This document shows positions 1 to 64,000 of a stretch of 64,000 nt of DNA, one piece after another. How positions within the stretch are numbered: the first letter of the stretch is position 1; each line of letters begins with the position of its first letter. Below the pieces are notes generated by a model. The model had not been told where the DNA came from, did no database searches, and saw only the letters and a list, made by a program, of their open reading frames with translations. The DNA lies in the NCBI RefSeq assembly GCF_016907535.1, contig NZ_JAFBCF010000001.1, positions 3,286,001 to 3,350,000 on the forward strand. The letters are read 5' to 3'. The translations under genes were made by a program, and so were the position numbers. Origin of the DNA: Microlunatus panaciterrae (GTDB lineage: Bacteria; Actinomycetota; Actinomycetes; Propionibacteriales; Propionibacteriaceae).

Positions 1-66
1 ACGGACTTGCATATCAAGGGCAAGCGCCTACTTGCATGTCCCGGTCCGCGCCGCTCCGCTCGGGCG

Positions 67-1299
67 CTAGCCCAGTTGGTCGCGGCGGCGGGTCAGGTAC
101 GCGATTTCGGCGCTGTTGCCCGCCAGCTCGATGGCCTGGTCGTAGGCCTCGCGTGACCGCTGGCTGGAACCCAGCCGGCGCAGCAGGTCGGCGCGGGTCG
201 CGTGGTAGGCGTGATAGCCGGCCAGCCTGTCCTCGAGCCGGTCGACGGCCGCCAGGGCCACCTCCGGACCGTCAAGCTCGGCGATCGCGACGGCCCGGTT
301 GAGGGCGATGATGGGCGAGGGGTCGAGGCGGACGAGCTGGTCGTAGAGGGCGACGATCTGCGACCAGTCGGTGTCGCGTATGTCACGAGCGGAGGTGTGC
401 ACGGCGTTGATCGCTGCGAGGAGCTGGTAGCGACCGGGAGCCACCCCGGCGGCCAGCCGCTCGCGCACCAGCCGATGCCCCTCGGCGACCAGCGCCGCGT
501 CCCAGGCCCCACGGTCCTGCTCGTCGAGGGTGACGAGCTCGCCGGTCGGCGAGACCCGGGCGGTCCGGCGGGCCTCTATGAGGAGCATCAGCGCCAGCAG
601 CCCAGTCGTCTCACCGTCCTGCGGCATCAGGGTACGGATCAGACGCGTGAGCCGGATCGCCTCGGCGGTCAGGTCGTGGCGTACGGGATCGGTGTCCGGT
701 CCGGTCGCCAGGTAGCCCTCGTTGAAGACGAGGAACAGCACGGCGAGTACGCCGGAGACGCGTACCGGCAGATCCTCCGCGGACGGCACCCGATAAGGGA
801 TCCGAGCCGCCTTGATCTTGGCCTTCGCGCGGGTGATCCGCTGCCCCATGGTGGCCTCCTGCACCAGGAAGGCGCGGGCGATCTCGGGCACGGTCAGACC
901 ACCGACCATGCGCAGCGTCAGCGCCACCCGGGTATCCATCGCAAGCGCCGGGTGACAGCAGGTGAAGATCAGCCGGAGCCGCTCGTCGTCGATGGCGCCG
1001 AGAGGCTCGGGCGGAGCGTCGTCGTGCAACATCTGAGCCTCCTGCTGCTTGTGGTCGCGCTTGTTCTCGCGCCGGAGCCGGTCGATGGCCTTGCGGGTGG
1101 CGGTGGTGGTCAGCCAGGCGCCGGGGTTGGCCGGTACGCCGTCGGTCGGCCACCGCGCGACGGCGGTCGCGAACGCCTCGGCCGCCGCCTCCTCGGCGAT
1201 GTCGAGGTCACCGAAACGCCTGGTCAGGGCGGCGACCACCCGCGCCCACTCCTCCCGGTGGGCGCGCGTGATCGCCTCCCGGACCTCGAGCTCGCTCAC
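67..1299 (-). CDS. ECF42-type RNA polymerase sigma factor with C-terminal extension
   Basis: A 410-residue sigma factor. The N-terminal half carries sigma-70 regions 2 and 4: the region 2 helix around RRFGDLDIAEEAAAEAF, and the region 4 helix-turn-helix around GLTVPEIARAFLVQEATM. The C-terminal half, from about residue 185 (FNEGYLATG), is the long helical, TPR-like extension (DUF6596 type) that typifies the ECF42 group. The family lacks an anti-sigma partner and usually sits beside a YciI/DGPF protein, exactly as here: the ATG overlaps the stop of the YciI gene by 4 bp. It should redirect RNA polymerase to a small regulon. The signal it senses is unknown. Family assignment is secure; the regulon is not visible. 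Confidence 0.93.
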   Translation of the reverse strand: MSELEVREAITRAHREEWARVVAALTRRFGDLDIAEEAAAEAFATAVARWPTDGVPANPGAWLTTTATRKAIDRLRRENKRDHKQQEAQMLHDDAPPEPLGAIDDERLRLIFTCCHPALAMDTRVALTLRMVGGLTVPEIARAFLVQEATMGQRITRAKAKIKAARIPYRVPSAEDLPVRVSGVLAVLFLVFNEGYLATGPDTDPVRHDLTAEAIRLTRLIRTLMPQDGETTGLLALMLLIEARRTARVSPTGELVTLDEQDRGAWDAALVAEGHRLVRERLAAGVAPGRYQLLAAINAVHTSARDIRDTDWSQIVALYDQLVRLDPSPIIALNRAVAIAELDGPEVALAAVDRLEDRLAGYHAYHATRADLLRRLGSSQRSREAYDQAIELAGNSAEIAYLTRRRDQLG

Positions 1300-1619
1300 A
1301 GGAACGGTCGCACCTCCACCTTTCTGTTGCAGGCCTTCGACCCCTCGGCAGCGAGCTTGAGCGCCTGGTCCAGGTCTGCGGCCTCGATAATCCAGAAGCC
1401 GGCGAGGTATTCCTTCGACTCGACGAACGGCCCGTCGGTGACCACCGCCTCACCGCGGCGGTTGTCGATGACGGTGGCCGAGTCGGGGGAGCCGAGGCCG
1501 GCGGCGAACACCCAGTGACCCTCCGCCCGGAGCCGGTCGTTGAACGCGTCGATGTCGGCCTCCTCGGTCGGGGTGGCCAAGCCGGCGCCGTCGTCGATGA
1601 CGGAGAACAGGTATTGCAT
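1296..1619 (-). CDS. YciI/DGPF-domain protein
   Basis: A 107-residue single-domain protein of the YCII-related family. The diagnostic DGPF motif lies in VVTDGPFVESKEYLAGF, followed by the usual beta-alpha segment (ADLDQALKLA). It is translationally coupled to the downstream ECF42 sigma factor (4-bp overlap). An AGGAGA-like ribosome site lies upstream of the ATG. DGPF proteins are ferredoxin-like dimers of unclear biochemical role, and genetic linkage to ECF42 sigma factors is a known family feature. A role in signalling to the sigma factor is inferred from linkage only. Confidence 0.92.
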   Translation of the reverse strand: MQYLFSVIDDGAGLATPTEEADIDAFNDRLRAEGHWVFAAGLGSPDSATVIDNRRGEAVVTDGPFVESKEYLAGFWIIEAADLDQALKLAAEGSKACNRKVEVRPFL

Positions 1620-1802
1620 CTGGGATCATCTCCTGTGCTGTGGGGCGCCCTTGGTGGGCGGCCGCTCACCCCTGCTACGAACACCTCTGGTCCGATCCGA
1701 CACCGCCTCCAGGTTTCTTGCAAGGACTCATCGGCTTGTTCTCGTTCATGGTCGCGTATGAGCATTGTGGGTGCGGCGGTGGAGGCAGAAGGAGCGCCAA
1801 CC

Positions 1803-2315
1803 ATGATCCTGTCCAAGGTCCGGGACCCTCGGTTCGTGACCATCCGCCGTGGGGGGACTCTCACTGACTCTGATCACCGTCTTCTCGCTCTCTGGGCGGC
1901 CTCCTGCGCCGAGCACGTGCTCGACCTCTTCGAGTCGGCCCAGCCTGGGGACCTCCGCCCGCGTCGGGCGATCGAACAGGCTCGCGGCTGGGCCCGTGGT
2001 GAGGTCACGATGATGGAGGCTCGCGCGGCGGGCGGCCATGCCATGGGAGCCGCCCGGGACCTGCGTGGAGCGGCACGGCATGCCGCCTATGCCGCCGGCC
2101 AAGCCGGAGCCGTCGCCCACGTCGCCGCGCATGAGCTCGGGGCGGCCGCCTATGCGATCAAGGCGGCACGGGTTGCCGCGCCGGAGGGCGAGAGCCTGGC
2201 TGCGGGGCGACTTGAGTGTCAATGGCAGCAGGACCAACTGCCGGAGGCGATCCGCGAGCTCGTACTGGATGACCAGAGGTTGCGGAATGACCTCTGCTGG
2301 TCGGTATTTGACTGA
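1803..2315 (+). CDS. Imm5-like putative immunity protein
   Basis: A 170-residue alanine-rich helical protein. I chose the ATG that follows AAGGAG with 8-nt spacing, rather than the upstream in-frame ATG at 1758, which lacks such a site. The body has the histidine/alanine helical repeats (AAGGHAMGAARDLRGAARHA, HVAAHELGAAAYAIKAA) seen in proteins annotated as Imm5-like putative immunity proteins. No toxin gene is adjacent, so an immunity role is only a family-name inference. It is transcribed divergently from the YciI-sigma pair. The family call is moderate because only helix pattern and length support it. Confidence 0.6.
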   Translation: MILSKVRDPRFVTIRRGGTLTDSDHRLLALWAASCAEHVLDLFESAQPGDLRPRRAIEQARGWARGEVTMMEARAAGGHAMGAARDLRGAARHAAYAAGQAGAVAHVAAHELGAAAYAIKAARVAAPEGESLAAGRLECQWQQDQLPEAIRELVLDDQRLRNDLCWSVFD

Positions 2316-2736
2316 TGGGCTCGCGTCAGGGCGATTCAGATGTCGTAGTAGGAAAACTCGAATACTCCGGGCCGTGATGGGTGACGTTGGCCGGTATTGG
2401 AACATGCCGGTGAGCACTTACTTGTTGTAAGCGCGGGCCAATCCCTCACCCCACCGAGCGAATCGATAGTTCCGGCCCGAGACCGTAGTAGTTGCGTCCG
2501 TCGGATCACGTCCAGAGGCTTTTGGCCCAAATCCCATCTAGCCAAAGTGCCCCTGTCGGGGCGCCCGTCCCGGGCCGTAAATGGGTGCAGCAGCCTCACG
2601 AAAACCACCAGCCTCACCAGGATCCATCTACGCACTACTAGTGGGGAGTGGCGCATGCGCAAGCAGCCAACGCTCCAGTACCCGCACGCGGCTGGACCTT
2701 CCACGACTGGAGACAGTTGGTGTGCGCTGGCCGGGG
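2316..2736. other. Intergenic region with no supported gene
   Basis: About 420 bp between the Imm5-like gene and the convergent heliorhodopsin pseudogene. Short open frames on both strands lack codon bias, ribosome sites and recognisable motifs. A GC-rich palindromic stretch (CCCCTGTCGGGG, about 2549-2560) could be part of a transcription end. I see no RNA gene here. Confidence 0.5.
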
Positions 2737-3535
2737 TCAGGAGGCGAGCGTGCCGGCGAAGATTTGCCAGGCCAGAGCGGACTTCGCGGTGAGGCTGCGC
2801 AGGATGTAGATCCTTTCGCCGAAGAGGTAGTCAGACCAGCGGCCGCGGGCACGGTATTGCAGCCATTGGGTTGAGCGCGAAGATGTTGAAGAACACGAAG
2901 AGCGAGATGAAGATGCCGTACACGAATCCGGGCGGGGTCGCTGAGGAGGTCGAGCCGGGGGAAAGTAGGTAGATGCTGATGGCCAGCCAGGGCACGATCC
3001 CTGCGATACACCCGAAGATGAAGGGAAGCCAGCCGTGCCCGCCCGGCTTCTCGTAGCGTTCCTGGAGCCAGCCGAACAGGATCATGGCGGCGTTGACGCC
3101 GAAGAGCGCCAGCAGGGCAGCGATGTCGGAGATCCCGACGAGTTGCGCGATCAGCACGATCATCAATGACGACGAGATCGAGTACTCCACCCATCAGGCG
3201 GGATTGCGGCTCCGGTCGAGGTCGGTGAGGTAACGGCGCCACCACACGGTGCACATCAGCGCGTGCGCCAGTGCCGAGAGAGCCAGGAAGGCCGCTACGG
3301 CTGCGCCGGTCGGGATCTCGAACAGCGTTACTGGGTCCCGAGTGGGAGTCCCGGGCGGGCCCTGCAGGTAGGAGGCGGTGACCGGAAGGGCAAAGCTCGT
3401 CGCGAGGACGATCACGACCGTCGCTTGTACGAGATGAACCAGCCCGGCCGCTGCGTTGTCGCGCCGCAGCGAGGCTGCCACTGGATGAACACCGCGTTGG
3501 GCGTTGGGCTGGGTATCGGCTGGTCGTGATGTCAT
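2737..3535 (-). pseudogene. Heliorhodopsin, broken by a nonsense codon and a frameshift
   Basis: Read across two lesions, this strand encodes a full heliorhodopsin of about 265 codons, close to the usual 250-260. Frame 1 (3535-3194) covers helices A-B, with LVHLVQATVVIVLATSFALP and YLQGPPGTP. A TGA at 3194-3196 sits directly before WVEYSISSS, at the place of the conserved helix-C arginine; CGA to TGA is one transition. The frame continues with the counterion Glu (WVEYS), GVNAAMILFGWLQERY and FGCIAGIVPW. At the GGG at 2868-2870 one extra base shifts the frame. The shifted frame gives NQWLQYRARGRWSDYLFGER and TAKSALAWQIF, with the retinal Schiff-base lysine. Heliorhodopsins are inverted-topology retinal photoreceptors. 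No carotenoid or retinal gene is nearby. Sequencing error at both sites cannot be excluded. Confidence 0.9.
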
Positions 3536-3559
3536 CGGGCGCTCCCATCAGCAGCAGGC

Positions 3560-3590
3560 TTGACATACGAATCATACTTCGTGAATACTG
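3560..3590 (+). promoter_or_regulatory. Candidate sigma-70 type promoter for terC
   Basis: TTGACA at 3560-3565 is followed after about 18 nt by AATACT (3584-3589), giving a transcription start just before the riboswitch. It lies in the divergent gap between the heliorhodopsin start and terC. The -35 is perfect and the -10 weak, so the call is tentative. Confidence 0.45.
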
Positions 3591-3596
3591 TACCCC

Positions 3597-3705
3597 ACGA
3601 GGGGAGTACCCCGCTCACGATGTCTCCGTCAGTTCGGCCGACCCTGTTCGGCCCGGAGCGTCGGCCGCCCCAGGCACCTGGGATGGTGGGGGAGACCTCC
3701 AACTG
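3597..3705 (+). ncRNA. yybP-ykoY manganese riboswitch upstream of terC
   Basis: The leader contains the two conserved halves of the yybP-ykoY aptamer: GGGGAGTACCCC at 3601-3612, and GGTGGGGGAGACCTCC at about 3684-3699. Between them are GC-rich stem segments (TTCGGCCGAC, CCCCAGGCACCTGGG). This class senses Mn2+ and commonly precedes TerC/Alx or MntP genes. It ends about 40 nt before the terC ATG, so control could act on translation or early termination. Motif order, spacing and the downstream gene all agree. Confidence 0.82.
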
Positions 3706-3741
3706 CTCGCCGTCGTGCGGGCACGGTGGAGGTACCTTAAT

Positions 3742-4743
3742 ATGGATGTTCCGCTCTGGACCTGGGCTGCGGTCCTCGCCGTCATTCTCACGATGCTGGC
3801 GATCGACCTGTTCGCCCACCGCACCGCCCATGTGGTGTCGGTTCGTGAGGCCGCCATCTGGTCAGCGGTCTGGGTCTCTTCGGGCCTGGCGTTCGGTGGC
3901 GTGGTCTGGTGGGTCTACGGCGCCCAAGCGGGCGGTGAGTACTACGCCGGTTATCTGATCGAGAAGTCGCTGGCGGTCGACAACGTCTTCGTATTCGCGC
4001 TGATGTTCACCTACTTCGCCGTGCCTCGTGAGTACCAGCACCGGGTGCTGTTCTACGGGGTGCTCGGCGCTCTGGTGTTCCGGGCGATCTTCATCGCTGG
4101 CGGTGCGGTACTGATCGAGAACTTCGCCTGGATCCTGTACCTGTTCGGCGCATTCCTGGTGTTCACGGGCTGGAAGATGTTCACCCACCGCAATGACCAA
4201 CTGGACCCGTCGCGTAACCCGGTACTGCGCTGGGTCAAGAGGCGGGTGCCGTCCACCGCGGAGTACCACGGGCAGAAGTTCTGGGTGAAGAAGGCCGGCA
4301 AGTGGGTGGCGACCCCGCTGTTCACCGTGCTGATCCTGGTGGAGGTCACCGACATCATCTTCGCCGTCGACTCGATCCCCGCGATCTTTGCTGTCACCCA
4401 GGACCCGTTCCTGGTCTTCACCAGCAACGCCTTCGCGATCCTGGGCCTGCGGGCGATGTACTTCCTGCTCGCCGACCTGATCCACCGGTTCATCTACCTC
4501 AAGGCCGGTCTGGCCGTGGTTCTGGTCTTCGTCGGCGTCAAGATGCTGCTCCTCGACGTCTACAAGGTCCCGATCTGGCTCTCCATGGCCGTGATCGCCA
4601 CGAGCATCACCGTCGCCGTCGTGTGGAGCCTGCGCGCCACCCGGGACCTGCCGGCGACAGTCGCTGACGAGTCGGCCCCCGATGCAGGCGACAACGAGGC
4701 CGACGACAGCGAGGCCGACGACACCGAGGCGGCTCTGCGATGA
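3742..4743 (+). CDS. TerC/Alx-family integral membrane protein
   Basis: A 333-residue protein starting MDVPLWTWAAVL. An ATG preceded by a GGTGGAGG ribosome site decides the start against longer in-frame options. It has the TerC fold of seven to eight membrane helices, with the conserved acidic motifs EKSLAVDNVFVFALMF and EVTDIIFAVDSIPAIFA. The C-terminus ends in an Asp/Glu-rich tail. TerC/Alx proteins export Mn2+ or help load metals onto exported enzymes. The yybP-ykoY riboswitch just upstream fits Mn2+-induced expression. It is intact although broken genes lie on both sides. Confidence 0.93.
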   Translation: MDVPLWTWAAVLAVILTMLAIDLFAHRTAHVVSVREAAIWSAVWVSSGLAFGGVVWWVYGAQAGGEYYAGYLIEKSLAVDNVFVFALMFTYFAVPREYQHRVLFYGVLGALVFRAIFIAGGAVLIENFAWILYLFGAFLVFTGWKMFTHRNDQLDPSRNPVLRWVKRRVPSTAEYHGQKFWVKKAGKWVATPLFTVLILVEVTDIIFAVDSIPAIFAVTQDPFLVFTSNAFAILGLRAMYFLLADLIHRFIYLKAGLAVVLVFVGVKMLLLDVYKVPIWLSMAVIATSITVAVVWSLRATRDLPATVADESAPDAGDNEADDSEADDTEAALR

Positions 4744-4763
4744 CGCTCGGCATCGCAGAGCCG
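4730..4763 (+). terminator. Perfect 13-bp hairpin across the terC stop codon
   Basis: CGGCTCTGCGATG (4730-4742) pairs perfectly with CATCGCAGAGCCG (4751-4763) around an 8-nt loop, and the left arm contains the terC stop. There is no U-tract, as is common in high-GC actinobacteria. It is the likely end of the terC transcript. Confidence 0.6.
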
Positions 4764-4817
4764 GGCACGAGACGCGGTTGAGCGTGAGCCTGGGAAGGGT
4801 GCGGCTGGTGTTGGACG

Positions 4818-5030
4818 GTGAAGTTCACGCTCGAGGAGCTCGTGGCAAGTCTGCTGTGGGCCGAGCTGATGATGGAGGCGACCGTCGACGTGGTGCTCGT
4901 GCTGTCCCGCCTGTCGTGGTCGAGCGACGCCGCACTGGTGGTGTCGCGACGGCGACGGCTAGCTCAGGCTCGTCAGCGACGGATCGAGGAGCTGGCAGGG
5001 AGCGCCGGCCACGGACCGCCCAGCCGGTAA
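4818..5030 (+). CDS. Doubtful 70-residue open frame between terC and the baeRF remnant
   Basis: A GTG-initiated frame (KFTLEELVASLLWAELMMEA) with a plausible amphipathic helix and an Arg-rich middle. It has no clear ribosome site and no family I recognise. It directly precedes the decayed release-factor-like gene, so it may be that gene's damaged N-terminal portion or unrelated debris. Confidence 0.22.
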   Translation: MKFTLEELVASLLWAELMMEATVDVVLVLSRLSWSSDAALVVSRRRRLAQARQRRIEELAGSAGHGPPSR

Positions 5031-5663
5031 GGCCAAGTGGATCCGTGTCGCGGCAGCGGAGGGATCAGACTTCACGGACATGGTGATCCCGGCGCGGAAA
5101 AGGCCCGCAGCGATCTGAACGACAGCTTTCTCCGCGCGGTGGACCGGATGTTGGGCGACCACCGCGCCGAGCACCCCAGCCCGCTGGTCCTGGCTGGATG
5201 ACCCCGCCTGCTCGACCGGTTCTGTGCCGTGAGCAGCAACCTCGAGCGGCTCGCCGGACGCGTCGGTACCGGCCGCGAGACACCGCCCTGGACCTCGCCC
5301 TGGCCCGCATCGAGACAATCGAGAAGTATCTCCGGAACCGTCGCCAGGGCACCCTGGGACGTTTACCCAGGCGTTGCGGGGCGGACCGGCGGACGTCGCC
5401 ACCGGGATTGAGCACTGCTGGCGCACCGTGCAGCCCCGCGTGCCGGGATGCCCTTGGTCGAGGACAGCTTCATCAGCCCCGGCATCGCCGTGGTCGGGTC
5501 GTCCGGCACAACGACTGAGGTGGTGACCGAAGTGGTGCACGATCTCGTCGACGACCTCATCGAGCCGGTCATCCTGCCCGGCGGCCAAATCGCACTGGTC
5601 CTTGACGGCGACCTGGAATCCCACGTCCGCGCGGCGCTGATCAGCCGAGTTCGTCGTCCCTAG
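5031..5663 (+). pseudogene. Degenerate baeRF (Vms1/eRF1-like release factor domain) gene
   Basis: Fragments in three frames line up in the order of a bacterial archaeo-eukaryotic release-factor (baeRF) protein. They are RSDLNDSFLRAVDRMLGDH followed by HPSPLVLAG; then RLLDRFCAVSSNLERLAG; then LALARIETIEKYLRNRRQG; then TFTQALRGGPADVATGIEHC with WRTVQ; and finally the end from MPLVEDSF at 5448, with VVHDLVDDLIEPVILPGGQ and a short tail. An in-frame TGA follows LVLAG and at least three frameshifts separate the pieces. The last part matches the C-terminal D-V-E-V...GG pattern of these domains. Identification is by remembered family pattern, so moderate. The gene is clearly not functional as it stands. 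Confidence 0.6.
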
Positions 5664-6003
5664 GATCGTCTAGGCTCCGCTGGCTCACTGTGCCGTGCGG
5701 ACCGCGAAGCTGGCCGACGGCTCGCTCGCGGTCGACCACCAGGCCGACGAACTCGCCGAGCGTGACGTGGGCCTCCATCTCGTGGCGGAAGTGCGCCTTG
5801 CGCACGACCTCGTACTGGTTGCGGCGACCCACCTTTTCCTTGCGCAGGTAGCCCTGCGCCACCAGGTCCCGCACTATCTGCTGGACCGCCCGCTCGGTGA
5901 TCCCGACCGCCTCGGCCACGTCGCGCATGCGCGCGTCCGGGTCACGGGCCAAACACACCAACACGTGCCCGTGGTTCGACATGAAGGTCCACTCGCCCGG
6001 CAT
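5641..6003 (-). CDS. Winged helix-turn-helix transcriptional regulator
   Basis: A 120-residue protein with an N-terminal winged helix: WTFMSNHGHVLVCLARDP, then a helix-turn-helix at DVAEAVGITERAVQQIVRDL, then the wing (GYLRKEKVGRRNQYEVV). It resembles the small MarR/ArsR-like actinobacterial regulators with the N-terminal WTF-NH-HVL signature. The C-terminal 40 residues are probably a small dimerisation segment. It is convergent with the baeRF remnant and overlaps its end by about 20 bp. Target genes are unknown; the divergent membrane-protein remnant at 6322 is one candidate. Confidence 0.85.
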   Translation of the reverse strand: MPGEWTFMSNHGHVLVCLARDPDARMRDVAEAVGITERAVQQIVRDLVAQGYLRKEKVGRRNQYEVVRKAHFRHEMEAHVTLGEFVGLVVDRERAVGQLRGPHGTVSQRSLDDPRDDELG

Positions 6004-6321
6004 GGAAGCAGCATACGCGAGATGCGTTTCGTCCTTAGCCGCGTACCGCGACCGCTACCCGGATCACCTCGGACCTGCCAATCGGCGCGGGAGCGGAGAG
6101 CGAGGCACAGCGAAGCGACCGCCAGCGAACTATGGGGCCGTCCGCGCTGCGGCGGCCGCTGGCTCGTTCGATCGTGGCGCGGCCTCGGTGGCCGCCAGCG
6201 CTCGGGTCGTTTCGGCTCCATAGGGAGCCACGGGCCCACTCGTATCCACAGGTTCCGCGGGGGACAGGCAGCGTCCGCGGATGCGGCGGCTCGAGGAAGG
6301 TCCACTTCCTCGGAGGCATCG
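6004..6321. other. Divergent intergenic region, no gene seen
   Basis: About 318 bp between the winged-helix gene (minus) and the frameshifted membrane gene (plus). It should hold both promoters. A short AGGAAG...CTTCCT inverted repeat lies just before the membrane-gene ribosome site (about 6294-6309). I find no convincing coding frame. Confidence 0.45.
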
Positions 6322-6683
6322 ATGTTAATACTGCTCGCGCTCCCGGTCATTGCTGTCGTTGCGGCAAGCCATCGCTATTTCAAGCGTTGCGCACCCTCGA
6401 ACCTGATGGCCCGTCGAGTTCGCACCGCGCCGCCCGCCTTCGGCATGGCCGTAGTGCTCCTCGCGCTGGCGACCGTCCTGCTGACGTGGATGCACGTCAT
6501 CGATGAGGCGGTCACGGCCGGGCCCCTGGCTGCTTCAACCTCGTCGCAATTGTCCTTGCTTGGGACGCCATCAAGGTCGCTCTCCTGGCAGTCCACTCGG
6601 CGGGTCGTGCAACTGCTGCGGCGGTCACGCCAGTTTGGCGGTGCTCAGCGGGATCCCATTCCGCGGCGTCACCCTTCACTTAG
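6322..6683 (+). pseudogene. Frameshifted small membrane protein at the left island edge
   Basis: An ATG behind CGGAGG opens a frame encoding MLILLALPVIAVVAASHRYF and, after a basic loop, FGMAVVLLALATVLLTWMHV. Near 6520-6540 the hydrophobic reading moves to another frame, which gives NLVAIVLAWDAIKVALLAVH and ends with TAG at 6681-6683. A 1-bp loss there would restore a three-helix protein of about 120 residues. Its 3' end overlaps the end of dpdD by 15 bp, so the island junction probably lies inside or beside it and may have replaced its original C-terminus. The family is not recognised. Confidence 0.55.
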
Positions 6684-8834
6684 CTCGCGCAGAATGGCGG
6701 ACGAACCTCGCGAGTTGACCTGGATGATTGGGCGGCCCCCGCGGTGGTCCTTGATGAAGTTGGTCGCGGCATGCTTAGCCGATGCCGCAACCATGACGAA
6801 TACGTCGGCGTTTGCACTGAGGGCCGCCAGTTGCTGACTCCCGTCATGCTCAGCCGTCGTGCGTACATCAATGCCTGGGATAAGCCGCCGAAGGACCTGC
6901 GCGGCACGGGTAATCGCAGACTCGGTGAGCGAATAGAGCACGACGACCGAAGCTTCAAGATGTCGGTAGGCCGCGGCGGGGTCTGCGTCTGAAGTCTGAA
7001 CCTCGAAGTCGACGGGCAGGCTGGTTGCCAACTCCTCGGCGACCAGGCGAAGTCCTTCGATATCAGCGAGGCTGAGGCTGGAGCGCACCGGCCGCAGAAC
7101 CTCGAGCGCACAGTAGAACAATCGAGTCTTGGCATCCAATGCGCGTGCTTGGGGACTCGTCGTTGCCGCCTGCAGGACGTCGACCGTCCAGTGCGCAGTG
7201 ACGGCGGAGGTTCCCGCCCGCAGGATGTCTTCTGTCCACAGCAGCGAGGAGGCCAGAATGTCGGCCCCTGGGCCGGACGCAGACGTGTACTCCAGGAGTG
7301 CGACTGTCTGAACCCGGATGCCCGCGGTGTTCTTTTCGCTGACGGCAAAGCCCGCGAGTACTCGTTCGCAGAGTTCGGCGCCGTCGACGGCCGCGAACAG
7401 TGACGAATGCGCTGCCATGAATGCACCGCCATGGTCTCCGAGCCGAGCCAACGTCTCTTCATCCAAGGAAGCTAGGCGGTTCGCGACGGTCGCATGGTCG
7501 AGCGGCGCCCAATCGGCGCTGACGCTGAAGTCGACCGCTGCGCCTGGGACATCGTTAGCTTCCAATGCGTCAAACCAGCCGAGCCATCCGAGGTTCCGTT
7601 GCGGGTTGAGGAACCCGGCCAGCCACTCCAGGTCGGCCCGGACGACGACATCGTCTTTGCGCGACTCCTCGTGAAGCCCCGAAGCCTCGACGAACGTCGC
7701 GACTTCGGCAGCTAGTTGGGGATCCTCCAGTTCGCGAATGCATCCGAGCAGCAGGGCGGCAGTGGTCGACGACGGTGTCTCGGCAAGGCCGGCGACGACT
7801 GCGGCAGCGAACTCGCCTTCCGCGATGAGGCGGTGGAGTTCGTCTGTCGGCGTGACCGTCGCCGGATCCGACGTGTCTTGAGCCAGCGTCTCAGGAGGTT
7901 CGGCTTCTGGCGTGATCAGCAGGCGGAGGGGGTTCGCCAACGTTGGCGAGAATGACTGAGCCTCGTCGGCCAACCGATCAAGCGTTGCGGTTGCGGCGCC
8001 TCGCAACTTCGCGAGCATGAACTCGACCAGCAGCGCCGGTCGAGCCTGTGTCGCGCCTCCCGTCGCGAGCGTCCGGAGACCGGCCGGGATCCGGTTGGCA
8101 GCCTCGAGCAAGGCTGCTCCGTCACCGGAGGTGTCAGCCGACTCCAGGTAGAGTTCGTAGACCGCGTTCTGAAGCAGTCGGGTGATCCCGAGTGGGCGAC
8201 GCAGTTGGAGGACGTGCTCCAGGTCTTGGTCGGCGAAGATTGCAGCCGTGTCCCCAAGCCCCGCGTATACCCGCAAGCGGAGGAATGCGAGGTTCGACTG
8301 GTCGAGATCAGCGGAGGCCTCAAGTTCCCGGAGGCACGCGAGGGCAATCCGACGATCTCGAGCGCCGATTGCGTGGCCTAGGTCGTCGAGGACCTCGACC
8401 GTGGTTCGAGGTGCGTCGAACTCCGAGCGCGGACGCTTCCACACCATCTTGGAGAGCACGAGGAGCGTTTGACGTACTTCATCACGAGACGCCGCACTGC
8501 CGCGTGGGAGTACCTCAAACCGCAGAGGTGGTACGTCCGTTGAGGCTAGAACAATATCAAACGGATCCTGGGGGTACAGGCGCCCTCGGCTTCTTGGCAG
8601 GTCGCTGAACGTAGGGCCAATCCAGGCGTCCAGGAGCGTGAGCAGTTCCTTCCGTTCCCGCAACGTGGGCGCGAAGCCGTACCAGTAAAGGTTTCTGTTG
8701 GTCACCCTCGGCAGGAACGCGATCTGTCCACGTCTGATGGCATCTAGCCAGTTCTCGATCGATGTCTCGTGCTCGGGCGGCAGCCGTGCGGGGGTGATGT
8801 CGTTGCCCGAGCCGAAGAACTCCTCAGCCTGCAT
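6669..8834 (-). CDS. dpdD: DpdD, Dpd system protein with DUF2325-like C-terminus
   Basis: A 721-residue protein, the last gene of the dpd operon. I chose the ATG at 8834, which has GAAGG 8 nt upstream, over the GTG at 8843. Either way it overlaps the 3' end of dpdK. Most of the chain is helical and repeat-like. The last 80 residues (RLIPGIDVRTTAEHDGS, NADVFVMVAASAKHAATNFI, RGSSAILREL) look like a Rossmann-type DUF2325 domain. DpdD belongs to the presumed restriction arm of 7-deazapurine DNA systems; its biochemistry is undefined. The name rests on position after dpdK and on this C-terminal pattern. Confidence 0.8.
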   Translation of the reverse strand: MQAEEFFGSGNDITPARLPPEHETSIENWLDAIRRGQIAFLPRVTNRNLYWYGFAPTLRERKELLTLLDAWIGPTFSDLPRSRGRLYPQDPFDIVLASTDVPPLRFEVLPRGSAASRDEVRQTLLVLSKMVWKRPRSEFDAPRTTVEVLDDLGHAIGARDRRIALACLRELEASADLDQSNLAFLRLRVYAGLGDTAAIFADQDLEHVLQLRRPLGITRLLQNAVYELYLESADTSGDGAALLEAANRIPAGLRTLATGGATQARPALLVEFMLAKLRGAATATLDRLADEAQSFSPTLANPLRLLITPEAEPPETLAQDTSDPATVTPTDELHRLIAEGEFAAAVVAGLAETPSSTTAALLLGCIRELEDPQLAAEVATFVEASGLHEESRKDDVVVRADLEWLAGFLNPQRNLGWLGWFDALEANDVPGAAVDFSVSADWAPLDHATVANRLASLDEETLARLGDHGGAFMAAHSSLFAAVDGAELCERVLAGFAVSEKNTAGIRVQTVALLEYTSASGPGADILASSLLWTEDILRAGTSAVTAHWTVDVLQAATTSPQARALDAKTRLFYCALEVLRPVRSSLSLADIEGLRLVAEELATSLPVDFEVQTSDADPAAAYRHLEASVVVLYSLTESAITRAAQVLRRLIPGIDVRTTAEHDGSQQLAALSANADVFVMVAASAKHAATNFIKDHRGGRPIIQVNSRGSSAILRELSEG

Positions 8835-9348
8835 GACCTGCACCTTCGTAGAGAGCGTTGTACGCGATCCGAACTTCCGCGATCGCGTGAGGGTCGCGCG
8901 TCAACGTGACGCCCTCTGCGTTGACCGCCTGTCCGAAGTACGTGAAGTTCATGGATCCCTGAAGGTGGAATCGGTCACCCAAGATGCCCTTGTCGTGGAG
9001 GTTGGGATGGATTCTCACTGCCGGTTTGGCGCCCAGTCCGCCGACATTCTCGAGTCGCTGACGGGCAACAACGTTGCTCTCAACATTGCGAGTCAGGACG
9101 CGAACATCGCTGCCACGACGAGCCAGTTCGATCAAGACCTCCGTCAGCCGGATCCTTCGCGACGGGAGGCCTGGCAAGACGGTCTTGAACTGGCCCGCTG
9201 TGTTGTCGATGACCTCGATGTCGGAGATCCAAGGCGACAGAACCCACAGTTGCCCGGAGGGAACCAGCAGTTCCGTGATGAGCAGGTTCTGCATCAGGTC
9301 GTTTAGAACGCGGGTCTGTCCGCGGCCCGAGGTCGTGATCCGTCTCAT
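8824..9348 (-). CDS. dpdK: DpdK, phospholipase D-like protein
   Basis: A 174-residue protein with one complete HKD motif, HxKxxxxD at His118-Lys120-Asp125 (LHDKGILGD), followed by GSMNFT (residues 131-136), as in PLD-superfamily nucleases. A single motif implies a dimeric active site. The N-terminal part (LWVLSPWISDIEVID) matches the usual strand-helix lead-in. It starts in a 4-bp overlap with the dpdJ stop and overlaps dpdD. In Dpd loci the PLD protein is the best candidate for the DNA-cutting subunit. That is inference from the superfamily, not shown for this gene. Confidence 0.88.
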   Translation of the reverse strand: MRRITTSGRGQTRVLNDLMQNLLITELLVPSGQLWVLSPWISDIEVIDNTAGQFKTVLPGLPSRRIRLTEVLIELARRGSDVRVLTRNVESNVVARQRLENVGGLGAKPAVRIHPNLHDKGILGDRFHLQGSMNFTYFGQAVNAEGVTLTRDPHAIAEVRIAYNALYEGAGHAG

Positions 9349-12300
9349 GCCGACACCTCAGCGAGTTCGAGTGTGACGAGCACGTCGCCATTCGCCCGAT
9401 GGTCGATCTCCACGACTCGGGGATACACGTTGAGGTATTCGGTCACTACTGGTTCGACACACACACCCACGAGCAGGTCTGCGAGATCCCGGGCCTGCTC
9501 TGGGGTGGCCAGAACCTGTGCGGAGCCACGCTGTGCCAGGGTCTGCCGGACGCGATTTCGGAAGTCGCCGGTCAGCGGGAGCGGAGGATCGCCCGCTGAC
9601 GCGAGCGATCGCAGAACCTCGGGTGCCGCAGGCAAGTTCTCGGCAAAGGGATTCCACACGTTCAATTCTTCGGCACGGAGTTGCCAGCCGCGGGGCCAGA
9701 GCAGGCTTTGTACCGCATCCATGCGCTGGCGCTCGCTACCTCCGCCTGTGAGGACCAAACCAGAATCGAGGTCGGAGCGCGTACGCATCAGGTACGCCCA
9801 GGTGCGAGGCGGGATCTCGACACCGAGCCGCCGCTCTTCAGACTTCCACTCGGTTGTTACAGTCGCCAACGTCGCGTCAGTCGATGGTGTTGAACCCGGC
9901 CGAAGAACGCGGCTTGCTAGTGAGGAAACGACGGACTGTTCGGCGCCGTAGATGCCTGATTGGCGAAGGCCATCCCTGATCCGCCCGAGCGCCTGGACGC
10001 GCGTTACCTGATCAGGCGCAGATCGAAAGTCGTTGACGAGGCCAGACCAGGTGGCGTCCGTTGCCATGAGGTCGATTACCCGCTGAAGGTGGCTGTCAAC
10101 GAGTTCGTACGTACTGGGCTGCGTAGCTCGGAGGATGAGCCGAAGGAGTCGACGCGGATCGGGGCGGACGCGCGCTGCGAGGGCTTCGACGAATCCGCCG
10201 CCGCCGATCGACGACTCGGACAACCAAATCTCGCCGGCCCGCGGCCTGCCGTCGGCGTCATATCCGGGCTCGATGTCAACGATGACGCTTTCAGGATCGT
10301 GTTCCGGGCAGATCTGTCTCGCCGCAGCAAGCGTCGCGTGTCCAAGCGTCGAAAGCGTCCGCTCCCGGAGCCAGTGGCTGAAAGTTGCGGGCTCGGGAGA
10401 CCAGTATTGCGGCGCCAAGGCGTCGAGTCGGGCCGCGATCGCGGGGTCCTTGAGTGCTTCTTTGAGCCGAGCGCCCATTCGTGACAGCACCGCGGACTCT
10501 GACTCGATCACGCTGGAGGCTCTGAACATGGCGTCGAGGGTTTCGTCGAGTTTGTCGTCAAACGAGTCGTGGATCGTTGCGTAAGCCTCCGCGAGCGTGC
10601 TCTGGTCACGTACTGACGTGGTGAGCAGCATGGCCTCTAGGCACTGGTGCAGCCAGTCGATCCGGAAGCTATTCAGGGAGCCCAGTAACTCATCGTCATT
10701 GAGCAGGACGTGCTTGAACCAGGCACTGCGCAGCCCGGGCAGGAGGTCGGCTGGGATGGCGATGTCCTCCGGCAGTTCCACTCGGATGCGCAATCCGTCC
10801 ACGTCAAAAGTGGAGCCCATCGCTGCCGGTTGGCCATGAAGCGTGAACCGTGATCGTACTCGCTGCTCAGTGCCGTCCTCGAGGTTCAGGGTGGCATCAG
10901 CGCTCACGGCCGCACGATGGACATTGACGTGAGCGTTCTGAGCATGCACGAAGAAGCGAGCGTCCCTGATCAGGCGCCCGACAGGGTCGGCCGTTGGCAC
11001 GCGGATGATCAGGCCGGTCCCCGTTTCGATGAACTGCGACCGCCATTGCATCGTTGCGTTGGACGAGTCCTTCACTGCCTTCGGCGGTAGCTCGACTACG
11101 ACCTGATCGGGGCGAACCACCGTTGTGGTCGTCGGTGTGCCGTCGATGTCGACGGTGCAAGGTTCCTCGACTCCGAAGACCGGCAGGATTGTGGTGAGCT
11201 CAAGCACAGGTTCAGCAACGCCGATCGGAACGGGAATCCAGTGGCGGTGCTCGAGATTCCGAGTTGCGAATCGGCGTGAAACGCGACCAGGTGCGTACTC
11301 GCGGAGCATCTGGCCGAGACCCATCGCCTGGAGCTCTCGGTCGGTATCCCGGTCCGACTGGGGCGGAATGCTCACGAAGGTCTCGGGCAAAGCTAGTTCG
11401 CTGAAGAGGTTCATCGGGAAGAAGTCGGGCAGGGGATTGCCACCCATGAGATCGCGAAACTCGTGGACTCCGCTGGCCTCTGCCACGCTCCAGTTGTGGA
11501 GGAGTCGGCGACGCAACGTAGGGATCGCCTGAAGCAACAGTGGCCTCGGCGGATGCCACAAGACCTCGTTGGCCTCTGAGTCGGACAGGCCGAGTGCGTT
11601 CTGCACCCACGTGCGCAGGCTTCGCTGACGGTCCGGATCGCGGAGGGCATCGTTCAAGATCTCAACGGCCTTGAGTTGAGTCTCGCGGCCCGGCTTGGCG
11701 AAACTGTCGGCCGGCTTCTGGCCAAGGGCGGTCCAACCGATTGTCGTTCTCGGGACGCCCTGTTGCCGAAGCTGACTTGTTAGCCAATCGATCATCGCGA
11801 TGGTGGCTTGCATGCGTAGTACGGCTCGGTTGCGGATCGGGAGCACGAGATCAGGCAGCACGGGATCAAACAGGGTGTCCCACGACTCGTACGTCGCGCG
11901 GTCGCGGCCGTAGTCGGACAGCACGACTGCTGTGTAGGGCCGCATGGTCCGCTTGCGTCCCGCTCGCCCCTTCCGCTGAAGGAAGGCGGCTACCCCGCGA
12001 GGTGCTTTGTGCTGAATGACTACGCCGACGTCGGGGTCGTCGAAGCCAACTTCGAGTGAGGCTGTCGCGACGATCAACTGGCTGTCGGCAGTAACGCCTG
12101 AGTCTTGGGACGTGGTTCGACTAACGCGCAAGCCCTCGCCGATAGTCGCGAACTTGTGACCGATAGCGGTCGACAGATCCCAGAGTTGACCCGCGCGGCG
12201 CTGTTGCGTGACATCGCCCCCGTTGGGGTTGGCGCGTACTGACGCGAGAGGAGCTTTGAAGGACTTGGGCTTCCCGAACGCGTACCGCTGCCCCTCCGCG

Positions 12301-13841
12301 TCAAGGAGGTACGAGAAGAGACGGTTGGTGACATCGAGGTCGTCCGTGAAGACGAAGGCCTTCGTTCCGTAAATACCGGATGAGATCCGACTCGCCGGCT
12401 CATCCTGCGCCCGCGGGAGCAGCATGGATGTCTGGATGGTGGTGGATAGTACAGACGCGCCGCTGGTGGGATCGCTGCGGAGGGCGAGCAAGTATTCCGC
12501 GCCCTCGTACTCCAACTCGTCGGCATCGGGCGTGATGCTGGTGACGAGTTCGTCGTCGACCCCGGTCAGGTCTGCCATGTGGCGGATCGGGCTCGACAAC
12601 GTCGCAGAAAGACCGACGAACGTAATGGGAGTTTGAATGCTGTGGTGCCACCGGCGGAGCACCATCGCAGCCTGTGCGCCGGTGGTTCCGTCGTAGGTGT
12701 GAATCTCATCGAGGAGCATCATCCGAGGCTTCTTGCCGACCGGCACGTCGATGCCCAAAGGTCGCGTGAGGTTCAGATCGGAGAGACCGCGATTGAGCAT
12801 CTCGGTAGTCACGAAGAGCAGGTCGGGAGGGGACTTCTGCATTGATTGCCGGGTAAGGACGACCTGGTCCTGTCCGAACGAGCGCCGGCAGGTAGCGCAA
12901 ACGAGGCGTTCGACCCCGGCATCGATGTCTTCGTTCGGCCAGACGAGTTCGCCTCCACATTGGGCGAAGCCATCACCGGGACAGCGCATCTGCGGGGAAG
13001 CCATGCCTTGGGGGCGCTTTCCCCAACCGCGATGGGGAAGCCTTACGTTCTTCGCACTCGTGGGCGTGCTGGCGTAGAGGGCGCCGATCGTCATCGATCG
13101 TCCAGTGGACAGCTTCCACAGATCGTCGAGTCGGCAAGCATGGGCGAACGCCGTGTCCAGTTGATCCTTCAGCAGTTCGGTCCGGGGATAGACGGCTAGG
13201 GCGCGGGTCCATGCGGAAGGGTCCGTGATGCCGGCCAGGTAGCTGAACGCAGGGAGGTAGAACGCGTTTGTCTTTCCGCTTCCGGTTCCGGCACCGACCA
13301 CGGTGGCTGTTGTGGACTGACTCTGCAACGCGGTCAAGATGTGCCTCGTAGCGCGGACCTGGAACCCTCCCAAGAGGTCATGCTTGCCATCGCGTTGGGT
13401 TAGGACCCCAAGCACCCCTCGATACGCGTCGATGGGGCCAACGACCCCTTCGAGAGCCGTGGTCCAGGGGTGATCGCGCTTTGGGTAGAAGCGGGGCCGG
13501 CGTGCGTAGCGGAAGTCGGAGATCAGATTGGTCCCCGATTGCCAGGTCTGGCCGAGGAAGGTCTGTCGCAGTCGCGCCACCAAGCGGATGGTCTCGCCGT
13601 TGCGGGTACGCCAACGGCCTGGCGACGCGCTTGAGTCGTGCACGAGTAGCGCGCGCGCAGTCATTGCCTCAATGACGTCGTCTGCACTCAGATCCCACTC
13701 GTGGCTGGAAGTGAGTTCGTCGCCGATCACCTGACGAAGTTCATCCGTGCTGAAGCCCCCGTCGACGACGCCCCAGCACAGCAGTGGATCCTCGAGGGAC
13801 TCGAGTCGGTCAAGCATCCTGGTCAGCAGCGCCGGGTTCAT
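9345..13841 (-). CDS. dpdJ: DpdJ, large DEAD/DEAH-type helicase
   Basis: A 1498-residue superfamily 2 helicase. Walker A is GAGTGSGKT (residues 183-191) and motif II is DEIH (378-381). Motif III is SAT within FVGLSATLS, and motif VI is QRKGRAGRKR near residue 630. A four-cysteine zinc site (C287, C295, C315, C318) is inserted between motifs I and II. The C-terminal 700 residues have no motif I recognise. The overall plan is that of the large DpdJ/DrmA-like helicases of DNA-modification defence loci. The ATG overlaps the dpdI stop by 4 bp. Presumed role: ATP-driven translocation on unmodified DNA in the restriction complex. Confidence 0.88.
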   Translation of the reverse strand: MNPALLTRMLDRLESLEDPLLCWGVVDGGFSTDELRQVIGDELTSSHEWDLSADDVIEAMTARALLVHDSSASPGRWRTRNGETIRLVARLRQTFLGQTWQSGTNLISDFRYARRPRFYPKRDHPWTTALEGVVGPIDAYRGVLGVLTQRDGKHDLLGGFQVRATRHILTALQSQSTTATVVGAGTGSGKTNAFYLPAFSYLAGITDPSAWTRALAVYPRTELLKDQLDTAFAHACRLDDLWKLSTGRSMTIGALYASTPTSAKNVRLPHRGWGKRPQGMASPQMRCPGDGFAQCGGELVWPNEDIDAGVERLVCATCRRSFGQDQVVLTRQSMQKSPPDLLFVTTEMLNRGLSDLNLTRPLGIDVPVGKKPRMMLLDEIHTYDGTTGAQAAMVLRRWHHSIQTPITFVGLSATLSSPIRHMADLTGVDDELVTSITPDADELEYEGAEYLLALRSDPTSGASVLSTTIQTSMLLPRAQDEPASRISSGIYGTKAFVFTDDLDVTNRLFSYLLDAEGQRYAFGKPKSFKAPLASVRANPNGGDVTQQRRAGQLWDLSTAIGHKFATIGEGLRVSRTTSQDSGVTADSQLIVATASLEVGFDDPDVGVVIQHKAPRGVAAFLQRKGRAGRKRTMRPYTAVVLSDYGRDRATYESWDTLFDPVLPDLVLPIRNRAVLRMQATIAMIDWLTSQLRQQGVPRTTIGWTALGQKPADSFAKPGRETQLKAVEILNDALRDPDRQRSLRTWVQNALGLSDSEANEVLWHPPRPLLLQAIPTLRRRLLHNWSVAEASGVHEFRDLMGGNPLPDFFPMNLFSELALPETFVSIPPQSDRDTDRELQAMGLGQMLREYAPGRVSRRFATRNLEHRHWIPVPIGVAEPVLELTTILPVFGVEEPCTVDIDGTPTTTTVVRPDQVVVELPPKAVKDSSNATMQWRSQFIETGTGLIIRVPTADPVGRLIRDARFFVHAQNAHVNVHRAAVSADATLNLEDGTEQRVRSRFTLHGQPAAMGSTFDVDGLRIRVELPEDIAIPADLLPGLRSAWFKHVLLNDDELLGSLNSFRIDWLHQCLEAMLLTTSVRDQSTLAEAYATIHDSFDDKLDETLDAMFRASSVIESESAVLSRMGARLKEALKDPAIAARLDALAPQYWSPEPATFSHWLRERTLSTLGHATLAAARQICPEHDPESVIVDIEPGYDADGRPRAGEIWLSESSIGGGGFVEALAARVRPDPRRLLRLILRATQPSTYELVDSHLQRVIDLMATDATWSGLVNDFRSAPDQVTRVQALGRIRDGLRQSGIYGAEQSVVSSLASRVLRPGSTPSTDATLATVTTEWKSEERRLGVEIPPRTWAYLMRTRSDLDSGLVLTGGGSERQRMDAVQSLLWPRGWQLRAEELNVWNPFAENLPAAPEVLRSLASAGDPPLPLTGDFRNRVRQTLAQRGSAQVLATPEQARDLADLLVGVCVEPVVTEYLNVYPRVVEIDHRANGDVLVTLELAEVSA

Positions 13842-14548
13842 CGCAGGTGCACCTTGAATCGATCGACGATGCCAAGAGCACGGAGCTTCTCGAGACGATC
13901 AGCCGTGAACCAGGTCAGTGGCACGCCGGACGGCTCCTGAGACCCCACGATGCCCTCGGCGATATCGGCGTCAACCACCTCTCCGATTTGTTCGCCGCAA
14001 CGGTGGATCGACTCGATGGCGTCTCGATACTTCTGAACCGCACCGCGGTCCGGGATCAGCCTGCTGGTGACTGTGAGCAACCGGGCGCGCGCCGTCTCCA
14101 GAGCATCGCGAATCTCCTCGACGTCAACACCGCCCTGCGCCAGTGCGTCGATGAGATCGCCATTGACCGCTGGCGGGGGCTGACTCACATACGTCTGCCA
14201 CGTGCCTGCGACGAGAGCGCGTAGTTCCTTGGCGTACTTCTCGGCTGACCGGACGCGTTCCTTGGCGAGGTCGAGATTCTGATCCATTCCGAGCGACGGA
14301 ACCTCAGTCGCCAGCACACGGAGACTCTCGGCTACCTGGGATGCATCCTGTTCGCGGCCCGCCGGCAGTTCAACATCGAGTTGCTCAACCTCACTCAGCG
14401 CGACGTTGAGCGCGGGCAACTCCGCCAAAGGCGGTGCGAGGCGTGCACTGAGATCTGCGAGTTGTCCTGTCCGGACCTTGACCTGGTGTTCGTCGTTGGC
14501 GACGTCGGCGTGGGCACGCAGATCCTGGATGGTGCTGCGCAGGGTCAT
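13838..14548 (-). CDS. dpdI: DpdI, coiled-coil Dpd system protein
   Basis: A 236-residue mostly helical protein with heptad-like stretches (SEVEQLDVELPAGREQD, AKERVRSAEKYAKELRALV), suggesting a coiled-coil subunit. No catalytic motif is visible. It is wedged between dpdH and dpdJ with 4-bp overlaps on both sides, which implies coupled translation and probable complex membership. The name is given by position between the ATPase and the large helicase. Confidence 0.75.
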   Translation of the reverse strand: MTLRSTIQDLRAHADVANDEHQVKVRTGQLADLSARLAPPLAELPALNVALSEVEQLDVELPAGREQDASQVAESLRVLATEVPSLGMDQNLDLAKERVRSAEKYAKELRALVAGTWQTYVSQPPPAVNGDLIDALAQGGVDVEEIRDALETARARLLTVTSRLIPDRGAVQKYRDAIESIHRCGEQIGEVVDADIAEGIVGSQEPSGVPLTWFTADRLEKLRALGIVDRFKVHLR

Positions 14549-17500
14549 GCGAGTTCCTCTGGTCCGGATGAATCTTCGGTTGCTGGGGTCGAGATTGAGT
14601 CGGCCATGGCCGTGAGGTCGGCGATCAGTTGGTCGCGTGCCTCAGCGTATTCGCGCTGCACGTCAGAGGGGCTGCCGTTGCCAAGGCTGTGCTCAAGCAG
14701 GCGCACGGTTTGACGGGCCATCCGGAGCCAGGTATCCACTCGCCGCGCTGGCTCGTCCCAGTCGCCATTCAGGACCTGGAACTTCTCCTCAATCGTGAGT
14801 TGATCCCAGCGACTCAGCTCAGCAAAGGTGGCCTCGACCTTGCGTTGGTCGCCGGGCCTGACAGCCTTCGCTGCGGCTTGGAGGTCGGCTGGATTGATCC
14901 CGCCTGGCAGCGCGCCGGCGTTTGCTCGCTCGTTCACGAGGACTAGAAGTTCTGCGGCGACGTCGGCAAGCTCGCCTCCGAGGTCGGAGAGATCGGGAAC
15001 CAGGTTCGAAGCTTCGGCGTGCAAGGAGTCGATTGACGCGAGCCGGGCCTCGATGGTCGAGACCGAGGACTTGACCAGGTCGGGTGTCGACTCCGGCCAG
15101 GGCGCGCCCGCGGCCCCGCTCCGGACGACCTTGGCCACCTTGTGGAGGTCCAGGGCAAGGGGCTTGCCGGAACCCTGGCTGTAGGAGGCGTGACGGAGCA
15201 GTCGCTGTTGGAGTTGGCCGCGGCCGACGCGAGTCACGCTGTTACCGCTGCCGGCACCGTCCACCAGGAAGCCGTGGAGGGACCTGAGACCGGCTCTCGA
15301 CTCGAGATCTGTCCGTGCAGGGATTGGGGCGAAGAGGGCTCGGATCCGACTGGTGGTGTCCGACTTGAACGCATCGGCGATTCCGAGCGCTCGTGCAATG
15401 TTGAGTAGCACTTCGACGAGCCGAGCCAGTTCGGTGTCATCGTTGGGACGCTCCGGCGGGAGGATGGTGCCACCCACCCTCGTTGCCCATCGGTCGATGG
15501 CAGTCTCGGTGAGCCTCTGTAGACGCTCTCCGTCCGGCACTTCTGCCCAGTTGTTCTTGTGGTTGGCCCATGCGAGTGCCCGCAGCGCTCGCATGTCTTC
15601 TGGGTTCGATCGGTCCATCGGCAAGACAGCGCCAGCGATCTTCGCTTGGCTGAACTCGACCATCTTCGCTTCGAACCCTGGTGCGAGGGCCTTGTCGTTG
15701 CCCCACAGACTGTCGCCGCCGTAACCGTCGTCGAACGCGAGTCGCTGTCGAACCGCCTGGAAGACGATGTTTCGAAGGTCGTTAATTTCGCCTTGCAGGA
15801 TGTTGCCGGTTGCGAGCCAGCCATCGACGGCCTTGACGAGCGCCGGACCCGCAGCGACTGGTTGTGGAGTCGGGGTGGGAGTCGGCGAAGGCTGGGTGGG
15901 CGTAGACGGACGGGGGTCCACGATCGGCGGTTTCGGATCGTCGAGACCGTTGATCGGCGTGACTTCGAAGGCGTCATGGATCGTCGGCGCGAGGTTTACC
16001 GCGCCCGCCCCTGAGCCCCAAAATCGGACGAGCCGAACGCGACGTTCGGAAAGTTCCTCGTCTCCGGGCGACCGCAGTTTGAACTGGTCCTCGATGTTCG
16101 CCAGGCGGTCGCTCGCACCGGACCGGAAGTCATTGGCGAAGCCATAGCTCGGGAAGCGGCCATTGTCAATCTCGGCCTGATCACGATGCAGCACCGGCCG
16201 AAGGACACGGGTCAGCACGTTGCGAGCCACGAAACCGCCGTCCGTGGATTGGCTCTTGATGGCGCGGTCGAGGGCGGCGGTGTTGAACGGGAAGAGGCCG
16301 TAGCCGTCAACCTGGCCGAACGATGAGTGGCATTCCGCGTTGACGGGGCACTGTTCGCAGGCGTTGGGTACCTCATCCCCGCCTGCATGTGCTGCATCGA
16401 GCTCCGTTGCCCCGACTCGAACGGCGTTGAGGTATCGACCCGCGAACCCTGCTGGCTGGAACGACGCACCCCTTCCGTCGGGTAGGTCGAGATCAAAGAC
16501 TCGGTACGTCCTCGTGTAGACAGTTTCCGGCATCTGATTGATGAAGTAACCGGTGGTGACGGCCATTACGACTCGCATCGGACACAGCCTCTGCGCCTCA
16601 GTAGAGATGAGCGTGATGGCATCGATCAGCCCACCCTGGATGCCTTGGAAGATCGAGAAGTCCTCGATGAGCACCAATAGCTCGAGGCCCTGCTTGTCCA
16701 TCTCCACGCGGACGTCGGTGAGGATCTGCTTGAGATCGTCGCCGCCCACGCCGAAGACCTCGCTCACGGACGGGCCGAGTTGCTCGTTGATCATTCTTGC
16801 GGCGAGTTCACGAAAGGAGCGTTCGCTGGTCAGCGCGCCGGCGACCTCGCGTGCGGCCTGGCCGGCCCGGTTGACGTCGTCAACAGAGAGGTTCAGGTCG
16901 TCGGCGGTGAAGCCGAAGGCATCGTCCTTGTCCTCATCGCCCTTCCCGGACAACTTCTCGCGCACAAGGCGGGCGATGGGCCCGTTCTGGTCGAGGAGTC
17001 GGCTTCGGAAGACGTCGTCGCCGAAGAGCGCCGGAAGGCCACCGGGAGAAGCGAGATACGCGCGGAGTTCGATCTCCTCGGGTGACCCGTCGGTGCGATT
17101 CCCACGTGTCTCGATGTTCACTGCTAGTGCGTTGCGCAGTTTCAATTGTGCGGTCTTCTCGTCCGCGGCGGCATCGACTGCGGTCGCGACCTTTGCCCGG
17201 AGTTCGTCGGCCCGCTCGCCGCTTGCGTGTTCAAGGATCAGTTCGAGGATCCCACGCAGCGACATTCGGTGCTTGGGGACGAAGATCAGGCGGGTCGATT
17301 CCTTCGTTTCCAGGTGAGCTCGTAGCCACCGGACGAGGTGGGACTTGCCTGTTCCGGACTTGCCGAGGATGGGAATGATCGGCTGGTCCGCAGGCTGCTC
17401 CTGTACAGCACGAAGCAAGGAGCGTTCGTCAACCACCGCGCCGCCGCGGGCGTTGTCCACCTGGTCACGCTGGGTGATCGGGATGGTGCTGTGTGTGGCT

Positions 17501-17601
17501 AGGAAGACGCCGTCAGACGTGCTTTCCGCCTCGACAGGGATGATCGCTGAAGCCTCATGTGCATTCCAGCAGGCCGCAGGGAGGGTGCCACGCCAACTCA
17601 C
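14545..17601 (-). CDS. dpdH: DpdH, STAND-like P-loop ATPase
   Basis: A 1018-residue ATPase. Walker A is GKSGTGKS (residues 80-87), followed by HLVRWLRAHL. Walker B is LLVLIEDF (308-315). A CEQC...C cluster (C415, C418, C424) could bind metal. A Pro/Thr-rich linker (PSTPTQPSPTPTPTPQP, near residue 570) separates the ATPase half from a helical C-terminal half. The start overlaps the dpdG stop. Size, domain order and neighbours match DpdH of 7-deazapurine DNA systems. It likely powers or licenses the restriction complex; direct function is unknown. Confidence 0.83.
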   Translation of the reverse strand: MSWRGTLPAACWNAHEASAIIPVEAESTSDGVFLATHSTIPITQRDQVDNARGGAVVDERSLLRAVQEQPADQPIIPILGKSGTGKSHLVRWLRAHLETKESTRLIFVPKHRMSLRGILELILEHASGERADELRAKVATAVDAAADEKTAQLKLRNALAVNIETRGNRTDGSPEEIELRAYLASPGGLPALFGDDVFRSRLLDQNGPIARLVREKLSGKGDEDKDDAFGFTADDLNLSVDDVNRAGQAAREVAGALTSERSFRELAARMINEQLGPSVSEVFGVGGDDLKQILTDVRVEMDKQGLELLVLIEDFSIFQGIQGGLIDAITLISTEAQRLCPMRVVMAVTTGYFINQMPETVYTRTYRVFDLDLPDGRGASFQPAGFAGRYLNAVRVGATELDAAHAGGDEVPNACEQCPVNAECHSSFGQVDGYGLFPFNTAALDRAIKSQSTDGGFVARNVLTRVLRPVLHRDQAEIDNGRFPSYGFANDFRSGASDRLANIEDQFKLRSPGDEELSERRVRLVRFWGSGAGAVNLAPTIHDAFEVTPINGLDDPKPPIVDPRPSTPTQPSPTPTPTPQPVAAGPALVKAVDGWLATGNILQGEINDLRNIVFQAVRQRLAFDDGYGGDSLWGNDKALAPGFEAKMVEFSQAKIAGAVLPMDRSNPEDMRALRALAWANHKNNWAEVPDGERLQRLTETAIDRWATRVGGTILPPERPNDDTELARLVEVLLNIARALGIADAFKSDTTSRIRALFAPIPARTDLESRAGLRSLHGFLVDGAGSGNSVTRVGRGQLQQRLLRHASYSQGSGKPLALDLHKVAKVVRSGAAGAPWPESTPDLVKSSVSTIEARLASIDSLHAEASNLVPDLSDLGGELADVAAELLVLVNERANAGALPGGINPADLQAAAKAVRPGDQRKVEATFAELSRWDQLTIEEKFQVLNGDWDEPARRVDTWLRMARQTVRLLEHSLGNGSPSDVQREYAEARDQLIADLTAMADSISTPATEDSSGPEELA

Positions 17602-18518
17602 TTCTTTCCTCCAGACTTCACGATGGCGTGCGTTTGTCGCGCGGCGTCGAATCGGGACAGACGGATGCCTTGTGCGTCTGGGAGTGTTTCGAACCGGATA
17701 CGGCCGCGCTCCTCGAGAGTGCGCAGTGCCTGCCCGACCGAGCTGTCCGCGCAGTCGGCGATGATTCCTGGGTCCGGGTCGGTGCCGAGGAGGGATACCA
17801 GCCCGGAACGCATCGACCCGCCATGAAGGACGGGAAGTGCCTGTCCGATGCGCGCGAGGAGGTCATGGATTGGGAGACGGTCTGCGGGCATGGTTCGCAG
17901 TGCGTCCTCGACCGCTGCAACTGGTAGCGGAACCACGCCGGTCCGGTCCTTCATGACCGACGGGGTCGCCAAACCGAGGGCGACAATCCATCGGGAAGCC
18001 GCCACCCAACGAGTGTCATTGACGATGGCCCACGATTCGCGATCGGTGGTGCCGAACTGCTCAGGCTGGAGCGTTTGCAGGTTCTCGGTCCAAGACAGTG
18101 GTTGGCCCAGCGCGTCCTGAGCCATCACCCAGGTCAGGGCGCGGTTGAGGTCACGTGCACCACTGGTGTGGCCGTCGCCGAGTTGTGTTGCCCAAATGTC
18201 GCCATCCCGGCCGAGGTCGAAGACGCGGGATTGAAGGAGTCGTCGAAACTTCGGAGCGTCGAATGGAGACTTCGGGGTCGGGACCTGAGGCCCTAGTTGA
18301 AGCGTTGCGTCGGCATTCGTTTCGAGCACGTTGATCGCGCGCAGAGAGGAGATCGTGTTCTTCAGTCCGCCGGCTGCCTCGGCGCCGGGGTTTAGGCCTT
18401 CCGGCTTGAAGGCGGCGACGAGGTCGTCCTCGGTCGGCGAACGACGCGCATCGAGGAGGTAGTTCACGATGGCGCGGCCGAGGCCCGGCAGGGTGCGTGG
18501 CGGGTTGAGTACTGCCAT
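17598..18518 (-). CDS. dpdG: DpdG, Dpd system protein
   Basis: A 306-residue protein beginning MAVLNPPRTLPGLGRAIVNY. The ATG at 18518 has AGGAG with 6-nt spacing; a GTG one codon upstream overlaps the dpdF stop. The C-terminal 80 residues, with HDLLARIGQALPVLHG and SSVGQALRTLEERGRIRFE, look like winged-helix units, so DNA binding is plausible. The N-terminus may hold another winged helix. No catalytic residues are evident. It is named from order (F-G-H) in the conserved dpd cluster. Confidence 0.75.
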   Translation of the reverse strand: MAVLNPPRTLPGLGRAIVNYLLDARRSPTEDDLVAAFKPEGLNPGAEAAGGLKNTISSLRAINVLETNADATLQLGPQVPTPKSPFDAPKFRRLLQSRVFDLGRDGDIWATQLGDGHTSGARDLNRALTWVMAQDALGQPLSWTENLQTLQPEQFGTTDRESWAIVNDTRWVAASRWIVALGLATPSVMKDRTGVVPLPVAAVEDALRTMPADRLPIHDLLARIGQALPVLHGGSMRSGLVSLLGTDPDPGIIADCADSSVGQALRTLEERGRIRFETLPDAQGIRLSRFDAARQTHAIVKSGGKK

Positions 18519-21115
18519 CACAAGCTCCTAAGGAAGTACGAGAGCGTCCAATGCGGGACGCGAATGCTCTTTACTGGTTGGCCGGGATACTCGGGGTCCG
18601 TCGTCTCTTCCGGAAGCACGACGATCCGAAGGGAACCAGTTTGACCTGCGAGCCAACTCAACTGGGGTGGATCGGTCGGGTCCAAGAGGACCAACGTGGG
18701 GATCGGGAACGTTCGGGGTGGACCCGCAACGAGCGGATCAGTGGCGACCAGTCCTTCCGGTGCAGAGCGACCTGCGTCAACTACCGCGGGCAAGCCGACC
18801 AGACTTGCGGAAGCCAAGATTCCTCGGACGCCGTGTGTCACTGCCTTCGTAACGAGTTCTGCAAGGTGGATCCGGAGATCTCCCTCGGGATAGGTCACGA
18901 CCAGTGTCCGACCACTGGTGGCCATCGCCGCAAGCGTGGGACTTACCTCGCGGTGCAGTTGCGGGAGAAATGCCTCCTGCACGACCGGTCGCGCAGCCCG
19001 CAAAGACGGCTCGTGAACGTGTGCGACAGCGGGGCACCCCGAGCACGCGGGCGCGACGACCTGATGAGCGCACATCGCGCCAACGTCTTCGTACGCGTAT
19101 TCCTCGCTCAGGATTGAACCCCAGCATTCGTCCAGCCTGAACATGCGCTCGATCCGGTCGCGCGAGTCGGATTCTGAATCACGGATCTCACGTCGAACCC
19201 TATCGATCGCGTGCAGGACAGTTGCCTCGTCGACATTCGGAATGCCCGAGCGGATGCGGACGGTCGCGTGCTTCACGTATGCGGACCAGGCAGCATCGAC
19301 GCGCTGTTGCCAATCAGCCTCAGGTTCGCATTCAACGCGCTCCAGGGTCGGCGGGGGAGTGTCGACAATATCGAGTACCCCGGCCCGTTGCAGCAGGACC
19401 AGAGTGTTGCGGTTCCACAGTTGGTTGCTGTCAGAGGCGTGGTAAAGCCAGGAAGGAACGGTGCTGGTGTCCACAACAAGTTCGCGGCGCAACGGGTCGT
19501 CCGAGATGCGCGCTGAACGCATCGCGTCCCAACGACCCCAACTCTTCTTGTCACCAAGAACGGTGGCGTTCTCGATGGCGCGCCCCTCCTGGGCATCGGT
19601 AGTGCTCGGCATCCAGACCGACACGGCCGCGTGACCGTCGCGGCCACCGCGCCCAACTTCCTGATAGAAGCGGTCGACTGAGGCGGGCACGCAGGCATGG
19701 ATCACAGAACGAACGTCGCTTTGGTCAACACCAAGGCCGAAGGCACTAGTCCCCACGACGACGTCGACGGACGTCGGGCCGGCATCGCCCGACCATGCCC
19801 GCAGGACCTTGAGCCTGTCGCCGGCGCGCACATCGCCATGGAAGACCGCCGTGCGGCCAAACCCCGCCTGTCGGAGCCGAACTGCGAGGGTGTCGGCCGA
19901 CTCCTTCTTGGTCGTATACACGATCGCCGGCCGCGGAAGGTGGTGGAGCGCTTCGACTACTCGGTCGAGGCGCGATTCGTTGGGGGCGGGCGGCGCAAAC
20001 AGGTAGCGGATCTCAGTGCGTAGGTATGTCGAACCTACGAATAGGGAGGTGCCGGTTCCGGCGAACAGTTCGTCGTTCAGCAGCAGGCTCTGTCGGGAGA
20101 GGGTAGCTGTCAGTAGTTCAACATGAGGCGGTGCTACCCCTTGCGCTCGGGCGACCTCTCGCAGTTCGGCAATCAGGGAGGCGACGACTTGGAACTCGGG
20201 TCGGAAACTCAGGCCCCAGGTGCGTACGAGGTGTGCCTCGTCGATCACGACGTGGCTCAGTTCGCCCCGGGCAGCCAAGCGCCGAAGAGCCTGCGCCAAA
20301 CCGGTGACGAGAGCCTCGGGCGAGGTGAAGAGCACCCTTTGCCTACCGTCGCGCAGGCGCTCCTTGATCGCCTCCTTTTCAGTCGCCGCACGATCGCCGT
20401 AGTAGGCCAATTCTTGAGGGAGGCCCTGGTTCGGAAACCGTTGATGAAGTTGGCGCTCCTGGTCAAGGGCCAGTGCAATGGTCGGGACCACGACGACCGT
20501 TACCCCTGTACGGGCGAGTAACCCGGGCGCGATGCCCACCAGGGACTTTCCTGTCCCGGTTGGTAGGACCACGTGGAGCGTGTCGCCTGCAGGTGCAAGT
20601 GCGGCCGTCCGGACGGCGCTCGCCTGGCTGCGCGAACGGTAAGTGTCGATGCCAGCAATAGCAGCCACAGACGGGTCAACCGGCACCGCCATGTCGTGTC
20701 GGGCAGAGGTGGACACGACCCCCTTCGGGCCCTCGAAACTGTCGGGGCTCGTGCAGGCCAAGTCGATCCAGCGCACGTCGCCGCGGAGCCAGTCGGGCGC
20801 CCAGTCTGGGCCGATGGCGATGTGGTGCTCGTACAGGCCGAACTTGGTGACGTCGAGGTTCGCCAGGCGAAGTGTCTCAACCGGAACGCCTCGCTCGTCG
20901 AGTCGAAGGATCAGGAAGCTATTGGAATGACCTGAAGTCCCTCGGCGGTGACGCAGTACCTGGCCCAGGAGCGCGGCAACATCACCCGCGATCTCGGCCC
21001 CCGGCACCTCCGAGAACCATGCATCCACCAGTCGGCGGTGGGACCCGGTCAGAAGGTCGCGGTTGTCTTTGGCGCCAGCCAGGTGGGCTCTCGCCAAGTT
21101 CCACTGATCGGTCAT
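18518..21115 (-). CDS. dpdF: DpdF, RecQ-like helicase
   Basis: An 865-residue superfamily 2 helicase of RecQ type. Walker A is PTGTGKS (185-191) and motif II is DEAH (292-295) within VVIDEAHLVRTWG. SFRPEF follows, as in RecQ. Motif V is VVVGTSAFGLGVD and motif VI is QEVGRGGRDG (485-494). Beyond residue 680 a Cys-rich patch (MCAHQVVAPACSGCPAV) probably binds zinc. The C-terminus is a separate alpha/beta domain containing VVTYPEGDL and ILASASLVGLP. It starts 2 nt after the dpdE stop, so translation is likely coupled. Confidence 0.9.
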   Translation of the reverse strand: MTDQWNLARAHLAGAKDNRDLLTGSHRRLVDAWFSEVPGAEIAGDVAALLGQVLRHRRGTSGHSNSFLILRLDERGVPVETLRLANLDVTKFGLYEHHIAIGPDWAPDWLRGDVRWIDLACTSPDSFEGPKGVVSTSARHDMAVPVDPSVAAIAGIDTYRSRSQASAVRTAALAPAGDTLHVVLPTGTGKSLVGIAPGLLARTGVTVVVVPTIALALDQERQLHQRFPNQGLPQELAYYGDRAATEKEAIKERLRDGRQRVLFTSPEALVTGLAQALRRLAARGELSHVVIDEAHLVRTWGLSFRPEFQVVASLIAELREVARAQGVAPPHVELLTATLSRQSLLLNDELFAGTGTSLFVGSTYLRTEIRYLFAPPAPNESRLDRVVEALHHLPRPAIVYTTKKESADTLAVRLRQAGFGRTAVFHGDVRAGDRLKVLRAWSGDAGPTSVDVVVGTSAFGLGVDQSDVRSVIHACVPASVDRFYQEVGRGGRDGHAAVSVWMPSTTDAQEGRAIENATVLGDKKSWGRWDAMRSARISDDPLRRELVVDTSTVPSWLYHASDSNQLWNRNTLVLLQRAGVLDIVDTPPPTLERVECEPEADWQQRVDAAWSAYVKHATVRIRSGIPNVDEATVLHAIDRVRREIRDSESDSRDRIERMFRLDECWGSILSEEYAYEDVGAMCAHQVVAPACSGCPAVAHVHEPSLRAARPVVQEAFLPQLHREVSPTLAAMATSGRTLVVTYPEGDLRIHLAELVTKAVTHGVRGILASASLVGLPAVVDAGRSAPEGLVATDPLVAGPPRTFPIPTLVLLDPTDPPQLSWLAGQTGSLRIVVLPEETTDPEYPGQPVKSIRVPHWTLSYFLRSL

Positions 21116-21116
21116 G

Positions 21117-24100
21117 TCAGCTCGTCAGGGCTCGGCCGGAGAGAACCACGATGCCGGTGCTGTCAAGCCGTAGTGATGGTGCGGTCACGGCGGCGGTCAT
21201 GGCGCTGGCGATGGCTTCCTCGCGATAAAGTTCCTCCTCCAAACGGACGAGTTCCGATCCTGTTGTGCGCATGGCTCGGAGACGCAGTTGCGACAGCCTC
21301 GTTGCTGAGTCTCGGTTGGCGATGGCAGTAGCTCGCTCGACCGCAGCACGAACGTCCTCTCGACTGCGGACTAGCCGCTGAGCGGCTCCTTCCGCGGATC
21401 GCCAAGACTCGCCCCAGTTGCCTGCGGGAATGAGTTCGTAGGCCTCGTTGATCCTGACACGGTTTAGCGAGTAGTCGCCGCCGGCACGAATCGGACCCGG
21501 CTTCGCGTATGGGGCGGAAAGCGCGTCGAGGTGCGACCTGGATGTCAACTCCTGCGCACCGGATGTCATCCAAACGCTGACGATGATGGGAGGGAAGATC
21601 CCGTCGGCGCGCCGCGTCAGCGCACGTTGGTCCATGCCTGCACTGACCGTCATGAGTTCGCGACGAGGATATTCTGAGGACGGACCATCGAGAGGGTCGG
21701 CCTCGACGGCGTAGTCGAACCGATAAAGGGGCGTGTCGTCGCGGGGCCACTCGGGCAGCCAGCGCCACATCCCGAACGCTCGGCCGCGATCGTCGTGCCA
21801 GAGGAAATCGCTGACGGCGTCGATGAACGGATCTCCGTACCGGTAGAGGTGGACGTCCTCACGCGCGAGGGCGACCTCCCGAACGTACGTTCCGACGTGG
21901 CCTTTCAGGGGAAGGAAGTCCCGAACGAGGCGCGATGCAGAGATCAGCGGAATCTGCGCTTGTTTTCCCGGCAGGCGGCCGAGCGCCTCGTAACCGCCCA
22001 AGCCGGCGGCAGGGTTGCCCTTCCGCTCGAATCGTAGATTGCCAGCGGCACTGTTCGCTGCAAGAAGGTCGTCGCTTACCTTCGCGAAGGCTGATGCGTC
22101 GGATTCGACGTCCGCGATCCGCGCGTAAACGGAGCGCTCGTCGACGCTCGTCTCCAGACTGTCGAGCGCGTCCTGTTCGCGGACGCGCTCGATCTCCGCG
22201 GCGAGCATCTCCCGAACCCGCGTCACCGCGGAGGCGACGCCGCCGAGACCCATCTGAAGGAGAATCCGCCACGCCTCGTCGGTTGCGTCGTCGACGGCCT
22301 GCTGAAGGCTGGCGACGGAACTGTCGAAGATCCCGAAACCGTCCGAGAGGATGCGCTCCCAGGCGCCAGCATAGATGTGATCCGCATGTCCCGAAACGAC
22401 ATATGATCGCCACTCTCCTGACCCTTCGGGTGACCACCGGTCACAGCGGCCGACGCGCTGCTCAAGACGGTTCGCTGATCCCGGAAGCCCCAGATGCACC
22501 AGAACATTGGCGAACTGGAGGTTGCGACCTTCTTCGGCCGATGAATCGGCGACCAAGACCGCCGCCTTGCGGACCGCTTCGAACGAGCGCACCGCACGCT
22601 CATTCTCCTCGCTACGTTGGGTCGTCACATGGCAGAAGACCGACTTGGCGCCGAAAAGATCCTTGAGTTCCTCAGCCAGTTCAGTTGCCAAGTCAACTGT
22701 GGGGCAGAAAACGACGGCACGCTCGTTCGACGTCATGAGTTCGCTCAGTGCGTCAGCGAACGGGCGACTGACGGTGGCCCGTCGGTCCGCGTAGGCCATG
22801 TCCTGCTCGATGCGCTTAAGCGCGGCGACCTCCTCGGCGGCTACTGGAGCAGCGGCGTGGCCTGCCGCCCACTCTTGTAGCGCGCTCGGATCAAGGGCCA
22901 CTGCTACGGCCTCCGCGAACGCGCGTCCGGCCATGGTCATCGCTGCCGGGTTGCCTTCGGCCGATGCCAGAGCTTGTTCCCGCCATCGGTCGAGAGCGTC
23001 TGCAACTTCGTCGCGCGGGGTCGATTCCAACAGAACTGGCTCGGGCGCGCGACGACCGGATACCCGGTAGGTGCCTTCCAGCGCCGTCGTTCGCCGGGTG
23101 CGAAGCATTCGTCGGTGGACGCGGTAGACCTCGGCAACGTGCGTGCGCAGTGCCTGGATCAGTGATGCCGTCTCGTCCTTGTCTTGTGTGGCCACCGACT
23201 CGCGGGCGCGCGCAACCAGTTCACCAACCTCGGCGTCGTCGGGGAACGACGCTTCGACCTCCTTCAGGCGCCCCTTCAGCAGGACGCCTGGGAGGTGGGG
23301 TTGCAGCCCCAGAAACACGCGGCCCAGGCCGGCGCGAGCTTCTAGGCGCGATCGGAGCTGCTCGGCGGTGGTGTCGGCGTAAACCGCGGGGTCAAGCAGC
23401 TTGAGCATCGCTAGGAAGGGGTCCTCGTTGTGCAAGGCTGGTGTCGCGGAAAGCATTAATAGGCGCGGACTTGCAAGGGCGACTTCACGAAGCCGATCAA
23501 AGCGAAATGCGAGATCGGGATCCGTGCTGACTGACATCCGTGCAAGGTTGTGTGCCTCGTCGACAACGACGAGGTCTGCCGCGTCCCAGTCCGACGGCTC
23601 ATCATCACGGCTGAAGCGGACATGCGCCCCGGTGAAGTCCTGCACGCGGAACTTCTGGGTCAACTCTCGCTTCCACTGCTCGAGTAGAAACGGAGGCAAG
23701 ATCAATTGGACCCGCAGACTGGGGCTGTCCAGCAGCATCTGGCGGATGATGATCCCCGCCTCGATGGTCTTGCCTAGCCCGACCTCATCGGCAAGGAGAT
23801 AGCGCTGGACAGGGTCCTGCAGAACTCGCCAAGCCGTCTCAACCTGGTGGGCATGGAGTTCGATGCAGCTCGATAGCACGGATCGCATCCCATGGGCCGC
23901 CGAGCGCTGCTGAAGGATGCTGCGCAAGAAGGGAAGACGCAGTTCAGCGAGGATCGGCGACTCGAGCATGCCGGCTTCCCCGAAGCCGACCGGATCCACC
24001 AGAGGTTTGTTCCAGCGAACGTGCAGTTGCCCCTCGGGGACAAATCCCTCCCATTCGTGCCCCCGGACGTAGATGTCGTTGTGTTCGTTTGCCTCGATGA

Positions 24101-24545
24101 TGCGCCCGGAGCGCCAACGGTCATCCTTGTCCTGCCAGAAGACGCGAAGTTCGGGGAACAGGGTCAGTCGGGTGAGGCTTGCGCGCGATACCGCCTCGCG
24201 GTAGCGGTCTGATGCGGCTGGGCCGGGCGCGTCGAAGTACTCGAGCACCAGGCGGTCGCCCTCTCGCGCCACGAGTTTGCCGGGGCCGAAGCGGTTATCC
24301 GAGGACACCAGCAGGTCGCCGCGACTCAGGGACCTTGTTCGCCGTCCGATCATCGGAGAGGACGGTGGGGCAGCCTTCTTGCGTGGCTGGCGCGGCTGCG
24401 GCGCCTTGCCCTCGGCGTCGCGCGATCCGCGGCAGCGCGGAAACTGCGGGCAGCCCCAGAAGGCTTGCCCGGCGTTCCGCCCACGGGAGGCGAACTGCAT
24501 CACCATCGCCGAACCGCACAGTGGGCACACCACCCCACCCGTCAT
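21117..24545 (-). CDS. dpdE: DpdE, SNF2-type helicase with N-terminal topoisomerase zinc ribbon
   Basis: A 1142-residue SNF2-family ATPase. I chose the ATG at 24545 behind GGGGGCAGGA; a TTG 45 bp upstream is the alternative. Residues 7-38 form a topoisomerase I-type zinc ribbon: C7-x2-C10, C32, C38, with AFWGCPQFPRC. After a basic linker and a Tudor/SH3-like region come Walker A DEVGLGKT (253-260) and DEAH (329-332). Next are MLSATP and motif VI EQRVGRCDRW (near 695-704). The C-terminal 400 residues lack recognised motifs. About 98 bp separate it from dpdB2, the largest gap in the operon, so a second promoter is possible. Presumed part of the restriction machinery. Confidence 0.9.
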   Translation of the reverse strand: MTGGVVCPLCGSAMVMQFASRGRNAGQAFWGCPQFPRCRGSRDAEGKAPQPRQPRKKAAPPSSPMIGRRTRSLSRGDLLVSSDNRFGPGKLVAREGDRLVLEYFDAPGPAASDRYREAVSRASLTRLTLFPELRVFWQDKDDRWRSGRIIEANEHNDIYVRGHEWEGFVPEGQLHVRWNKPLVDPVGFGEAGMLESPILAELRLPFLRSILQQRSAAHGMRSVLSSCIELHAHQVETAWRVLQDPVQRYLLADEVGLGKTIEAGIIIRQMLLDSPSLRVQLILPPFLLEQWKRELTQKFRVQDFTGAHVRFSRDDEPSDWDAADLVVVDEAHNLARMSVSTDPDLAFRFDRLREVALASPRLLMLSATPALHNEDPFLAMLKLLDPAVYADTTAEQLRSRLEARAGLGRVFLGLQPHLPGVLLKGRLKEVEASFPDDAEVGELVARARESVATQDKDETASLIQALRTHVAEVYRVHRRMLRTRRTTALEGTYRVSGRRAPEPVLLESTPRDEVADALDRWREQALASAEGNPAAMTMAGRAFAEAVAVALDPSALQEWAAGHAAAPVAAEEVAALKRIEQDMAYADRRATVSRPFADALSELMTSNERAVVFCPTVDLATELAEELKDLFGAKSVFCHVTTQRSEENERAVRSFEAVRKAAVLVADSSAEEGRNLQFANVLVHLGLPGSANRLEQRVGRCDRWSPEGSGEWRSYVVSGHADHIYAGAWERILSDGFGIFDSSVASLQQAVDDATDEAWRILLQMGLGGVASAVTRVREMLAAEIERVREQDALDSLETSVDERSVYARIADVESDASAFAKVSDDLLAANSAAGNLRFERKGNPAAGLGGYEALGRLPGKQAQIPLISASRLVRDFLPLKGHVGTYVREVALAREDVHLYRYGDPFIDAVSDFLWHDDRGRAFGMWRWLPEWPRDDTPLYRFDYAVEADPLDGPSSEYPRRELMTVSAGMDQRALTRRADGIFPPIIVSVWMTSGAQELTSRSHLDALSAPYAKPGPIRAGGDYSLNRVRINEAYELIPAGNWGESWRSAEGAAQRLVRSREDVRAAVERATAIANRDSATRLSQLRLRAMRTTGSELVRLEEELYREEAIASAMTAAVTAPSLRLDSTGIVVLSGRALTS

Positions 24546-24643
24546 TCCTGCCCCCGCTTCGCCCTCACCCCACAGAGCGTAGTAAAGCAATAAAGACGTC
24601 CGACAGTTGGGGGTAGTTGGCGCAATCCGGCGGCTGGAGAGTG

Positions 24644-25747
24644 TCAGCGCAGGGCGCGGAGCAAGTGGCTGGTCAACAACCGAACGTCATTCGGGGTGTT
24701 CTGGACTCCGTTCCAACGCCGAATCTGCTCGGCCCCGAAATCCCAGTTCCCCGAGGTCCACGCGCAGTGCGACCGCAGACTGGCAACCCTCTTCTCCAGG
24801 TTAAGCCCAGGCAGTTCGACCGCCGGCACTCCGTCAGTCAACTGGTCCATCACGTAGCCCATGGCCTGGATACCGGCGCCATGCGTGAGCCGGGACTTGG
24901 TAGGTGGCAGGTTCCACGCCTCTGGGAAAGTCACTGCGACCACCGTCCAGAAGTAGTTCAGGTGGAGCAGCATCTGGTCGACGTCGCCCGTGCCGTCTAT
25001 GGGGTCGCGGTACTGGTAGAGCGCGCCGTCGTAGAGGCTGTTCTCGATCATCTTCAGGACGCTGTTGTCCTTGATGTAGCCGTTCGCCATCGTCGGTGTG
25101 GCGATGCGAGTTGCGAACGGCTGACCGTCAGCCCGGCTTCCGAAGTTCAGTGCTGAGAGCACGCGCGCCGGCAGTTGTTTCTTGGCGTACGCCGTCGGCA
25201 GGTGCCCCTCGGTGTCAGGCAAGAGTTCGTGGATGAGCCCCTTCGGCAGCGGCTTCGTGTTGTTGACAAGGATGAACTGTGAGCGCTGCTCAGCTTCACC
25301 GTGCGCGATAAACCCGACAGCAGCTACAGCGAACTCTGCAAGGTCGGCGTCACGGATTGCTGCGCTGCGCTGCTGACCATCGACCAGCCATGCCGGCTTC
25401 TGATCGTCGGGAAGCGACTCGTCAACAGGGATCACGAGTTCGCCTGCCGTGACGTAGTCCAAGGCGCTTCGATCGGTAGATGCCTCGAAGCTGACCCGCT
25501 CATCGAACGCAAGGACCACGGCGTTCGGGAGCATCGCTCCGTCCGACTCGAGGTACCTCCGGATCGCCCGGATGTGGCTCAGGACCTCGGGGCGCTGGTA
25601 GCCCTGAAGTTCGGTGTCGTCACGGTGAACGCGACTCACTGTCGTGAACTCGTGGATCCGCTTGCCGTCTACACCGAACGCGAAGATGGCCTGCTCGCCC
25701 TGGCGAATTTTGAGGGCAGGGAGTCGGATCTCGTAACAGTCGGCCAC
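24644..25747 (-). CDS. Second DpdB-like DGQHR-domain protein (dpdB2)
   Basis: A 367-residue protein of the DndB/DpdB (DGQHR) family. The GTG at 25747 lies 10 bp after the dpdA stop. The signature is DGQQR (residues 123-127), preceded by LQGYQRPE, the same short motif as in the gene upstream of dpdA. Both proteins also share PKGL/PTGLVxELLP, and near the C-terminus NGVQNTP versus NDLQNTP. It is therefore a paralogue of dpdB1, well diverged outside the motifs. DpdB acts with DpdA to insert preQ0 into DNA. Two flanking copies may form a heteromer or serve modification and restriction separately. The family call is firm; the division of labour is inference. Confidence 0.85.
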   Translation of the reverse strand: MADCYEIRLPALKIRQGEQAIFAFGVDGKRIHEFTTVSRVHRDDTELQGYQRPEVLSHIRAIRRYLESDGAMLPNAVVLAFDERVSFEASTDRSALDYVTAGELVIPVDESLPDDQKPAWLVDGQQRSAAIRDADLAEFAVAAVGFIAHGEAEQRSQFILVNNTKPLPKGLIHELLPDTEGHLPTAYAKKQLPARVLSALNFGSRADGQPFATRIATPTMANGYIKDNSVLKMIENSLYDGALYQYRDPIDGTGDVDQMLLHLNYFWTVVAVTFPEAWNLPPTKSRLTHGAGIQAMGYVMDQLTDGVPAVELPGLNLEKRVASLRSHCAWTSGNWDFGAEQIRRWNGVQNTPNDVRLLTSHLLRALR

Positions 25748-25757
25748 GGACGAAATC

Positions 25758-27008
25758 CTAGGTGTTGGCGTCTGCGAAGTTGGTAACCGCTGCGCGGCTG
25801 TGGACAAGTTGCCCCATCTGGTGCCTGAGGACCGAAAGGTTGTGGAATCCACGTCGCTTGTTTCGCTCAGTACCGCGGAAGATGGCGACCTCCACCCCGT
25901 GCTCCCTGCAGATAGAGCAGGGACAGTGACGCCAGGGCTCGGCTTCCAGAGTCTCCGCGTACGCGTCGAGGTACGACTTCTTGCTCTGGCACACGACTTC
26001 GTATGCCCCCAGCGCGTCCAGGCAGTCTTGGCGCCCTGCCGGCGTGCCGTCGAACGCACGAAGTGCCTTGAGCGCCTCACGCTCGGCAGTGAGGGCATCC
26101 TTCTGGCTGACGGAGCCTGCCAGGATCGCCCGCTTCAGAGTGGGGTTGCCGTCGACCTGGGGCACGCGGATTGCCACGTACGCGCGCTCGTTCGTGTGGT
26201 AGTTTTTCCGATCGTCCATGAACGCCTGCCTGAAGGCTGACGTGCTGTCGAAACTGGTGACGCCCAGTGCGGAGAACCGGTCCATGGCGTCGATACGGGT
26301 GATCCCGAGCAGGTGCAGTTCGGTTCCGGGCGCGAGGATGGTCGAGATCTGAGTCAGGCAGGCCAGGATCTGGTCGGTCTTCAGAGGCACCATGCCGCCC
26401 AGCGCAATGCGCTCATATCCCATCTCTTGGAGGGCGTTGACGCTGTCGGCGTAGCTCGTTGGGCTCCATCCCTGGGCGGCGCCGACTGGTTGAACACGGG
26501 TGCGTCGATCATTCGTGAGCGAGATGAAGTCCTCGGCGAGGCGAAGCGTGAGTTTGCGCCGTTCGACCCACTCGGGATCCGCGGTCTTCGCAGTTGCCTC
26601 GGGTTCGTAACCGAAGATTACGTGGTCTGTGCTCACTCCGGCGTCGAAATCGCACTCCTCGTAGAAGTCGAGCGTCTCGGCGACCGTCACGGGTGGGACG
26701 GGCTCATCGATGTAGTTGAAGGCGCCGTTGTCGCCCAACGTTTCCACGCCACGAGGCAACCGGAAGAAGCGATGGACGCCCATCCGGTACAGGCGAGCCC
26801 GCTGTGCACCGGAGTACTTGCCAGCGCCCTTGATCGATCCGTCCACGATCGACTTGCTGACGAGGATTCCGTGGTACGGAGCCTCGGCTAGGACCTCGTG
26901 CGCGTACCGGTCGTCCCGCTGACGAACGCGGTGGGCCGGGTACTCGTCCCGGAGGAAGTCGTAGGCCGGACTGACGAGGTCCTGGCTGTCGGGGAAGTAG
27001 AACTTCAC
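25758..27008 (-). CDS. dpdA: DpdA, TGT-like enzyme inserting preQ0 into DNA
   Basis: A 416-residue homologue of tRNA-guanine transglycosylase. The TGT catalytic aspartates correspond to D93 (GDNGAFNY) and D128 (VSTDHV). IALGGMVPLKTDQ forms the base-binding loop. A zinc site is made by C362, C364, C367 (CPCSIC) and H389 (RGFHN). Unlike housekeeping TGT it is diverged, lacks the tRNA-specific C-terminal layout, and sits amid dpd genes, which marks it as DpdA. It should exchange guanine for preQ0 in double-stranded DNA at a short motif. The ATG overlaps the dpdB1 stop by 4 bp. Confidence 0.94.
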   Translation of the reverse strand: MKFYFPDSQDLVSPAYDFLRDEYPAHRVRQRDDRYAHEVLAEAPYHGILVSKSIVDGSIKGAGKYSGAQRARLYRMGVHRFFRLPRGVETLGDNGAFNYIDEPVPPVTVAETLDFYEECDFDAGVSTDHVIFGYEPEATAKTADPEWVERRKLTLRLAEDFISLTNDRRTRVQPVGAAQGWSPTSYADSVNALQEMGYERIALGGMVPLKTDQILACLTQISTILAPGTELHLLGITRIDAMDRFSALGVTSFDSTSAFRQAFMDDRKNYHTNERAYVAIRVPQVDGNPTLKRAILAGSVSQKDALTAEREALKALRAFDGTPAGRQDCLDALGAYEVVCQSKKSYLDAYAETLEAEPWRHCPCSICREHGVEVAIFRGTERNKRRGFHNLSVLRHQMGQLVHSRAAVTNFADANT

Positions 27009-28141
27009 TTGCGGCCCGTTCGCTCAGCAAGGTACGTCCGAACCAGGTAGTTGGACAACGCGCTGATGTGTCGAGGGGTGTTCTGCAGGTCGTTCCACGC
27101 AACGCCCAGGTCTTCCCACGTGCCGTCCGTCCAGCGGCATTTCGGAGCGATGAGACGCAGTTCTGCTGCGGCGAGTTCACGAGCACGAGGGTCGTCGTCT
27201 CGTACGTGGGTCATGACTCGATCCATGAGTCGGCCCATGGCTCGGATTCCGACTCCGTGCATGAGGCGGCTCGCAGTTGGGTTCGCACCCCAAGCCTCGG
27301 GGAAGGTGTCGTGTACGGCGCCCCAATAGGCGACGAGGACACGTCGGATGCCCTCGGTGTCTGTGGTCCCACTCGCGATATTCCGGTAGGGGAAGAGGAC
27401 CCCAGACGGGGATTCGACAGACTCTCGGATCGCCTCTACGAGACTGTTGTCAGTGACGACAGTGACCTTCTTGTCGTCTGCCGGAGTGGATGCCCGTCGG
27501 ATGAGTCCATGGAACGGCGAATCTGAGTCGTGATTCAGCATGTCAACCAGGGCGGAGGGCAACTGTCTCGTGGCCATCCGTGCAGAGGGAACGCTGGCGA
27601 TCTCTGGGAGAAGTTCTGTGACGAGCCCAGTCGGTAGTGGTTGGACGGTGTTGACCCGCAAGAACTGCTCTCGTTGAAGTTCGAGCGAGGCCGCGACGAA
27701 GCCTGCCACCGGCACCGGGAGCCGGCGGTTCTTGGTGCGAGATAGTGCAAGGCTTCGCTGTTGGCCATCGACGATCCAAGCCGGCCGCGGGCCATCGCCG
27801 TCGGGAGCTATCGGGATCTCCAGCGTTCCGGCGACAGCCAGCCCATCTGTCGTGGTCGGCCCACGACTCGACTTGAACTTGACCTCAGGCGGCAACGCGA
27901 GGATCAGCCCGTTGGGAAAGATTGGATCCTCCGAGTCCAGGTACTCCTGGATCTGCTTCACGTGCTTCTGCTTCTCTGGGCGCTGGTATCCGATGAGCTT
28001 GCCTGCCTCATCCCGACCGATCCGCGCAACGTCCGCGACCAGGTCGACTTCCTCAGCTGCCAACGTGAAGAGATAGAGCGGAGTGTCCTCGCTCTGAAGA
28101 ACCTTGAGTGCCCGGCGTACCAGCCACTTTGGATCCGTCAT
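27005..28141 (-). CDS. dpdB: DpdB, DGQHR-domain partner of DpdA
   Basis: A 378-residue DndB/DpdB-family protein. The family signature appears as DGQQR (residues 125-129) after PRPAWIV, with LIGYQRPE at 49-56. Other conserved parts are EQFLRVNTVQPLPTGLV and LMHGVGIRAMGRLMD. The family is ParB/Srx-like with ATPase activity in some members. In Dpd systems it is needed with DpdA for preQ0 incorporation. The gene is coupled by 4-bp overlaps to dpdC upstream and dpdA downstream. A paralogue follows dpdA. Confidence 0.9.
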   Translation of the reverse strand: MTDPKWLVRRALKVLQSEDTPLYLFTLAAEEVDLVADVARIGRDEAGKLIGYQRPEKQKHVKQIQEYLDSEDPIFPNGLILALPPEVKFKSSRGPTTTDGLAVAGTLEIPIAPDGDGPRPAWIVDGQQRSLALSRTKNRRLPVPVAGFVAASLELQREQFLRVNTVQPLPTGLVTELLPEIASVPSARMATRQLPSALVDMLNHDSDSPFHGLIRRASTPADDKKVTVVTDNSLVEAIRESVESPSGVLFPYRNIASGTTDTEGIRRVLVAYWGAVHDTFPEAWGANPTASRLMHGVGIRAMGRLMDRVMTHVRDDDPRARELAAAELRLIAPKCRWTDGTWEDLGVAWNDLQNTPRHISALSNYLVRTYLAERTGRK

Positions 28142-29007
28142 CGAGTCACCGCCTGTTGAAAGAGAGTCGAGAATCGTCGTTGCTCACATGCCATGCCCGC
28201 CTCGCGAAGAACCTTGAGCGCGCCCGTTTTGGAGACGGTGGGTTGATGCACGCGGAGCTCTCGGACGAACGCAACCACCGCAGAGTCAGACATGGGCTTG
28301 CGATCAAAGACCTCGCGATGCCGCTTCTCGTGCGACCAGGTTCGCCACTTGTCCCGCGCCGCACTCGTGAATGGATCCTTGCCGTCGGACAAACTCAGCC
28401 ACTGCGTTGCGGCGCGAACATTGAGACTGGTGACGGTGCCCCCGAGCGCACGCCGCAATGATCGGTCCGAGGGGACGCGCAGGCTGTCGCGGATCTCCTT
28501 TGACCCGCCGAACACCAGTACGTCACTGGGGGCGGTGTCCTCGAGCAACTGCTGGCCGACAACGCGTGAATAGGCCTCAGACAAGACCCAGATCGCTCGT
28601 CCTGCAAGAGGGACGTCGGCGTGGGGGAGTGCGCCCCACCAAGTTTGAGACTCCGAAAGAGATGCGCCGACCGAGTCGGCGTGACCGGTACTGAAAGTCG
28701 CGGCGTAGGCGGGAGCCGAAGTGGAGACGTGCTGGAGCCCGAGTCCTGCCGAAACCACGAACATCGTTGGCTCGTACCTGAGGTTCGTGGCCTTGAGTGC
28801 TAGGGCACGAACCTGACTCCACGTCTCGCCGCCGTACAGGTCGATCAGGGGGCGGCGCACCGTCGCTCGCGCGAGGCCCTCCTTCCACACCCGGGCGCGA
28901 GCGCTCACCTGTCCAGTGGGAAGATTGCGGACCATCAACTCGTCATCAGGGGTCGCCGACTTCCTGTCAGTACAGGTGACGATGATCGTCAGTTTGTGTC
29001 GCGACAT
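28138..29007 (-). CDS. dpdC: Probable DpdC, converting DNA preQ0 to the amide form
   Basis: A 289-residue protein, first gene of the minus-strand operon. The N-terminal half has [17 protein letters not shown] and [12 protein letters not shown], resembling the YaaA/DUF6884-type fold (strand-loop CTDRK; SAGLGL). The C-terminal 80 residues (SEKRH-like basic segment, [15 protein letters not shown]) look like a small helical DNA-binding appendix. In characterised systems DpdC turns DNA-bound preQ0 into 7-amido-7-deazaguanine. Position next to dpdB-dpdA supports this call. Sequence evidence alone is moderate, so the reaction is inferred. Confidence 0.68.
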
Positions 29008-29114
29008 GGCCTCACATGCTCCGAAACTACGCGTTCGTTCCAGCTACTCTATCGTGTAGTTTCGACAGTACGGGGCAAGAGGCCCCCATCGACCGAGTGA
29101 AGAGGGTGTTGGAC
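29008..29114. promoter_or_regulatory. Divergent dpdC/queC promoter region with inverted repeat
   Basis: CGAAACTAC (29022-29030) and GTAGTTTCG (29056-29064) form a perfect 9-bp inverted repeat, extendable to CGAAACTACrCG with one mismatch. It lies centred in the 107-bp gap between the two divergent operons. AT-richer DNA between the arms (TACTCTAT) may hold -10 elements for both strands. The arrangement suits an operator that controls modification and precursor synthesis together. No regulator gene is visible inside the island. Confidence 0.5.
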
Positions 29115-29813
29115 ATGACGCGGAAGGCCATCGTCCTGCTGAGCGGGGGCCTGGACTCGACGACAGTGCTCGCGATCGCGAAGGACCAGGGTTTCGAGCC
29201 GTACGCCCTGAGCTTCCGCTATGGACAGCGGCACGAGGTCGAACTTGCTGCGGCGCAGCGCGTCGCCGAGGCGGCTGGGGTCGCGCGACACGTGGTGTGC
29301 GGCATCGACCTTCGTGTGTTCGGTGGATCTGCGTTGACCGCGGATGTCGAGGTGCCGAAGCACGACTCGGCGGACGAGATTGGCGACGACGAGATCCCCA
29401 TCACCTATGTGCCAGCTCGCAACACGGTGTTCCTCTCATTCGCGCTGGCCTACGCCGAAGTGGTGGGAGCAGCCGACATCTTCATCGGTGTTAACGCGCT
29501 CGACTATTCCGGCTACCCCGACTGCCGTCCCGAGTACATCGCGGCATACGAGCAGATGGCCAACCTCGCGACTCGGGCCGGCGTTGAGGGCACCCAACTC
29601 AAGATCCACACGCCGCTGATCAACCTCACCAAGGCGGAGACGGTTGAGCTCGGAACGAAGCTTGGTGTCGACTACTCGCTCACCCTGTCCTGCTACGACC
29701 CGGACGACGACGGCCGTTCTTGTGGTCATTGCGACTCATGCCTCCTGCGCCTCCGCGGCTTTGCGGACGCTGGTCTTTCAGACCCGGTCAGCTATCAGGA
29801 GGCGATTGCGTGA
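29115..29813 (+). CDS. queC: QueC, 7-cyano-7-deazaguanine (preQ0) synthase
   Basis: A 232-residue enzyme starting [17 protein letters not shown]. It has the PP-loop SGGLDS (residues 9-14), the internal [14 protein letters not shown] segment, and a zinc site [17 protein letters not shown] near the C-terminus. It converts 7-carboxy-7-deazaguanine to preQ0 with ATP and ammonia. The open frame extends upstream, but homology begins at this ATG; a GTG at 29106 is an alternative. It leads the divergent precursor operon, and its stop overlaps the queE GTG. In this setting the preQ0 is for DNA rather than only tRNA. Confidence 0.96.
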
Positions 29814-30445
29814 CCTACAAGGTCAAGGAGATCTTCTACACGCTCCAGGGCGAGGGCACGCACGCTGGCCGCCCCGCTGTGTTCTGCCGCTTCAGCTCCT
29901 GCAACCTGTGGACCGGCCGGGAGGCTGACCGCGAACGAGCGATCTGCAAGTTCTGTGACACCGACTTCGTCGGAACTGATGGCGAGGGTGGCGGCAAGTT
30001 CGCCGACGCGCAGACGTTGGCGGAGGCTGTGGCTGCGAAGTGGCCGGTGAACGGTGGCGGACGCCCCATGGTCGTCTGCACCGGTGGCGAGCCTCTTCTG
30101 CAGTTGGACCCGGCGGCCATCGCGGCTTTCCACGAGCGGGGCTTCTACGTTGCCGTCGAGACGAACGGAACGGTCGCACCGCCTCCGGACATCGACTGGC
30201 TCTGTGTCAGCCCCAAGATTGGCTCCGATCTAATCGTCCACGAAGGACAGGAACTCAAGTTCGTTGTCCCGCAGGGCGGAGTTGACCCAACGACGTTCGA
30301 ACACCTGGACTTTGAGAGCTTCCGCGTGCAGCCGATGGACGGCCCGGACGCGGCCGCGAACACCGAACTGGCCGTGAAGTTCTGTCTTGATCATCCGCTC
30401 TGGCAACTGAGTCTGCAGACGCACAAACACCTAGGAATTCCGTGA
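29810..30445 (+). CDS. queE: QueE, 7-carboxy-7-deazaguanine synthase
   Basis: A 211-residue radical SAM enzyme. The GTG start has AGGAGG upstream (29797-29802) and overlaps the queC stop as GTGA. The iron-sulfur motif is the queE-type insertion form: [19 protein letters not shown], that is Cys-x14-Cys-x2-Cys. It also has [16 protein letters not shown] at the N-terminus and CTGGEPLLQ. It converts 6-carboxytetrahydropterin to 7-carboxy-7-deazaguanine. It is the second gene of the preQ0 operon, overlapping queD by 4 bp. Confidence 0.96.
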
Positions 30446-30810
30446 CCCACACCGCCGAGATCTACCGGGAGTTCACCTTTGAGGCAGCTCACCGGCTGCC
30501 AAACGTCCCTGAGGGTCACAAGTGCGCCAGACTTCACGGACACTCTTATCGAGTCGAGGTCCACGTGGCTGGGCCAGTGGGGGAGAGCACTGGTTGGGTT
30601 CAGGACTTCGGCGACCTGAAGGTCGCCTTCAAGCCCCTTGAGGACCAACTCGACCACCGCTACCTCAACGACGTTGTGGGTCTCGAGAACCCGACCAGCG
30701 AGGTACTGGCGAAGTGGATCTGGGATCGGTTGAGCGTGGACCTTTCAAACCTCACAGAGGTGCGGGTTCGTGAAACCTGCACCTCTGGCTGCATCTACCG
30801 CGGGGAGTAG
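30442..30810 (+). CDS. queD: QueD, 6-carboxytetrahydropterin synthase
   Basis: A 122-residue member of the 6-pyruvoyl-tetrahydropterin synthase family. It has the zinc histidines of FEAAHRLP and [10 protein letters not shown], the cysteine of [10 protein letters not shown], and the late catalytic Asp-His ([12 protein letters not shown]). It converts dihydroneopterin triphosphate to 6-carboxytetrahydropterin. Its ATG overlaps the queE stop by 4 bp (GTGA), and folE2 follows after 4 nt. Confidence 0.96.
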
Positions 30811-30814
30811 TCAG

Positions 30815-31624
30815 GTGGCGCTGCCGGACATTCAGGATCAGGTGGACGAGCGTGAAATCGAGCTCGATCGCGTCGGCATCGCTGGGGTGCAGTACCCCGT
30901 TCGCTTCAACGACGGCGCGAGCATGCACAGTGGCATTGCGACGTTCGACGTCACGGTGACGCTGCCGGCCGATCGTCGCGGCACCCACATGAGTCGGATG
31001 GTCGAGATCATCCATGACGAACTCCAGGACCTCGAGCCTGAACGGCTTCCTCAGGCCCTCAAGGTGGCTGCGGACCGCCTCGACGTCGACAAGGTCCAGG
31101 TCGTCGTGGCGACGCCGATGGCGTTCCGGGTTCAAGCTCCGGCGTCGGAGAAGGAAGCGTGGCAGGTCTGTGACGTCGAGTTGGACGCGAAGTTAATCGC
31201 TGGGCAGGCCGAGCTCGCCGTCACCGTCGGCACGGACGTCACCAGCCTGTGTCCCTGCAGTAAGGCGATTAGCGACTACGGTGCCCACAATCAGCGCAGC
31301 AGGGTGCGTCTCACGACTGTGGGGCGGGATGAGGACATCTATCCCCTCGACGTCGCCGCTGCCTTCGCCATGATTCGCTCAGTCGGTTCAAGCCCCGTGT
31401 TCCCACTGATCAAGCGTCCAGACGAGCGCGTTGTCACTATGGCGGCCCACGACCGTCCAGCCTTCGTCGAAGATATGGCGCGCGATCTGTCACAGGCTTG
31501 CCGTGAACGCGGGATAGCCCACTCGGTGAGCGTACGAAACTTCGAGAGCATCCACAGCCACGACGCGGTGGCTGCCGTCTCGTGGTCTCCGGGTAGCCCA
31601 GCGGGCAGGCTCGGCACTATATGA
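30815..31624 (+). CDS. folE2: FolE2, type IB GTP cyclohydrolase
   Basis: A 269-residue GTP cyclohydrolase of the FolE2 (COG1469) family, not FolE1. The diagnostic segment is SLCPCSKAISDYGAHNQRS, with the metal-binding cysteine, and KRPDERVVTMAAHD follows later. The GTG start lies just after the queD stop. It converts GTP to dihydroneopterin triphosphate, the first step to preQ0. FolE2 can use metals other than zinc. Together with queD, queE and queC this makes the island self-sufficient for preQ0. Confidence 0.95.
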   Translation: MALPDIQDQVDEREIELDRVGIAGVQYPVRFNDGASMHSGIATFDVTVTLPADRRGTHMSRMVEIIHDELQDLEPERLPQALKVAADRLDVDKVQVVVATPMAFRVQAPASEKEAWQVCDVELDAKLIAGQAELAVTVGTDVTSLCPCSKAISDYGAHNQRSRVRLTTVGRDEDIYPLDVAAAFAMIRSVGSSPVFPLIKRPDERVVTMAAHDRPAFVEDMARDLSQACRERGIAHSVSVRNFESIHSHDAVAAVSWSPGSPAGRLGTI

Positions 31625-31708
31625 GCTGAGCAACTCCGCTCGGTTGTAGGTATCTGAAAGGAACGCCTCCAGTTCGACGGGTACTGAGGGTCGGTAGGAG
31701 AACGTGAA

Positions 31709-32726
31709 CTACTTCAACCAGGTAGTGGCTTTGCCTGAGTTGTAGCCACGGCAATCAGCTCCGTAGTACGGCTCGCGGGCAATCTCCCTGCGTGCGTACT
31801 GCATCGACTGGAGCTTTGCGTACGAAGCCCGAGCCCGCCCGCCGAGCGCTCGTCCAGCAGGAACTTGGCTGAGAAGGCGCGTGAGTTCTTGATGTCGCTG
31901 CAACGGTCAGAAGCTTCGTTAACAGACGAACAAAGCGGCCGCGTTCATTCTTGTCGACCCGAACGCCGTCCCGCACGGCATCTTCGGAGAACCTGGTTGC
32001 GTCGCCAAAGTATGGAGTACCGGCGAGCATCAGACTCGGGCGCTCAATGTCGATGGCGCCAAGTGCAGAGCGAATCCGTTCAACAACTGGGTCCGGCAAC
32101 CCTGTTCGGCCATGATTCGCTCGACCTGATCGACGAGTTCGGTAAGGGTCGAAACTGGGATGTCGTGCAGAGTCGGTCGCAGAGCATCGCTGATGTCTTG
32201 GTTGAGCGACCGTTGGTCGAAGTGGTAGTCAAGCTTCGAGGCCCGTACCTGGACTACGTGTGCTGTCTTCTTGCCCTGTGCCCATCGGATCGCGCGACCC
32301 GCAACCTGCATCAGGTGGCCCATGCTCTCAGACGGGTAGGTGACGACTGCAGCGTCGATCGTGGGTCATCAAGCCCTCGCCAAGCAACTGGCCGGTCGCG
32401 ATCAAGATGCCGGCGGGGCGCGCGCTGAACTCGCCCAGGAACTCACTGCTGGAACTGAGTGATCGGCTGTTCTTGCTCCCGTGGACGAAACCGATGTCTT
32501 CGCTCTCAGAGGATGCGAAGGGTGTCCGTCCAACGGCTCGAGGATGGCTTCGTAAAGCGTTTCCGCCCGGGTCTTGAGCGAGACCGCCACCAGCGGCTTG
32601 GAGAAGTCCGTCTCGGTGCGTTCCAGCAGGAAGTCGGCGAGGTCCCGCAGGCCGTAAGCCGGACTCCAATCGAGACCGGGCGCCGTGATCTGGTCGACGC
32701 CAGGCCAGTAGCGAGCTGCCGCGCTT
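31709..32726 (-). pseudogene. 5'-truncated, frameshifted superfamily 2 helicase remnant
   Basis: Fragments in several frames give the C-terminal half of an SF2 helicase. In order they are RYWPGVDQITAPGLDWSPAY, then RDLADFLLERTETDFSKPLV, then VHGSKNSRSL, then motif V-like GILIATGQLLGEGL, then motif VI-like MQVAGRAIRWAQGKKTAHVV. The tail holds RIRSALGAIDIERPSLML, GTPYFGDATRF and YARREIAREPYYGADC. At least four frameshifts separate them. Nothing upstream of about 32726 continues the protein, so the N-terminal ATPase core is missing. The break falls at an inverted repeat. It marks decay at the right island edge. Confidence 0.75.
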
Positions 32727-32767
32727 CACTATTCTGGAATAGATTCCAATCATCTTCCAAAATAGTG
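32727..32767. repeat. Inverted repeat at the helicase-remnant breakpoint
   Basis: CACTATTCTGGAA (32727-32739) and TTCCAAAATAGTG (32755-32767) form 13-bp arms with one mismatch. Inside lies a second palindrome, TGGAAT-AG-ATTCCA (32735-32748). The block is AT-rich against its surroundings and sits exactly where the helicase reading ends. It could be a mobile-element scar, an operator, or an island end. No matching copy is seen at the left edge. Confidence 0.6.
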
Positions 32768-32869
32768 GAACGCTCCCCGGGTGAGGGCCAGTGCGACCTC
32801 GGCCATGGCGGAATCTTTTCACCGCCAAGGCGCCTGAGGGTGACGTGAGTTTTTACGAGGCCTGGCTTG

Positions 32870-32915
32870 GGTCACATGGCGGCGGGGCGTCGGCCATATG
32901 GGGCCACATGTGACC
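32870..32915. repeat. 9-bp inverted repeat beside the glnA terminator
   Basis: GGTCACATG (32870-32878) and CATGTGACC (32907-32915) are perfect inverted arms around a 28-nt GC-rich spacer. The element directly abuts the glnA terminator hairpin. It may stabilise transcription ending or be part of the island junction. Confidence 0.45.
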
Positions 32916-32977
32916 AAAAAACGACCCCTGACGATGGAAGACGTTGGAAGGTGTCTTCGCAGGTCAGGGGCCGTTTT
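32916..32977 (-). terminator. Strong glnA rho-independent terminator
   Basis: AAAACGACCCCTGAC (32918-32932) pairs with GTCAGGGGCCGTTTT (32963-32977) with one mismatch. An inner GAAGAC/GTCTTC stem forms the apical part. Read on the minus strand it ends in a run of T just after the glnA stop. The symmetrical A and T runs would also stop transcription coming from the island side. Confidence 0.85.
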
Positions 32978-33012
32978 GAGGCACTCAGCCGGTGGGCGTC
33001 ACCCACGCGGGA

Positions 33013-34437
33013 CTAAATGTCGTAGTACAGCTCAAACTCATGCGGGTGCGGACGCAGCCGGATCGGGTCGATCTCGGTGGTGCGCTTCAGGTCGACCCAG
33101 GTCTCGATCAGGTCGGGGGTGAAGACGTCACCCTGCTGCAGGAACTCGTTGTCGGACTCCAGAGCCTCCAGCACCGCGTCCAGGCTGGCCGGGACGGTCG
33201 GCACCGAGGCGTGCTCCTCGGGCGGCAGCTCGTAGAGGTCCTTGTCGATCGGCGCGGCCGGCTCGGTCTTGTTCTGGATGCCGTCCAGGCCGGCCAGCAG
33301 GATGGCCGAGAACGCCAGGTACGGGTTCGAGGACGGGTCGGGGCAACGGAACTCGACCCGCTTCGCCTTCGGGTTGGACCCGGTGATCGGGATCCGGATG
33401 CAGGCCGAGCGGTTACGCGAGCTGTAGACCAGGTTGACCGGGGCCTCGAAGCCGGGCACCAGCCGGTGGTAGGAGTTCACGCTCGGGTTGGTGAAGGCCA
33501 GCAGCGCCGGGGCGTGGGCCAGGATGCCGCCGATGTACCAGCGGGCGATGTCGGACAGGCCGCCGTAGCCCGCCTCGTCGTAGAACAGCGGGTCACCGTT
33601 GTCCCAGATGGAGGAGTGCACGTGCATCCCGGAGCCGTTGTCACCGAAGATCGGCTTCGGCATGAAGGTGGCCGTCTTGCCGGCCGCCCAGGCGGTGTTC
33701 TTCACCATGTACTTGAACTTCATCACGTCGTCGCCGGCGCTCAGCAGCGTGTTGAAGCGGTAGTTGATCTCCGCCTGGCCGGCGGTGCCGACCTCGTGGT
33801 GGGCGCGCTCGACGATCAGGCCGGAGTTCTCCATGTGGCGGACCATGTCGTCACGCAGGTCGGAGAAGTGGTCGACCGGGGCGACCGGGAAATACCCGCC
33901 CTTGTAGCGGACCTTGTAGCCGCGGTTGCCGCCCTCCTCGACCCGGCCGGTGTTCCAGGCGCCGGCCTCGGAGTCGATGGAGTAGTAGCCGGTGTTCGCC
34001 TTGGTCTCGAACCGCACGTCGTCGAAGACGTAGAACTCCGCCTCGGGTGCGAAGTAGGCGGTGTCGCCGATGCCGGTCGACGCCAGGTAGGCCTCCGCCT
34101 TGCGGGCGATGTTGCGCGGGTCCCGGCTGTACGGCTCCTTGGTCAGCGGGTCGTGCACGAAGAAGTTCACACACAGCGTCTTGGCCCGGCGGAACGGGTC
34201 CAGGTAGGCGGTGGTCGGGTCCGGCAGCAGGGCCATGTCCGACTCGTGGATCTTCTGGAATCCGCGGATCGACGATCCGTCGAAGGCGAGGCCTTCCTCG
34301 AAGACCTCCGGACCGAACGAGCCTGCGGGAACGGTGAAGTGCTGCATGATGCCGGGCAGGTCGCAGAAGCGGATGTCGATGACCTCGACACCCTCGTCCT
34401 TGACGTAGGCCAACAGGTCGTCGGCTCCTTGGAACAT
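33013..34437 (-). CDS. glnA: Glutamine synthetase type I
   Basis: A 474-residue glutamine synthetase starting [19 protein letters not shown]; the ATG has GGAGGA upstream. Hallmarks include [29 protein letters not shown], the ATP-binding [14 protein letters not shown], and [10 protein letters not shown]. The adenylylation tyrosine lies in DLYELPPEE, so activity is probably regulated by adenylyltransferase. It makes glutamine from glutamate, ammonia and ATP as a dodecamer. A GlnR box lies about 125 bp upstream and a strong terminator follows. Confidence 0.98.
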
Positions 34438-34560
34438 CTGTCCTCCGGTGAAAGTCGGTAGTGCTCGGTGAGAGCACCAGTGCTCGGGTGAGCGGTTCTG
34501 GGCTGGACGAGCGCGATCGTGCTCCTCACGCTCGGATACGACCGAGCCTAGGGACCTCCG

Positions 34561-34598
34561 ATTTCTGTCCAGTTGCACAAATGTTTCGCGCGTGTAAC
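34561..34598 (-). promoter_or_regulatory. GlnR binding site upstream of glnA
   Basis: On the minus strand the site reads GTTAC-n6-GAAAC-n6-GCAAC-n6-GAAAT. These are four 5-bp half sites with exact 6-bp spacing, matching the actinobacterial GlnR consensus (GTnAC and GAAAC boxes alternating). It sits 124-161 bp before the glnA start. It implies nitrogen-dependent transcription of glnA. Confidence 0.82.
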
Positions 34599-34708
34599 AC
34601 CCGCAGTCTCCCACCAGTCCAGTCCCGGCGGTACGCCACCGTCCCGTCTGCCTGCTCTGCGAGACGCCACCCCCCGCCCGACGGCCGATGGCCGGGTAGC
34701 CTCGGCCT

Positions 34709-35167
34709 GTGGCGAACGATGAGCGGACGAGCGGGGAGCGGACGTCGACCCCGGCCGACAAGCAGTACCCGGGGGAGATGCTCGGGTTGCCGAGCACGGG
34801 TCGCGGTTCGCTCGCGTCGTGGAAGGCACGGGTGACCGCGCTGCTGCTGGACTGGGCGCTCAGCATGGCCGCCGCGGTCGGCCTGTTCGGCACTGCCGTC
34901 CTCACCGGCAGCGGCTGGCGGTCCTGGATGATCCTGACCGTCTTCTTCGTCGAGTCGGCGGTGCTGTCGGTGCTCACCGGCGGCAGCATCGGCCAGACCC
35001 TGACCCGGATCGGGGTGTACCGGATGGACGGCCGGCCGCTCGGGTTCCTGCGCGGCATCGCCCGGGCCGCCCTGGTCTGCCTGGCGCTGCCGGCCATGGT
35101 CGTCGACGGCAACCGCCGCGGCCTGCACGACCTGGCCGTCGGAACGGTCGTCATCAACCGGCGCTAG
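34709..35167 (+). CDS. RDD family membrane protein
   Basis: A 152-residue protein with a polar N-terminus, the RDD-like start [20 protein letters not shown] (Arg and Asp in helix 1), and two further membrane segments. The family ending [12 protein letters not shown] is present. RDD proteins are small three-helix membrane proteins of largely unknown function, some linked to ion exchange. The GTG start is divergent from glnA, the common actinobacterial arrangement next to glutamine synthetase. Confidence 0.9.
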
Positions 35168-35189
35168 CTGAGTCAGCGCCGGAGCCGCC

Positions 35190-36293
35190 TCAGACCCGGG
35201 CCAGCACGTCCTTCAACGCGGCCAGCATCAGCAGGGCCGCGTCCGGACGCGCGTTGTGACCCATCAGGCCGATCCGCCACACCGTCGCCGCGTACGCACC
35301 GGCGCCGCCGCTGATCTCGATGTTGTGCCGCTCGAGCAGCAGCGCCCGGACCGCGGCGGAGTCGACCCCGTCCGGCACCTTGACGGTGGTGAGCTCGGGC
35401 AGCCGCCAGCCCTCCTGGGCGAACAGCTCCAGGCCCATCTCCTGCAGGCCGTCCTGCAGCTGCTGGCCAGCCTCGGCGTGCCGGGCCCAGACCTGCTCCA
35501 GTCCCTCGTCGAGGACCCGGTTGAGCCCGGCGTGCAGGCTGACCACCATCGCCACCGGAGCCGTGTGGTGGTAGGTCCGGCCACCCCCGCCGCCGGTCCC
35601 GACGTAGCCGCCGAGCAGGCCGAGATCGAGATACCAGGACCGCGGGGTGGTGATCCGACGCTCGAAGGCCCGGTCGTTGATGGTGAACGGTGCCAGCCCG
35701 GGCGCCACCCCCAGGCACTTCTGGGTGCCGGCGTAACCCACGTCGATGCCCCAGTCGTCGGCCCGCAGCTCGATCCCGCCGATCGAGGTGACCGCATCGG
35801 TGATCAGCAGCGCGTCACCTTTCAACTGACCCAGCGCCTCGATGTCGGAGCGGACCCCGGTCGAGGTCTCAGCGTGCACGGCGGCGATCACCTTCGGGTT
35901 CGGATGCGCCTGGGCCACCCGCTCCGGGTCGATCGGCGCACCCCACTCGTGGTCGACCCGCACCACCTCGGCGCCGCAGCGGGCCGCCACGTCGCACATC
36001 CGCTCGCCGAACAGCCCGTTGACGGCGATCACGGCGACGTCGCCGTCGGTCACCGTGTTGACGAAGGCGGCCTCCATCCCGGCCGAACCGGTGGCGCTGA
36101 GCGGCAGCGTGCGGGCGTTGCTGGTGCCCCAGGCGGTCCGCAGCAGGCTGCAGGTCTCATCCATGATCCGCAGGAACTCGGGATCGAGGTGACCGAGCAG
36201 CGGCAGCCCGAGCCCGGCGGTGGCCTCCGGATAGGGGTTGGAGGGGCCGGGTCCGAACAGATGACGTTCCAGTACGGGGAATGCAGATGGCAT
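35190..36293 (-). CDS. Class V aminotransferase, alanine-glyoxylate/serine-pyruvate type
   Basis: A 367-residue PLP enzyme. It opens with HLFGPGPSNPYPEA, has a cofactor-binding ATGSAGMEAAFVN segment, and the aspartate lies in ITDAVTSIGGIEL. The PLP lysine is in AGTQKCLGVAPG. This is the small class V group that transaminates glyoxylate to glycine or acts on serine/alanine. Its neighbours are two FAD-linked hydroxyacid dehydrogenases, consistent with glyoxylate handling. Exact substrate is not deducible. Confidence 0.9.
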   Translation of the reverse strand: MPSAFPVLERHLFGPGPSNPYPEATAGLGLPLLGHLDPEFLRIMDETCSLLRTAWGTSNARTLPLSATGSAGMEAAFVNTVTDGDVAVIAVNGLFGERMCDVAARCGAEVVRVDHEWGAPIDPERVAQAHPNPKVIAAVHAETSTGVRSDIEALGQLKGDALLITDAVTSIGGIELRADDWGIDVGYAGTQKCLGVAPGLAPFTINDRAFERRITTPRSWYLDLGLLGGYVGTGGGGGRTYHHTAPVAMVVSLHAGLNRVLDEGLEQVWARHAEAGQQLQDGLQEMGLELFAQEGWRLPELTTVKVPDGVDSAAVRALLLERHNIEISGGAGAYAATVWRIGLMGHNARPDAALLMLAALKDVLARV

Positions 36294-36319
36294 GGTTCTG
36301 AACCTACCTGGCCCTCCGT

Positions 36320-37690
36320 TCAGAGTGCCGCGCCGGGGTTCAGGATTCCCTCAGGGTCCAACGCGTGCTTGATCGTGTGGGTCAGCGCCATCACCTCGGG
36401 TCCCAGCTGGGCCGGCAGCGCCGCCCGCTTCAGCCGGCCGACGCCGTGCTCGCCGGTGATGGTGCCGCCGAGGGAGATGGCCAGCTCCATGATCTCGACG
36501 AAGGCGGCCGACGCGCGGGCGTGGGAGTCGGCATCGGCGGGGTCGTAGATGATGTTCGGATGGGTGTTGCCGTCACCGGCATGCGCCACCACCGGCACCT
36601 CGATGTCGTAGCGGTCGGCGATCTCGGCGATGCCGGTCAGCAGCACCGGCAGGATCGGCACCGGCACCCCGACGTCCTCCAGCATCAGCGCCCCGCGGGC
36701 CTCGACGGCTGAGAAGACGGCGCGCCGGGCGGCGGCGAACATCTCACCCTCCTCGGCGTCGTGGGTGACGAACGTCTCGACCGCACCGGCCGCGGTGAAG
36801 ATCCGCTCCATGGTGTCGATCTCCACCGCGCAGGCCTCGCCCGGTGCATCGGACTGCGCCAGCAGCATGGCGCCAGCCTCCCGGTCCAGTCCCATCGGCC
36901 GATAGTCCTCGACCGCGTTGACCGAGGCCCGGTCCATCAGCTCCATCATCGACGGCCGCAGGGTCCGGCCGACCTCGACCACCGCCTCGGCGGCCGCCTT
37001 CACGGTCGGGAAGGTGGCCACCAGCGTGGCCCGGACCGGCTGTGCGGGGATGAGCCGCAGGATCGCCCGGGTGACGATGCCGAGCGTCCCCTCACTGCCG
37101 ACGAACAGCTTCAGCAGCGACAGCCCGGCGACGTCCTTGATCCGCCGGCCGCCCAGGGTGACCAGCGTGCCGTCCGCCAGCACCACGTCGAGCCCGAGCA
37201 CATAGTCGGTGGTGACGCCGTACTTGACGCAGCACAGACCGCCGGCGTTGGTGGCGATGTTCCCGCCGATCGAGCAGATCTCGAACGAGGACGGGTCCGG
37301 TGGGTACCACAGTCCATGCTCGGCCGCCGCGGCCTTGACCTCGGCGTTGAGCGCCCCCGGCTCGACCACCGCCACCCGGGTGGCGGCGTCGATCTCGACG
37401 GCCCGCATCCGGTCCAGGCTGAGGGTGAGGGCTCCGGTGACAGCCGAGCTGCCGCCGGACAGGCCACTGCCGGCGCCGCGCGGCACCACCGGCACCCGGT
37501 GACGATGCGCCCAGCGGACGGTGGTCTGCACCTGATCGGCGTCCAGCGGCCGGACCACGGCCAGCGGCATGCCGGCTCCGGTGTCGCGGGCCCAGTCGAA
37601 CCGGTAGCCCTCCATCGTGGCCGGGTCGGTGGTCACCGCGCCGTCGGGAAGCTCCGCGATCAGCTCGTCCAGCGGTGGGGTGGGGCTCAT
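36320..37690 (-). CDS. FAD-binding 2-hydroxyacid dehydrogenase, GlcD type
   Basis: A 456-residue FAD-linked oxidase of the GlcD/D-lactate dehydrogenase group. The ATG at 37690 overlaps the stop of the upstream Fe-S dehydrogenase by 4 bp. The FAD-binding PCMH domain shows VPVVPRGAGSGLSGG, then CSIGGNIATNAGGLCCVKYG and FVGSEGTLGIVT. The C-terminal oxidase domain has HAGDGNTHPN and ISLGGTITGEHGVG with the catalytic histidines. It oxidises glycolate or D-lactate-like 2-hydroxyacids and passes electrons to a carrier. The longer open frame upstream is antisense noise within the neighbouring gene. Confidence 0.93.
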   Translation of the reverse strand: MSPTPPLDELIAELPDGAVTTDPATMEGYRFDWARDTGAGMPLAVVRPLDADQVQTTVRWAHRHRVPVVPRGAGSGLSGGSSAVTGALTLSLDRMRAVEIDAATRVAVVEPGALNAEVKAAAAEHGLWYPPDPSSFEICSIGGNIATNAGGLCCVKYGVTTDYVLGLDVVLADGTLVTLGGRRIKDVAGLSLLKLFVGSEGTLGIVTRAILRLIPAQPVRATLVATFPTVKAAAEAVVEVGRTLRPSMMELMDRASVNAVEDYRPMGLDREAGAMLLAQSDAPGEACAVEIDTMERIFTAAGAVETFVTHDAEEGEMFAAARRAVFSAVEARGALMLEDVGVPVPILPVLLTGIAEIADRYDIEVPVVAHAGDGNTHPNIIYDPADADSHARASAAFVEIMELAISLGGTITGEHGVGRLKRAALPAQLGPEVMALTHTIKHALDPEGILNPGAAL

Positions 37691-40578
37691 GTGGTCAATG
37701 TAGCGACCGCGTCGGCGGCCGGTCGGGTGGCTTCCTCCAGCAGTTCGAGGATGTGCCGGTACTGCTGCCCGGTGGCGCGGGTCAGCCCGAGCTCGCAGGT
37801 GCGGTTGTTGGAGGCGTACGCGTCGAAGCTCCGCTCGGCCAGCGACTCCCGCTCCGGCTGGGTCGCGCTGGCGGTCAGCTCGGGATGCAGCAGTCCGCGG
37901 TCGCCGGCGAAGCCGCAGCAGCCCCACCCGTTCGGCACCACCGGATCCTCGGCGATCGCCTCGGCGATCTGGTTGAGGTGGCTGTTGGTGCCCAACCGCG
38001 TACTGGAGCAGGTCGGGTGCAGCGCCAGGGACCCGATCCGCTTGGTCGCCGGCAGCCGGGGGAGCACCGTCTCGGCGACGAACTGGACCGCGTCGACGAA
38101 CCGGAGGTCCTCGGGTTGCCGCCCGTTGGCCGCAGCCAGCTGCTCCCAGGCGAGCGCCAGCCCCTCCGTGCACGACGACGCGTCGCAGATCACCGGCAAC
38201 CGGCCGAAGTCGGTGGCCAGCCACAGCGCCCGCACCGTACGGCGGGTCATCAGCTCGTAGCCGTCCGTCATGCCCTTGGACTTCCAGGGCGTGCCGCAGC
38301 AGAGCGTGGCCGGTCGTTCGGGGGTGCTGAGCGCGATCCCGGCCCGGTCGCAGAGCGCCCGCAGGGCTGCGGCGACGCCGTCCGAGCCGTCCGCCGGCCC
38401 GAACATGGTGCCGACACAGGCCTGGAAGTAGACCGCCTCGACCGCCTCATGCCCGGGGCTGGCCCGGCGCCGGCGACCACCGGTGGGCAGCTCCGCGGAC
38501 AGCAGCGGGACCGCCTCGGCGCCGGCCAGCCGCCGGGCCAGCCGGTTGGGCCCACCGATCAGGGCCGGCGGCAGCGCCGCGGCCACCGACATCCCGGCCG
38601 CCGCCACCGCGGTGAACGGGCCCCACGCCTTCGCTGCCACCTTCCAGCCGGCCTCGGCGGCCCGGCCGGCCGACTCGGACCGCAGCCGTCGCACCAGGTC
38701 GCCGGTGTTGATGAACACCGGGCAGGCGGTCTGGCACATCCCGTCCACGGCGCAGGTGTCGACCACCTCGTAGTCGGCGGCCTCGCTGAGCTCGACCAGC
38801 AGCCGCTCGTTGCCGTCCCGGGCGGCCTCGGCCATCGCTCTCCTGACCACGATCCGCTGCCGCGGAGTGGTCGTCAGGTCACGGCTGGGACAGACCGGCT
38901 CGCAGTAGCCGCACTCTACGCAGCGGTCGACCTCCGGCCCGACACCCGGGGTGGCCTTGAGATGTTTCAGATGCAGCTCCGCGTCGGAGCTCAGCACCGT
39001 GTCAGGGTTGAGCAGGCCGGTCGGATCGCAGCCGTTCTTGATCTCCAGCAGAAACCCGTAGAGCCGGTCGCCGAACTGGCGACGAACGAAGGGCGCCATG
39101 ATCCGGCCGGTGCCGTGCTCGGCCTTGAGCGTCCCGCCGGCGGCCAGCACCAGCTCGACCATCTCCTCGGTGAAGGCGCGGTAGCCGGCGAGCTGGTCGG
39201 GCTCGGAGAAGTCGATGTTGATCAGGAAGTGGATGTTGCCGTCCTTGGCATGGCCGAAGATGACCGCATCGGCGTAGCCGTACCGGTCAAACAGCACCTG
39301 CAGGTCGGCGCAGGTCCGCGACAGCGAACCGACCGGCACCGCGATGTCCTCGAGCAGCGCGGTGGTGCCGCTGGGCCGGCTGCCGGCGACGGCGGCGTAC
39401 AACCCCTTGCGCAGCTGCCACAGGTTGCCGCGGATGGCCGGGTCCGAGACGAGCTCGGCCGGCAGCTCCAGCGCGAGTCCGGCCAGCACCTCGGTGGCCA
39501 TGTCCCGCAGCCGGGCCAGGGCGTCCGGCTCGGCGGCCTGGTATTCCACCAGCAGCGCCGCCTGCCCGGTGATCTCGATGTCGGGGATGCTGCCGACCGC
39601 TGCCGGATCCTGCTGCACCACCCGGAGCGAGGCCGCGTCGAGCAGCTCGATGGTCGTCGCCCCACTCGCCACCAGCGCCGGAAGCGCGTCGGTCGCCGCC
39701 TCCAGCGTCGAGAACACGCAGAAGGCGGTGGCCGCCTGCTTGTGCACCGCCACGGTACGGAAGGTCGCCTCGGCGACGAAGCCCAGCGTGCCCTCGCTGC
39801 CGATCATGAGATGGGCCAGGATCTGCGCCGGCTGCTCGAAGTCGAGCAGCGCGTTCAGCGAGTAGCCCATGGTGTTCTTCATGCTGTACTGCCGCTCCAC
39901 CTCCAGCCGGAGCTCGGGGTCGGTCGTCAGCTCCCGGCGCAGCCTGGCGAGGGTGGCGTGCAGCTGCGGCTCACGGCTCAGCAGCTGCTCGTCGGCGTCG
40001 TGGTCGGCCGTGTCCAGCACCGTGCCGCTGGGCAGCACGATGATCATGGACTCGAGGGTGCGGTAGGAGTTCTGGGTGATCCCGCAGGCCATCCCGCTGG
40101 AGTTGTTGGCGACCACGCCGCCGATCGTGCAGGCGATCTCGCTGGCCGGGTCGGGACCCAGCTTGCGGCCATGGCGGGCCAGCCGGGCGTTGACCTGGCG
40201 CACGGTGGCACCCGGCTGCACCCGGACGCGCCGGCCGTCGTCGAGGACCTCGATCCGGCGGAAGTGGCGCCGGGTGTCGACCAGCAGCCCGTCGGTGACC
40301 GCCTGGCCGGACAGGCTGGTGCCACCGGAGCGGAAGGTCAGCGGCAGCGCGGACGCCCGGGCGTGGGCGAGCACGATGCCCACCTCGGCGGCGTCGCGGG
40401 GACGGATGACGGCACTCGGTGTGAGCAGGTAGTGCGAGGCGTCGACGGCGGCGCTGATCCGATCGAAGGCACGCGAGCTGACGTCCGCGCCATCGCCGAG
40501 CGCGTCGCGGAGCATCGCCAGTGCCGCCGGTTCGGCGGCGTCGTCGACCGCCCGGGACGAGGCCTGGGTCCGGGTCAC
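37687..40578 (-). CDS. FAD and Fe-S D-lactate dehydrogenase (fused GlcD-GlcF type)
   Basis: A 963-residue fusion. The N-terminal FAD-binding domain contains LTFRSGGTSLSGQAV and CTIGGVVANNSSGMACG. The oxidase C-terminal domain has HAKDGNIHFL and GGTLKAEHGTGR. It is followed by a ferredoxin-type region, CVECGYCEPVCPS plus CAVDGMCQTACPV. Two CCG modules lie at the end (CCGTPWKSKG, GCCGFAGD). I chose the GTG at 40578 (VTRTQASSRAV) with GAGGA upstream. It oxidises D-lactate or a related acid to the quinone pool. It is translationally coupled to the GlcD-like gene. Confidence 0.94.
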   Translation of the reverse strand: MTRTQASSRAVDDAAEPAALAMLRDALGDGADVSSRAFDRISAAVDASHYLLTPSAVIRPRDAAEVGIVLAHARASALPLTFRSGGTSLSGQAVTDGLLVDTRRHFRRIEVLDDGRRVRVQPGATVRQVNARLARHGRKLGPDPASEIACTIGGVVANNSSGMACGITQNSYRTLESMIIVLPSGTVLDTADHDADEQLLSREPQLHATLARLRRELTTDPELRLEVERQYSMKNTMGYSLNALLDFEQPAQILAHLMIGSEGTLGFVAEATFRTVAVHKQAATAFCVFSTLEAATDALPALVASGATTIELLDAASLRVVQQDPAAVGSIPDIEITGQAALLVEYQAAEPDALARLRDMATEVLAGLALELPAELVSDPAIRGNLWQLRKGLYAAVAGSRPSGTTALLEDIAVPVGSLSRTCADLQVLFDRYGYADAVIFGHAKDGNIHFLINIDFSEPDQLAGYRAFTEEMVELVLAAGGTLKAEHGTGRIMAPFVRRQFGDRLYGFLLEIKNGCDPTGLLNPDTVLSSDAELHLKHLKATPGVGPEVDRCVECGYCEPVCPSRDLTTTPRQRIVVRRAMAEAARDGNERLLVELSEAADYEVVDTCAVDGMCQTACPVFINTGDLVRRLRSESAGRAAEAGWKVAAKAWGPFTAVAAAGMSVAAALPPALIGGPNRLARRLAGAEAVPLLSAELPTGGRRRRASPGHEAVEAVYFQACVGTMFGPADGSDGVAAALRALCDRAGIALSTPERPATLCCGTPWKSKGMTDGYELMTRRTVRALWLATDFGRLPVICDASSCTEGLALAWEQLAAANGRQPEDLRFVDAVQFVAETVLPRLPATKRIGSLALHPTCSSTRLGTNSHLNQIAEAIAEDPVVPNGWGCCGFAGDRGLLHPELTASATQPERESLAERSFDAYASNNRTCELGLTRATGQQYRHILELLEEATRPAADAVATLTT

Positions 40579-40673
40579 GTGGTTCCTCGCTTCTGGTCGT
40601 CGTCCGAGGCCGACAGGCCGTCGCACCGCCGGCCCTGTCTGCTGGTCATCCTACGGTCGCTAGGCTCGCGGCC

Positions 40674-41462
40674 GTGACGGACCTTTCACTGACCGTGCAT
40701 CCTGCAGCCGGATCCCCTGAAGGCGGATCCCCTGAAGCCGGATCCCCCGGCCCCGGGCCGCGACCGGCGGTGCTGGTGCTGCCCGGCGGAGCCTACGAGA
40801 TGCATGCCGACCACGAGGCCGAGCCGGTGGCCCGCTGGCTGAACGGGCTCGGCCTGCACGCCGTCGTGCTCCGATACCGGATGTCGCCGCATCGCCACCC
40901 GGCGCCGCTGGAGGATGCGGTGGCAGCGCTGCGGTCCCTGCGGGCCGGTGACCTCGGCCTGGCCGTGGACCGGGAGCGGGTGGGGGTGATCGGGTTCTCC
41001 GCCGGCGGTCACCTGGCGGCCTCGCTGTCCAACGCCGATGCCGACGGCGGCGTGCCCGACTTCGCGATCCTGGGCTATCCGGTGATCTCGTTCGTGCACG
41101 AGGTGAACGAGCCCTCGGCGCGCAACCTGCTCGGCGAGCCGAGTCTGCAGCTGCGGCGCGACCACTCGCTGGAGTACCGGGTGAGCAGCAGGACGCCGCC
41201 GACGTTTCTGTGGCACACCGCTGACGACGACGCCGTGCCGCTCTCCAACTCGCTGCGGTACGCCGACGCGCTGGCCCGCAACGGTGTCCCGGTCGAGCTG
41301 CATGTGTTCCCGCACGGCCGGCACGGTCTGAGCATCCTGGACGAGGTGCCGCACGTGACCCAGTGGATGGAGCTGTGCGCCCGCTGGCTCACCGAGACCG
41401 GCGTGCTCGACCCGGGGGAGACCAGTGAACGGGCTGATGATCCGAGGGGCGGACGTCAGTGA
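40674..41462 (+). CDS. Alpha/beta hydrolase, esterase/lipase-like
   Basis: A 262-residue hydrolase starting from a GTG (VTDLSLTVHPAAG). It has the strand-turn VLVLPGGAYEM for the oxyanion hole, the nucleophile elbow GFSAGG, the acid in TADDDAVP, and the catalytic histidine in HGRHGL. This matches the BD-FAE/acetyl xylan esterase-like group. The N-terminal segment contains a threefold GSPE repeat encoded by a 15-bp tandem repeat. Substrate unknown. Confidence 0.88.
   Translation: MTDLSLTVHPAAGSPEGGSPEAGSPGPGPRPAVLVLPGGAYEMHADHEAEPVARWLNGLGLHAVVLRYRMSPHRHPAPLEDAVAALRSLRAGDLGLAVDRERVGVIGFSAGGHLAASLSNADADGGVPDFAILGYPVISFVHEVNEPSARNLLGEPSLQLRRDHSLEYRVSSRTPPTFLWHTADDDAVPLSNSLRYADALARNGVPVELHVFPHGRHGLSILDEVPHVTQWMELCARWLTETGVLDPGETSERADDPRGGRQ
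40708..40752 (+). repeat. 15-bp tandem repeat in the hydrolase N-terminus
   Basis: Three units based on CCGGATCCCCTGAAG lie head to tail, the last one diverged. They encode GSPE-like units in a likely disordered N-terminal tail. The array is in frame, so unit gain or loss would only change tail length. Confidence 0.85.
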
Positions 41463-41474
41463 GGCGCTGATGCC

Positions 41475-43268
41475 TCACTCGACCAGCTCGGCCGTCTCCA
41501 GCCAGCTGAGCTCGAGCTCCTCCTTGGCGGCGGTGACCTGGTCCAGCTCGGCCTGCAGCTCGGTCAGCCGGGCGTAGTCGGCGGCCGCCGCGGCCATCTC
41601 GCTGTGCAGCCTCGCGGTCCGGCCGTCCAGCTTCTTAATCTGCTGCTCGATCCTGGACAGGTCCTTCCTGGCCTGCCGGACCTCGGCCGCGGAGGGACCC
41701 TGGCCGTCGACGACGGAGCCGGCCTCGGAGCCGCCGCTGCGGACCGGTCCGCGAGGCTGGTTGCGCCGATGCTCGAGATACTGCTCGACGCCGCCGGGCA
41801 GCAGCACGCAGCGGCCGTCGCCCATCAGTGCGTAGGTCACGTCGCAGACCCGCTCGAGGAAGTAGCGGTCGTGCGAGACCACGATCAGCGTGCCTGGCCA
41901 GGAGTCCAGGTAGTCCTCCAGCACGGTCAGCGTGTCGATGTCGAGGTCGTTGGTCGGCTCGTCCAGCAGCAGCACGTTCGGCTCGGCCAGCAGCAGCCGC
42001 AGGAACTGCAGCCGGCGCCGCTCGCCACCGGACAGCTCCCCGAGCCGGGTGGTGAGCTTGTCGCCGGTGAAGCCGAAGTCCTCCAGCAGCGACGAGGTGG
42101 TGCTCTCCCGTCCGGACGCCAGTGTGGTCGCCCGGCGGATCGCGTTCACCGCGTCCAGTACGCGCTCGGAGCCGTCCAGCTCGGTGACCGCCTGGGACAG
42201 GTGGCCGATCTGCAGGGTGCGGCCCCGCTTCACCGTGCCGGCGTCGGGCTGGCGGTCGCCGGTCAGCAGCCGCAGCAGGGTGGTCTTGCCGGCGCCGTTG
42301 ACCCCGACCAGCCCGATCCGGTCGCCCGGCCCGATCGACCAGTCCAGGTTGGACAGCAGCATCCGGCGGTCATCGCCGGAGCCCACGGCGGCGTCAACGT
42401 GGTGGAGATCGAAGACGTCCTTGCCCAGCCGGGAGACCGCGAACTGCTGCAGCTGGAACCGGTCCCGGGGAGGCGGTTCGTTGGCGATCAGGGTGTTCGC
42501 CGCGTCGATCCGGAACTTCGGCTTGGAGGTGCGAGCCGGCGGGCCACGGCGGAGCCAGGCCAGCTCCTTGCGCAGCAGGTTCTTTCGGCGGACCTCCATC
42601 CCGGCCGCCTGCCGGGCCCGTTCCGCCCGGGCCAGCACGTACGCCGCGTAGCCCCCGTCGTAGGCGTCGACGACCCCGTCGTGCACCTCCCAGATCCGGG
42701 TGCAGACCGCGTCCAGGAACCAGCGGTCGTGACTGACCACGAGCATCGCCACATTGCGGGCCTGCAGCTGGTTGAGATGCGCGGCCAGCCAGCTGACGGC
42801 CTCCACATCGAGATGGTTGGTCGGCTCGTCCAGCACCAGCAGGTCGTGGTTGCTCAGCATCAGCGCGACCAGCGCGGTCCGTCGTCGCTCGCCGCCACTC
42901 AGCGACGAGACGGTCGCGTCCAGGTCGACCTCGGCCAGCAGGTGCTCGACGACACCGCGGGTGAGGGGGTCGGCGGCCCAGACATGGTCCGGCCGGCCGC
43001 CGACGATGATGTCCCGCACGGTGGCGTCGGCGGAGAAGTCGTCGGCCTGGTGCAGGTAGCCGACCGAGACGGCGCCGGTGTGGGTGACCCGCCCGGAGTC
43101 CGGCTCGAGCACTCCGGTCAGGATCCGCAGCAGGGTGGTCTTGCCGTCACCGTTGCGCCCGACGACCCCGATCACGTCGCCCTGGCCGAGTCCGATGCTG
43201 ACGTTGTCGAGCAGGGTGCGGGTGCCGTACGACTTGGAGATGCGCTCGGCATTGATCAGATTGGCCAT
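41475..43268 (-). CDS. ABC-F family ATPase (Uup/EttA-like)
   Basis: A 597-residue soluble protein with two ABC cassettes. The first has Walker A GRNGDGKTTL and signature LSGGERRRTALV; the second has GVNGAGKTTL and LSGGERRRLQFL. An interdomain linker (QAAGMEVRRKNLLRKELAWL) joins them, and a C-terminal coiled coil (LSRIEQQIKKLDGRTA) follows. There are no membrane segments, so it is an ABC-F ribosome-associated ATPase rather than a transporter. The C-terminal coiled coil suggests Uup type. A five-unit repeat lies just upstream of its start. Confidence 0.93.
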   Translation of the reverse strand: MANLINAERISKSYGTRTLLDNVSIGLGQGDVIGVVGRNGDGKTTLLRILTGVLEPDSGRVTHTGAVSVGYLHQADDFSADATVRDIIVGGRPDHVWAADPLTRGVVEHLLAEVDLDATVSSLSGGERRRTALVALMLSNHDLLVLDEPTNHLDVEAVSWLAAHLNQLQARNVAMLVVSHDRWFLDAVCTRIWEVHDGVVDAYDGGYAAYVLARAERARQAAGMEVRRKNLLRKELAWLRRGPPARTSKPKFRIDAANTLIANEPPPRDRFQLQQFAVSRLGKDVFDLHHVDAAVGSGDDRRMLLSNLDWSIGPGDRIGLVGVNGAGKTTLLRLLTGDRQPDAGTVKRGRTLQIGHLSQAVTELDGSERVLDAVNAIRRATTLASGRESTTSSLLEDFGFTGDKLTTRLGELSGGERRRLQFLRLLLAEPNVLLLDEPTNDLDIDTLTVLEDYLDSWPGTLIVVSHDRYFLERVCDVTYALMGDGRCVLLPGGVEQYLEHRRNQPRGPVRSGGSEAGSVVDGQGPSAAEVRQARKDLSRIEQQIKKLDGRTARLHSEMAAAAADYARLTELQAELDQVTAAKEELELSWLETAELVE

Positions 43269-43290
43269 GGACCTTCCATCCTAGCGGCAT

Positions 43291-43365
43291 GGTCCGACCG
43301 TGCCCGGTCCGACCATGCTGTGTCCGACCGTGTTGGGGCCGACCGTGCTGGGTCCGACCGCGCTT
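43291..43365. repeat. Five 15-bp tandem repeats upstream of the ABC-F gene
   Basis: Five consecutive 15-bp units follow the pattern GGTCCGACCGTGCTG with one to three changes each. They occupy 22-97 bp upstream of the ABC-F start, that is its leader, between it and the DUF4191 stop. The units are tandem without spacers. Each holds a GTCCGAC core that could be a repeated protein site. Confidence 0.85.
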
Positions 43366-43392
43366 GGGGCGGGGCGGCGGTGCCTCAGCCAG

Positions 43393-44163
43393 CTAGCGCC
43401 CGCGCATCGCCTGTCGAGAGCCCTTGGCCTGACGTGGACTGGTGGGCATCGGCCCCTTCGGCACCGGCAGCTGCGGTCGGACCGCGTCCAGCGCCCGCAG
43501 CCGCATCTTGATGTCGGTGATCTGGGCCGGCTGGAGCGTCTTGGGCAGCTTGCGGATGTGGTCGGTCAGCTTGTCCAGCGGGACCTGGCCCGGCTTGTCG
43601 CCCATCACGATGGTGGTCACCTTGACGCCGTACGCGACCCGCTCATGCTTCCTGACCTCGGAGGCGAGCAGCGGCTTCAGTCGGCCGGGCTCACCCTCGC
43701 CGATCAGCACCAGGCCACCCGGGCCGAGGGTCCGGTGGACGGCGTCCATGTGGCGGTTGGCGGCGATGGCCGGGGCGGACACCCACTGCTTCGGCAGCAT
43801 CTGCAGTGCCACCTCGGCCGAACCGGCCTGTCCGGCATACCGCTTGTAGGTGGCGCGCTTGGCGCGCCGGGCCAGCATCATCATGGCCAGCAGCAGGCCG
43901 ACCATGACGCCCAGGAAGGTCAGGTAGATGGGGTGTGGCCAGAACAGTGAGATGACCAGTCCGAGCACGATCGGCAGCAGGAAGGCGCCGAGCATCAGCA
44001 GCGGCAGCTGCTTGTCATGCTCGTGGGTGAGCTGGTAGGCCCTGATGATCTGGCGGACCCGGCCCATGTCGGCGGGGTCGGTGCTGGACTTCTTGCGGGC
44101 CTTCTCGGCCTGCTTCGCCGCCTTGAGCTGCGCCTTGGCGTCTTTCGCGTCTGTCTTGGCCAT
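43393..44163 (-). CDS. DUF4191 family membrane protein
   Basis: A 256-residue actinobacterial protein with a Lys/Ala-rich cytosolic N-terminus. Two membrane helices follow around LLMLGAFLLPIVLGLVISLF and YLTFLGVMVGLLLAMMMLA, and then a long soluble domain. The latter contains GPGGLVLIGEGEPGRLKPLL and a C-terminal basic tail. This is the DUF4191 pattern, typically found beside lipA as here. Function unknown; linkage to lipoate synthesis is conserved but unexplained. Confidence 0.9.
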   Translation of the reverse strand: MAKTDAKDAKAQLKAAKQAEKARKKSSTDPADMGRVRQIIRAYQLTHEHDKQLPLLMLGAFLLPIVLGLVISLFWPHPIYLTFLGVMVGLLLAMMMLARRAKRATYKRYAGQAGSAEVALQMLPKQWVSAPAIAANRHMDAVHRTLGPGGLVLIGEGEPGRLKPLLASEVRKHERVAYGVKVTTIVMGDKPGQVPLDKLTDHIRKLPKTLQPAQITDIKMRLRALDAVRPQLPVPKGPMPTSPRQAKGSRQAMRGR

Positions 44164-44196
44164 CGTGGGTTCTCTTCTACTCTGTCTCGGCTCGTG

Positions 44197-45153
44197 TTAC
44201 CTCTGGGTGCGGGCAGCGAGTGGCTTCCAGTCCAGGCGGGACTCTACGGCCTGGCGGTAGAGACGGCCAGCGCGGTAGGAGGAACGGACCAGCGGACCGC
44301 TCATCACGCCCGCGAAGCCGATCTCCTCGGCCTCACCCTGCAGCTCGACGAACTCGTCCGGCGTCACCCAGCGGGCGATCGGATGGTGTCGCGGCGACGG
44401 GCGCAGATACTGCGTGATGGTGATGATCTCGGTGCCGGCGTCGTGCAGGTCGCGCAGTGCCTCGGAGACCTCGGCGCGGCTCTCGCCCATGCCGAGGATG
44501 AGGTTGGACTTGGTTACCAGGCCGGCGTCTCTGGAGGCCCGCAGCACGTCCAGCGACCGGTCGTAGCGGAAGCCCGGCCGGATCCGCTTGAAGATCCTCG
44601 GCACCGTCTCCACATTGTGGGCGAACACCTCCGGGGAGGCGTCGAAGAGCTGGGACAGGTAGTCCAGGTTGCCGGAGAAGTCGGGGGCCAGCATCTCCAC
44701 GCCGACGTCGGGGTTGAGCTCGTGGATCTTGCGGATGGTCTCGGCGTACAGCCAGGCACCCTCGTCGGGCAGGTCGTCGCGGCAGACGCCGGTGACGGTC
44801 GCGTACCGCAGGCCCATCTTCTGCACCGACTCGGCCACCCGCAGCGGCTCGGCGGCGTCGAAGTCGGCCGGCTTGCCGGTGTCGATCTGGCAGAAGTCGC
44901 AGCGCCGGGTGCACTGGTCGCCGCCGATCAGGAAGGTGGCCTCGCGGTCCTCCCAGCACTCGAAGATGTTGGGGCAGCCGGCCTCCTGGCAGACCGTGTG
45001 CAGGTCCTCGCTCTTGACCAGCTCGGTGAGCTCGCGGTACGCCGGACCCATCCTCGCCGTCGTCTTGATCCACGACGGCTTCTTCTCGATGGGGGTTGCT
45101 GCGTTGCGAACTTCGAGCCGCAGCAGCTTGCGTCCTTCGGGTGCGATGGTCAC
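44197..45153 (-). CDS. lipA: Lipoyl synthase
   Basis: A 318-residue radical SAM enzyme. It has both iron-sulfur motifs: the auxiliary cluster C-x4-C-x5-C ([12 protein letters not shown]) and the radical SAM C-x3-C-x2-C (CTRRCDFC). It also has the C-terminal RSSYRAG serine that ligates the auxiliary cluster. It inserts two sulfur atoms into octanoyl-lysine on lipoyl domains. A GTG start precedes TIAPEGRK. It follows lipB on the same strand and works on the E2 protein encoded nearby. Confidence 0.97.
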
Positions 45154-45162
45154 CAGGCCAGA

Positions 45163-45903
45163 CTACTCGCTGACCCCGGCGGGGCTGGGAACGGTGAGAC
45201 CGTAGCTGACGCCTGCCGGCACCGGCGGCACGGCCGCGACGTCGGGGGACCGGTCGTAGGGTTGGAAGGACAGCATCTCCTCCAGGTACGGCCGCAGCAC
45301 GTGCGCGACCTCGGTGATCAGCACCGGCCGGTCCAGCTCGAGCGCCAGCGAGGTGACGCCGGCGTCGGCGATCCCGCAGGGGATGATCCGGTCGAACCAG
45401 GACATGTCCGGATCGACGTTGATGGCGAAGCCGTGCATCGTGGCGCGGGCGGCGACCCGGACGCCGATGGCGGCGACCTTGCGCTCCGGTCGGGTGGCGT
45501 CGGCCGGCACCCAGACGCCGGACCGTCCCGGCACCCGCCCGCTGGCCAGGCCCAGCTCGGCGAAGGTGCGGATCATGGCCTCCTCGAGCCGTCGGACGTA
45601 GTCGACGACGTAGACGGCGTCCGGCAGTCTCACAATCGGATAGCCCACCAGCTGTCCAGGGCCGTGCCAGGTGATCTTGCCACCACGGTCGACGTCGACC
45701 ACCGGGGTGCCGTCGAGAGGACGTTCATGCGCCTCGGTGCGCTTGCCGGCGGTGAAGACGGGTGGGTGCTCCAGCAGGATCACAGTGTCGGGGCTCGAGC
45801 CGGCGACCACCTCGGCGTGGATGCTGCGCTGCAGGTCCCAGGCCTCGCGGTAGTCGGTCAGCGCGCTGCCCAGGCCGCCGGGGTATCGGAACTCCAGACT
45901 CAT
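45163..45903 (-). CDS. lipB: Octanoyltransferase
   Basis: A 246-residue LipB. Typical segments are [33 protein letters not shown] and KVAAIGVRV, and the catalytic cysteine lies in FDRIIPCGI. It transfers octanoyl from acyl carrier protein to lipoyl domains, the substrate for LipA. Its ATG overlaps the stop of the upstream epimerase-like gene by 4 bp, and lipA follows after 9 nt. Confidence 0.96.
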
Positions 45904-46835
45904 GCCGGCGAGTTTACGCGCTGGCCGAGCGCCACCCGGACCGTCGTTTCGACATCTGGAGCGACGAAGCTGAACCCCTCGTCCAGCAGCCGTCGCGGCA
46001 CGATGTTCTGGTCGCCGAGCAGCTGGTCGGCCAGCTCGCCCAGGGCGGTTCTGAGCACCAGGGCCGGAGCTCGCAGAGCGGCCGGTCGGTGCAGGGCAGC
46101 CGCGAGTGCCGCGGTGAACTCGGCGTTCGTGCAGGGCTGCGGGAGGGTGAGGTTGTGCGGGCCGGAGGCGTCCTCGTGGTCGGCGATCCAGCTGACCGCG
46201 TTGAGCCAGTCGGTCAGGCTGATCATGGCCATGTGCTGGCTACCGTCGCCGAGCCGGGCTCCCAGACCCAGGGAGAACGGCAGCTTCATCAGCTTCAGCG
46301 GACCGCCGGAGCCGTCCATCACCGGGCTGGTCCGCAGCAGCGCCACCCGGAGCCCGGCCTCGGTGGCCGGCCGGGTGGCGTCCTCCCACCGTTGCACCAC
46401 ACCGGCGAGCCAGTCGTCGGCGACCGGGGCGTCCTCGGTGAAGGGCTCCGGCCCGGACCGGGTGCCGTACCAGGCGACCCCGCTGGCCTGCAGCAGTGCC
46501 GGCCGGGCGCCGGTGTCGGCGTGCCGGGCCAGCGCACGCGACAGGGTGAGGGTGGTCTCGCGCCGAGAGCTCAGGATGACCTCCCGGCGCGCCTGCGTCC
46601 ACGGCCGGTCGGCGATGCCGGCGCCGCCCAGGTTGACCACCACGTCGACGTCCTCGAGAGCGCTCTGGTCGACGGTGCCGGCGGCGGGGTCCCAGCGGAA
46701 CTCGGTCGCTGTCGCCGGCGGCCGCCGCACCAGCCGGACCACCTCATGCCCGTGCTCGGCAAGATGCACCCGGAGCGCACTGCCCAGGAATCCGGAGCTG
46801 CCGGCCAGCAGGAACTTCTTGGTGTCTGTGCTCAC
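45900..46835 (-). CDS. TIGR01777 family epimerase-like protein (YfcH type)
   Basis: A 311-residue SDR-fold protein. It has the NAD(P)-binding [21 protein letters not shown] near the N-terminus (GxxGxxG) and [14 protein letters not shown]. The DUF1731-type C-terminal part ends in [20 protein letters not shown]. The family is conserved but unassigned. It is embedded in the lipoate/2-oxoacid dehydrogenase cluster between the E2 and lipB, overlapping lipB. Confidence 0.92.
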
Positions 46836-46849
46836 CCCGTCAGCGTAGG

Positions 46850-48649
46850 TCAGAGACCGAACTCCGCGCCGAAGTCACCCTCCTCCAGCCGCTCCTTCAG
46901 GGTGCTGAGGAAGCGGGCCGCGTCGGCGCCGTCGACGATCCGGTGGTCGTACGACAGGGCGAGGTACATCATGTCGCGGACCGCGATCACCTCACCCAGC
47001 ACCTTGTCGGTCACCACCACCGGACGCTTTACCAGCGCGCCGGTGCCGAGGATCGCCGACTGCGGCTGGTTGATGATCGGGGTGTCGAACAGCGCGCCCC
47101 GGCTGCCGGTGTTGGTGATGGTGAAGGTGCCACCGGCCAGGTCGTCGGGGACCAGCTTGTTGGTGCGGCTGCGCTCGGCCAGATCGGCGATCTTGCGGGC
47201 GATGCCGGCCAGGCTCAGGTCGCCGGCCTCCTTCAGCACCGGCACCAGCAGCCCCTTGTCGGTGTCGACGGCGATCGACACGTTCTCGGCCGCCGGGTAG
47301 GTGATCGTGCCGGCCTCGAGGTCGATGGTGGCATTGACCTTCGGGTGCACCTTCAGCGCGTCCACCGCCGCCTTCACCAGGAACGGCAGGTAGGACAGCT
47401 TGACGCCTTCGCGGGCGGCGAAGTCGTCCCTCACCCTGGCCCGCAGCCGGGACACGTTGGTCAGGTCGACCTCGACCAGGGTCGTCAACTGGGCGGCCAC
47501 GTGCAGCGACTCGACCATCCGGTTGGCGATGGTCTTGCGCAGCCGGGTCATCTTCTCGGTGGTGCCACGCAGCGAGCTCGGCTGCACCGCAACCGCGGCA
47601 GCTGCCGGTGCGCTCGCGGCGGGGGCGGCCGCCGGCTCCGGCTCCGGCGCGGCCTTGGCGGACTCGGCCGCAGCCAGCACGTCCTGCTTGCGGATCCGAC
47701 CGCCGACACCGGTCCCGTTCACCGTGCCCAGGTCGATCCCGTGCTCCGCCGCCAGCTTGCGGACCAGCGGGGTCACATAGCCGGCCTCGGCGTCGGTGGC
47801 TGTCGCCACCGGCACGGGGGCGGATCGGCGCTCCGGCGCCGGGGCGGCCTTCGGTTCCGGCTTCGGCTCGGGCTTGGGCTCCGGCTCAGGTTCGGGTGTC
47901 GGCTCGGGCTCGGGTGTCGGCTCGGGTTCGGGTGTCGGCTCGGGCTCGGGTGTCGGCTCGGGTTCGGGTGTCGGCTCGGGCTCGGGTGTCGGCTCGGGCT
48001 CGGCCTCGGCCGCTCCCTCCTCGCCGACGACGGCCAGCACGGCGCCGACCTCGACGGTCTCGTCCTCCTGGACCCGGATCTCCAGCAGCACCCCGGCCGC
48101 AGGGGAGGGGATCTCGGTGTCGACCTTGTCGGTGGAGACCTCCAGCAGGGCCTCGTCGTTCTCGACCCGGTCACCGACCTGCTTGAGCCAGCGGGTGACC
48201 GTACCCTCGGTCACGCTCTCGCCCAGAGCAGGCAACGTGATCTCGGTGCCCGCGCCCGACGACGCCTTCGCCGGCTTGGGGGCGGGTTGCTCGGACTGGT
48301 CCTCGGCGGTGGGCGCCTGCTCCTGGGTGGGCTCCGGCTCCGCTGCCGGCTCCGGCTCGCTCTCGGCTGCAGGCTCCTCGGCCTCCGGCGCAGCCTCGCC
48401 GCCGCCCTCACCCTCGTCACCGATCACGGCCAGCACGGCGCCGACCTCGACGGTCTCGTCCTCCTGCGCCTTGATCTCCAGCAGCACGCCAGCGGCGGGG
48501 GACGGGATCTCGGTGTCGACCTTGTCGGTGGACACCTCCAGCAACGGCTCGTCGGCGGCGACCGTGTCGCCGACCTGCTTGAGCCATCGGGTGACCGTAC
48601 CTTCGGTCACGCTTTCGCCGAGTGCGGGGAGAGTTACAGAAGTCGACAT
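46850..48649 (-). CDS. 2-oxoacid dehydrogenase E2 (dihydrolipoyl succinyl/acyltransferase) with two lipoyl domains
   Basis: A 599-residue E2. Two lipoyl domains lie at about 1-76 and 138-215, each with the lipoylated lysine in [14 protein letters not shown]. They are joined by Ala/Glu/Pro-rich linkers, the second consisting of PEPEPT repeats. A peripheral-subunit-binding domain follows ([28 protein letters not shown]). The catalytic domain ends with [15 protein letters not shown], holding the active-site histidine. This is the actinobacterial SucB/DlaT-like E2 shared by pyruvate and 2-oxoglutarate complexes. lpd lies just upstream and lipB-lipA downstream. Confidence 0.94.
47883..47990 (-). 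repeat. Six 18-bp tandem repeats encoding the E2 linker
   Basis: Six units of GGCTCGGGTTCGGGTGTC (plus strand) run in tandem. TTCG and CTCG variants alternate, so there is also a 36-bp higher-order period. They encode PEPEPT repeats of the flexible swinging-arm linker. Copy number could change without breaking the frame. Confidence 0.92.
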
Positions 48650-48813
48650 GGTGGTTCGGGACCCCTTCGTGTGCTGGGCACGGTGACGTGATCTGCGTTA
48701 AGTCGGGATCAGCCTAGCCTCCGAGGCTCCGGGCCGCGCGAGGGCTGCGCCGAATGGCGGGCATTCGGACGACGCCTGAGTGGGTGGGCATCGCCCCGGC
48801 CCGGGCCACCGGG

Positions 48814-50208
48814 CTAACCATGCACGTGCAGCGGCTTGCCGGCCAGGGCCAGGTGCGCCTCACCGAGCGCCTCGTTCTGGGTGGGGTGGGCGTGGATCAG
48901 CCCGGCCACGTCGCTGGGATGGGCGTCCCAGTTGGTGATCAGCTGCGCCTCGCCGACCAGCTCCCCGATCCGGGCGCCGATCATGTGCACCCCCACCACC
49001 GGTCCGTCCTTGGCCCGGACCAGCTTGACGAAGCCCTGCGTCTTGAGGATCTGCGACCTGCCGTTGCCGCCCAGGTCGTACTTCAGGGTCTCCACCTCAC
49101 CCAGCGTCTCCCGGGCCTGGGCCTCGGTCAGGCCGACCGAGGCGATCTCGGGGTCGCTGTACGTCACCTTCGGGATGTCGCGGTCCAGCACCGGGACGGG
49201 GCTGCTGTCGTACCGGCCGGTGCGGGCCGCGACCTCCTCGGCGACGAAGATGCCGTGCGCGAACCCCCGGTGGGCCAGCTGGAGCCCGGCGACCAGGTCG
49301 CCGACCGCGTAGACGCCGGGCACCGAGGTCTCCAACCGGGCCGAGACGGTGACGAAGCCGCGGTCCAGGGCGACCCCCGCCTCGGCATAGCCCAGGTTGT
49401 CGGTGGCCGGGCCGCGTCCGACGGCCACCAGTAGCAGATCCGCGTCGAGGGAGCGGTCGCCCAGCTTCAGCCGGATGCCGTCCGTGGTCTGTTCCAGAGA
49501 CTCCATCGGATGGTCGGTGACCGCCTGGATCCCGCGTCGGCGGAAGGCCCGGGTCAGCGCCTGGGAGATCTCCGGCTCCTCGTTGGGCACCAGCCGGGGG
49601 AGCGCCTCGACGACGGTGACGTCGACACCGAACGACCGCCACGCCGACGCGAACTCGACCCCGATGACCCCGCCGCCGAGCACCACAGCCGAGCGGGGCA
49701 GCCGGTCGAGTCGGAGCGCGTGGTCGCTGGTGATCACCCGTTCGCCGTCGATGCTGAGTCCGGGCAGCGTCCGTGGGTAGGAGCCAGAGGCCAGCACGAT
49801 GCCGGTACCGGTGTAGGTCTGGTCGCCGACCACGACCGCCGGACCGTCCTCGGTCCGCACCAGCCGGCCCTCACCGGCGACGACGGTAATGGTGCGTGAG
49901 CCGAGTAGTCCGGTCAGGCCCTTGTAGAGCCGGTTGACGACACCGTCGGCATAGTCGCGGACGCCGACCGCGTCGATCGACTCGACGGTGGCGTGGACCC
50001 CGAACCTGGCGCCGTCGCGGGCCGCATCCGCGATCTCGGCCGCGTGCAGGATCGCCTTGGCCGGGATGCAGCCGCGGTGCAGGCAGGTGCCGCCGACCTT
50101 GTCCTTCTCGATCAGGGCCACCGTCAGCCCCAGTTGCGCCGCCCTGAGGGCGCAGGCGTACCCCCCGCTGCCGGCGCCCAGAATGACCAGGTCATAGCTC
50201 GCAGTCAT
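48814..50208 (-). CDS. lpdA: Dihydrolipoamide dehydrogenase
   Basis: A 464-residue flavoprotein disulfide reductase. It starts MTASYDLVILGAGSGGYACA with the FAD Rossmann motif. The redox disulfide is in GGTCLHRGCIPAK, and the NAD motif is VVLGGGVIGVEFAS. The dimer-interface histidine is in HAHPTQNEALGE. An ATG 9 bp upstream gives MAAMTASYD as an alternative start. It reoxidises the lipoyl arm of the E2 encoded next. Confidence 0.96.
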   Translation of the reverse strand: MTASYDLVILGAGSGGYACALRAAQLGLTVALIEKDKVGGTCLHRGCIPAKAILHAAEIADAARDGARFGVHATVESIDAVGVRDYADGVVNRLYKGLTGLLGSRTITVVAGEGRLVRTEDGPAVVVGDQTYTGTGIVLASGSYPRTLPGLSIDGERVITSDHALRLDRLPRSAVVLGGGVIGVEFASAWRSFGVDVTVVEALPRLVPNEEPEISQALTRAFRRRGIQAVTDHPMESLEQTTDGIRLKLGDRSLDADLLLVAVGRGPATDNLGYAEAGVALDRGFVTVSARLETSVPGVYAVGDLVAGLQLAHRGFAHGIFVAEEVAARTGRYDSSPVPVLDRDIPKVTYSDPEIASVGLTEAQARETLGEVETLKYDLGGNGRSQILKTQGFVKLVRAKDGPVVGVHMIGARIGELVGEAQLITNWDAHPSDVAGLIHAHPTQNEALGEAHLALAGKPLHVHG

Positions 50209-50287
50209 GGCCGCCATCTTGTCAGTTGCCGCTCCGGCGGAGTCGAGGTGGCGCTGCATCTTGGTCGGCGCAGCCATAATTGGCGAC

Positions 50288-50632
50288 ATGGGTTGGTTCA
50301 AGAGGGGTCCGGCACGGCTGAGGCGCGGGACCAGGGGCGGTCGCGCCGGTCGTCAGGTCGACGACGCCGTCACTCTGCACCTGACCGAGTTCGCCCGCAC
50401 CCGCAAGGGGGTTGAGGCATACGTCGAGCCCAAGACCTCGGTCACCCAGACCACCCTGCTGCTGGTCGCGTACGACGGCGAGTGGACCCGACGGGTGGTC
50501 CCGTCACCCGAATGGGCCCACGCCTTCGCCGAGCACCTGCAGATCCCCGGCTACGACGCCGCCGTCGTCGGCTACCCGCAGCGGATGCGGGACTACAACA
50601 CACGCAACAAGAAGCATCCTCACCTGCGCTGA
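50288..50632 (+). CDS. Conserved actinobacterial hypothetical protein
   Basis: A 114-residue protein starting MGWFKRGPARLRRG. After a basic N-terminus comes a compact alpha/beta segment: VDDAVTLHLTEFARTRKGVE, TLLLVAYDGEWTRRVVPS, and DAAVVGYPQRMRDYNTRNKK. The last part, with a conserved Y-P-x-RMRDYN ending, is familiar from short actinobacterial proteins of unknown function. It is transcribed divergently from lpdA. No function can be assigned. Confidence 0.8.
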   Translation: MGWFKRGPARLRRGTRGGRAGRQVDDAVTLHLTEFARTRKGVEAYVEPKTSVTQTTLLLVAYDGEWTRRVVPSPEWAHAFAEHLQIPGYDAAVVGYPQRMRDYNTRNKKHPHLR

Positions 50633-50649
50633 GCGCCCATACTCCGGCA

Positions 50650-50702
50650 TTTGGCGGGCTATGCAGGTCGGAATGCGGGGAAGAGGTGCAGAGCCCGCCA
50701 AA
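50650..50702. repeat. Long palindrome A downstream of the DUF559-like gene
   Basis: TTTGGCGGGCTATGCA (50650-50665) pairs with TGCAGAGCCCGCCAAA (50687-50702), 16 bp with one mismatch and a 21-nt loop. No T-run follows on either strand. The left arm with its continuation (TTGGCGGGCTATGCAGGTCG) reappears almost exactly in palindrome B at 51832, on the other side of the same gene. It lies between convergent genes, so terminator function is an alternative. Confidence 0.8.
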
Positions 50703-50719
50703 GCGTACGGGCCTGGGGA

Positions 50720-51751
50720 TCAGCGGCCGTCGCCGAGCAGCCACCCGAGTTCCTCAGCAGTCAGCTGTTCGTCGATCGGTTCGTCGGCCAGCCACCAGTC
50801 GGGCTGACGCAGCGTCCACCGGTCCCGGCTCCGGTCACGGGCCAGACCACGGCGTCGACCGCTGAGTACCCGCGCCTTGAGATCGGCCCGATGGTGGCGC
50901 AGATCCAGACTGTCGACACGGATCACGACCAGATGATGGTCCTCCAGCCGCTCCTCGCGTACGTTGTCAGCCCGATGCCGGTGGCGACCTCGATGGTCCT
51001 GACCGTCGAACTCCAGCACCAGACCGGCATCCGGGTCCACCAGGTCCCCAATCCCGAGAAGATTGCCTCGCCGGTCGAAGAGGGGAGCGTTGGCCAGTGG
51101 CCTGGGCAGTCCCAGGTCGACCTGGTAGAAGACGCGGAGCCTTGACTCCCACCCGTTGCGCGCGTGGGGGTCAGCCAACTCGCAGGCTCGGCGGGCCTGG
51201 TGGATGCCTCGCCAACCCGGGTGCCGCCCGAGGTAGCGCGCCAGCAGCCCCAGCCCGAAGACACGTTGCCGGGCCATCGCATCCACGACAGCCACTGCCT
51301 CAGCAAGGTCTGGGGCCGACCGTGCGCAGTCCATCCCGGCACGCAGGGCAGTGGTGAACCTGATCCCCGCCACCTCGGCGACATCAGAATCGGGGAGCCG
51401 GTCCCGGCAGTACGCCGCAGCCGTTCCACGGCCGACGTCCCGGCCCAGGCAGATCAGCACTGGGAGCGGCTGCATCGTGCACGGGTCCAAACCGTCTAGG
51501 TCGTCGACCCCGCGGGCGAAGGCTGCAGCCCAGCCGGTGATGGCACCGGAAGCCGGCACGAGGGGAACGGCCGCAAGAATGCGCTGGGTCGGGGTGTCCG
51601 GCAGCTGGCTGGGCAGAAAGAAGCCGCGGCTCGTGCGCCGCCACTTCGGTCCGCAGCGCATCGACCTGGTGACGCCGCGGGCAACGAGCTCGGCCGCCGA
51701 GAGCGGCAGCTGTGCAGTGGTCAGCTCAGTCCGGAACCGGCTACGTGCCAT
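50720..51751 (-). CDS. DUF559-like nuclease-fold protein with AbiEi-like N-terminus
   Basis: A 343-residue protein. The N-terminal 60 residues (TTAQLPLSAAELVARGVTRS) resemble the winged-helix region of AbiEi-type proteins. The C-terminal part has a VSR/DUF559-like restriction-endonuclease fold: WESRLRVFYQVDLGLP, then GDLVDPDAGLVLEFDGQDH with the D...E-x-D core, RADNVREERLEDHHLVVIRV, and a basic tail. Such proteins are common in actinobacteria and unassigned. It stands alone and is bracketed by two related palindromes (A and B). Whether it cuts DNA is unknown. Confidence 0.75.
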   Translation of the reverse strand: MARSRFRTELTTAQLPLSAAELVARGVTRSMRCGPKWRRTSRGFFLPSQLPDTPTQRILAAVPLVPASGAITGWAAAFARGVDDLDGLDPCTMQPLPVLICLGRDVGRGTAAAYCRDRLPDSDVAEVAGIRFTTALRAGMDCARSAPDLAEAVAVVDAMARQRVFGLGLLARYLGRHPGWRGIHQARRACELADPHARNGWESRLRVFYQVDLGLPRPLANAPLFDRRGNLLGIGDLVDPDAGLVLEFDGQDHRGRHRHRADNVREERLEDHHLVVIRVDSLDLRHHRADLKARVLSGRRRGLARDRSRDRWTLRQPDWWLADEPIDEQLTAEELGWLLGDGR

Positions 51752-51831
51752 CCCGCCAGACTGCGCGACCGGCAGACTCGGATCGAGAGAAAATCGGGGT
51801 TTTCCACAGCCTCAGCCCTTATTGCCTTCCG

Positions 51832-51886
51832 CGTTGGCGGGCTGTGCAGGTCGTGCGGGTCTTGAAACCTGCACAAGCCGCCAACG
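51832..51886. repeat. Long palindrome B upstream of the DUF559-like gene
   Basis: CGTTGGCGGGCTGTGCAGGT (51832-51851) pairs with ACCTGCACAAGCCGCCAACG (51867-51886), 20-bp arms with two mismatches and a 15-nt loop. It shares TTGGCGGGCTrTGCAGGTCG in the same orientation with palindrome A. It sits between the pepA stop and the DUF559-like start. No T-run is present, though a pepA terminator role remains possible. Confidence 0.82.
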
Positions 51887-51891
51887 GGGTC

Positions 51892-53397
51892 TCAGGCGGT
51901 CAGGTTGGCGGCGAGGGCGACGAGGGTTCGGACTGCGACGCCGGTGCCGCCGGGGGAGACATAGCCGTAGGGGGCGCCGCCGTGGAAGGCGGGGCCGGCG
52001 ATGTCGAGGTGGGCCCAGGGGGTGTCCTCGCCGATGAACTCGCGCAGGAACGCGGCCGCGACCAGGGCGCCGGCATACCGGTCGCTGCCGGTGGAGCGCA
52101 AGTCGGCGACCTTGGACTCGAGCTTGGGCTTGATCTCCTTGGGGATCGGCAGCTGCCAGAAGTCCTCGCCGGCCATCTCGGCGGCGTCGAGGATCCGATC
52201 GGCGGTCTCCTCGTCGTTGGTCATCAGGCCGCCGGTGCGCTCGCCGAGGGCCACCACGCAGGCGCCGGTCAGGGTGGCGACGTCGATGATCAGGTCCGGC
52301 TTGTCCTCACCGGCCCGCGCCAGCGCGTCGGCCATCACCAGCCGGCCCTCGGCGTCGCAGTTGCCGTTCTCCACGGTCTTGCCGCCGTACATGGTCAACA
52401 CGTCCGACGGCCGGTACGCGGTGTCGGAGGGCAGGTTCTCGGCCAGCGCGCCGTAGGCGGTGACCTTGATCTTGAGACCGAGCTGGGCGATCGCATGGGT
52501 GGCGGCGAGGACCGCCGCGGCGCCGGACATGTCGCTCTTCATGGTGTACATGCCGTCGCCCGGCTTGATGTTCAGACCGCCGGAGTCGAAGGTGATGCCC
52601 TTGCCGACCAGGGCCAGGTGGAACTTCGCCCCGCGCGGCGCATAGCTCAGCCGCACCAGCCTCGGAGGGCGCGACGACCCGCCGCCGACCGCCAGGATGC
52701 CTCCGTAGCCCTCCTTGGCCAGCGCCTTCTCGTCCAGCACCTCGATAGCGATCTTGGCGTCCTTGACCAGGCCGCGGGCCTCCTCGGCGAACGACTCCGG
52801 ATAGAGGAGGTTCGGCGGGATGTTGACCCACTCCCGGGCGACGAGCACCGCAGCTGCGACCACCTTGGCGGCCTCAACCGAGTCCTGGAGCGGACCCTGA
52901 CGGCTGCTCGCCTCGCCGATCACGGTGATCTTGCCTATCCGCGCCTCGGCGGCGTCGCCGGAGGTGATCGGGGCGTAGCGGTAGCTGCCCAGTAGCGCCC
53001 CCTCGGCGACGGCGCGGACCGTCTCCGGTTCGGTGGCACCCAGCGACACGGCAACACCGAGGGCTTCGTCGTCGGCCAGCCCGGCCGCGCTGCGCACCCC
53101 GGCGCCGGCGGCCCGCCGCAGGTCCTCCGGGGTCGGTTCCGTCTCGCCGATCCCCACCACCAGGATCCGTGGACCGCCGGCGATGCCCGGGATGGCCTGG
53201 CAGTTGTCCGCCGCGGCCTTGGCCCCCAGGCTCTTGGCCATCTCGGCCAGCGCCACCCCGTACCGCTTCGCGTAGTCCTTCTCGACACCGTCGGGAACGC
53301 CGACCACTCCGGAGCCGCCGAGACCGATGATCAGCACATCGGCATCGTTGGGCACGGTACGGGAGAACGTGAGCGGGGGCAGTGCGGGTGCGGGCAC
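51892..53397 (-). CDS. pepA: Leucyl aminopeptidase (M17)
   Basis: A 501-residue M17 metallopeptidase. The N-terminal macro-like domain has [13 protein letters not shown]. The catalytic domain shows [17 protein letters not shown] (metal Lys and Asp), [11 protein letters not shown] and [14 protein letters not shown]. The last is a variant of NTDAEGRL with Cys for Thr. A GTG start follows an AAGGGA site. It removes N-terminal amino acids using two metal ions. It is divergent from gcvT. Confidence 0.94.
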
Positions 53398-53536
53398 GAG
53401 GGTTCCCTTTCAGCAAGGCGGGTGGGACCAGCAAGAGACAGGCTGGGCAACAGACAGGCTAGCCCGTCCGATCCGGCGTCGAGATTGCGATAGGTTCCGA
53501 ATGTCCCCGGAGGCTTCCGGGCGGAGAGGAGACACC

Positions 53537-54670
53537 GTGTCGCCCGACGACCACGCAGGGCCGGCAGCCACCGAGCTGCAGACGTCACCGCTGCATGGCC
53601 GCCACCTGGAGGCCGGTGCGAAGTTCGCCGAGTTCGGCGGCTGGTCGATGCCGCTGGAGTACGCCGCCGGCGGAGTGCTGGCCGAACACGCGGCGGTCCG
53701 CAACGCGGTCGGCCTCTTCGACGTCAGCCATCTCGGCAAGGCCACCGTCGCCGGTCCCGGGGCAGCGGACTTCGTCAACGCCTGTCTGACCGCCGACCTG
53801 ACCAGGATCGGCCCCGGACAGGCCCAGTACACCCTGCTCTGCGCGGACGACGGTGGTGTGGTGGACGACCTGATCGCCTATCTCAAGTCCGACGACGAGG
53901 TATTCCTGATCCCGAACGCGGCCAACTGCGCGGCCGTCGTGGCCCGGCTGGCCGAGGCAGCTCTGCCGGGGGTCGTGGTCACCAGCCAGCACCGGGACTT
54001 CTTCGTGATCGCCGTCCAGGGACCGCACTCCGACGCGGTGCTGACCGCTGCCGGGCTGCCCGCCGGCCACGACTACATGTCCTTCGTCACCGCCTCCTTC
54101 CAGGGCGCGCCCGTCACCGTCTGCCGGACCGGGTACACCGGCGAGCGCGGCTACGAGCTGGTGGCAGCGGCCGACCGGGCCGTCGCCGTCTGGGACGCGG
54201 TGGTCGCCGCCGGCCAGCCGTACGGGTTGCGGCCCGCCGGCCTGGGTGCCCGCGACACCCTGCGTACCGAGATGGGCTACCCGTTGCACGGCCAGGACAT
54301 CTCACCAGAGATCACCCCGGTGCAGGCGCGGCTCGGCTGGGCGGTGGGCTGGAAGAAGCCCGCCTTCTTCGGCGACCGGGCGTTGCGGGCCGAGAAGGAG
54401 GCCGGCCCGAGTCGGCTGCTGCGCGGTCTCAAGGCGGTCGGTCGAGGGATCCCGCGACCGCACATGACGGTGTCCAGCCCGGCCGGCGACAGGATCGGCG
54501 AGGTCACCTCGGGGACGTTCTCCCCGACGCTGAAGACGGGCATCGCCCTGGCACTGGTCGATGCCGCCTTCTCCGACGGTGACACGGTGACGGTGGACAT
54601 CCGCGGCCGGGCCGAGTCGTTCGTGATCACCCGGCCGCCGTTCGTCACCCCCGGTGTCCGTGAAACCTGA
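53537..54670 (+). CDS. gcvT: Glycine cleavage system T protein (aminomethyltransferase)
   Basis: A 377-residue GcvT. I chose the GTG at 53537, preceded by GGAGAGGAG. Conserved parts include [57 protein letters not shown] and [20 protein letters not shown]. It transfers the methylene group from the aminomethyl-lipoyl H protein to tetrahydrofolate. gcvH and gcvP are not in the window. It partners functionally with the lipoate genes upstream. Confidence 0.95.
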
Positions 54671-55001
54671 TCATGCCCGGCGCACAGCGCCCTGGCCGCC
54701 AGTGGCCCAGTTGCTGCTGATCATCGTCGGGCTGCTGATCATGGCCTACCCATTCACCCTCGGCGCGCACCCGGACGTCACCTGCCGGGGCGCGCTGATG
54801 CACCCCGGGGACGTCTGCCGCAAGGCCGACGGCACCGGAGTGCAGAGCTATGAACAGCGGGCTGCGGCGGTCCGCAACGCCAGGCCGGTGATCGTCGGCG
54901 TGGGCGTCGTGGTGACCGGCTTCGGCGCCATGCTCCTCACCGGCGAGAACCGCCGGCGACGGCGGACCCCGCCGCCCGGCGCGAATGACACACCACGCTG
55001 A
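54654..55001 (+). CDS. Small two-helix membrane protein
   Basis: A 115-residue protein with two hydrophobic segments, [20 protein letters not shown] and [20 protein letters not shown]. They flank an extracytoplasmic loop containing two cysteines ([19 protein letters not shown]), likely a disulfide. Its GTG overlaps the end of gcvT by 17 bp; a second GTG 6 bp later is equally possible. No function known. Confidence 0.75.
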
Positions 55002-55040
55002 CCGCCGAGGTCCGCTCGTCTTCGACCCGGAGCCGTCCGG

Positions 55041-55256
55041 TCAGGTGCCTTCCGGTGCCAGGCTCATCGGTCCGTACACCAGCCGGTCCCCCTCGAACAG
55101 GCTGACGGCGGTCACGCCCGCCTCGGCCAGCTCCGGGTAGGCCTCGCCCAGCCAGCTCTCCGCGTCGCCCTGGGCCGGGAACGTCTGCTCCAGTCCCAGC
55201 CCGGCGGCGTCGATGACGACGCCTCGGGGCTTGTCGGCCTGCCAGCGCCAGCTCAT
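55041..55256 (-). CDS. Small conserved hypothetical protein
   Basis: A 71-residue protein (MSWRWQADKPRGVVIDAAGL). The pattern FPAQGDAESWLGEAYPELAE, then VTAVSLFEGDRLVYGPMSL recalls short actinobacterial proteins of unknown role. Its ATG shares a base with the stop of the aldo/keto reductase, so the two are coupled. Confidence 0.78.
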   Translation of the reverse strand: MSWRWQADKPRGVVIDAAGLGLEQTFPAQGDAESWLGEAYPELAEAGVTAVSLFEGDRLVYGPMSLAPEGT

Positions 55257-56263
55257 CAGGTCAGCCGGGACTTCGGCGAGGCCTGCCCGACCACCGAGCC
55301 GTCACGCTCGACCGCGTCTCCGAGCGCCTCGTCGATGCCGGCCATCGTCTCGGCGGACAGCTTCTTGCCGGCGGCGGCGGCGTTGTCGGCGATCTGCTCC
55401 GGGCGTGACCCGCCGGTGATGGCGGAGGCCACGTTGTCGTTCTGCAGCACCCAGGCGACGGCCAGCTGGGCCATGCTCAGCCCCTCGGCCTCGGCCAGCG
55501 GCGCCAGCTTCTGCACCCGGGTCAGCACCTCGTCGGTGAGCATGTGCTGGATGAACTGCGAGCCGCGCTCGTCAGTGGCCCGGGAACCCTCCGGCACCGG
55601 CTGGCCCGGCTTGTACTTGCCGGTCAGCACTCCCTGGGCGATCGGCGAGAACACCACCTGGCTGATGCCGAGCTCACGGCAGGTCGGCACGACCTCCGGC
55701 TCGATCACCCGGTAGAGGGCGCTGTACTGCGGCTGGTTGGAGACGAACGGGATGCGCAGCTCGCGGGCCAGGGCGTGCCCGGCGCGCAGCTGATCGGGCG
55801 TCCACTCGCTGACGCCGATGTAGAGCGCCTTGCCAGCCCGGACGATGTCGGCGAATGCCTGCATCGTCTCCTCGAGAGGAGTCTCGTGATCGTAGCGGTG
55901 CGCCTGGTAGAGGTCGACGTAGTCGGTCTTCAACCGCTTCAGCGAGCCGTTGATGGACTCCATCATGTGCTTGCGGGACAGACCGGTGTCGTTCGGGCCG
56001 CCGGGGCCGGTGGGGAAGTAGACCTTGGTGAAGATCTCCAGGCTCTCCCGCCGCTGACCCGCGAGCGCGTCACCGAGGATGACCTCGGCCTTGGTGTTGG
56101 CGTACGTGTCCGCGGTGTCGAAGGTGGTGATGCCGGCCTCCAGTGCCGCCTGGACGCAACGGGTAGCGGCTTCGGCCTCGACCTGCGAGCCGTGCGTCAC
56201 CCAGTTGCCGTAGGAGACGGCCGAGACCTTCAGGCCGCTGTTGCCAAGATAACGAAACTCCAT
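55256..56263 (-). CDS. Aldo/keto reductase (Kv-beta/YghZ-like)
   Basis: A 335-residue AKR barrel protein with N-terminal MEFRYLGNSGLKVSAVSYG. The catalytic tetrad is visible: Asp/Tyr in FDTADTYANTKAEVILG, Lys in IFTKVYFP, and His in LYQAHRYDHETPLEE. The NADPH-binding end is AITGGSRPEQIADNAAA. It resembles the potassium-channel beta subunit group. Probable role is NADPH-dependent reduction of aldehydes; substrate unknown. Confidence 0.94.
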   Translation of the reverse strand: MEFRYLGNSGLKVSAVSYGNWVTHGSQVEAEAATRCVQAALEAGITTFDTADTYANTKAEVILGDALAGQRRESLEIFTKVYFPTGPGGPNDTGLSRKHMMESINGSLKRLKTDYVDLYQAHRYDHETPLEETMQAFADIVRAGKALYIGVSEWTPDQLRAGHALARELRIPFVSNQPQYSALYRVIEPEVVPTCRELGISQVVFSPIAQGVLTGKYKPGQPVPEGSRATDERGSQFIQHMLTDEVLTRVQKLAPLAEAEGLSMAQLAVAWVLQNDNVASAITGGSRPEQIADNAAAAGKKLSAETMAGIDEALGDAVERDGSVVGQASPKSRLT

Positions 56264-56330
56264 GCTGTCCTCTTCACTCGATGATGGGAGACGTGCCGAT
56301 GAGAATGGGGGTGGATCAGAGCTGGGTCGG

Positions 56331-56900
56331 TCAGAAGGACTCGCCGCGCTTGATCCGGGGAGGCGGTACCCGGAAGCGACGGATCTGAATCGCCCGGTTC
56401 ATCCCGTAGAACAGCAGCCCCTTGGTCTGCGCCCGTGGCTGCCGTTCGGCCAGCACCTTCTTGAAGCCCCGCCACATCAGGAAGCCGTCGAACATCACCA
56501 GCAGGATGAACAGGTACATCAGGATGGTGCTGATGAACGTCAGTGCGGGCAGCACCGAGTTGAGGAACGTGAGCGCGAGGATGACCACCAGGCTCGGCAG
56601 CAGGAACTCGCCGATGTTGAAACGCGAGTCCACATAGTCACGCATCAGGGCCTTCTCGGGCGTCGCGTCCCGGGCCTGCATCGCGCGCATCCGGTCGGTA
56701 CGGGCAGCGCGGGCGTTCTCCGCCCGGGCCTCCTTCTTCGTCAGCTGACGGTGCAGCCGCTGCCGGCGGAGCGCCTCAGCCTCCTTCCGGGTCGGCGTCG
56801 GCCGGTCCTTCTTCGCCCGCCCGGCGACGGTCGAGTCCATCGTCGGCTCGCTCGGCTCGGGGTCGGCGACCTCGTTGTTGTTGCGACGGAAGAATGCCAC
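56331..56900 (-). CDS. DUF3043 family membrane protein
   Basis: A 189-residue protein. The GTG at 56900 gives VAFFRRNNNEVADPEPSEP. It has a highly charged N-terminal half with GRAKKDRPTPTRKEAEALRR, then ALMRDYVDSRFNIGEFLLP. Two membrane helices follow (LVVILALTFLNSVLPALTF, ILMYLFILLVMFDGFLMW) and a basic tail. This is the DUF3043 pattern, actinobacteria-specific and unassigned. The much longer upstream open frame is antisense to pspA. Confidence 0.93.
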   Translation of the reverse strand: MAFFRRNNNEVADPEPSEPTMDSTVAGRAKKDRPTPTRKEAEALRRQRLHRQLTKKEARAENARAARTDRMRAMQARDATPEKALMRDYVDSRFNIGEFLLPSLVVILALTFLNSVLPALTFISTILMYLFILLVMFDGFLMWRGFKKVLAERQPRAQTKGLLFYGMNRAIQIRRFRVPPPRIKRGESF

Positions 56901-57212
56901 GGGTACCTCTTCGACTGTGCTGGCTGGACGATGCTGGCTAAACGGGGTTGAACTTAACGGGGTTGAACTGGACAGGGCTGGTGACGGGTGGTGCAGTGGA
57001 GCTGGGCCCTCTCGCGATCGCCTCCGGTGAGGCTCTCGGCGGTGCCGCCGGCCGCCACCCCGACCCGATCGCTCGAACCCCTGGATTCTGTCAGGGGTTC
57101 CACCCAATGACGAAACTACCCGCAACCGTGACCTGTGTTCGCTACCGCCGCAGGCATAGAGTGAGGGACACCTCGTTGCACCCAGAAGACTGGAAGGACC
57201 AGCTGACACGTC
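56901..57212. other. Divergent promoter region between DUF3043 gene and pspA
   Basis: About 312 bp without a supported gene. It contains a perfect head-to-tail pair of 14-bp units, AACGGGGTTGAACT, at 56941-56954 and 56956-56969. The GTGACC...CGCTACCGCCGC stretch near 57130 precedes pspA. Both promoters must lie here; no confident -35/-10 pair is seen. Confidence 0.5.
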
Positions 57213-58088
57213 ATGAGCGGCATTTTTCAGCGCATCTCGTTGATCTTCCGCGCCAAGACCGACAAGGCCTTGGACAAAATGGAAGACCCGCGGCAGACCC
57301 TCGACTACTCCTACCAGCGCCAGCTCGAGCTCCTGCAGAAGGTCCGTCGTGGCGTCGCCGACGTTGCCACCAGCCGCAAGCGGGTGGAACTGCAGGCCAA
57401 CCAGCTCAACGCTCAGATCGACAAGCTCAACCAGCAGGCGCAGAAGGCTCTTCAGGTCGGTCGTGAGGACCTGGCCCGCGAGGCGCTGACCCGCAAGTCG
57501 GGTATCGCCCAGCAGCTGGCCGACCTGCAGACCCAGCACGCCCAGCTGCTCGGCGAGGAGGAGAAGCTCACCCGCGCCAGCCAGCGGCTGCAGGCCAAGG
57601 TCGACGCCTTCCGGACCCGCAAGGAGACCATCAAAGCGACCTACTCCGCAGCCGAGGCGCAGACCCGGATCAACGAGGCCTTCTCCGGCATCGGAGAGGA
57701 GATGGGCGACGTCGGGCTGGCCATCCAGCGCGCGGAGGACAAGACCGCCCAGATGCAGGCCCGGGCCGGTGCCATCGACGAGCTGCTCGCCAGCGGTGCA
57801 CTGGAGGACCCGACCGGTACGGCCAAGGACGACATCACCCTCGAACTCGAGCAGCTGGCCTCGTCCTCCGACGTCGAGAACGAGCTGGCCCGGATGAAGG
57901 CATCCCTCGGCGCCGGTCCGGCCGCGGCTGCGCCCGCCGCCCTCGAGGGTCAGGGCAACCCGACGCCGCAGTCGGCGGCGCCGCCCACCCAGGGTGGCTA
58001 CACCGCCCCGGACGCCGGCCAGCAGTGGTCGACCGGGCAGCAGCAGGCTCCTGGGGTGCAGCAGCCGAACCACGAGGACCTGCGATGA
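57213..58088 (+). CDS. pspA: PspA/IM30 family membrane-stress protein
   Basis: A 291-residue PspA. It has the membrane-binding amphipathic N-terminus MSGIFQRISLIFRAKTDKAL, PRQTLDYSYQRQLELLQKV, and a long coiled coil to about residue 220. A Pro/Gln-rich C-terminal tail (GQGNPTPQSAAPPTQGGYTA) follows. It forms ESCRT-III-like assemblies that protect the inner membrane. Its stop overlaps the next ATG (ATGA). Confidence 0.94.
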   Translation: MSGIFQRISLIFRAKTDKALDKMEDPRQTLDYSYQRQLELLQKVRRGVADVATSRKRVELQANQLNAQIDKLNQQAQKALQVGREDLAREALTRKSGIAQQLADLQTQHAQLLGEEEKLTRASQRLQAKVDAFRTRKETIKATYSAAEAQTRINEAFSGIGEEMGDVGLAIQRAEDKTAQMQARAGAIDELLASGALEDPTGTAKDDITLELEQLASSSDVENELARMKASLGAGPAAAAPAALEGQGNPTPQSAAPPTQGGYTAPDAGQQWSTGQQQAPGVQQPNHEDLR

Positions 58089-58369
58089 TCGTGCGCATCC
58101 TCGGCGAGGGCCAGTGGGTGCTCGACGAGCAGGCGGTGGCCGCCCTGAACGGACTGGACGATGCCGTCGAGCAGGCGGTGCAGGCGAACGACGAGCAGCA
58201 GCTGGCTGCGGCGTTGCACTCGCTGCTCGAGCAGGTCCGCAGCAGCGGCGCGGTCGTCCCTGATGACGCGCTGCAGGATTCCGACCTCATCCTGCCCTCG
58301 TCCGACGCGACCCTCGACGAGGTGCGGCGGCTGCTGGACGAGTCCGAAGAGGGACTCATCCCCGGCTGA
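58085..58369 (+). CDS. PspAA domain protein
   Basis: A 94-residue protein with MIVRILGEGQWVLDEQAVAA, VQANDEQQLAAALHSLLEQV, and a conserved ending DSDLILPSSDATLDEVRRLL. This matches the PspAA family encoded next to PspA in many bacteria. It is coupled by a 4-bp overlap to pspA and a 1-bp overlap (TGATG) to the larA-like gene. It presumably partners PspA. Confidence 0.88.
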   Translation: MIVRILGEGQWVLDEQAVAALNGLDDAVEQAVQANDEQQLAAALHSLLEQVRSSGAVVPDDALQDSDLILPSSDATLDEVRRLLDESEEGLIPG

Positions 58370-59664
58370 TGCCCGGCACCCGACAGATCAGGCTCGCCTA
58401 CGGCCGCGACGGGCTGGTCGTCGACCTGCCCAGTGACCAGACCACCGTGATCGAGCCGAGCTACCGGCCCGGCGTCGCCGACCCGGCTGCCGAGGTGCGC
58501 CGCGCCCTCCGCGAGCCGGTGGCGGGGCTCCCGCTGCGAGAGCGGCTGGCCGCGGCTGGGGCCTCCCGTGACTCGACGGTGGCGATCTCGGTCTGCGACG
58601 GCACCCGGGCTCAGCCGCGCGAGGTGATGGTCCCGGCGGTGCTGGCCGAGATCGCCGACCTGGTCGACCTGGACCGCGTGACCATCCTGGTCGCGACCGG
58701 CACCCACCGCGGCAACGACGACGCCGAACTCAGGGAGATGCTGACCGACGCTGTGGTCGACCGGGTCCGGGTCGTCAACCACGACGCCCGCGACCCGGAC
58801 AGCCTGACCTGGTGCGGGACCGCCGGCAACGGTGTGCCGGTGTGGCTGAACACCCACTGGGTGGAGGCCGACATCAAGATCACCACCGGGTTCGTCGAGC
58901 CGCACTTCTTCGCCGGCTTCAGCGGCGGCCCGAAGATGATCGCGCCGGGCCTGGCCGGTCTGGACACGGTGCTGGTGCTGCACGACGCGGCCCGGATCGC
59001 CGACCCGAGGGCGACCTGGGGGGTGACCGAGACCAACCCGGTGCACGACGACGTCCGGGCGATCGCCGCCCAGACCGGTGCGACCTACGCAGTTGACGTG
59101 GTGATGAACCGGGACCATGAGATCGTCGAGGCGTTCGGCGGGGACCTGCTCGCGATGCACGCGGCCGCCTGCGAGAAGGCCAGGGAGCTGGCGATGGTGC
59201 CGGTGGACGGTCCGTTCGATGTGGTGGTCACGACCAACTCCGGCTACCCGCTGGACCAGAACCTCTACCAGGCGGTGAAGGGCATGTCGGCAGGCGCGAT
59301 GGTGGTCAAGCCCGGTGGCGTGCTGGTTGCCGTCGCCGAGTGCTCAGACGGCTTTCCCGACCATGGCTCGTACGTCGACGTCCTGACGTCTGCGGAGTCG
59401 CCGGCGGCCCTGCTGGCCCAGATCGAGGGCCGGTCGGAGACCGTGCCGGACCAGTGGCAGGTGCAGATCCAGGCCAAGGTGCAGACCCGGGCGAGGGTCA
59501 GCGTGCACTGTGCCGGCCTGACCGGCGAGCAGCTCGCCACGGCGCACCTAGGTGCGGTCGACGATGTCGGCGCCTTCGTCCTCGCCGCACTGGCCGCGGC
59601 CGGCCCGGGGGCACGCTGCTGCGTCCTGCCCGAGGGTCCGCAGACGATTCCCTACCTGCGCTGA
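58369..59664 (+). CDS. LarA-like nickel-pincer racemase family protein
   Basis: A 431-residue LarA-family protein. It has ISVCDGTRAQPREVMVPAVL (N-terminal domain), VATGTHRGNDDAELREML with the family TGTHR histidine, VVNHDARD, and EPHFFAGFSGGPKMIAPGLA. TTNSGYPLDQNLYQAVKGMS follows. LarA-family enzymes racemise or epimerise 2-hydroxyacids using a nickel-pincer nucleotide. larB, larC and larE are not adjacent. Two D-2-hydroxyacid dehydrogenases lie 20 kb away. The gene is coupled to pspA-pspAA. Confidence 0.9.
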   Translation: MPGTRQIRLAYGRDGLVVDLPSDQTTVIEPSYRPGVADPAAEVRRALREPVAGLPLRERLAAAGASRDSTVAISVCDGTRAQPREVMVPAVLAEIADLVDLDRVTILVATGTHRGNDDAELREMLTDAVVDRVRVVNHDARDPDSLTWCGTAGNGVPVWLNTHWVEADIKITTGFVEPHFFAGFSGGPKMIAPGLAGLDTVLVLHDAARIADPRATWGVTETNPVHDDVRAIAAQTGATYAVDVVMNRDHEIVEAFGGDLLAMHAAACEKARELAMVPVDGPFDVVVTTNSGYPLDQNLYQAVKGMSAGAMVVKPGGVLVAVAECSDGFPDHGSYVDVLTSAESPAALLAQIEGRSETVPDQWQVQIQAKVQTRARVSVHCAGLTGEQLATAHLGAVDDVGAFVLAALAAAGPGARCCVLPEGPQTIPYLR

Positions 59665-59755
59665 CCCCCGAGGCGGCGCTGCCGACCCCTACCGGAGACG
59701 ACCGGAGATCCAACCTCAGCCTGACGGGACGGCATCAGGATGCAGCTGGCGGTGG

Positions 59756-60928
59756 CTAGTCCTTGGCGGTCTCGCCGGGCAGGTCCAGCATCCGCTGGAG
59801 CGCCTCCCTGGCGTACCGGCTGGTCTCCTCGTCGACGGTGATCTGGTTGACGACGTTGCCCTCGACGAGCTGTTCGAGCGCCCAGACCAGATGCGGCAGG
59901 TCGATCCGGTTCATCGTGGCGCAGTAGCAGACCGTCTTCTCCAGGAAGGCGATCTGCTTGTCCGGGTGGGCGTTCGCGAGCCGTTTGACGAGGTTGAGCT
60001 CGGTGCCGATCGCCCAGGCCGAGCCTTCGGGTGCCTGCTCCAGGGTCTTGATGATGAACTCGGTGGAGCCGACCAGGTCTGCCTTCAGCACGACCTCGTG
60101 CTGGCACTCGGGGTGCACCAGCACCTTGACGCCGGGGATCCGGGCGCGCACGTCGTCGACGGCCTCGGCCGTGAACCGGCCGTGCACCGAGCAGTGGCCC
60201 TTCCACAGGATGACCTTCGCCGCCGCCAGCTGCTCGGCGGTCAGCCCGCCGTCGGGCCGGTGCGGGTCGTAGACGACGCACTCGTCCAGCCCGAGGCCCA
60301 GCTGCAGGACGGCGGTGTTGCGGCCGAGATGCTGGTCGGGCAGGAACAGCACCTTCTCACCACGCTGGAAGGCCCACTCCAGCACCGACTTGGCGTTGGA
60401 GGAGGTGCAGACGACGCCGCCGTGCCGACCGCAGAACGCCTTGATGTCGGCCGACGAGTTCATGTATGTCACCGGCACGGTGACGTCGGCGACGCCGGCG
60501 GCCGCGAGCACGTCCCAGGCATCCTCCACCTGCGCCAGCCGGGCCATGTCGGCCATCGAGCAGCCGGCCGCCAGGTCGGGCAGGATCACCTTCTGCTCCG
60601 GCGCGGTCAGGATGTCGGCGGACTCCGCCATGAAGTGCACTCCGCAGAAGACGATGAACTCGGCCTCCGGCCGGGCAGCCGCCTCGCGGGCCAGCTTGAA
60701 GCTGTCACCGGTGACGTCGGCGAACTGGATGACCTCGTCCCGCTGGTAGTGGTGGCCGAGGACGAACAGCCGGTCGCCCAGTGCAGCCTTCGCGCGGCGC
60801 GCTCGCTCCACCAGTGCAGGGTCGGAGGCGGGCGGCAGGTCCCCGGGGCACTCGACCCCTCGTTCGGACTGCGGGTCCGACTCCTTGCCCAGCACGAAGA
60901 GCGACAGCGGGGTGGAGGTGATGGTCAT
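59756..60928 (-). CDS. nadA: Quinolinate synthase
   Basis: A 390-residue NadA. It has the LGHHYQRDEVIQFADVTGDS motif, VFCGVHFMAESADIL and CSMADMA. TTPIVYMNSSA-like TVPVTYMNSSADIKAFCG is present, as are HPECQHEVVLKAD and CYCATMNRIDLPHLVWALE. Cysteines in these segments ligate the 4Fe-4S cluster. It condenses iminoaspartate with dihydroxyacetone phosphate to quinolinate for NAD. nadB and nadC are not in the window. Confidence 0.97.
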   Translation of the reverse strand: MTITSTPLSLFVLGKESDPQSERGVECPGDLPPASDPALVERARRAKAALGDRLFVLGHHYQRDEVIQFADVTGDSFKLAREAAARPEAEFIVFCGVHFMAESADILTAPEQKVILPDLAAGCSMADMARLAQVEDAWDVLAAAGVADVTVPVTYMNSSADIKAFCGRHGGVVCTSSNAKSVLEWAFQRGEKVLFLPDQHLGRNTAVLQLGLGLDECVVYDPHRPDGGLTAEQLAAAKVILWKGHCSVHGRFTAEAVDDVRARIPGVKVLVHPECQHEVVLKADLVGSTEFIIKTLEQAPEGSAWAIGTELNLVKRLANAHPDKQIAFLEKTVCYCATMNRIDLPHLVWALEQLVEGNVVNQITVDEETSRYAREALQRMLDLPGETAKD

Positions 60929-60951
60929 TCTCCCAGCCTACCGGCGCCCCC

Positions 60952-61542
60952 TCAGCCAGGCGGGCGAGGATCGAGGGGTGGCTGACGGTGGGCGTACAGG
61001 TCGCGCAGCAGGGCGATCTCGGCGCAGTGGTGGATCGTCTCGCGGTTGATGTGCAGCACCAGCCCGGCCATCGGGTCCTGCTCGAAGCCGTACTCCCCGC
61101 ACGGCCGGGCCAGCCCGGCATCGTCGAGGCCGCGCACCCCGCCGATCCAGCCTGCGTACGCCTGGTCGAGCCGCTCGAGCGCCAGTGCCGCCGTTCCCGG
61201 ATAGTCATAGCTCTGATAGTCGATCGGCGGACCGCCGAAGTGGCTGGCGTTGCGTGCGCCGAGCACGCCGACCAGGAGATGACCGATCCGCCAGGCGATC
61301 GTGGTGACCGGCGGCGGCACCGGCTCGGGCACGGCGAAGTCGATCACGAAGTCACCGCCGCCGGCGGCCTCCGGTGGGGTGCCGGCCGAACGCGGGCGCA
61401 GGTTCCAGCAGCCGGCCACCGGCTCCCAGAAGTACTCCGCGTCGGTCAGCCCGGCCAACCGTGGCCGGACCTGGTGCTGCCAGTGCCAGTCGAGCTGCTG
61501 CGCCAGCTCGGCTGTCCAGTCGATCTCGCGCCCGGTGTCCAT
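60952..61542 (-). CDS. DinB-like four-helix protein
   Basis: A 196-residue DinB/YfiT-superfamily protein. I chose the ATG at 61542 (MDTGREIDWTAEL) over a TTG 30 bp upstream. It shows the metal-histidine pattern of this fold: an early IAWRIGHLLVGVLGARNASH and a late HINRETIHHCAEIALLRDLY. Members include mycothiol-dependent enzymes; the activity of this one is unknown. It ends 20 bp from the nadA start. Confidence 0.85.
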   Translation of the reverse strand: MDTGREIDWTAELAQQLDWHWQHQVRPRLAGLTDAEYFWEPVAGCWNLRPRSAGTPPEAAGGGDFVIDFAVPEPVPPPVTTIAWRIGHLLVGVLGARNASHFGGPPIDYQSYDYPGTAALALERLDQAYAGWIGGVRGLDDAGLARPCGEYGFEQDPMAGLVLHINRETIHHCAEIALLRDLYAHRQPPLDPRPPG

Positions 61543-61594
61543 GAAGTCCAACCTGGCACGGCCCTCTGACAACCACTAGAGGACAATCCTCCTC

Positions 61595-62665
61595 ATGCGT
61601 GTAGTGGTGGCCGTCGACTCGATCGGTGCGATGTCATCGGCCCGGGCCGGCACCGCGATCGCCGAGGGTTGGCCTGACGCCGAGGTCGCCGTGGTCCCGA
61701 TGGGGGAGGCCGGCCGTGGCTTCGCCCAGGCGGTCGCCGACCAGTGGGGCAGCGACCTCGTCTCCGGCGTGCTCGACGACCTCATCGTCAACCTGACGGT
61801 CGGCGCGGATGCCCTCCTGGTCGCCCCGGAACCCCCGTCGGCCCAGCCGTCTACAGGTATCGACCTGCACGGCAGCTCGGTGGGGCTGGGACGGGCCCTC
61901 CGGCAGGCATTGCAGAACGCCGCGACCCGGCCCGCCCGCATCCTCGTCGACCTGACCGCAGCCCGCTGCCACGACGGCGGCGCCGGCCTGCTGGCTGCCC
62001 TGGGAGCCACCGCCGACGTCCCGCTCGATGCAGGAGTGGCCGCCCTCGGCGACCTCACCCGGCTCGACCTGGACCCGGTCATCGAGCTGCTCGGGGACGC
62101 CGAGCTCATCGGCGTCGTTCCCGGTGACCAGACCGAACAGCTCCTGGTCGGACTGCGGGGGATCACCTCGCTCAAGGGTCGCGAGGCCGGCGACGACCCG
62201 GCGAGGCTGCTGGCCACCGACGCCAGCCTGGAGCGCCTCGCCCGACTGGCTCGACCCGAGGTCCTCGACCTGCCCGGTGTCGGGGCGTGTGGCGGCACCG
62301 GCATGGCGATCGCCGCACTCGGCGGCCGGATCCTCTCCGGCCCCGCCTTCACCGCCGAGCTGGCCGACCTGGCCGCGACGGTTCGGCGTGCCGACCTGGT
62401 GGTGACCGGCTGCGGCGTGTTCGACTTCGCCGGCCGAGGCGGCGGCGTGGTCGCCGAGGCGGCACGGCAGGCGGGCGCGGCGCTCTGCCCCTGCATCGTG
62501 GTCGCCGGCGAGGTTCTGATCGGCGGCCGGGAGATGCGCACGATGGGGATCGAGTCGGCCTACGCGGTCCGGGATTCGGCCGGGGACGATCCCACCGGCG
62601 GGGACACCACCGCCGCCGAACTGGCGGCGACCAGCCGCCGGATCGCCCGGTCCTGGTCCTGGTGA
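61595..62665 (+). CDS. Divergent glycerate kinase family protein
   Basis: A 356-residue protein of the GlxK/GarK glycerate kinase fold: VVAVDSIGAMSSARAGTAIA near the N-terminus, GRALRQALQNAATRPARILV, GVGACGGTGMAIAALGGRIL, and a C-terminal IVVAGEVLIGG. The usual DSFKGSLSA and ADGGEGT motifs are altered to DSIGAMSSA and MGEAGRGF. The fold is clear but catalysis may be changed or lost. True enzymes convert glycerate to 2- or 3-phosphoglycerate. Its start lies 53 bp from the DinB-like start, divergent. Confidence 0.8.
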   Translation: MRVVVAVDSIGAMSSARAGTAIAEGWPDAEVAVVPMGEAGRGFAQAVADQWGSDLVSGVLDDLIVNLTVGADALLVAPEPPSAQPSTGIDLHGSSVGLGRALRQALQNAATRPARILVDLTAARCHDGGAGLLAALGATADVPLDAGVAALGDLTRLDLDPVIELLGDAELIGVVPGDQTEQLLVGLRGITSLKGREAGDDPARLLATDASLERLARLARPEVLDLPGVGACGGTGMAIAALGGRILSGPAFTAELADLAATVRRADLVVTGCGVFDFAGRGGGVVAEAARQAGAALCPCIVVAGEVLIGGREMRTMGIESAYAVRDSAGDDPTGGDTTAAELAATSRRIARSWSW

Positions 62666-62811
62666 GGACAACAGCCGCGTCCTGGGGGTTTGGAACGCCC
62701 GTCCGGCGGTCGTAGACTGACTCCGGCAGGACGAGCACAGTCGGCGGGAATACTCGCCGGTGTCGTGAGGTTCTGCGATGTACAAGCCGAGTCAGCAGAC
62801 TGGAGAAGAAT

Positions 62812-63174
62812 ATGACTGTGCAGGACCAGACCACCGCAGCCCCCGTGACCGACGGCATCGTGCTCACCGACGAGGCAGCGAGCAAGGTCGCTGCTCTGCT
62901 CGAGGGCGAGGGACGTGACGATCTGGCGCTCCGCGTCGCGGTCCAGCCGGGTGGCTGCTCCGGCCTTCGCTACCAGCTGTTCTTCGACGAGCGCAGCCTG
63001 GACGGCGACATCGTCAAGTCCTACGGCAGCGTCAACGTGGTGACCGACCGGATGAGCGCCCCCTACCTGTCCGGCGCCACCATCGACTTCGTCGACACCA
63101 TCGAGAAGCAGGGTTTCACCATCGACAACCCGAACGCCGGCGGCTCGTGCGCCTGCGGCGACAGCTTCCACTGA
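62812..63174 (+). CDS. ErpA/IscA-type iron-sulfur cluster insertion protein
   Basis: A 120-residue A-type carrier. The three ligand cysteines are visible: one in VQPGGCSGLRYQLFFDE, and the pair in GGSCACGDSF at the C-terminus. The body has VLTDEAASKVAALLEGE. GGAGAAGAAT precedes the ATG. It delivers iron-sulfur clusters to apoproteins. Potential clients here include LipA, NadA and QueE. A strong hairpin follows its stop. Confidence 0.95.
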   Translation: MTVQDQTTAAPVTDGIVLTDEAASKVAALLEGEGRDDLALRVAVQPGGCSGLRYQLFFDERSLDGDIVKSYGSVNVVTDRMSAPYLSGATIDFVDTIEKQGFTIDNPNAGGSCACGDSFH

Positions 63175-63257
63175 GACCTGGCGTTCGCGGCTGGTAGCGC
63201 CGAGCGCCAGCCGACAGCACCGAGTCTCAGCCAATGAGCCTGTGGTATCGAGCCTGG

Positions 63258-63284
63258 GGCCCCCGTTCCTTCGGAGCGGGGGCC
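63258..63284 (+). terminator. Bidirectional GC-rich terminator hairpin
   Basis: GGCCCCCGTTCC (63258-63269) pairs with GGAGCGGGGGCC (63273-63284), 12 bp with one G-T pair and a 3-nt loop. It lies between the convergent ErpA-like and TusA genes. Only a short T run follows, so termination is likely but efficiency is uncertain. Confidence 0.7.
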
Positions 63285-63310
63285 TTGGCCGTCTCCGGGT
63301 GTGATCGCTG

Positions 63311-63556
63311 TCAGGCCGTGCGGCGGATCAGGAACCGCGGTCGCTGGTCGGCGACCAGCTGCTGGCTGCGCATCCGGCACCAGGCGGCGACATCCGGTCC
63401 GGCCGCCGGGTCGTCGGCCAGCAGCTCAACCACCGCTCCGACGGGCACCTCGGACATCCGCCTGGCCAGCTCGATGATCGGCCGCGGGCACTTCATCCCG
63501 AGACAGTCCAGCTGCAGGGCCGGCTGGTCCTCCGGGGATGTGGTCACGGCGACCAT
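63311..63556 (-). CDS. TusA-family sulfurtransferase
   Basis: An 81-residue protein with the TusA signature LDCLGMKCPRPIIELARRM; the cysteine of KCPRP carries the persulfide. The rest has VELLADDPAAGPDVAAWCRM. It lies immediately downstream of a cysteine desulfurase gene on the same strand (56 bp gap), a plausible sulfur donor pair. Confidence 0.94.
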   Translation of the reverse strand: MVAVTTSPEDQPALQLDCLGMKCPRPIIELARRMSEVPVGAVVELLADDPAAGPDVAAWCRMRSQQLVADQRPRFLIRRTA

Positions 63557-63611
63557 TCAACACCCCGACCAGTCAACACCTCGTGCCGAGGAGAGGGCCC
63601 CGGCCGCACGC

Positions 63612-64000
63612 TCACAGGTCGAGGCGTGACCTCAGCTCGGCCACGATCGGGGGCAGCGCGGTGCAGAGGGCGTCGACCTCGGTCTGGGACGAGGTCCGGG
63701 TCAACCCGACTCTGATATTGCCGTGGGTGAGTGCCCCCATCGCCGCCAGTACGTGCGAGGGTTCCTCCGAGCTGGCGCTGCAGGCCGACCCGCTGGCGAC
63801 GGCGATACCGGCCCGGTCCAGCTCGAGGGTCAGCGCCTCGCCGGCGACATAGAGGACGGAGAACGTCAGCAGGTGCGGCAGCCGCTGGTCGGGGTCGCCG
63901 GCCAGGTCGACGTCGGGCACCGTCGCGGCGATCCGGTGCCGCATCCGGTCCACCAGCACCCGCTGCCGGTCTGCGACCTCCGCCCGCTGCTGCACCCAGG
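63612..64000 (-). CDS. Cysteine desulfurase, C-terminal part (runs off the window)
   Basis: The visible 129 codons are the end of a NifS/IscS-type class V enzyme. They show RLPHLLTFSVLYVAGEALTL, the catalytic cysteine loop GIAVASGSACSASSEEPSHV, and GNIRVGLTRTSSQTEVDAL. The N-terminus with the PLP lysine lies beyond base 64000. It releases sulfur from cysteine as a persulfide for cluster or thio-cofactor synthesis, probably via the TusA-like protein encoded next. Confidence 0.93.
   Translation of the reverse strand, partial: WVQQRAEVADRQRVLVDRMRHRIAATVPDVDLAGDPDQRLPHLLTFSVLYVAGEALTLELDRAGIAVASGSACSASSEEPSHVLAAMGALTHGNIRVGLTRTSSQTEVDALCTALPPIVAELRSRLDL

Follow-up and report, generated by a model that had tools for sequence, protein, structure and literature searches.

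Gene content of the island

The window, a 64,000-nucleotide stretch of the Microlunatus panaciterrae genome, carries at positions 6669–31624 a minus-strand series dpdC-B-A-B-E-F-G-H-I-J-K-D and a plus-strand series queC-queE-queD-folE2. Gene positions were confirmed from open reading frames and their translations and agree with the initial annotation, and the order E-F-G-H-I-J-K-D that it described was found on the minus strand. Adjacent genes of the island overlap or abut in the ORF map.

The restriction-set proteins DpdD, DpdE, DpdF, DpdG, DpdH, DpdJ and DpdK (7 of 7) scored above their NCBIfam cut-offs. On the minus strand, in rising coordinates, dpdD (6669–8843; NF041061, 607 bits, cut-off 300) is followed by the PLD-like dpdK (8824–9348; NF041068, 184 bits, cut-off 100; PLDc_2, 33.4 bits, cut-off 27), which has one HxK(x)4D motif, HDKGILGD at residue 118. 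The same strand holds the helicase gene dpdJ (9345–13841; NF041067, 1796 bits, cut-off 800), the ATPase gene dpdH (14545–17601; NF041065, 678 bits, cut-off 450), with a P-loop GKSGTGKS at residue 80, dpdG (17598–18521; NF041064, 151 bits, cut-off 80) and dpdF, encoding a RecQ-like helicase (18518–21115; NF041063, 647 bits, cut-off 550). The SNF2-like helicase gene dpdE has its ORF at 21117–24590, minus strand, and matches NF041062 from residue 94 (1146 bits, cut-off 500); its start is probably the ATG at 24545. The dpdE ORF has an additional N-terminal zinc-ribbon-like stretch at residues 20–56 (Zn_ribbon_Top1, 25.3 bits, below the cut-off of 32), and its four-cysteine pattern is also found in three related loci (L016, L022 and L024).

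The dpdI candidate (13838–14548, minus strand) was assigned by its position between dpdH and dpdJ. The protein matches nothing in NCBIfam or PADLOC, and its best Pfam score, 14.3 bits, is below the cut-off of 29.2. Relatives in the same slot are 72% identical in Cellulomonas sp. KH9 (L038) and 60% in Krasilnikoviella flava (L083), and alignment identity to the same-slot proteins of Agrobacterium vitis and Enterobacter cloacae is only 18–20%.

Synthesis genes on the minus strand are dpdB2, the downstream paralogue (24644 to about 25747; NF041060, 508 bits, cut-off 300), whose start is a judgement, the profile aligning from ORF residue 124 onwards; dpdA, for a DNA-guanine transglycosylase (25758–27008; NF041059, 605 bits, cut-off 200); dpdB1, the upstream paralogue (27005–28141; NF041060, 409 bits, cut-off 300); and dpdC (28138–29007), which matched the PADLOC DpdC profile (E 1.2e-100) and no NCBIfam or Pfam model. 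The plus strand carries queC (29115–29813; TIGR00364, 213 bits, cut-off 150), queE (29810–30445; TIGR04508, 333 bits, cut-off 240), queD (30442–30810; TIGR03367, 114 bits, cut-off 89) and folE2 (30770–31624; NF010200, 217.2 bits, cut-off 215). The starts of queC and queE were judged from the profiles, their ORFs beginning at 29016 and 29720. All four preQ0 enzymes thus exceeded the NCBIfam cut-offs, FolE2 narrowly. The QueC model had no second match anywhere in the 4.07-Mb genome.

We examined whether DpdA groups with tRNA-guanine transglycosylases, a result that would have spoken against the initial annotation. By profile scores it does not: the protein gave 605 bits with the DpdA model versus 19.5 bits with tgt_general, below the cut-off of 47.6. 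The sole PDB match at E ≤ 0.001 was 7ui4, labelled DNA-guanine transglycosylase (396 bits), and a separate tRNA TGT is encoded in the same genome (397 bits). Residues D93, D254, the CxCxxC at 362 and H389 are conserved in six of six aligned DpdAs.

Taken together, NCBIfam and PADLOC profiles gave a Dpd family match for 11 of the 12 Dpd-type proteins, and ten island proteins covering nine Dpd families (DpdB twice) passed curated NCBIfam cut-offs. The expectation that all twelve would hit their family therefore held for 11 and failed for the DpdI candidate. These matches, with those of the four preQ0 enzymes, bear out the earlier reading: judged by sequence, the island is a complete Dpd system with its own preQ0 pathway, ordinary in kind and belonging to a known class of defence systems. 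An island with intact genes and no working modification would fit a DpdI candidate unlike any family model; we consider such silence very improbable, since the reading frames of the four preQ0 enzymes and of the 11 Dpd-type proteins that have a model run uninterrupted across almost all of the profile, DpdA retains its key residues, and adjoining genes overlap or lie directly side by side.

The GC content of the island is 0.634, compared with 0.704 in the right flank (33013–64000) and 0.671 in the left flank (1–6668). Because another stretch of the same genome and three stretches of relatives have values of 0.66–0.685, this dip is a weak sign of transfer. An empty site was sought with two flanking genes in 20 genomes of the genus (its own included), and stretches were obtained from four relatives. 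In three of the four, those that cover the 3' end of glnA, homology to the window at the DNA level breaks off at that point (33017–33019); the sequence past glnA differs among the relatives, which therefore gave no clean empty site. Convincing repeats are absent from the island flanks, and the window lacks tRNA genes.

Related loci and two DpdB lineages

A genome scan returned 338 DpdA relatives, of which 80 loci, all from Actinomycetota, were kept. As this single DpdA-based scan reached at most 10 kb on each side of DpdA, few or none of the loci show both cassettes whole. Among the 80, dpdC was found in 78, queC, queD and queE together in 77 and folE2 in 67. The last count lowers the rarity value that the initial annotation had placed on an intact actinobacterial island with FolE2, which is in fact common. 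In the published GATOR-GC survey, the part concerned describes 333 unique Actinomycetota windows, a group characterised by complete operons, and names dpdB as the gene with most additional copies, 801 (PMC11888242).

The nearest relative, Nocardioides caeni DSM 23134 (L016), has the same order from folE2 to dpdH, the stretch covered, which stops short of J, K and D, with 84% DNA identity over 15.8 kb and no swap seen. Its DpdB1, DpdB2 and DpdH are 95%, 94% and 92% identical to those of the window, DpdA is 87% identical and DpdC only 71%. Likeness to the Dpd islands known from Salmonella Montevideo and from E. coli lies in DpdA, through its match to 7ui4, and in the order of the E. coli genes, hypothetical-dpdA-dpdB-dpdE-F-G-H beside a tRNA-Leu gene and an integrase. 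Unlike the window, the one E. coli locus fetched (an 18-kb stretch) has a single DpdB and no preQ0 genes; 159 of the 5426 E. coli genomes carry this dpdA-dpdB type. Plasmid clusters of alphaproteobacteria (Agrobacterium vitis, Methylobacterium, Caulobacter) share with the window the arrangement B-A-B and queE-queD-queC, whereas their preQ0 genes follow B2 in the same orientation, the stretches examined have no folE2 match, and their restriction proteins are only 25–37% identical to those of the window.

Where a single DpdB had been described in the window, two dpdB genes, both above the NF041060 cut-off, flank dpdA, and their products are 36% identical. B-A-B is present in 77 of the 80 kept actinobacterial loci, and two dpdB genes are kept in seven of eight alphaproteobacterial plasmid loci fetched. 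All upstream DpdBs of actinobacteria and alphaproteobacteria fall into a single clade (86 of 86 rows, SH-aLRT 100), which indicates that the two lineages stem from an old duplication. Both have the VDGQQR motif and 47 conserved positions in common and may therefore do the same job. That the second DpdB is simply a redundant copy with no role of its own is nonetheless unlikely, given the single upstream clade and the retention of both genes in nearly all actinobacterial loci.

Predicted structures had a pLDDT of 83 and a pTM of 0.59 for DpdB2 and 81 and 0.52 for DpdB1, and neither model had a PDB match at E ≤ 0.001 in Foldseek. The best matches of the DpdB1 model were ParB N-domains, weak at E 0.04 and 0.07; that of the DpdB2 model was unrelated (E 0.25), and a PDB search with the DpdB2 sequence found nothing up to E 1. 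DpdB is called 'ParB-like' in a passage of one published article (PMC12839542). The modelled ParB likeness of DpdB1 agrees weakly with this wording and is no evidence by itself.

Exchange of synthesis and restriction cassettes

To compare the synthesis cassette (folE2 to dpdB2) with the restriction cassette (dpdE-D), DNA homology was examined in 33 locus pairs with DpdA at least 85% identical; loci recur among the pairs, so the counts are not independent. The main homology block ended no more than 200 bp from the dpdB2 stop codon in 15 pairs, continued beyond 6.9 kb in 14 and ended 837–894 bp past the stop in four. Restriction proteins were 23–65% identical in the 12 of the 15 break-at-stop pairs with data, 81–99% in the 14 long-homology pairs and 63–79% in the four intermediate ones. 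Eight of eight tested restriction proteins from exchanged loci passed the Dpd cut-offs.

Pair identities correlated inside cassettes (J-K 0.82, J-D 0.95, A-B2 0.81) and little between them (J-A 0.27, F-A 0.06, H-A 0.06). Independence of the cassettes and uniformity within them are both incomplete; the D-A correlation was 0.52, and inside the restriction set E-F reached only 0.44 and F-H 0.55. A tie of restriction type to a single synthesis gene was also considered and rejected, as the correlation of J was weak with all of A, B1, B2, C and queC (0.11–0.27), so that no single partner stands out.

These data indicate that the two cassettes have been exchanged separately, and often, between bacteria. 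Restriction genes that merely evolve faster than synthesis genes, with no cassette exchanged, would account for intermediate pairs such as L048/L069 (DpdA 81%, D, J and K 57–62%) and for the four pairs that lose homology past dpdB2 instead of at its stop. We hold this to be highly improbable. Pairs whose DpdAs are equally close divide into two groups (L075/L077 has A 98% and J 34%; L058/L061 has A 98% and J 97%), and the reverse pattern exists between the window and Cellulomonas L038, where A is 65% identical, yet J is 84%, K 90%, D 75% and H 72%. Moreover, one Terrabacter island (L023) retains a relic of a replaced dpdE together with a transposase fragment. In Terrabacter Root181 and Ter38, near-identical synthesis cassettes are joined to unlike restriction cassettes. 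We found neither separate cassette exchange nor the upstream-DpdB clade described in the literature open to reading, and the relevant section of the GATOR-GC survey (PMC11888242) contains neither two DpdB lineages nor cassette exchange.

Proposed working and target recognition

Overall, the locus is very probably a Dpd modification-restriction island with its own preQ0 supply, of a kind composed of two separately exchanged cassettes. FolE2, QueD, QueE and QueC would convert GTP to preQ0, which, from published work on relatives, DpdA with DpdB would put in place of guanine in host DNA. DpdC would then hydrolyse preQ0 in DNA to ADG, and unmarked DNA would be attacked by the DpdE-K/DpdD set, again as proposed from relatives. 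According to a passage of a 2025 review (PMC12707154), ADG-linked restriction activity has yet to be explored further.

Separate exchange suggests that what the restriction cassette recognises is a mark or site common to different synthesis cassettes, and that it is not tuned to one DpdA. Tentatively, and with more doubt than confidence, we propose exchangeable cassettes in which restriction reads the 7-deazaguanine mark itself (or an all-Dpd site), so that restriction and synthesis cassettes might be combined freely, in contrast to most restriction-modification pairs. Synthesis would comprise two further blocks, folE2-queE/C-dpdC-dpdB1 and dpdA-dpdB2, suggesting that DpdB2 may serve DpdA in base exchange and DpdB1 may serve DpdC or another later step. 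The block split is still visible in the smaller preQ0-operon class (C-B1 0.85, A-B2 0.81, B2-C 0.42) and is weaker in the larger class (A-B1 0.66 versus A-B2 0.78).

Why most of the actinobacterial and alphaproteobacterial plasmid loci compared keep two DpdB, when a single one suffices in the E. coli type, is a testable question. Cassette exchange bears on target recognition by Dpd restriction, and the natural swaps of whole restriction sets onto near-identical synthesis sets are ready-made pairs for addressing it.

Gene content and distribution of the Dpd island

The window spans positions 3286001-3350000 of a single-contig genome of 4,068,014 bases. ORFs and their translations place dpdC, dpdB1, dpdA, dpdB2 and dpdE-F-G-H-I-J-K-D from 29007 down to 6669 on the minus strand, and queC-queE-queD-folE2 at 29115-31624 on the plus strand; the order E-F-G-H-I-J-K-D read in the initial annotation was confirmed. 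That annotation had named family matches of all twelve proteins as support for the call; in PADLOC, 11 of the 12 Dpd-type proteins matched, DpdC among them; the twelfth, the DpdI candidate, had no match over cut-off in the family-model searches, and its candidate name comes solely from position and from relatives in Cellulomonas sp. KH9 (L038) and Krasilnikoviella flava (L083). With NCBIfam, 10 island proteins matched nine Dpd families, all over curated cut-offs.

D93, D254, CxCxxC and H389 of DpdA, which by TGT family we take to be the catalytic and zinc-binding residues, were invariant in six of six aligned DpdAs. A PDB sequence search matched DpdA to the solved protein 7ui4 (396 bits) and to no other at E ≤ 0.001; its source is Salmonella Montevideo, according to the accessible text of PMC12137116. 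The dpdE ORF has an N-terminal four-cysteine zinc-ribbon-like stretch (24423-24533) preceding the DpdE model region. This pattern also occurs in L016 (Nocardioides caeni DSM 23134), L022 and L024 and was absent from 14 further DpdE-type ORFs of near-full length, from the fragments in L023 and L060 and from one E. coli DpdE. DpdC (28138-29007) diverges beyond its neighbors, at 71% identity to N. caeni versus 94-95% for DpdB1 and DpdB2.

Genome contigs of 84,980 species were scanned with a six-row DpdA alignment, yielding 338 DpdA relatives. The best 80 of these, 52-87% identical to the window DpdA and all from Actinomycetota, were retained, and their loci were typed by BLASTP with the window proteins. 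Because contig ends cut some loci, the gene counts are lower bounds: dpdC in at least 78 of 80, queC, queD and queE together in at least 77 and folE2 in at least 67. DpdA-like ORFs of ∼690-720 codons, with no adjacent DpdB found, were seen in Paenibacillus and cyanobacterial plasmid loci (L013, L014, L137). The accessible text of PMC11888242 counts 333 unique actinobacterial dpd windows, placed in a group typified by complete operons, and reports chemical proof in Kineococcus radiotolerans. The window is a further complete member of this known group.

The sole QueC match in the genome lies within the island, so the host probably obtains preQ0 from the island pathway alone; folE and tRNA TGT were each found once, outside the island. 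DpdA occurred in 1 of 198 family genomes, this one, and DpdB exceeded its cut-off in 2 of 396 sampled phylum genomes, this one counted; such a sparse distribution fits horizontal transfer. The GC-poor side stops at the glnA 3′ end (33013-33019), where DNA homology with genus relatives ends in three of four stretches, those three including that end. On the other side, the TerC gene (3556-4646) and the stretch 5735-6033 are 85 and 76% identical, respectively, to a second site in this genome, at about 167 kb, and, by this resemblance, are a duplicated pair adjoining the island. The latter overlaps an ORF (5641-6003) with weak matches to models bearing a winged helix, a candidate winged-helix protein, and 1515-2315 encodes an Imm-5-like immunity protein domain (PF21805, 126 bits).

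Exchange of synthesis and restriction cassettes

We compared the 33 pairs of loci, out of the 80, whose DpdAs share 85% identity or more. In 15 pairs the main block of homologous DNA stopped no more than 200 bp from the dpdB2 stop codon (31 bp or less in 13 of these); in four it stopped 837-894 bp beyond that codon, and in 14 it extended past 6.9 kb. Restriction proteins were 81-99% identical in the 14 long-homology pairs, 63-79% in the four, and 23-65% in the 12 of the 15 breakpoint pairs where they were visible in both loci. Examples are Actinomadura L075/L077 (DpdA 98%, DpdJ 34%), Terrabacter L023/L024 (DpdA 97%, DpdF 32%, DpdH 35%) and Agromyces L025/L031 (DpdA 99%, DpdJ 52%). The reverse was found between the window and Cellulomonas KH9 (DpdJ 84%, DpdK 90%, DpdA 65%) and Terrabacter L024 (DpdH 92%, DpdA 72%). 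Since eight of eight proteins from L023, L025, L029, L030, L075 and L077 exceeded NCBIfam Dpd cut-offs, the sets past the breakpoints in these loci are, by family assignment, other Dpd restriction sets and not other systems.

Pair identities correlated for A-B2 (0.81), J-K (0.82), J-D (0.95), E-H (0.82), F-H (0.55) and E-F (0.44); DpdA correlated with J and K at 0.27, E at 0.21, F and H at 0.06 and D at 0.52.

Relics were found by scanning 2.6 kb 3′ of dpdB2 in 79 loci; more may be hidden, because the output left out D/K/J matches in convergent loci and long E/F/H matches in co-directional loci. Directly 3′ of dpdB2, L023 carries 161 bp that are 68% identical to L024 dpdE and code for 52 residues, 65% identical to L024 DpdE 97-148 (E 6e-20, two-sequence comparison), followed by a fragment matching an ISL3-type transposase (PF01610, 30 bits, cut-off 23) and, beyond it, unlike dpdF-G-H. 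In L041, dpdB2 is followed by part of the DpdD C terminus (27-36 residues, 59-75%) along with fragments of another dpdE, and L065 contains 222 residues resembling DpdF.

Two DpdB lineages and blocks within the synthesis half

DpdB flanks DpdA on both sides, on the same strand, in 77 of the 80 actinobacterial loci (best 80 of 338); L065 and L095 lack the upstream copy, and L071 lacks both. L095, an Acidimicrobiales bin that also has DpdC and whose restriction set runs co-directionally, is possibly a single-DpdB actinobacterial type. Both copies occur in seven of eight alphaproteobacterial plasmid loci (L010, L012, L015, L133-L136), the eighth (L132, Acetobacter) having neither. One E. coli and one Enterobacter cloacae locus have a single, downstream DpdB, and DpdB is absent from three loci of cyanobacteria or Paenibacillus. 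In a 180-row tree (quick search), the 86 upstream copies formed one clade (SH-aLRT 100); 86 downstream and three single DpdBs fell outside it in no clean single group, the placement of the long-branched E. coli-type DpdB being unsure. Both paralogues keep VDGQQR, and each clade conserves 47 common positions in 95% or more of its members; at the listed clade-distinguishing positions, the three single DpdBs agree with DpdB2 at seven and with DpdB1 at two. Judged from this clade structure and the shared conserved positions, dpdB was duplicated long ago and constraint acts on both copies. More distant DGQHR-type proteins (18-122 bits to the DpdB model built here) lie on the opposite strand near the Dpd cluster in six loci (L010, L020, L021, L055, L062, L066). 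The accessible text of PMC11888242 counts 801 additional dpdB copies without explanation; neither two DpdB lineages nor cassette exchange is mentioned in the accessible text of PMC11888242, PMC12839542, PMC12707154, PMC6884629 and PMC12137116.

Across the 67 loci with all eight synthesis genes, the window counted (2211 pairs), identities of folE2, queE, queC, DpdC and DpdB1 intercorrelated at 0.67-0.87 and A-B2 at 0.84, versus 0.36-0.53 between these blocks; queD tracked neither well (0.21-0.39). Orientation of the preQ0 operon changes once on the C+B1 tree (79 rows) and four times on the A+B2 tree (77 rows). On the latter tree, a constraint uniting the 22 plus-orientation rows (of 77) was rejected (p-AU 2.2e-6, 190 log-likelihood units), this group being defined by gene order but after the DpdB tree had been seen. 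The block split is much weaker in the larger (minus) orientation class and persists in the smaller. Restriction-set orientation changes nine times on the C+B1 and 10 times on the A+B2 tree, counted over 65 loci with a downstream set plus the window (15 with no set or an upstream one excluded), a few rows being missing from the trees.

Proposed working of the island

In the proposed chain, preQ0 would be produced from GTP and inserted into DNA by DpdA with DpdB, DpdC would convert the inserted preQ0 to ADG, and the DpdD-K set would act on unmarked DNA. Such a chain from preQ0 to DpdD-K is described for relatives in the accessible text of PMC12839542 and PMC11888242, and the same modification-restriction chain most likely operates in the window island. 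Because restriction sets are exchanged, our comparisons suggest that they may recognize something that the products of different synthesis sets have in common.
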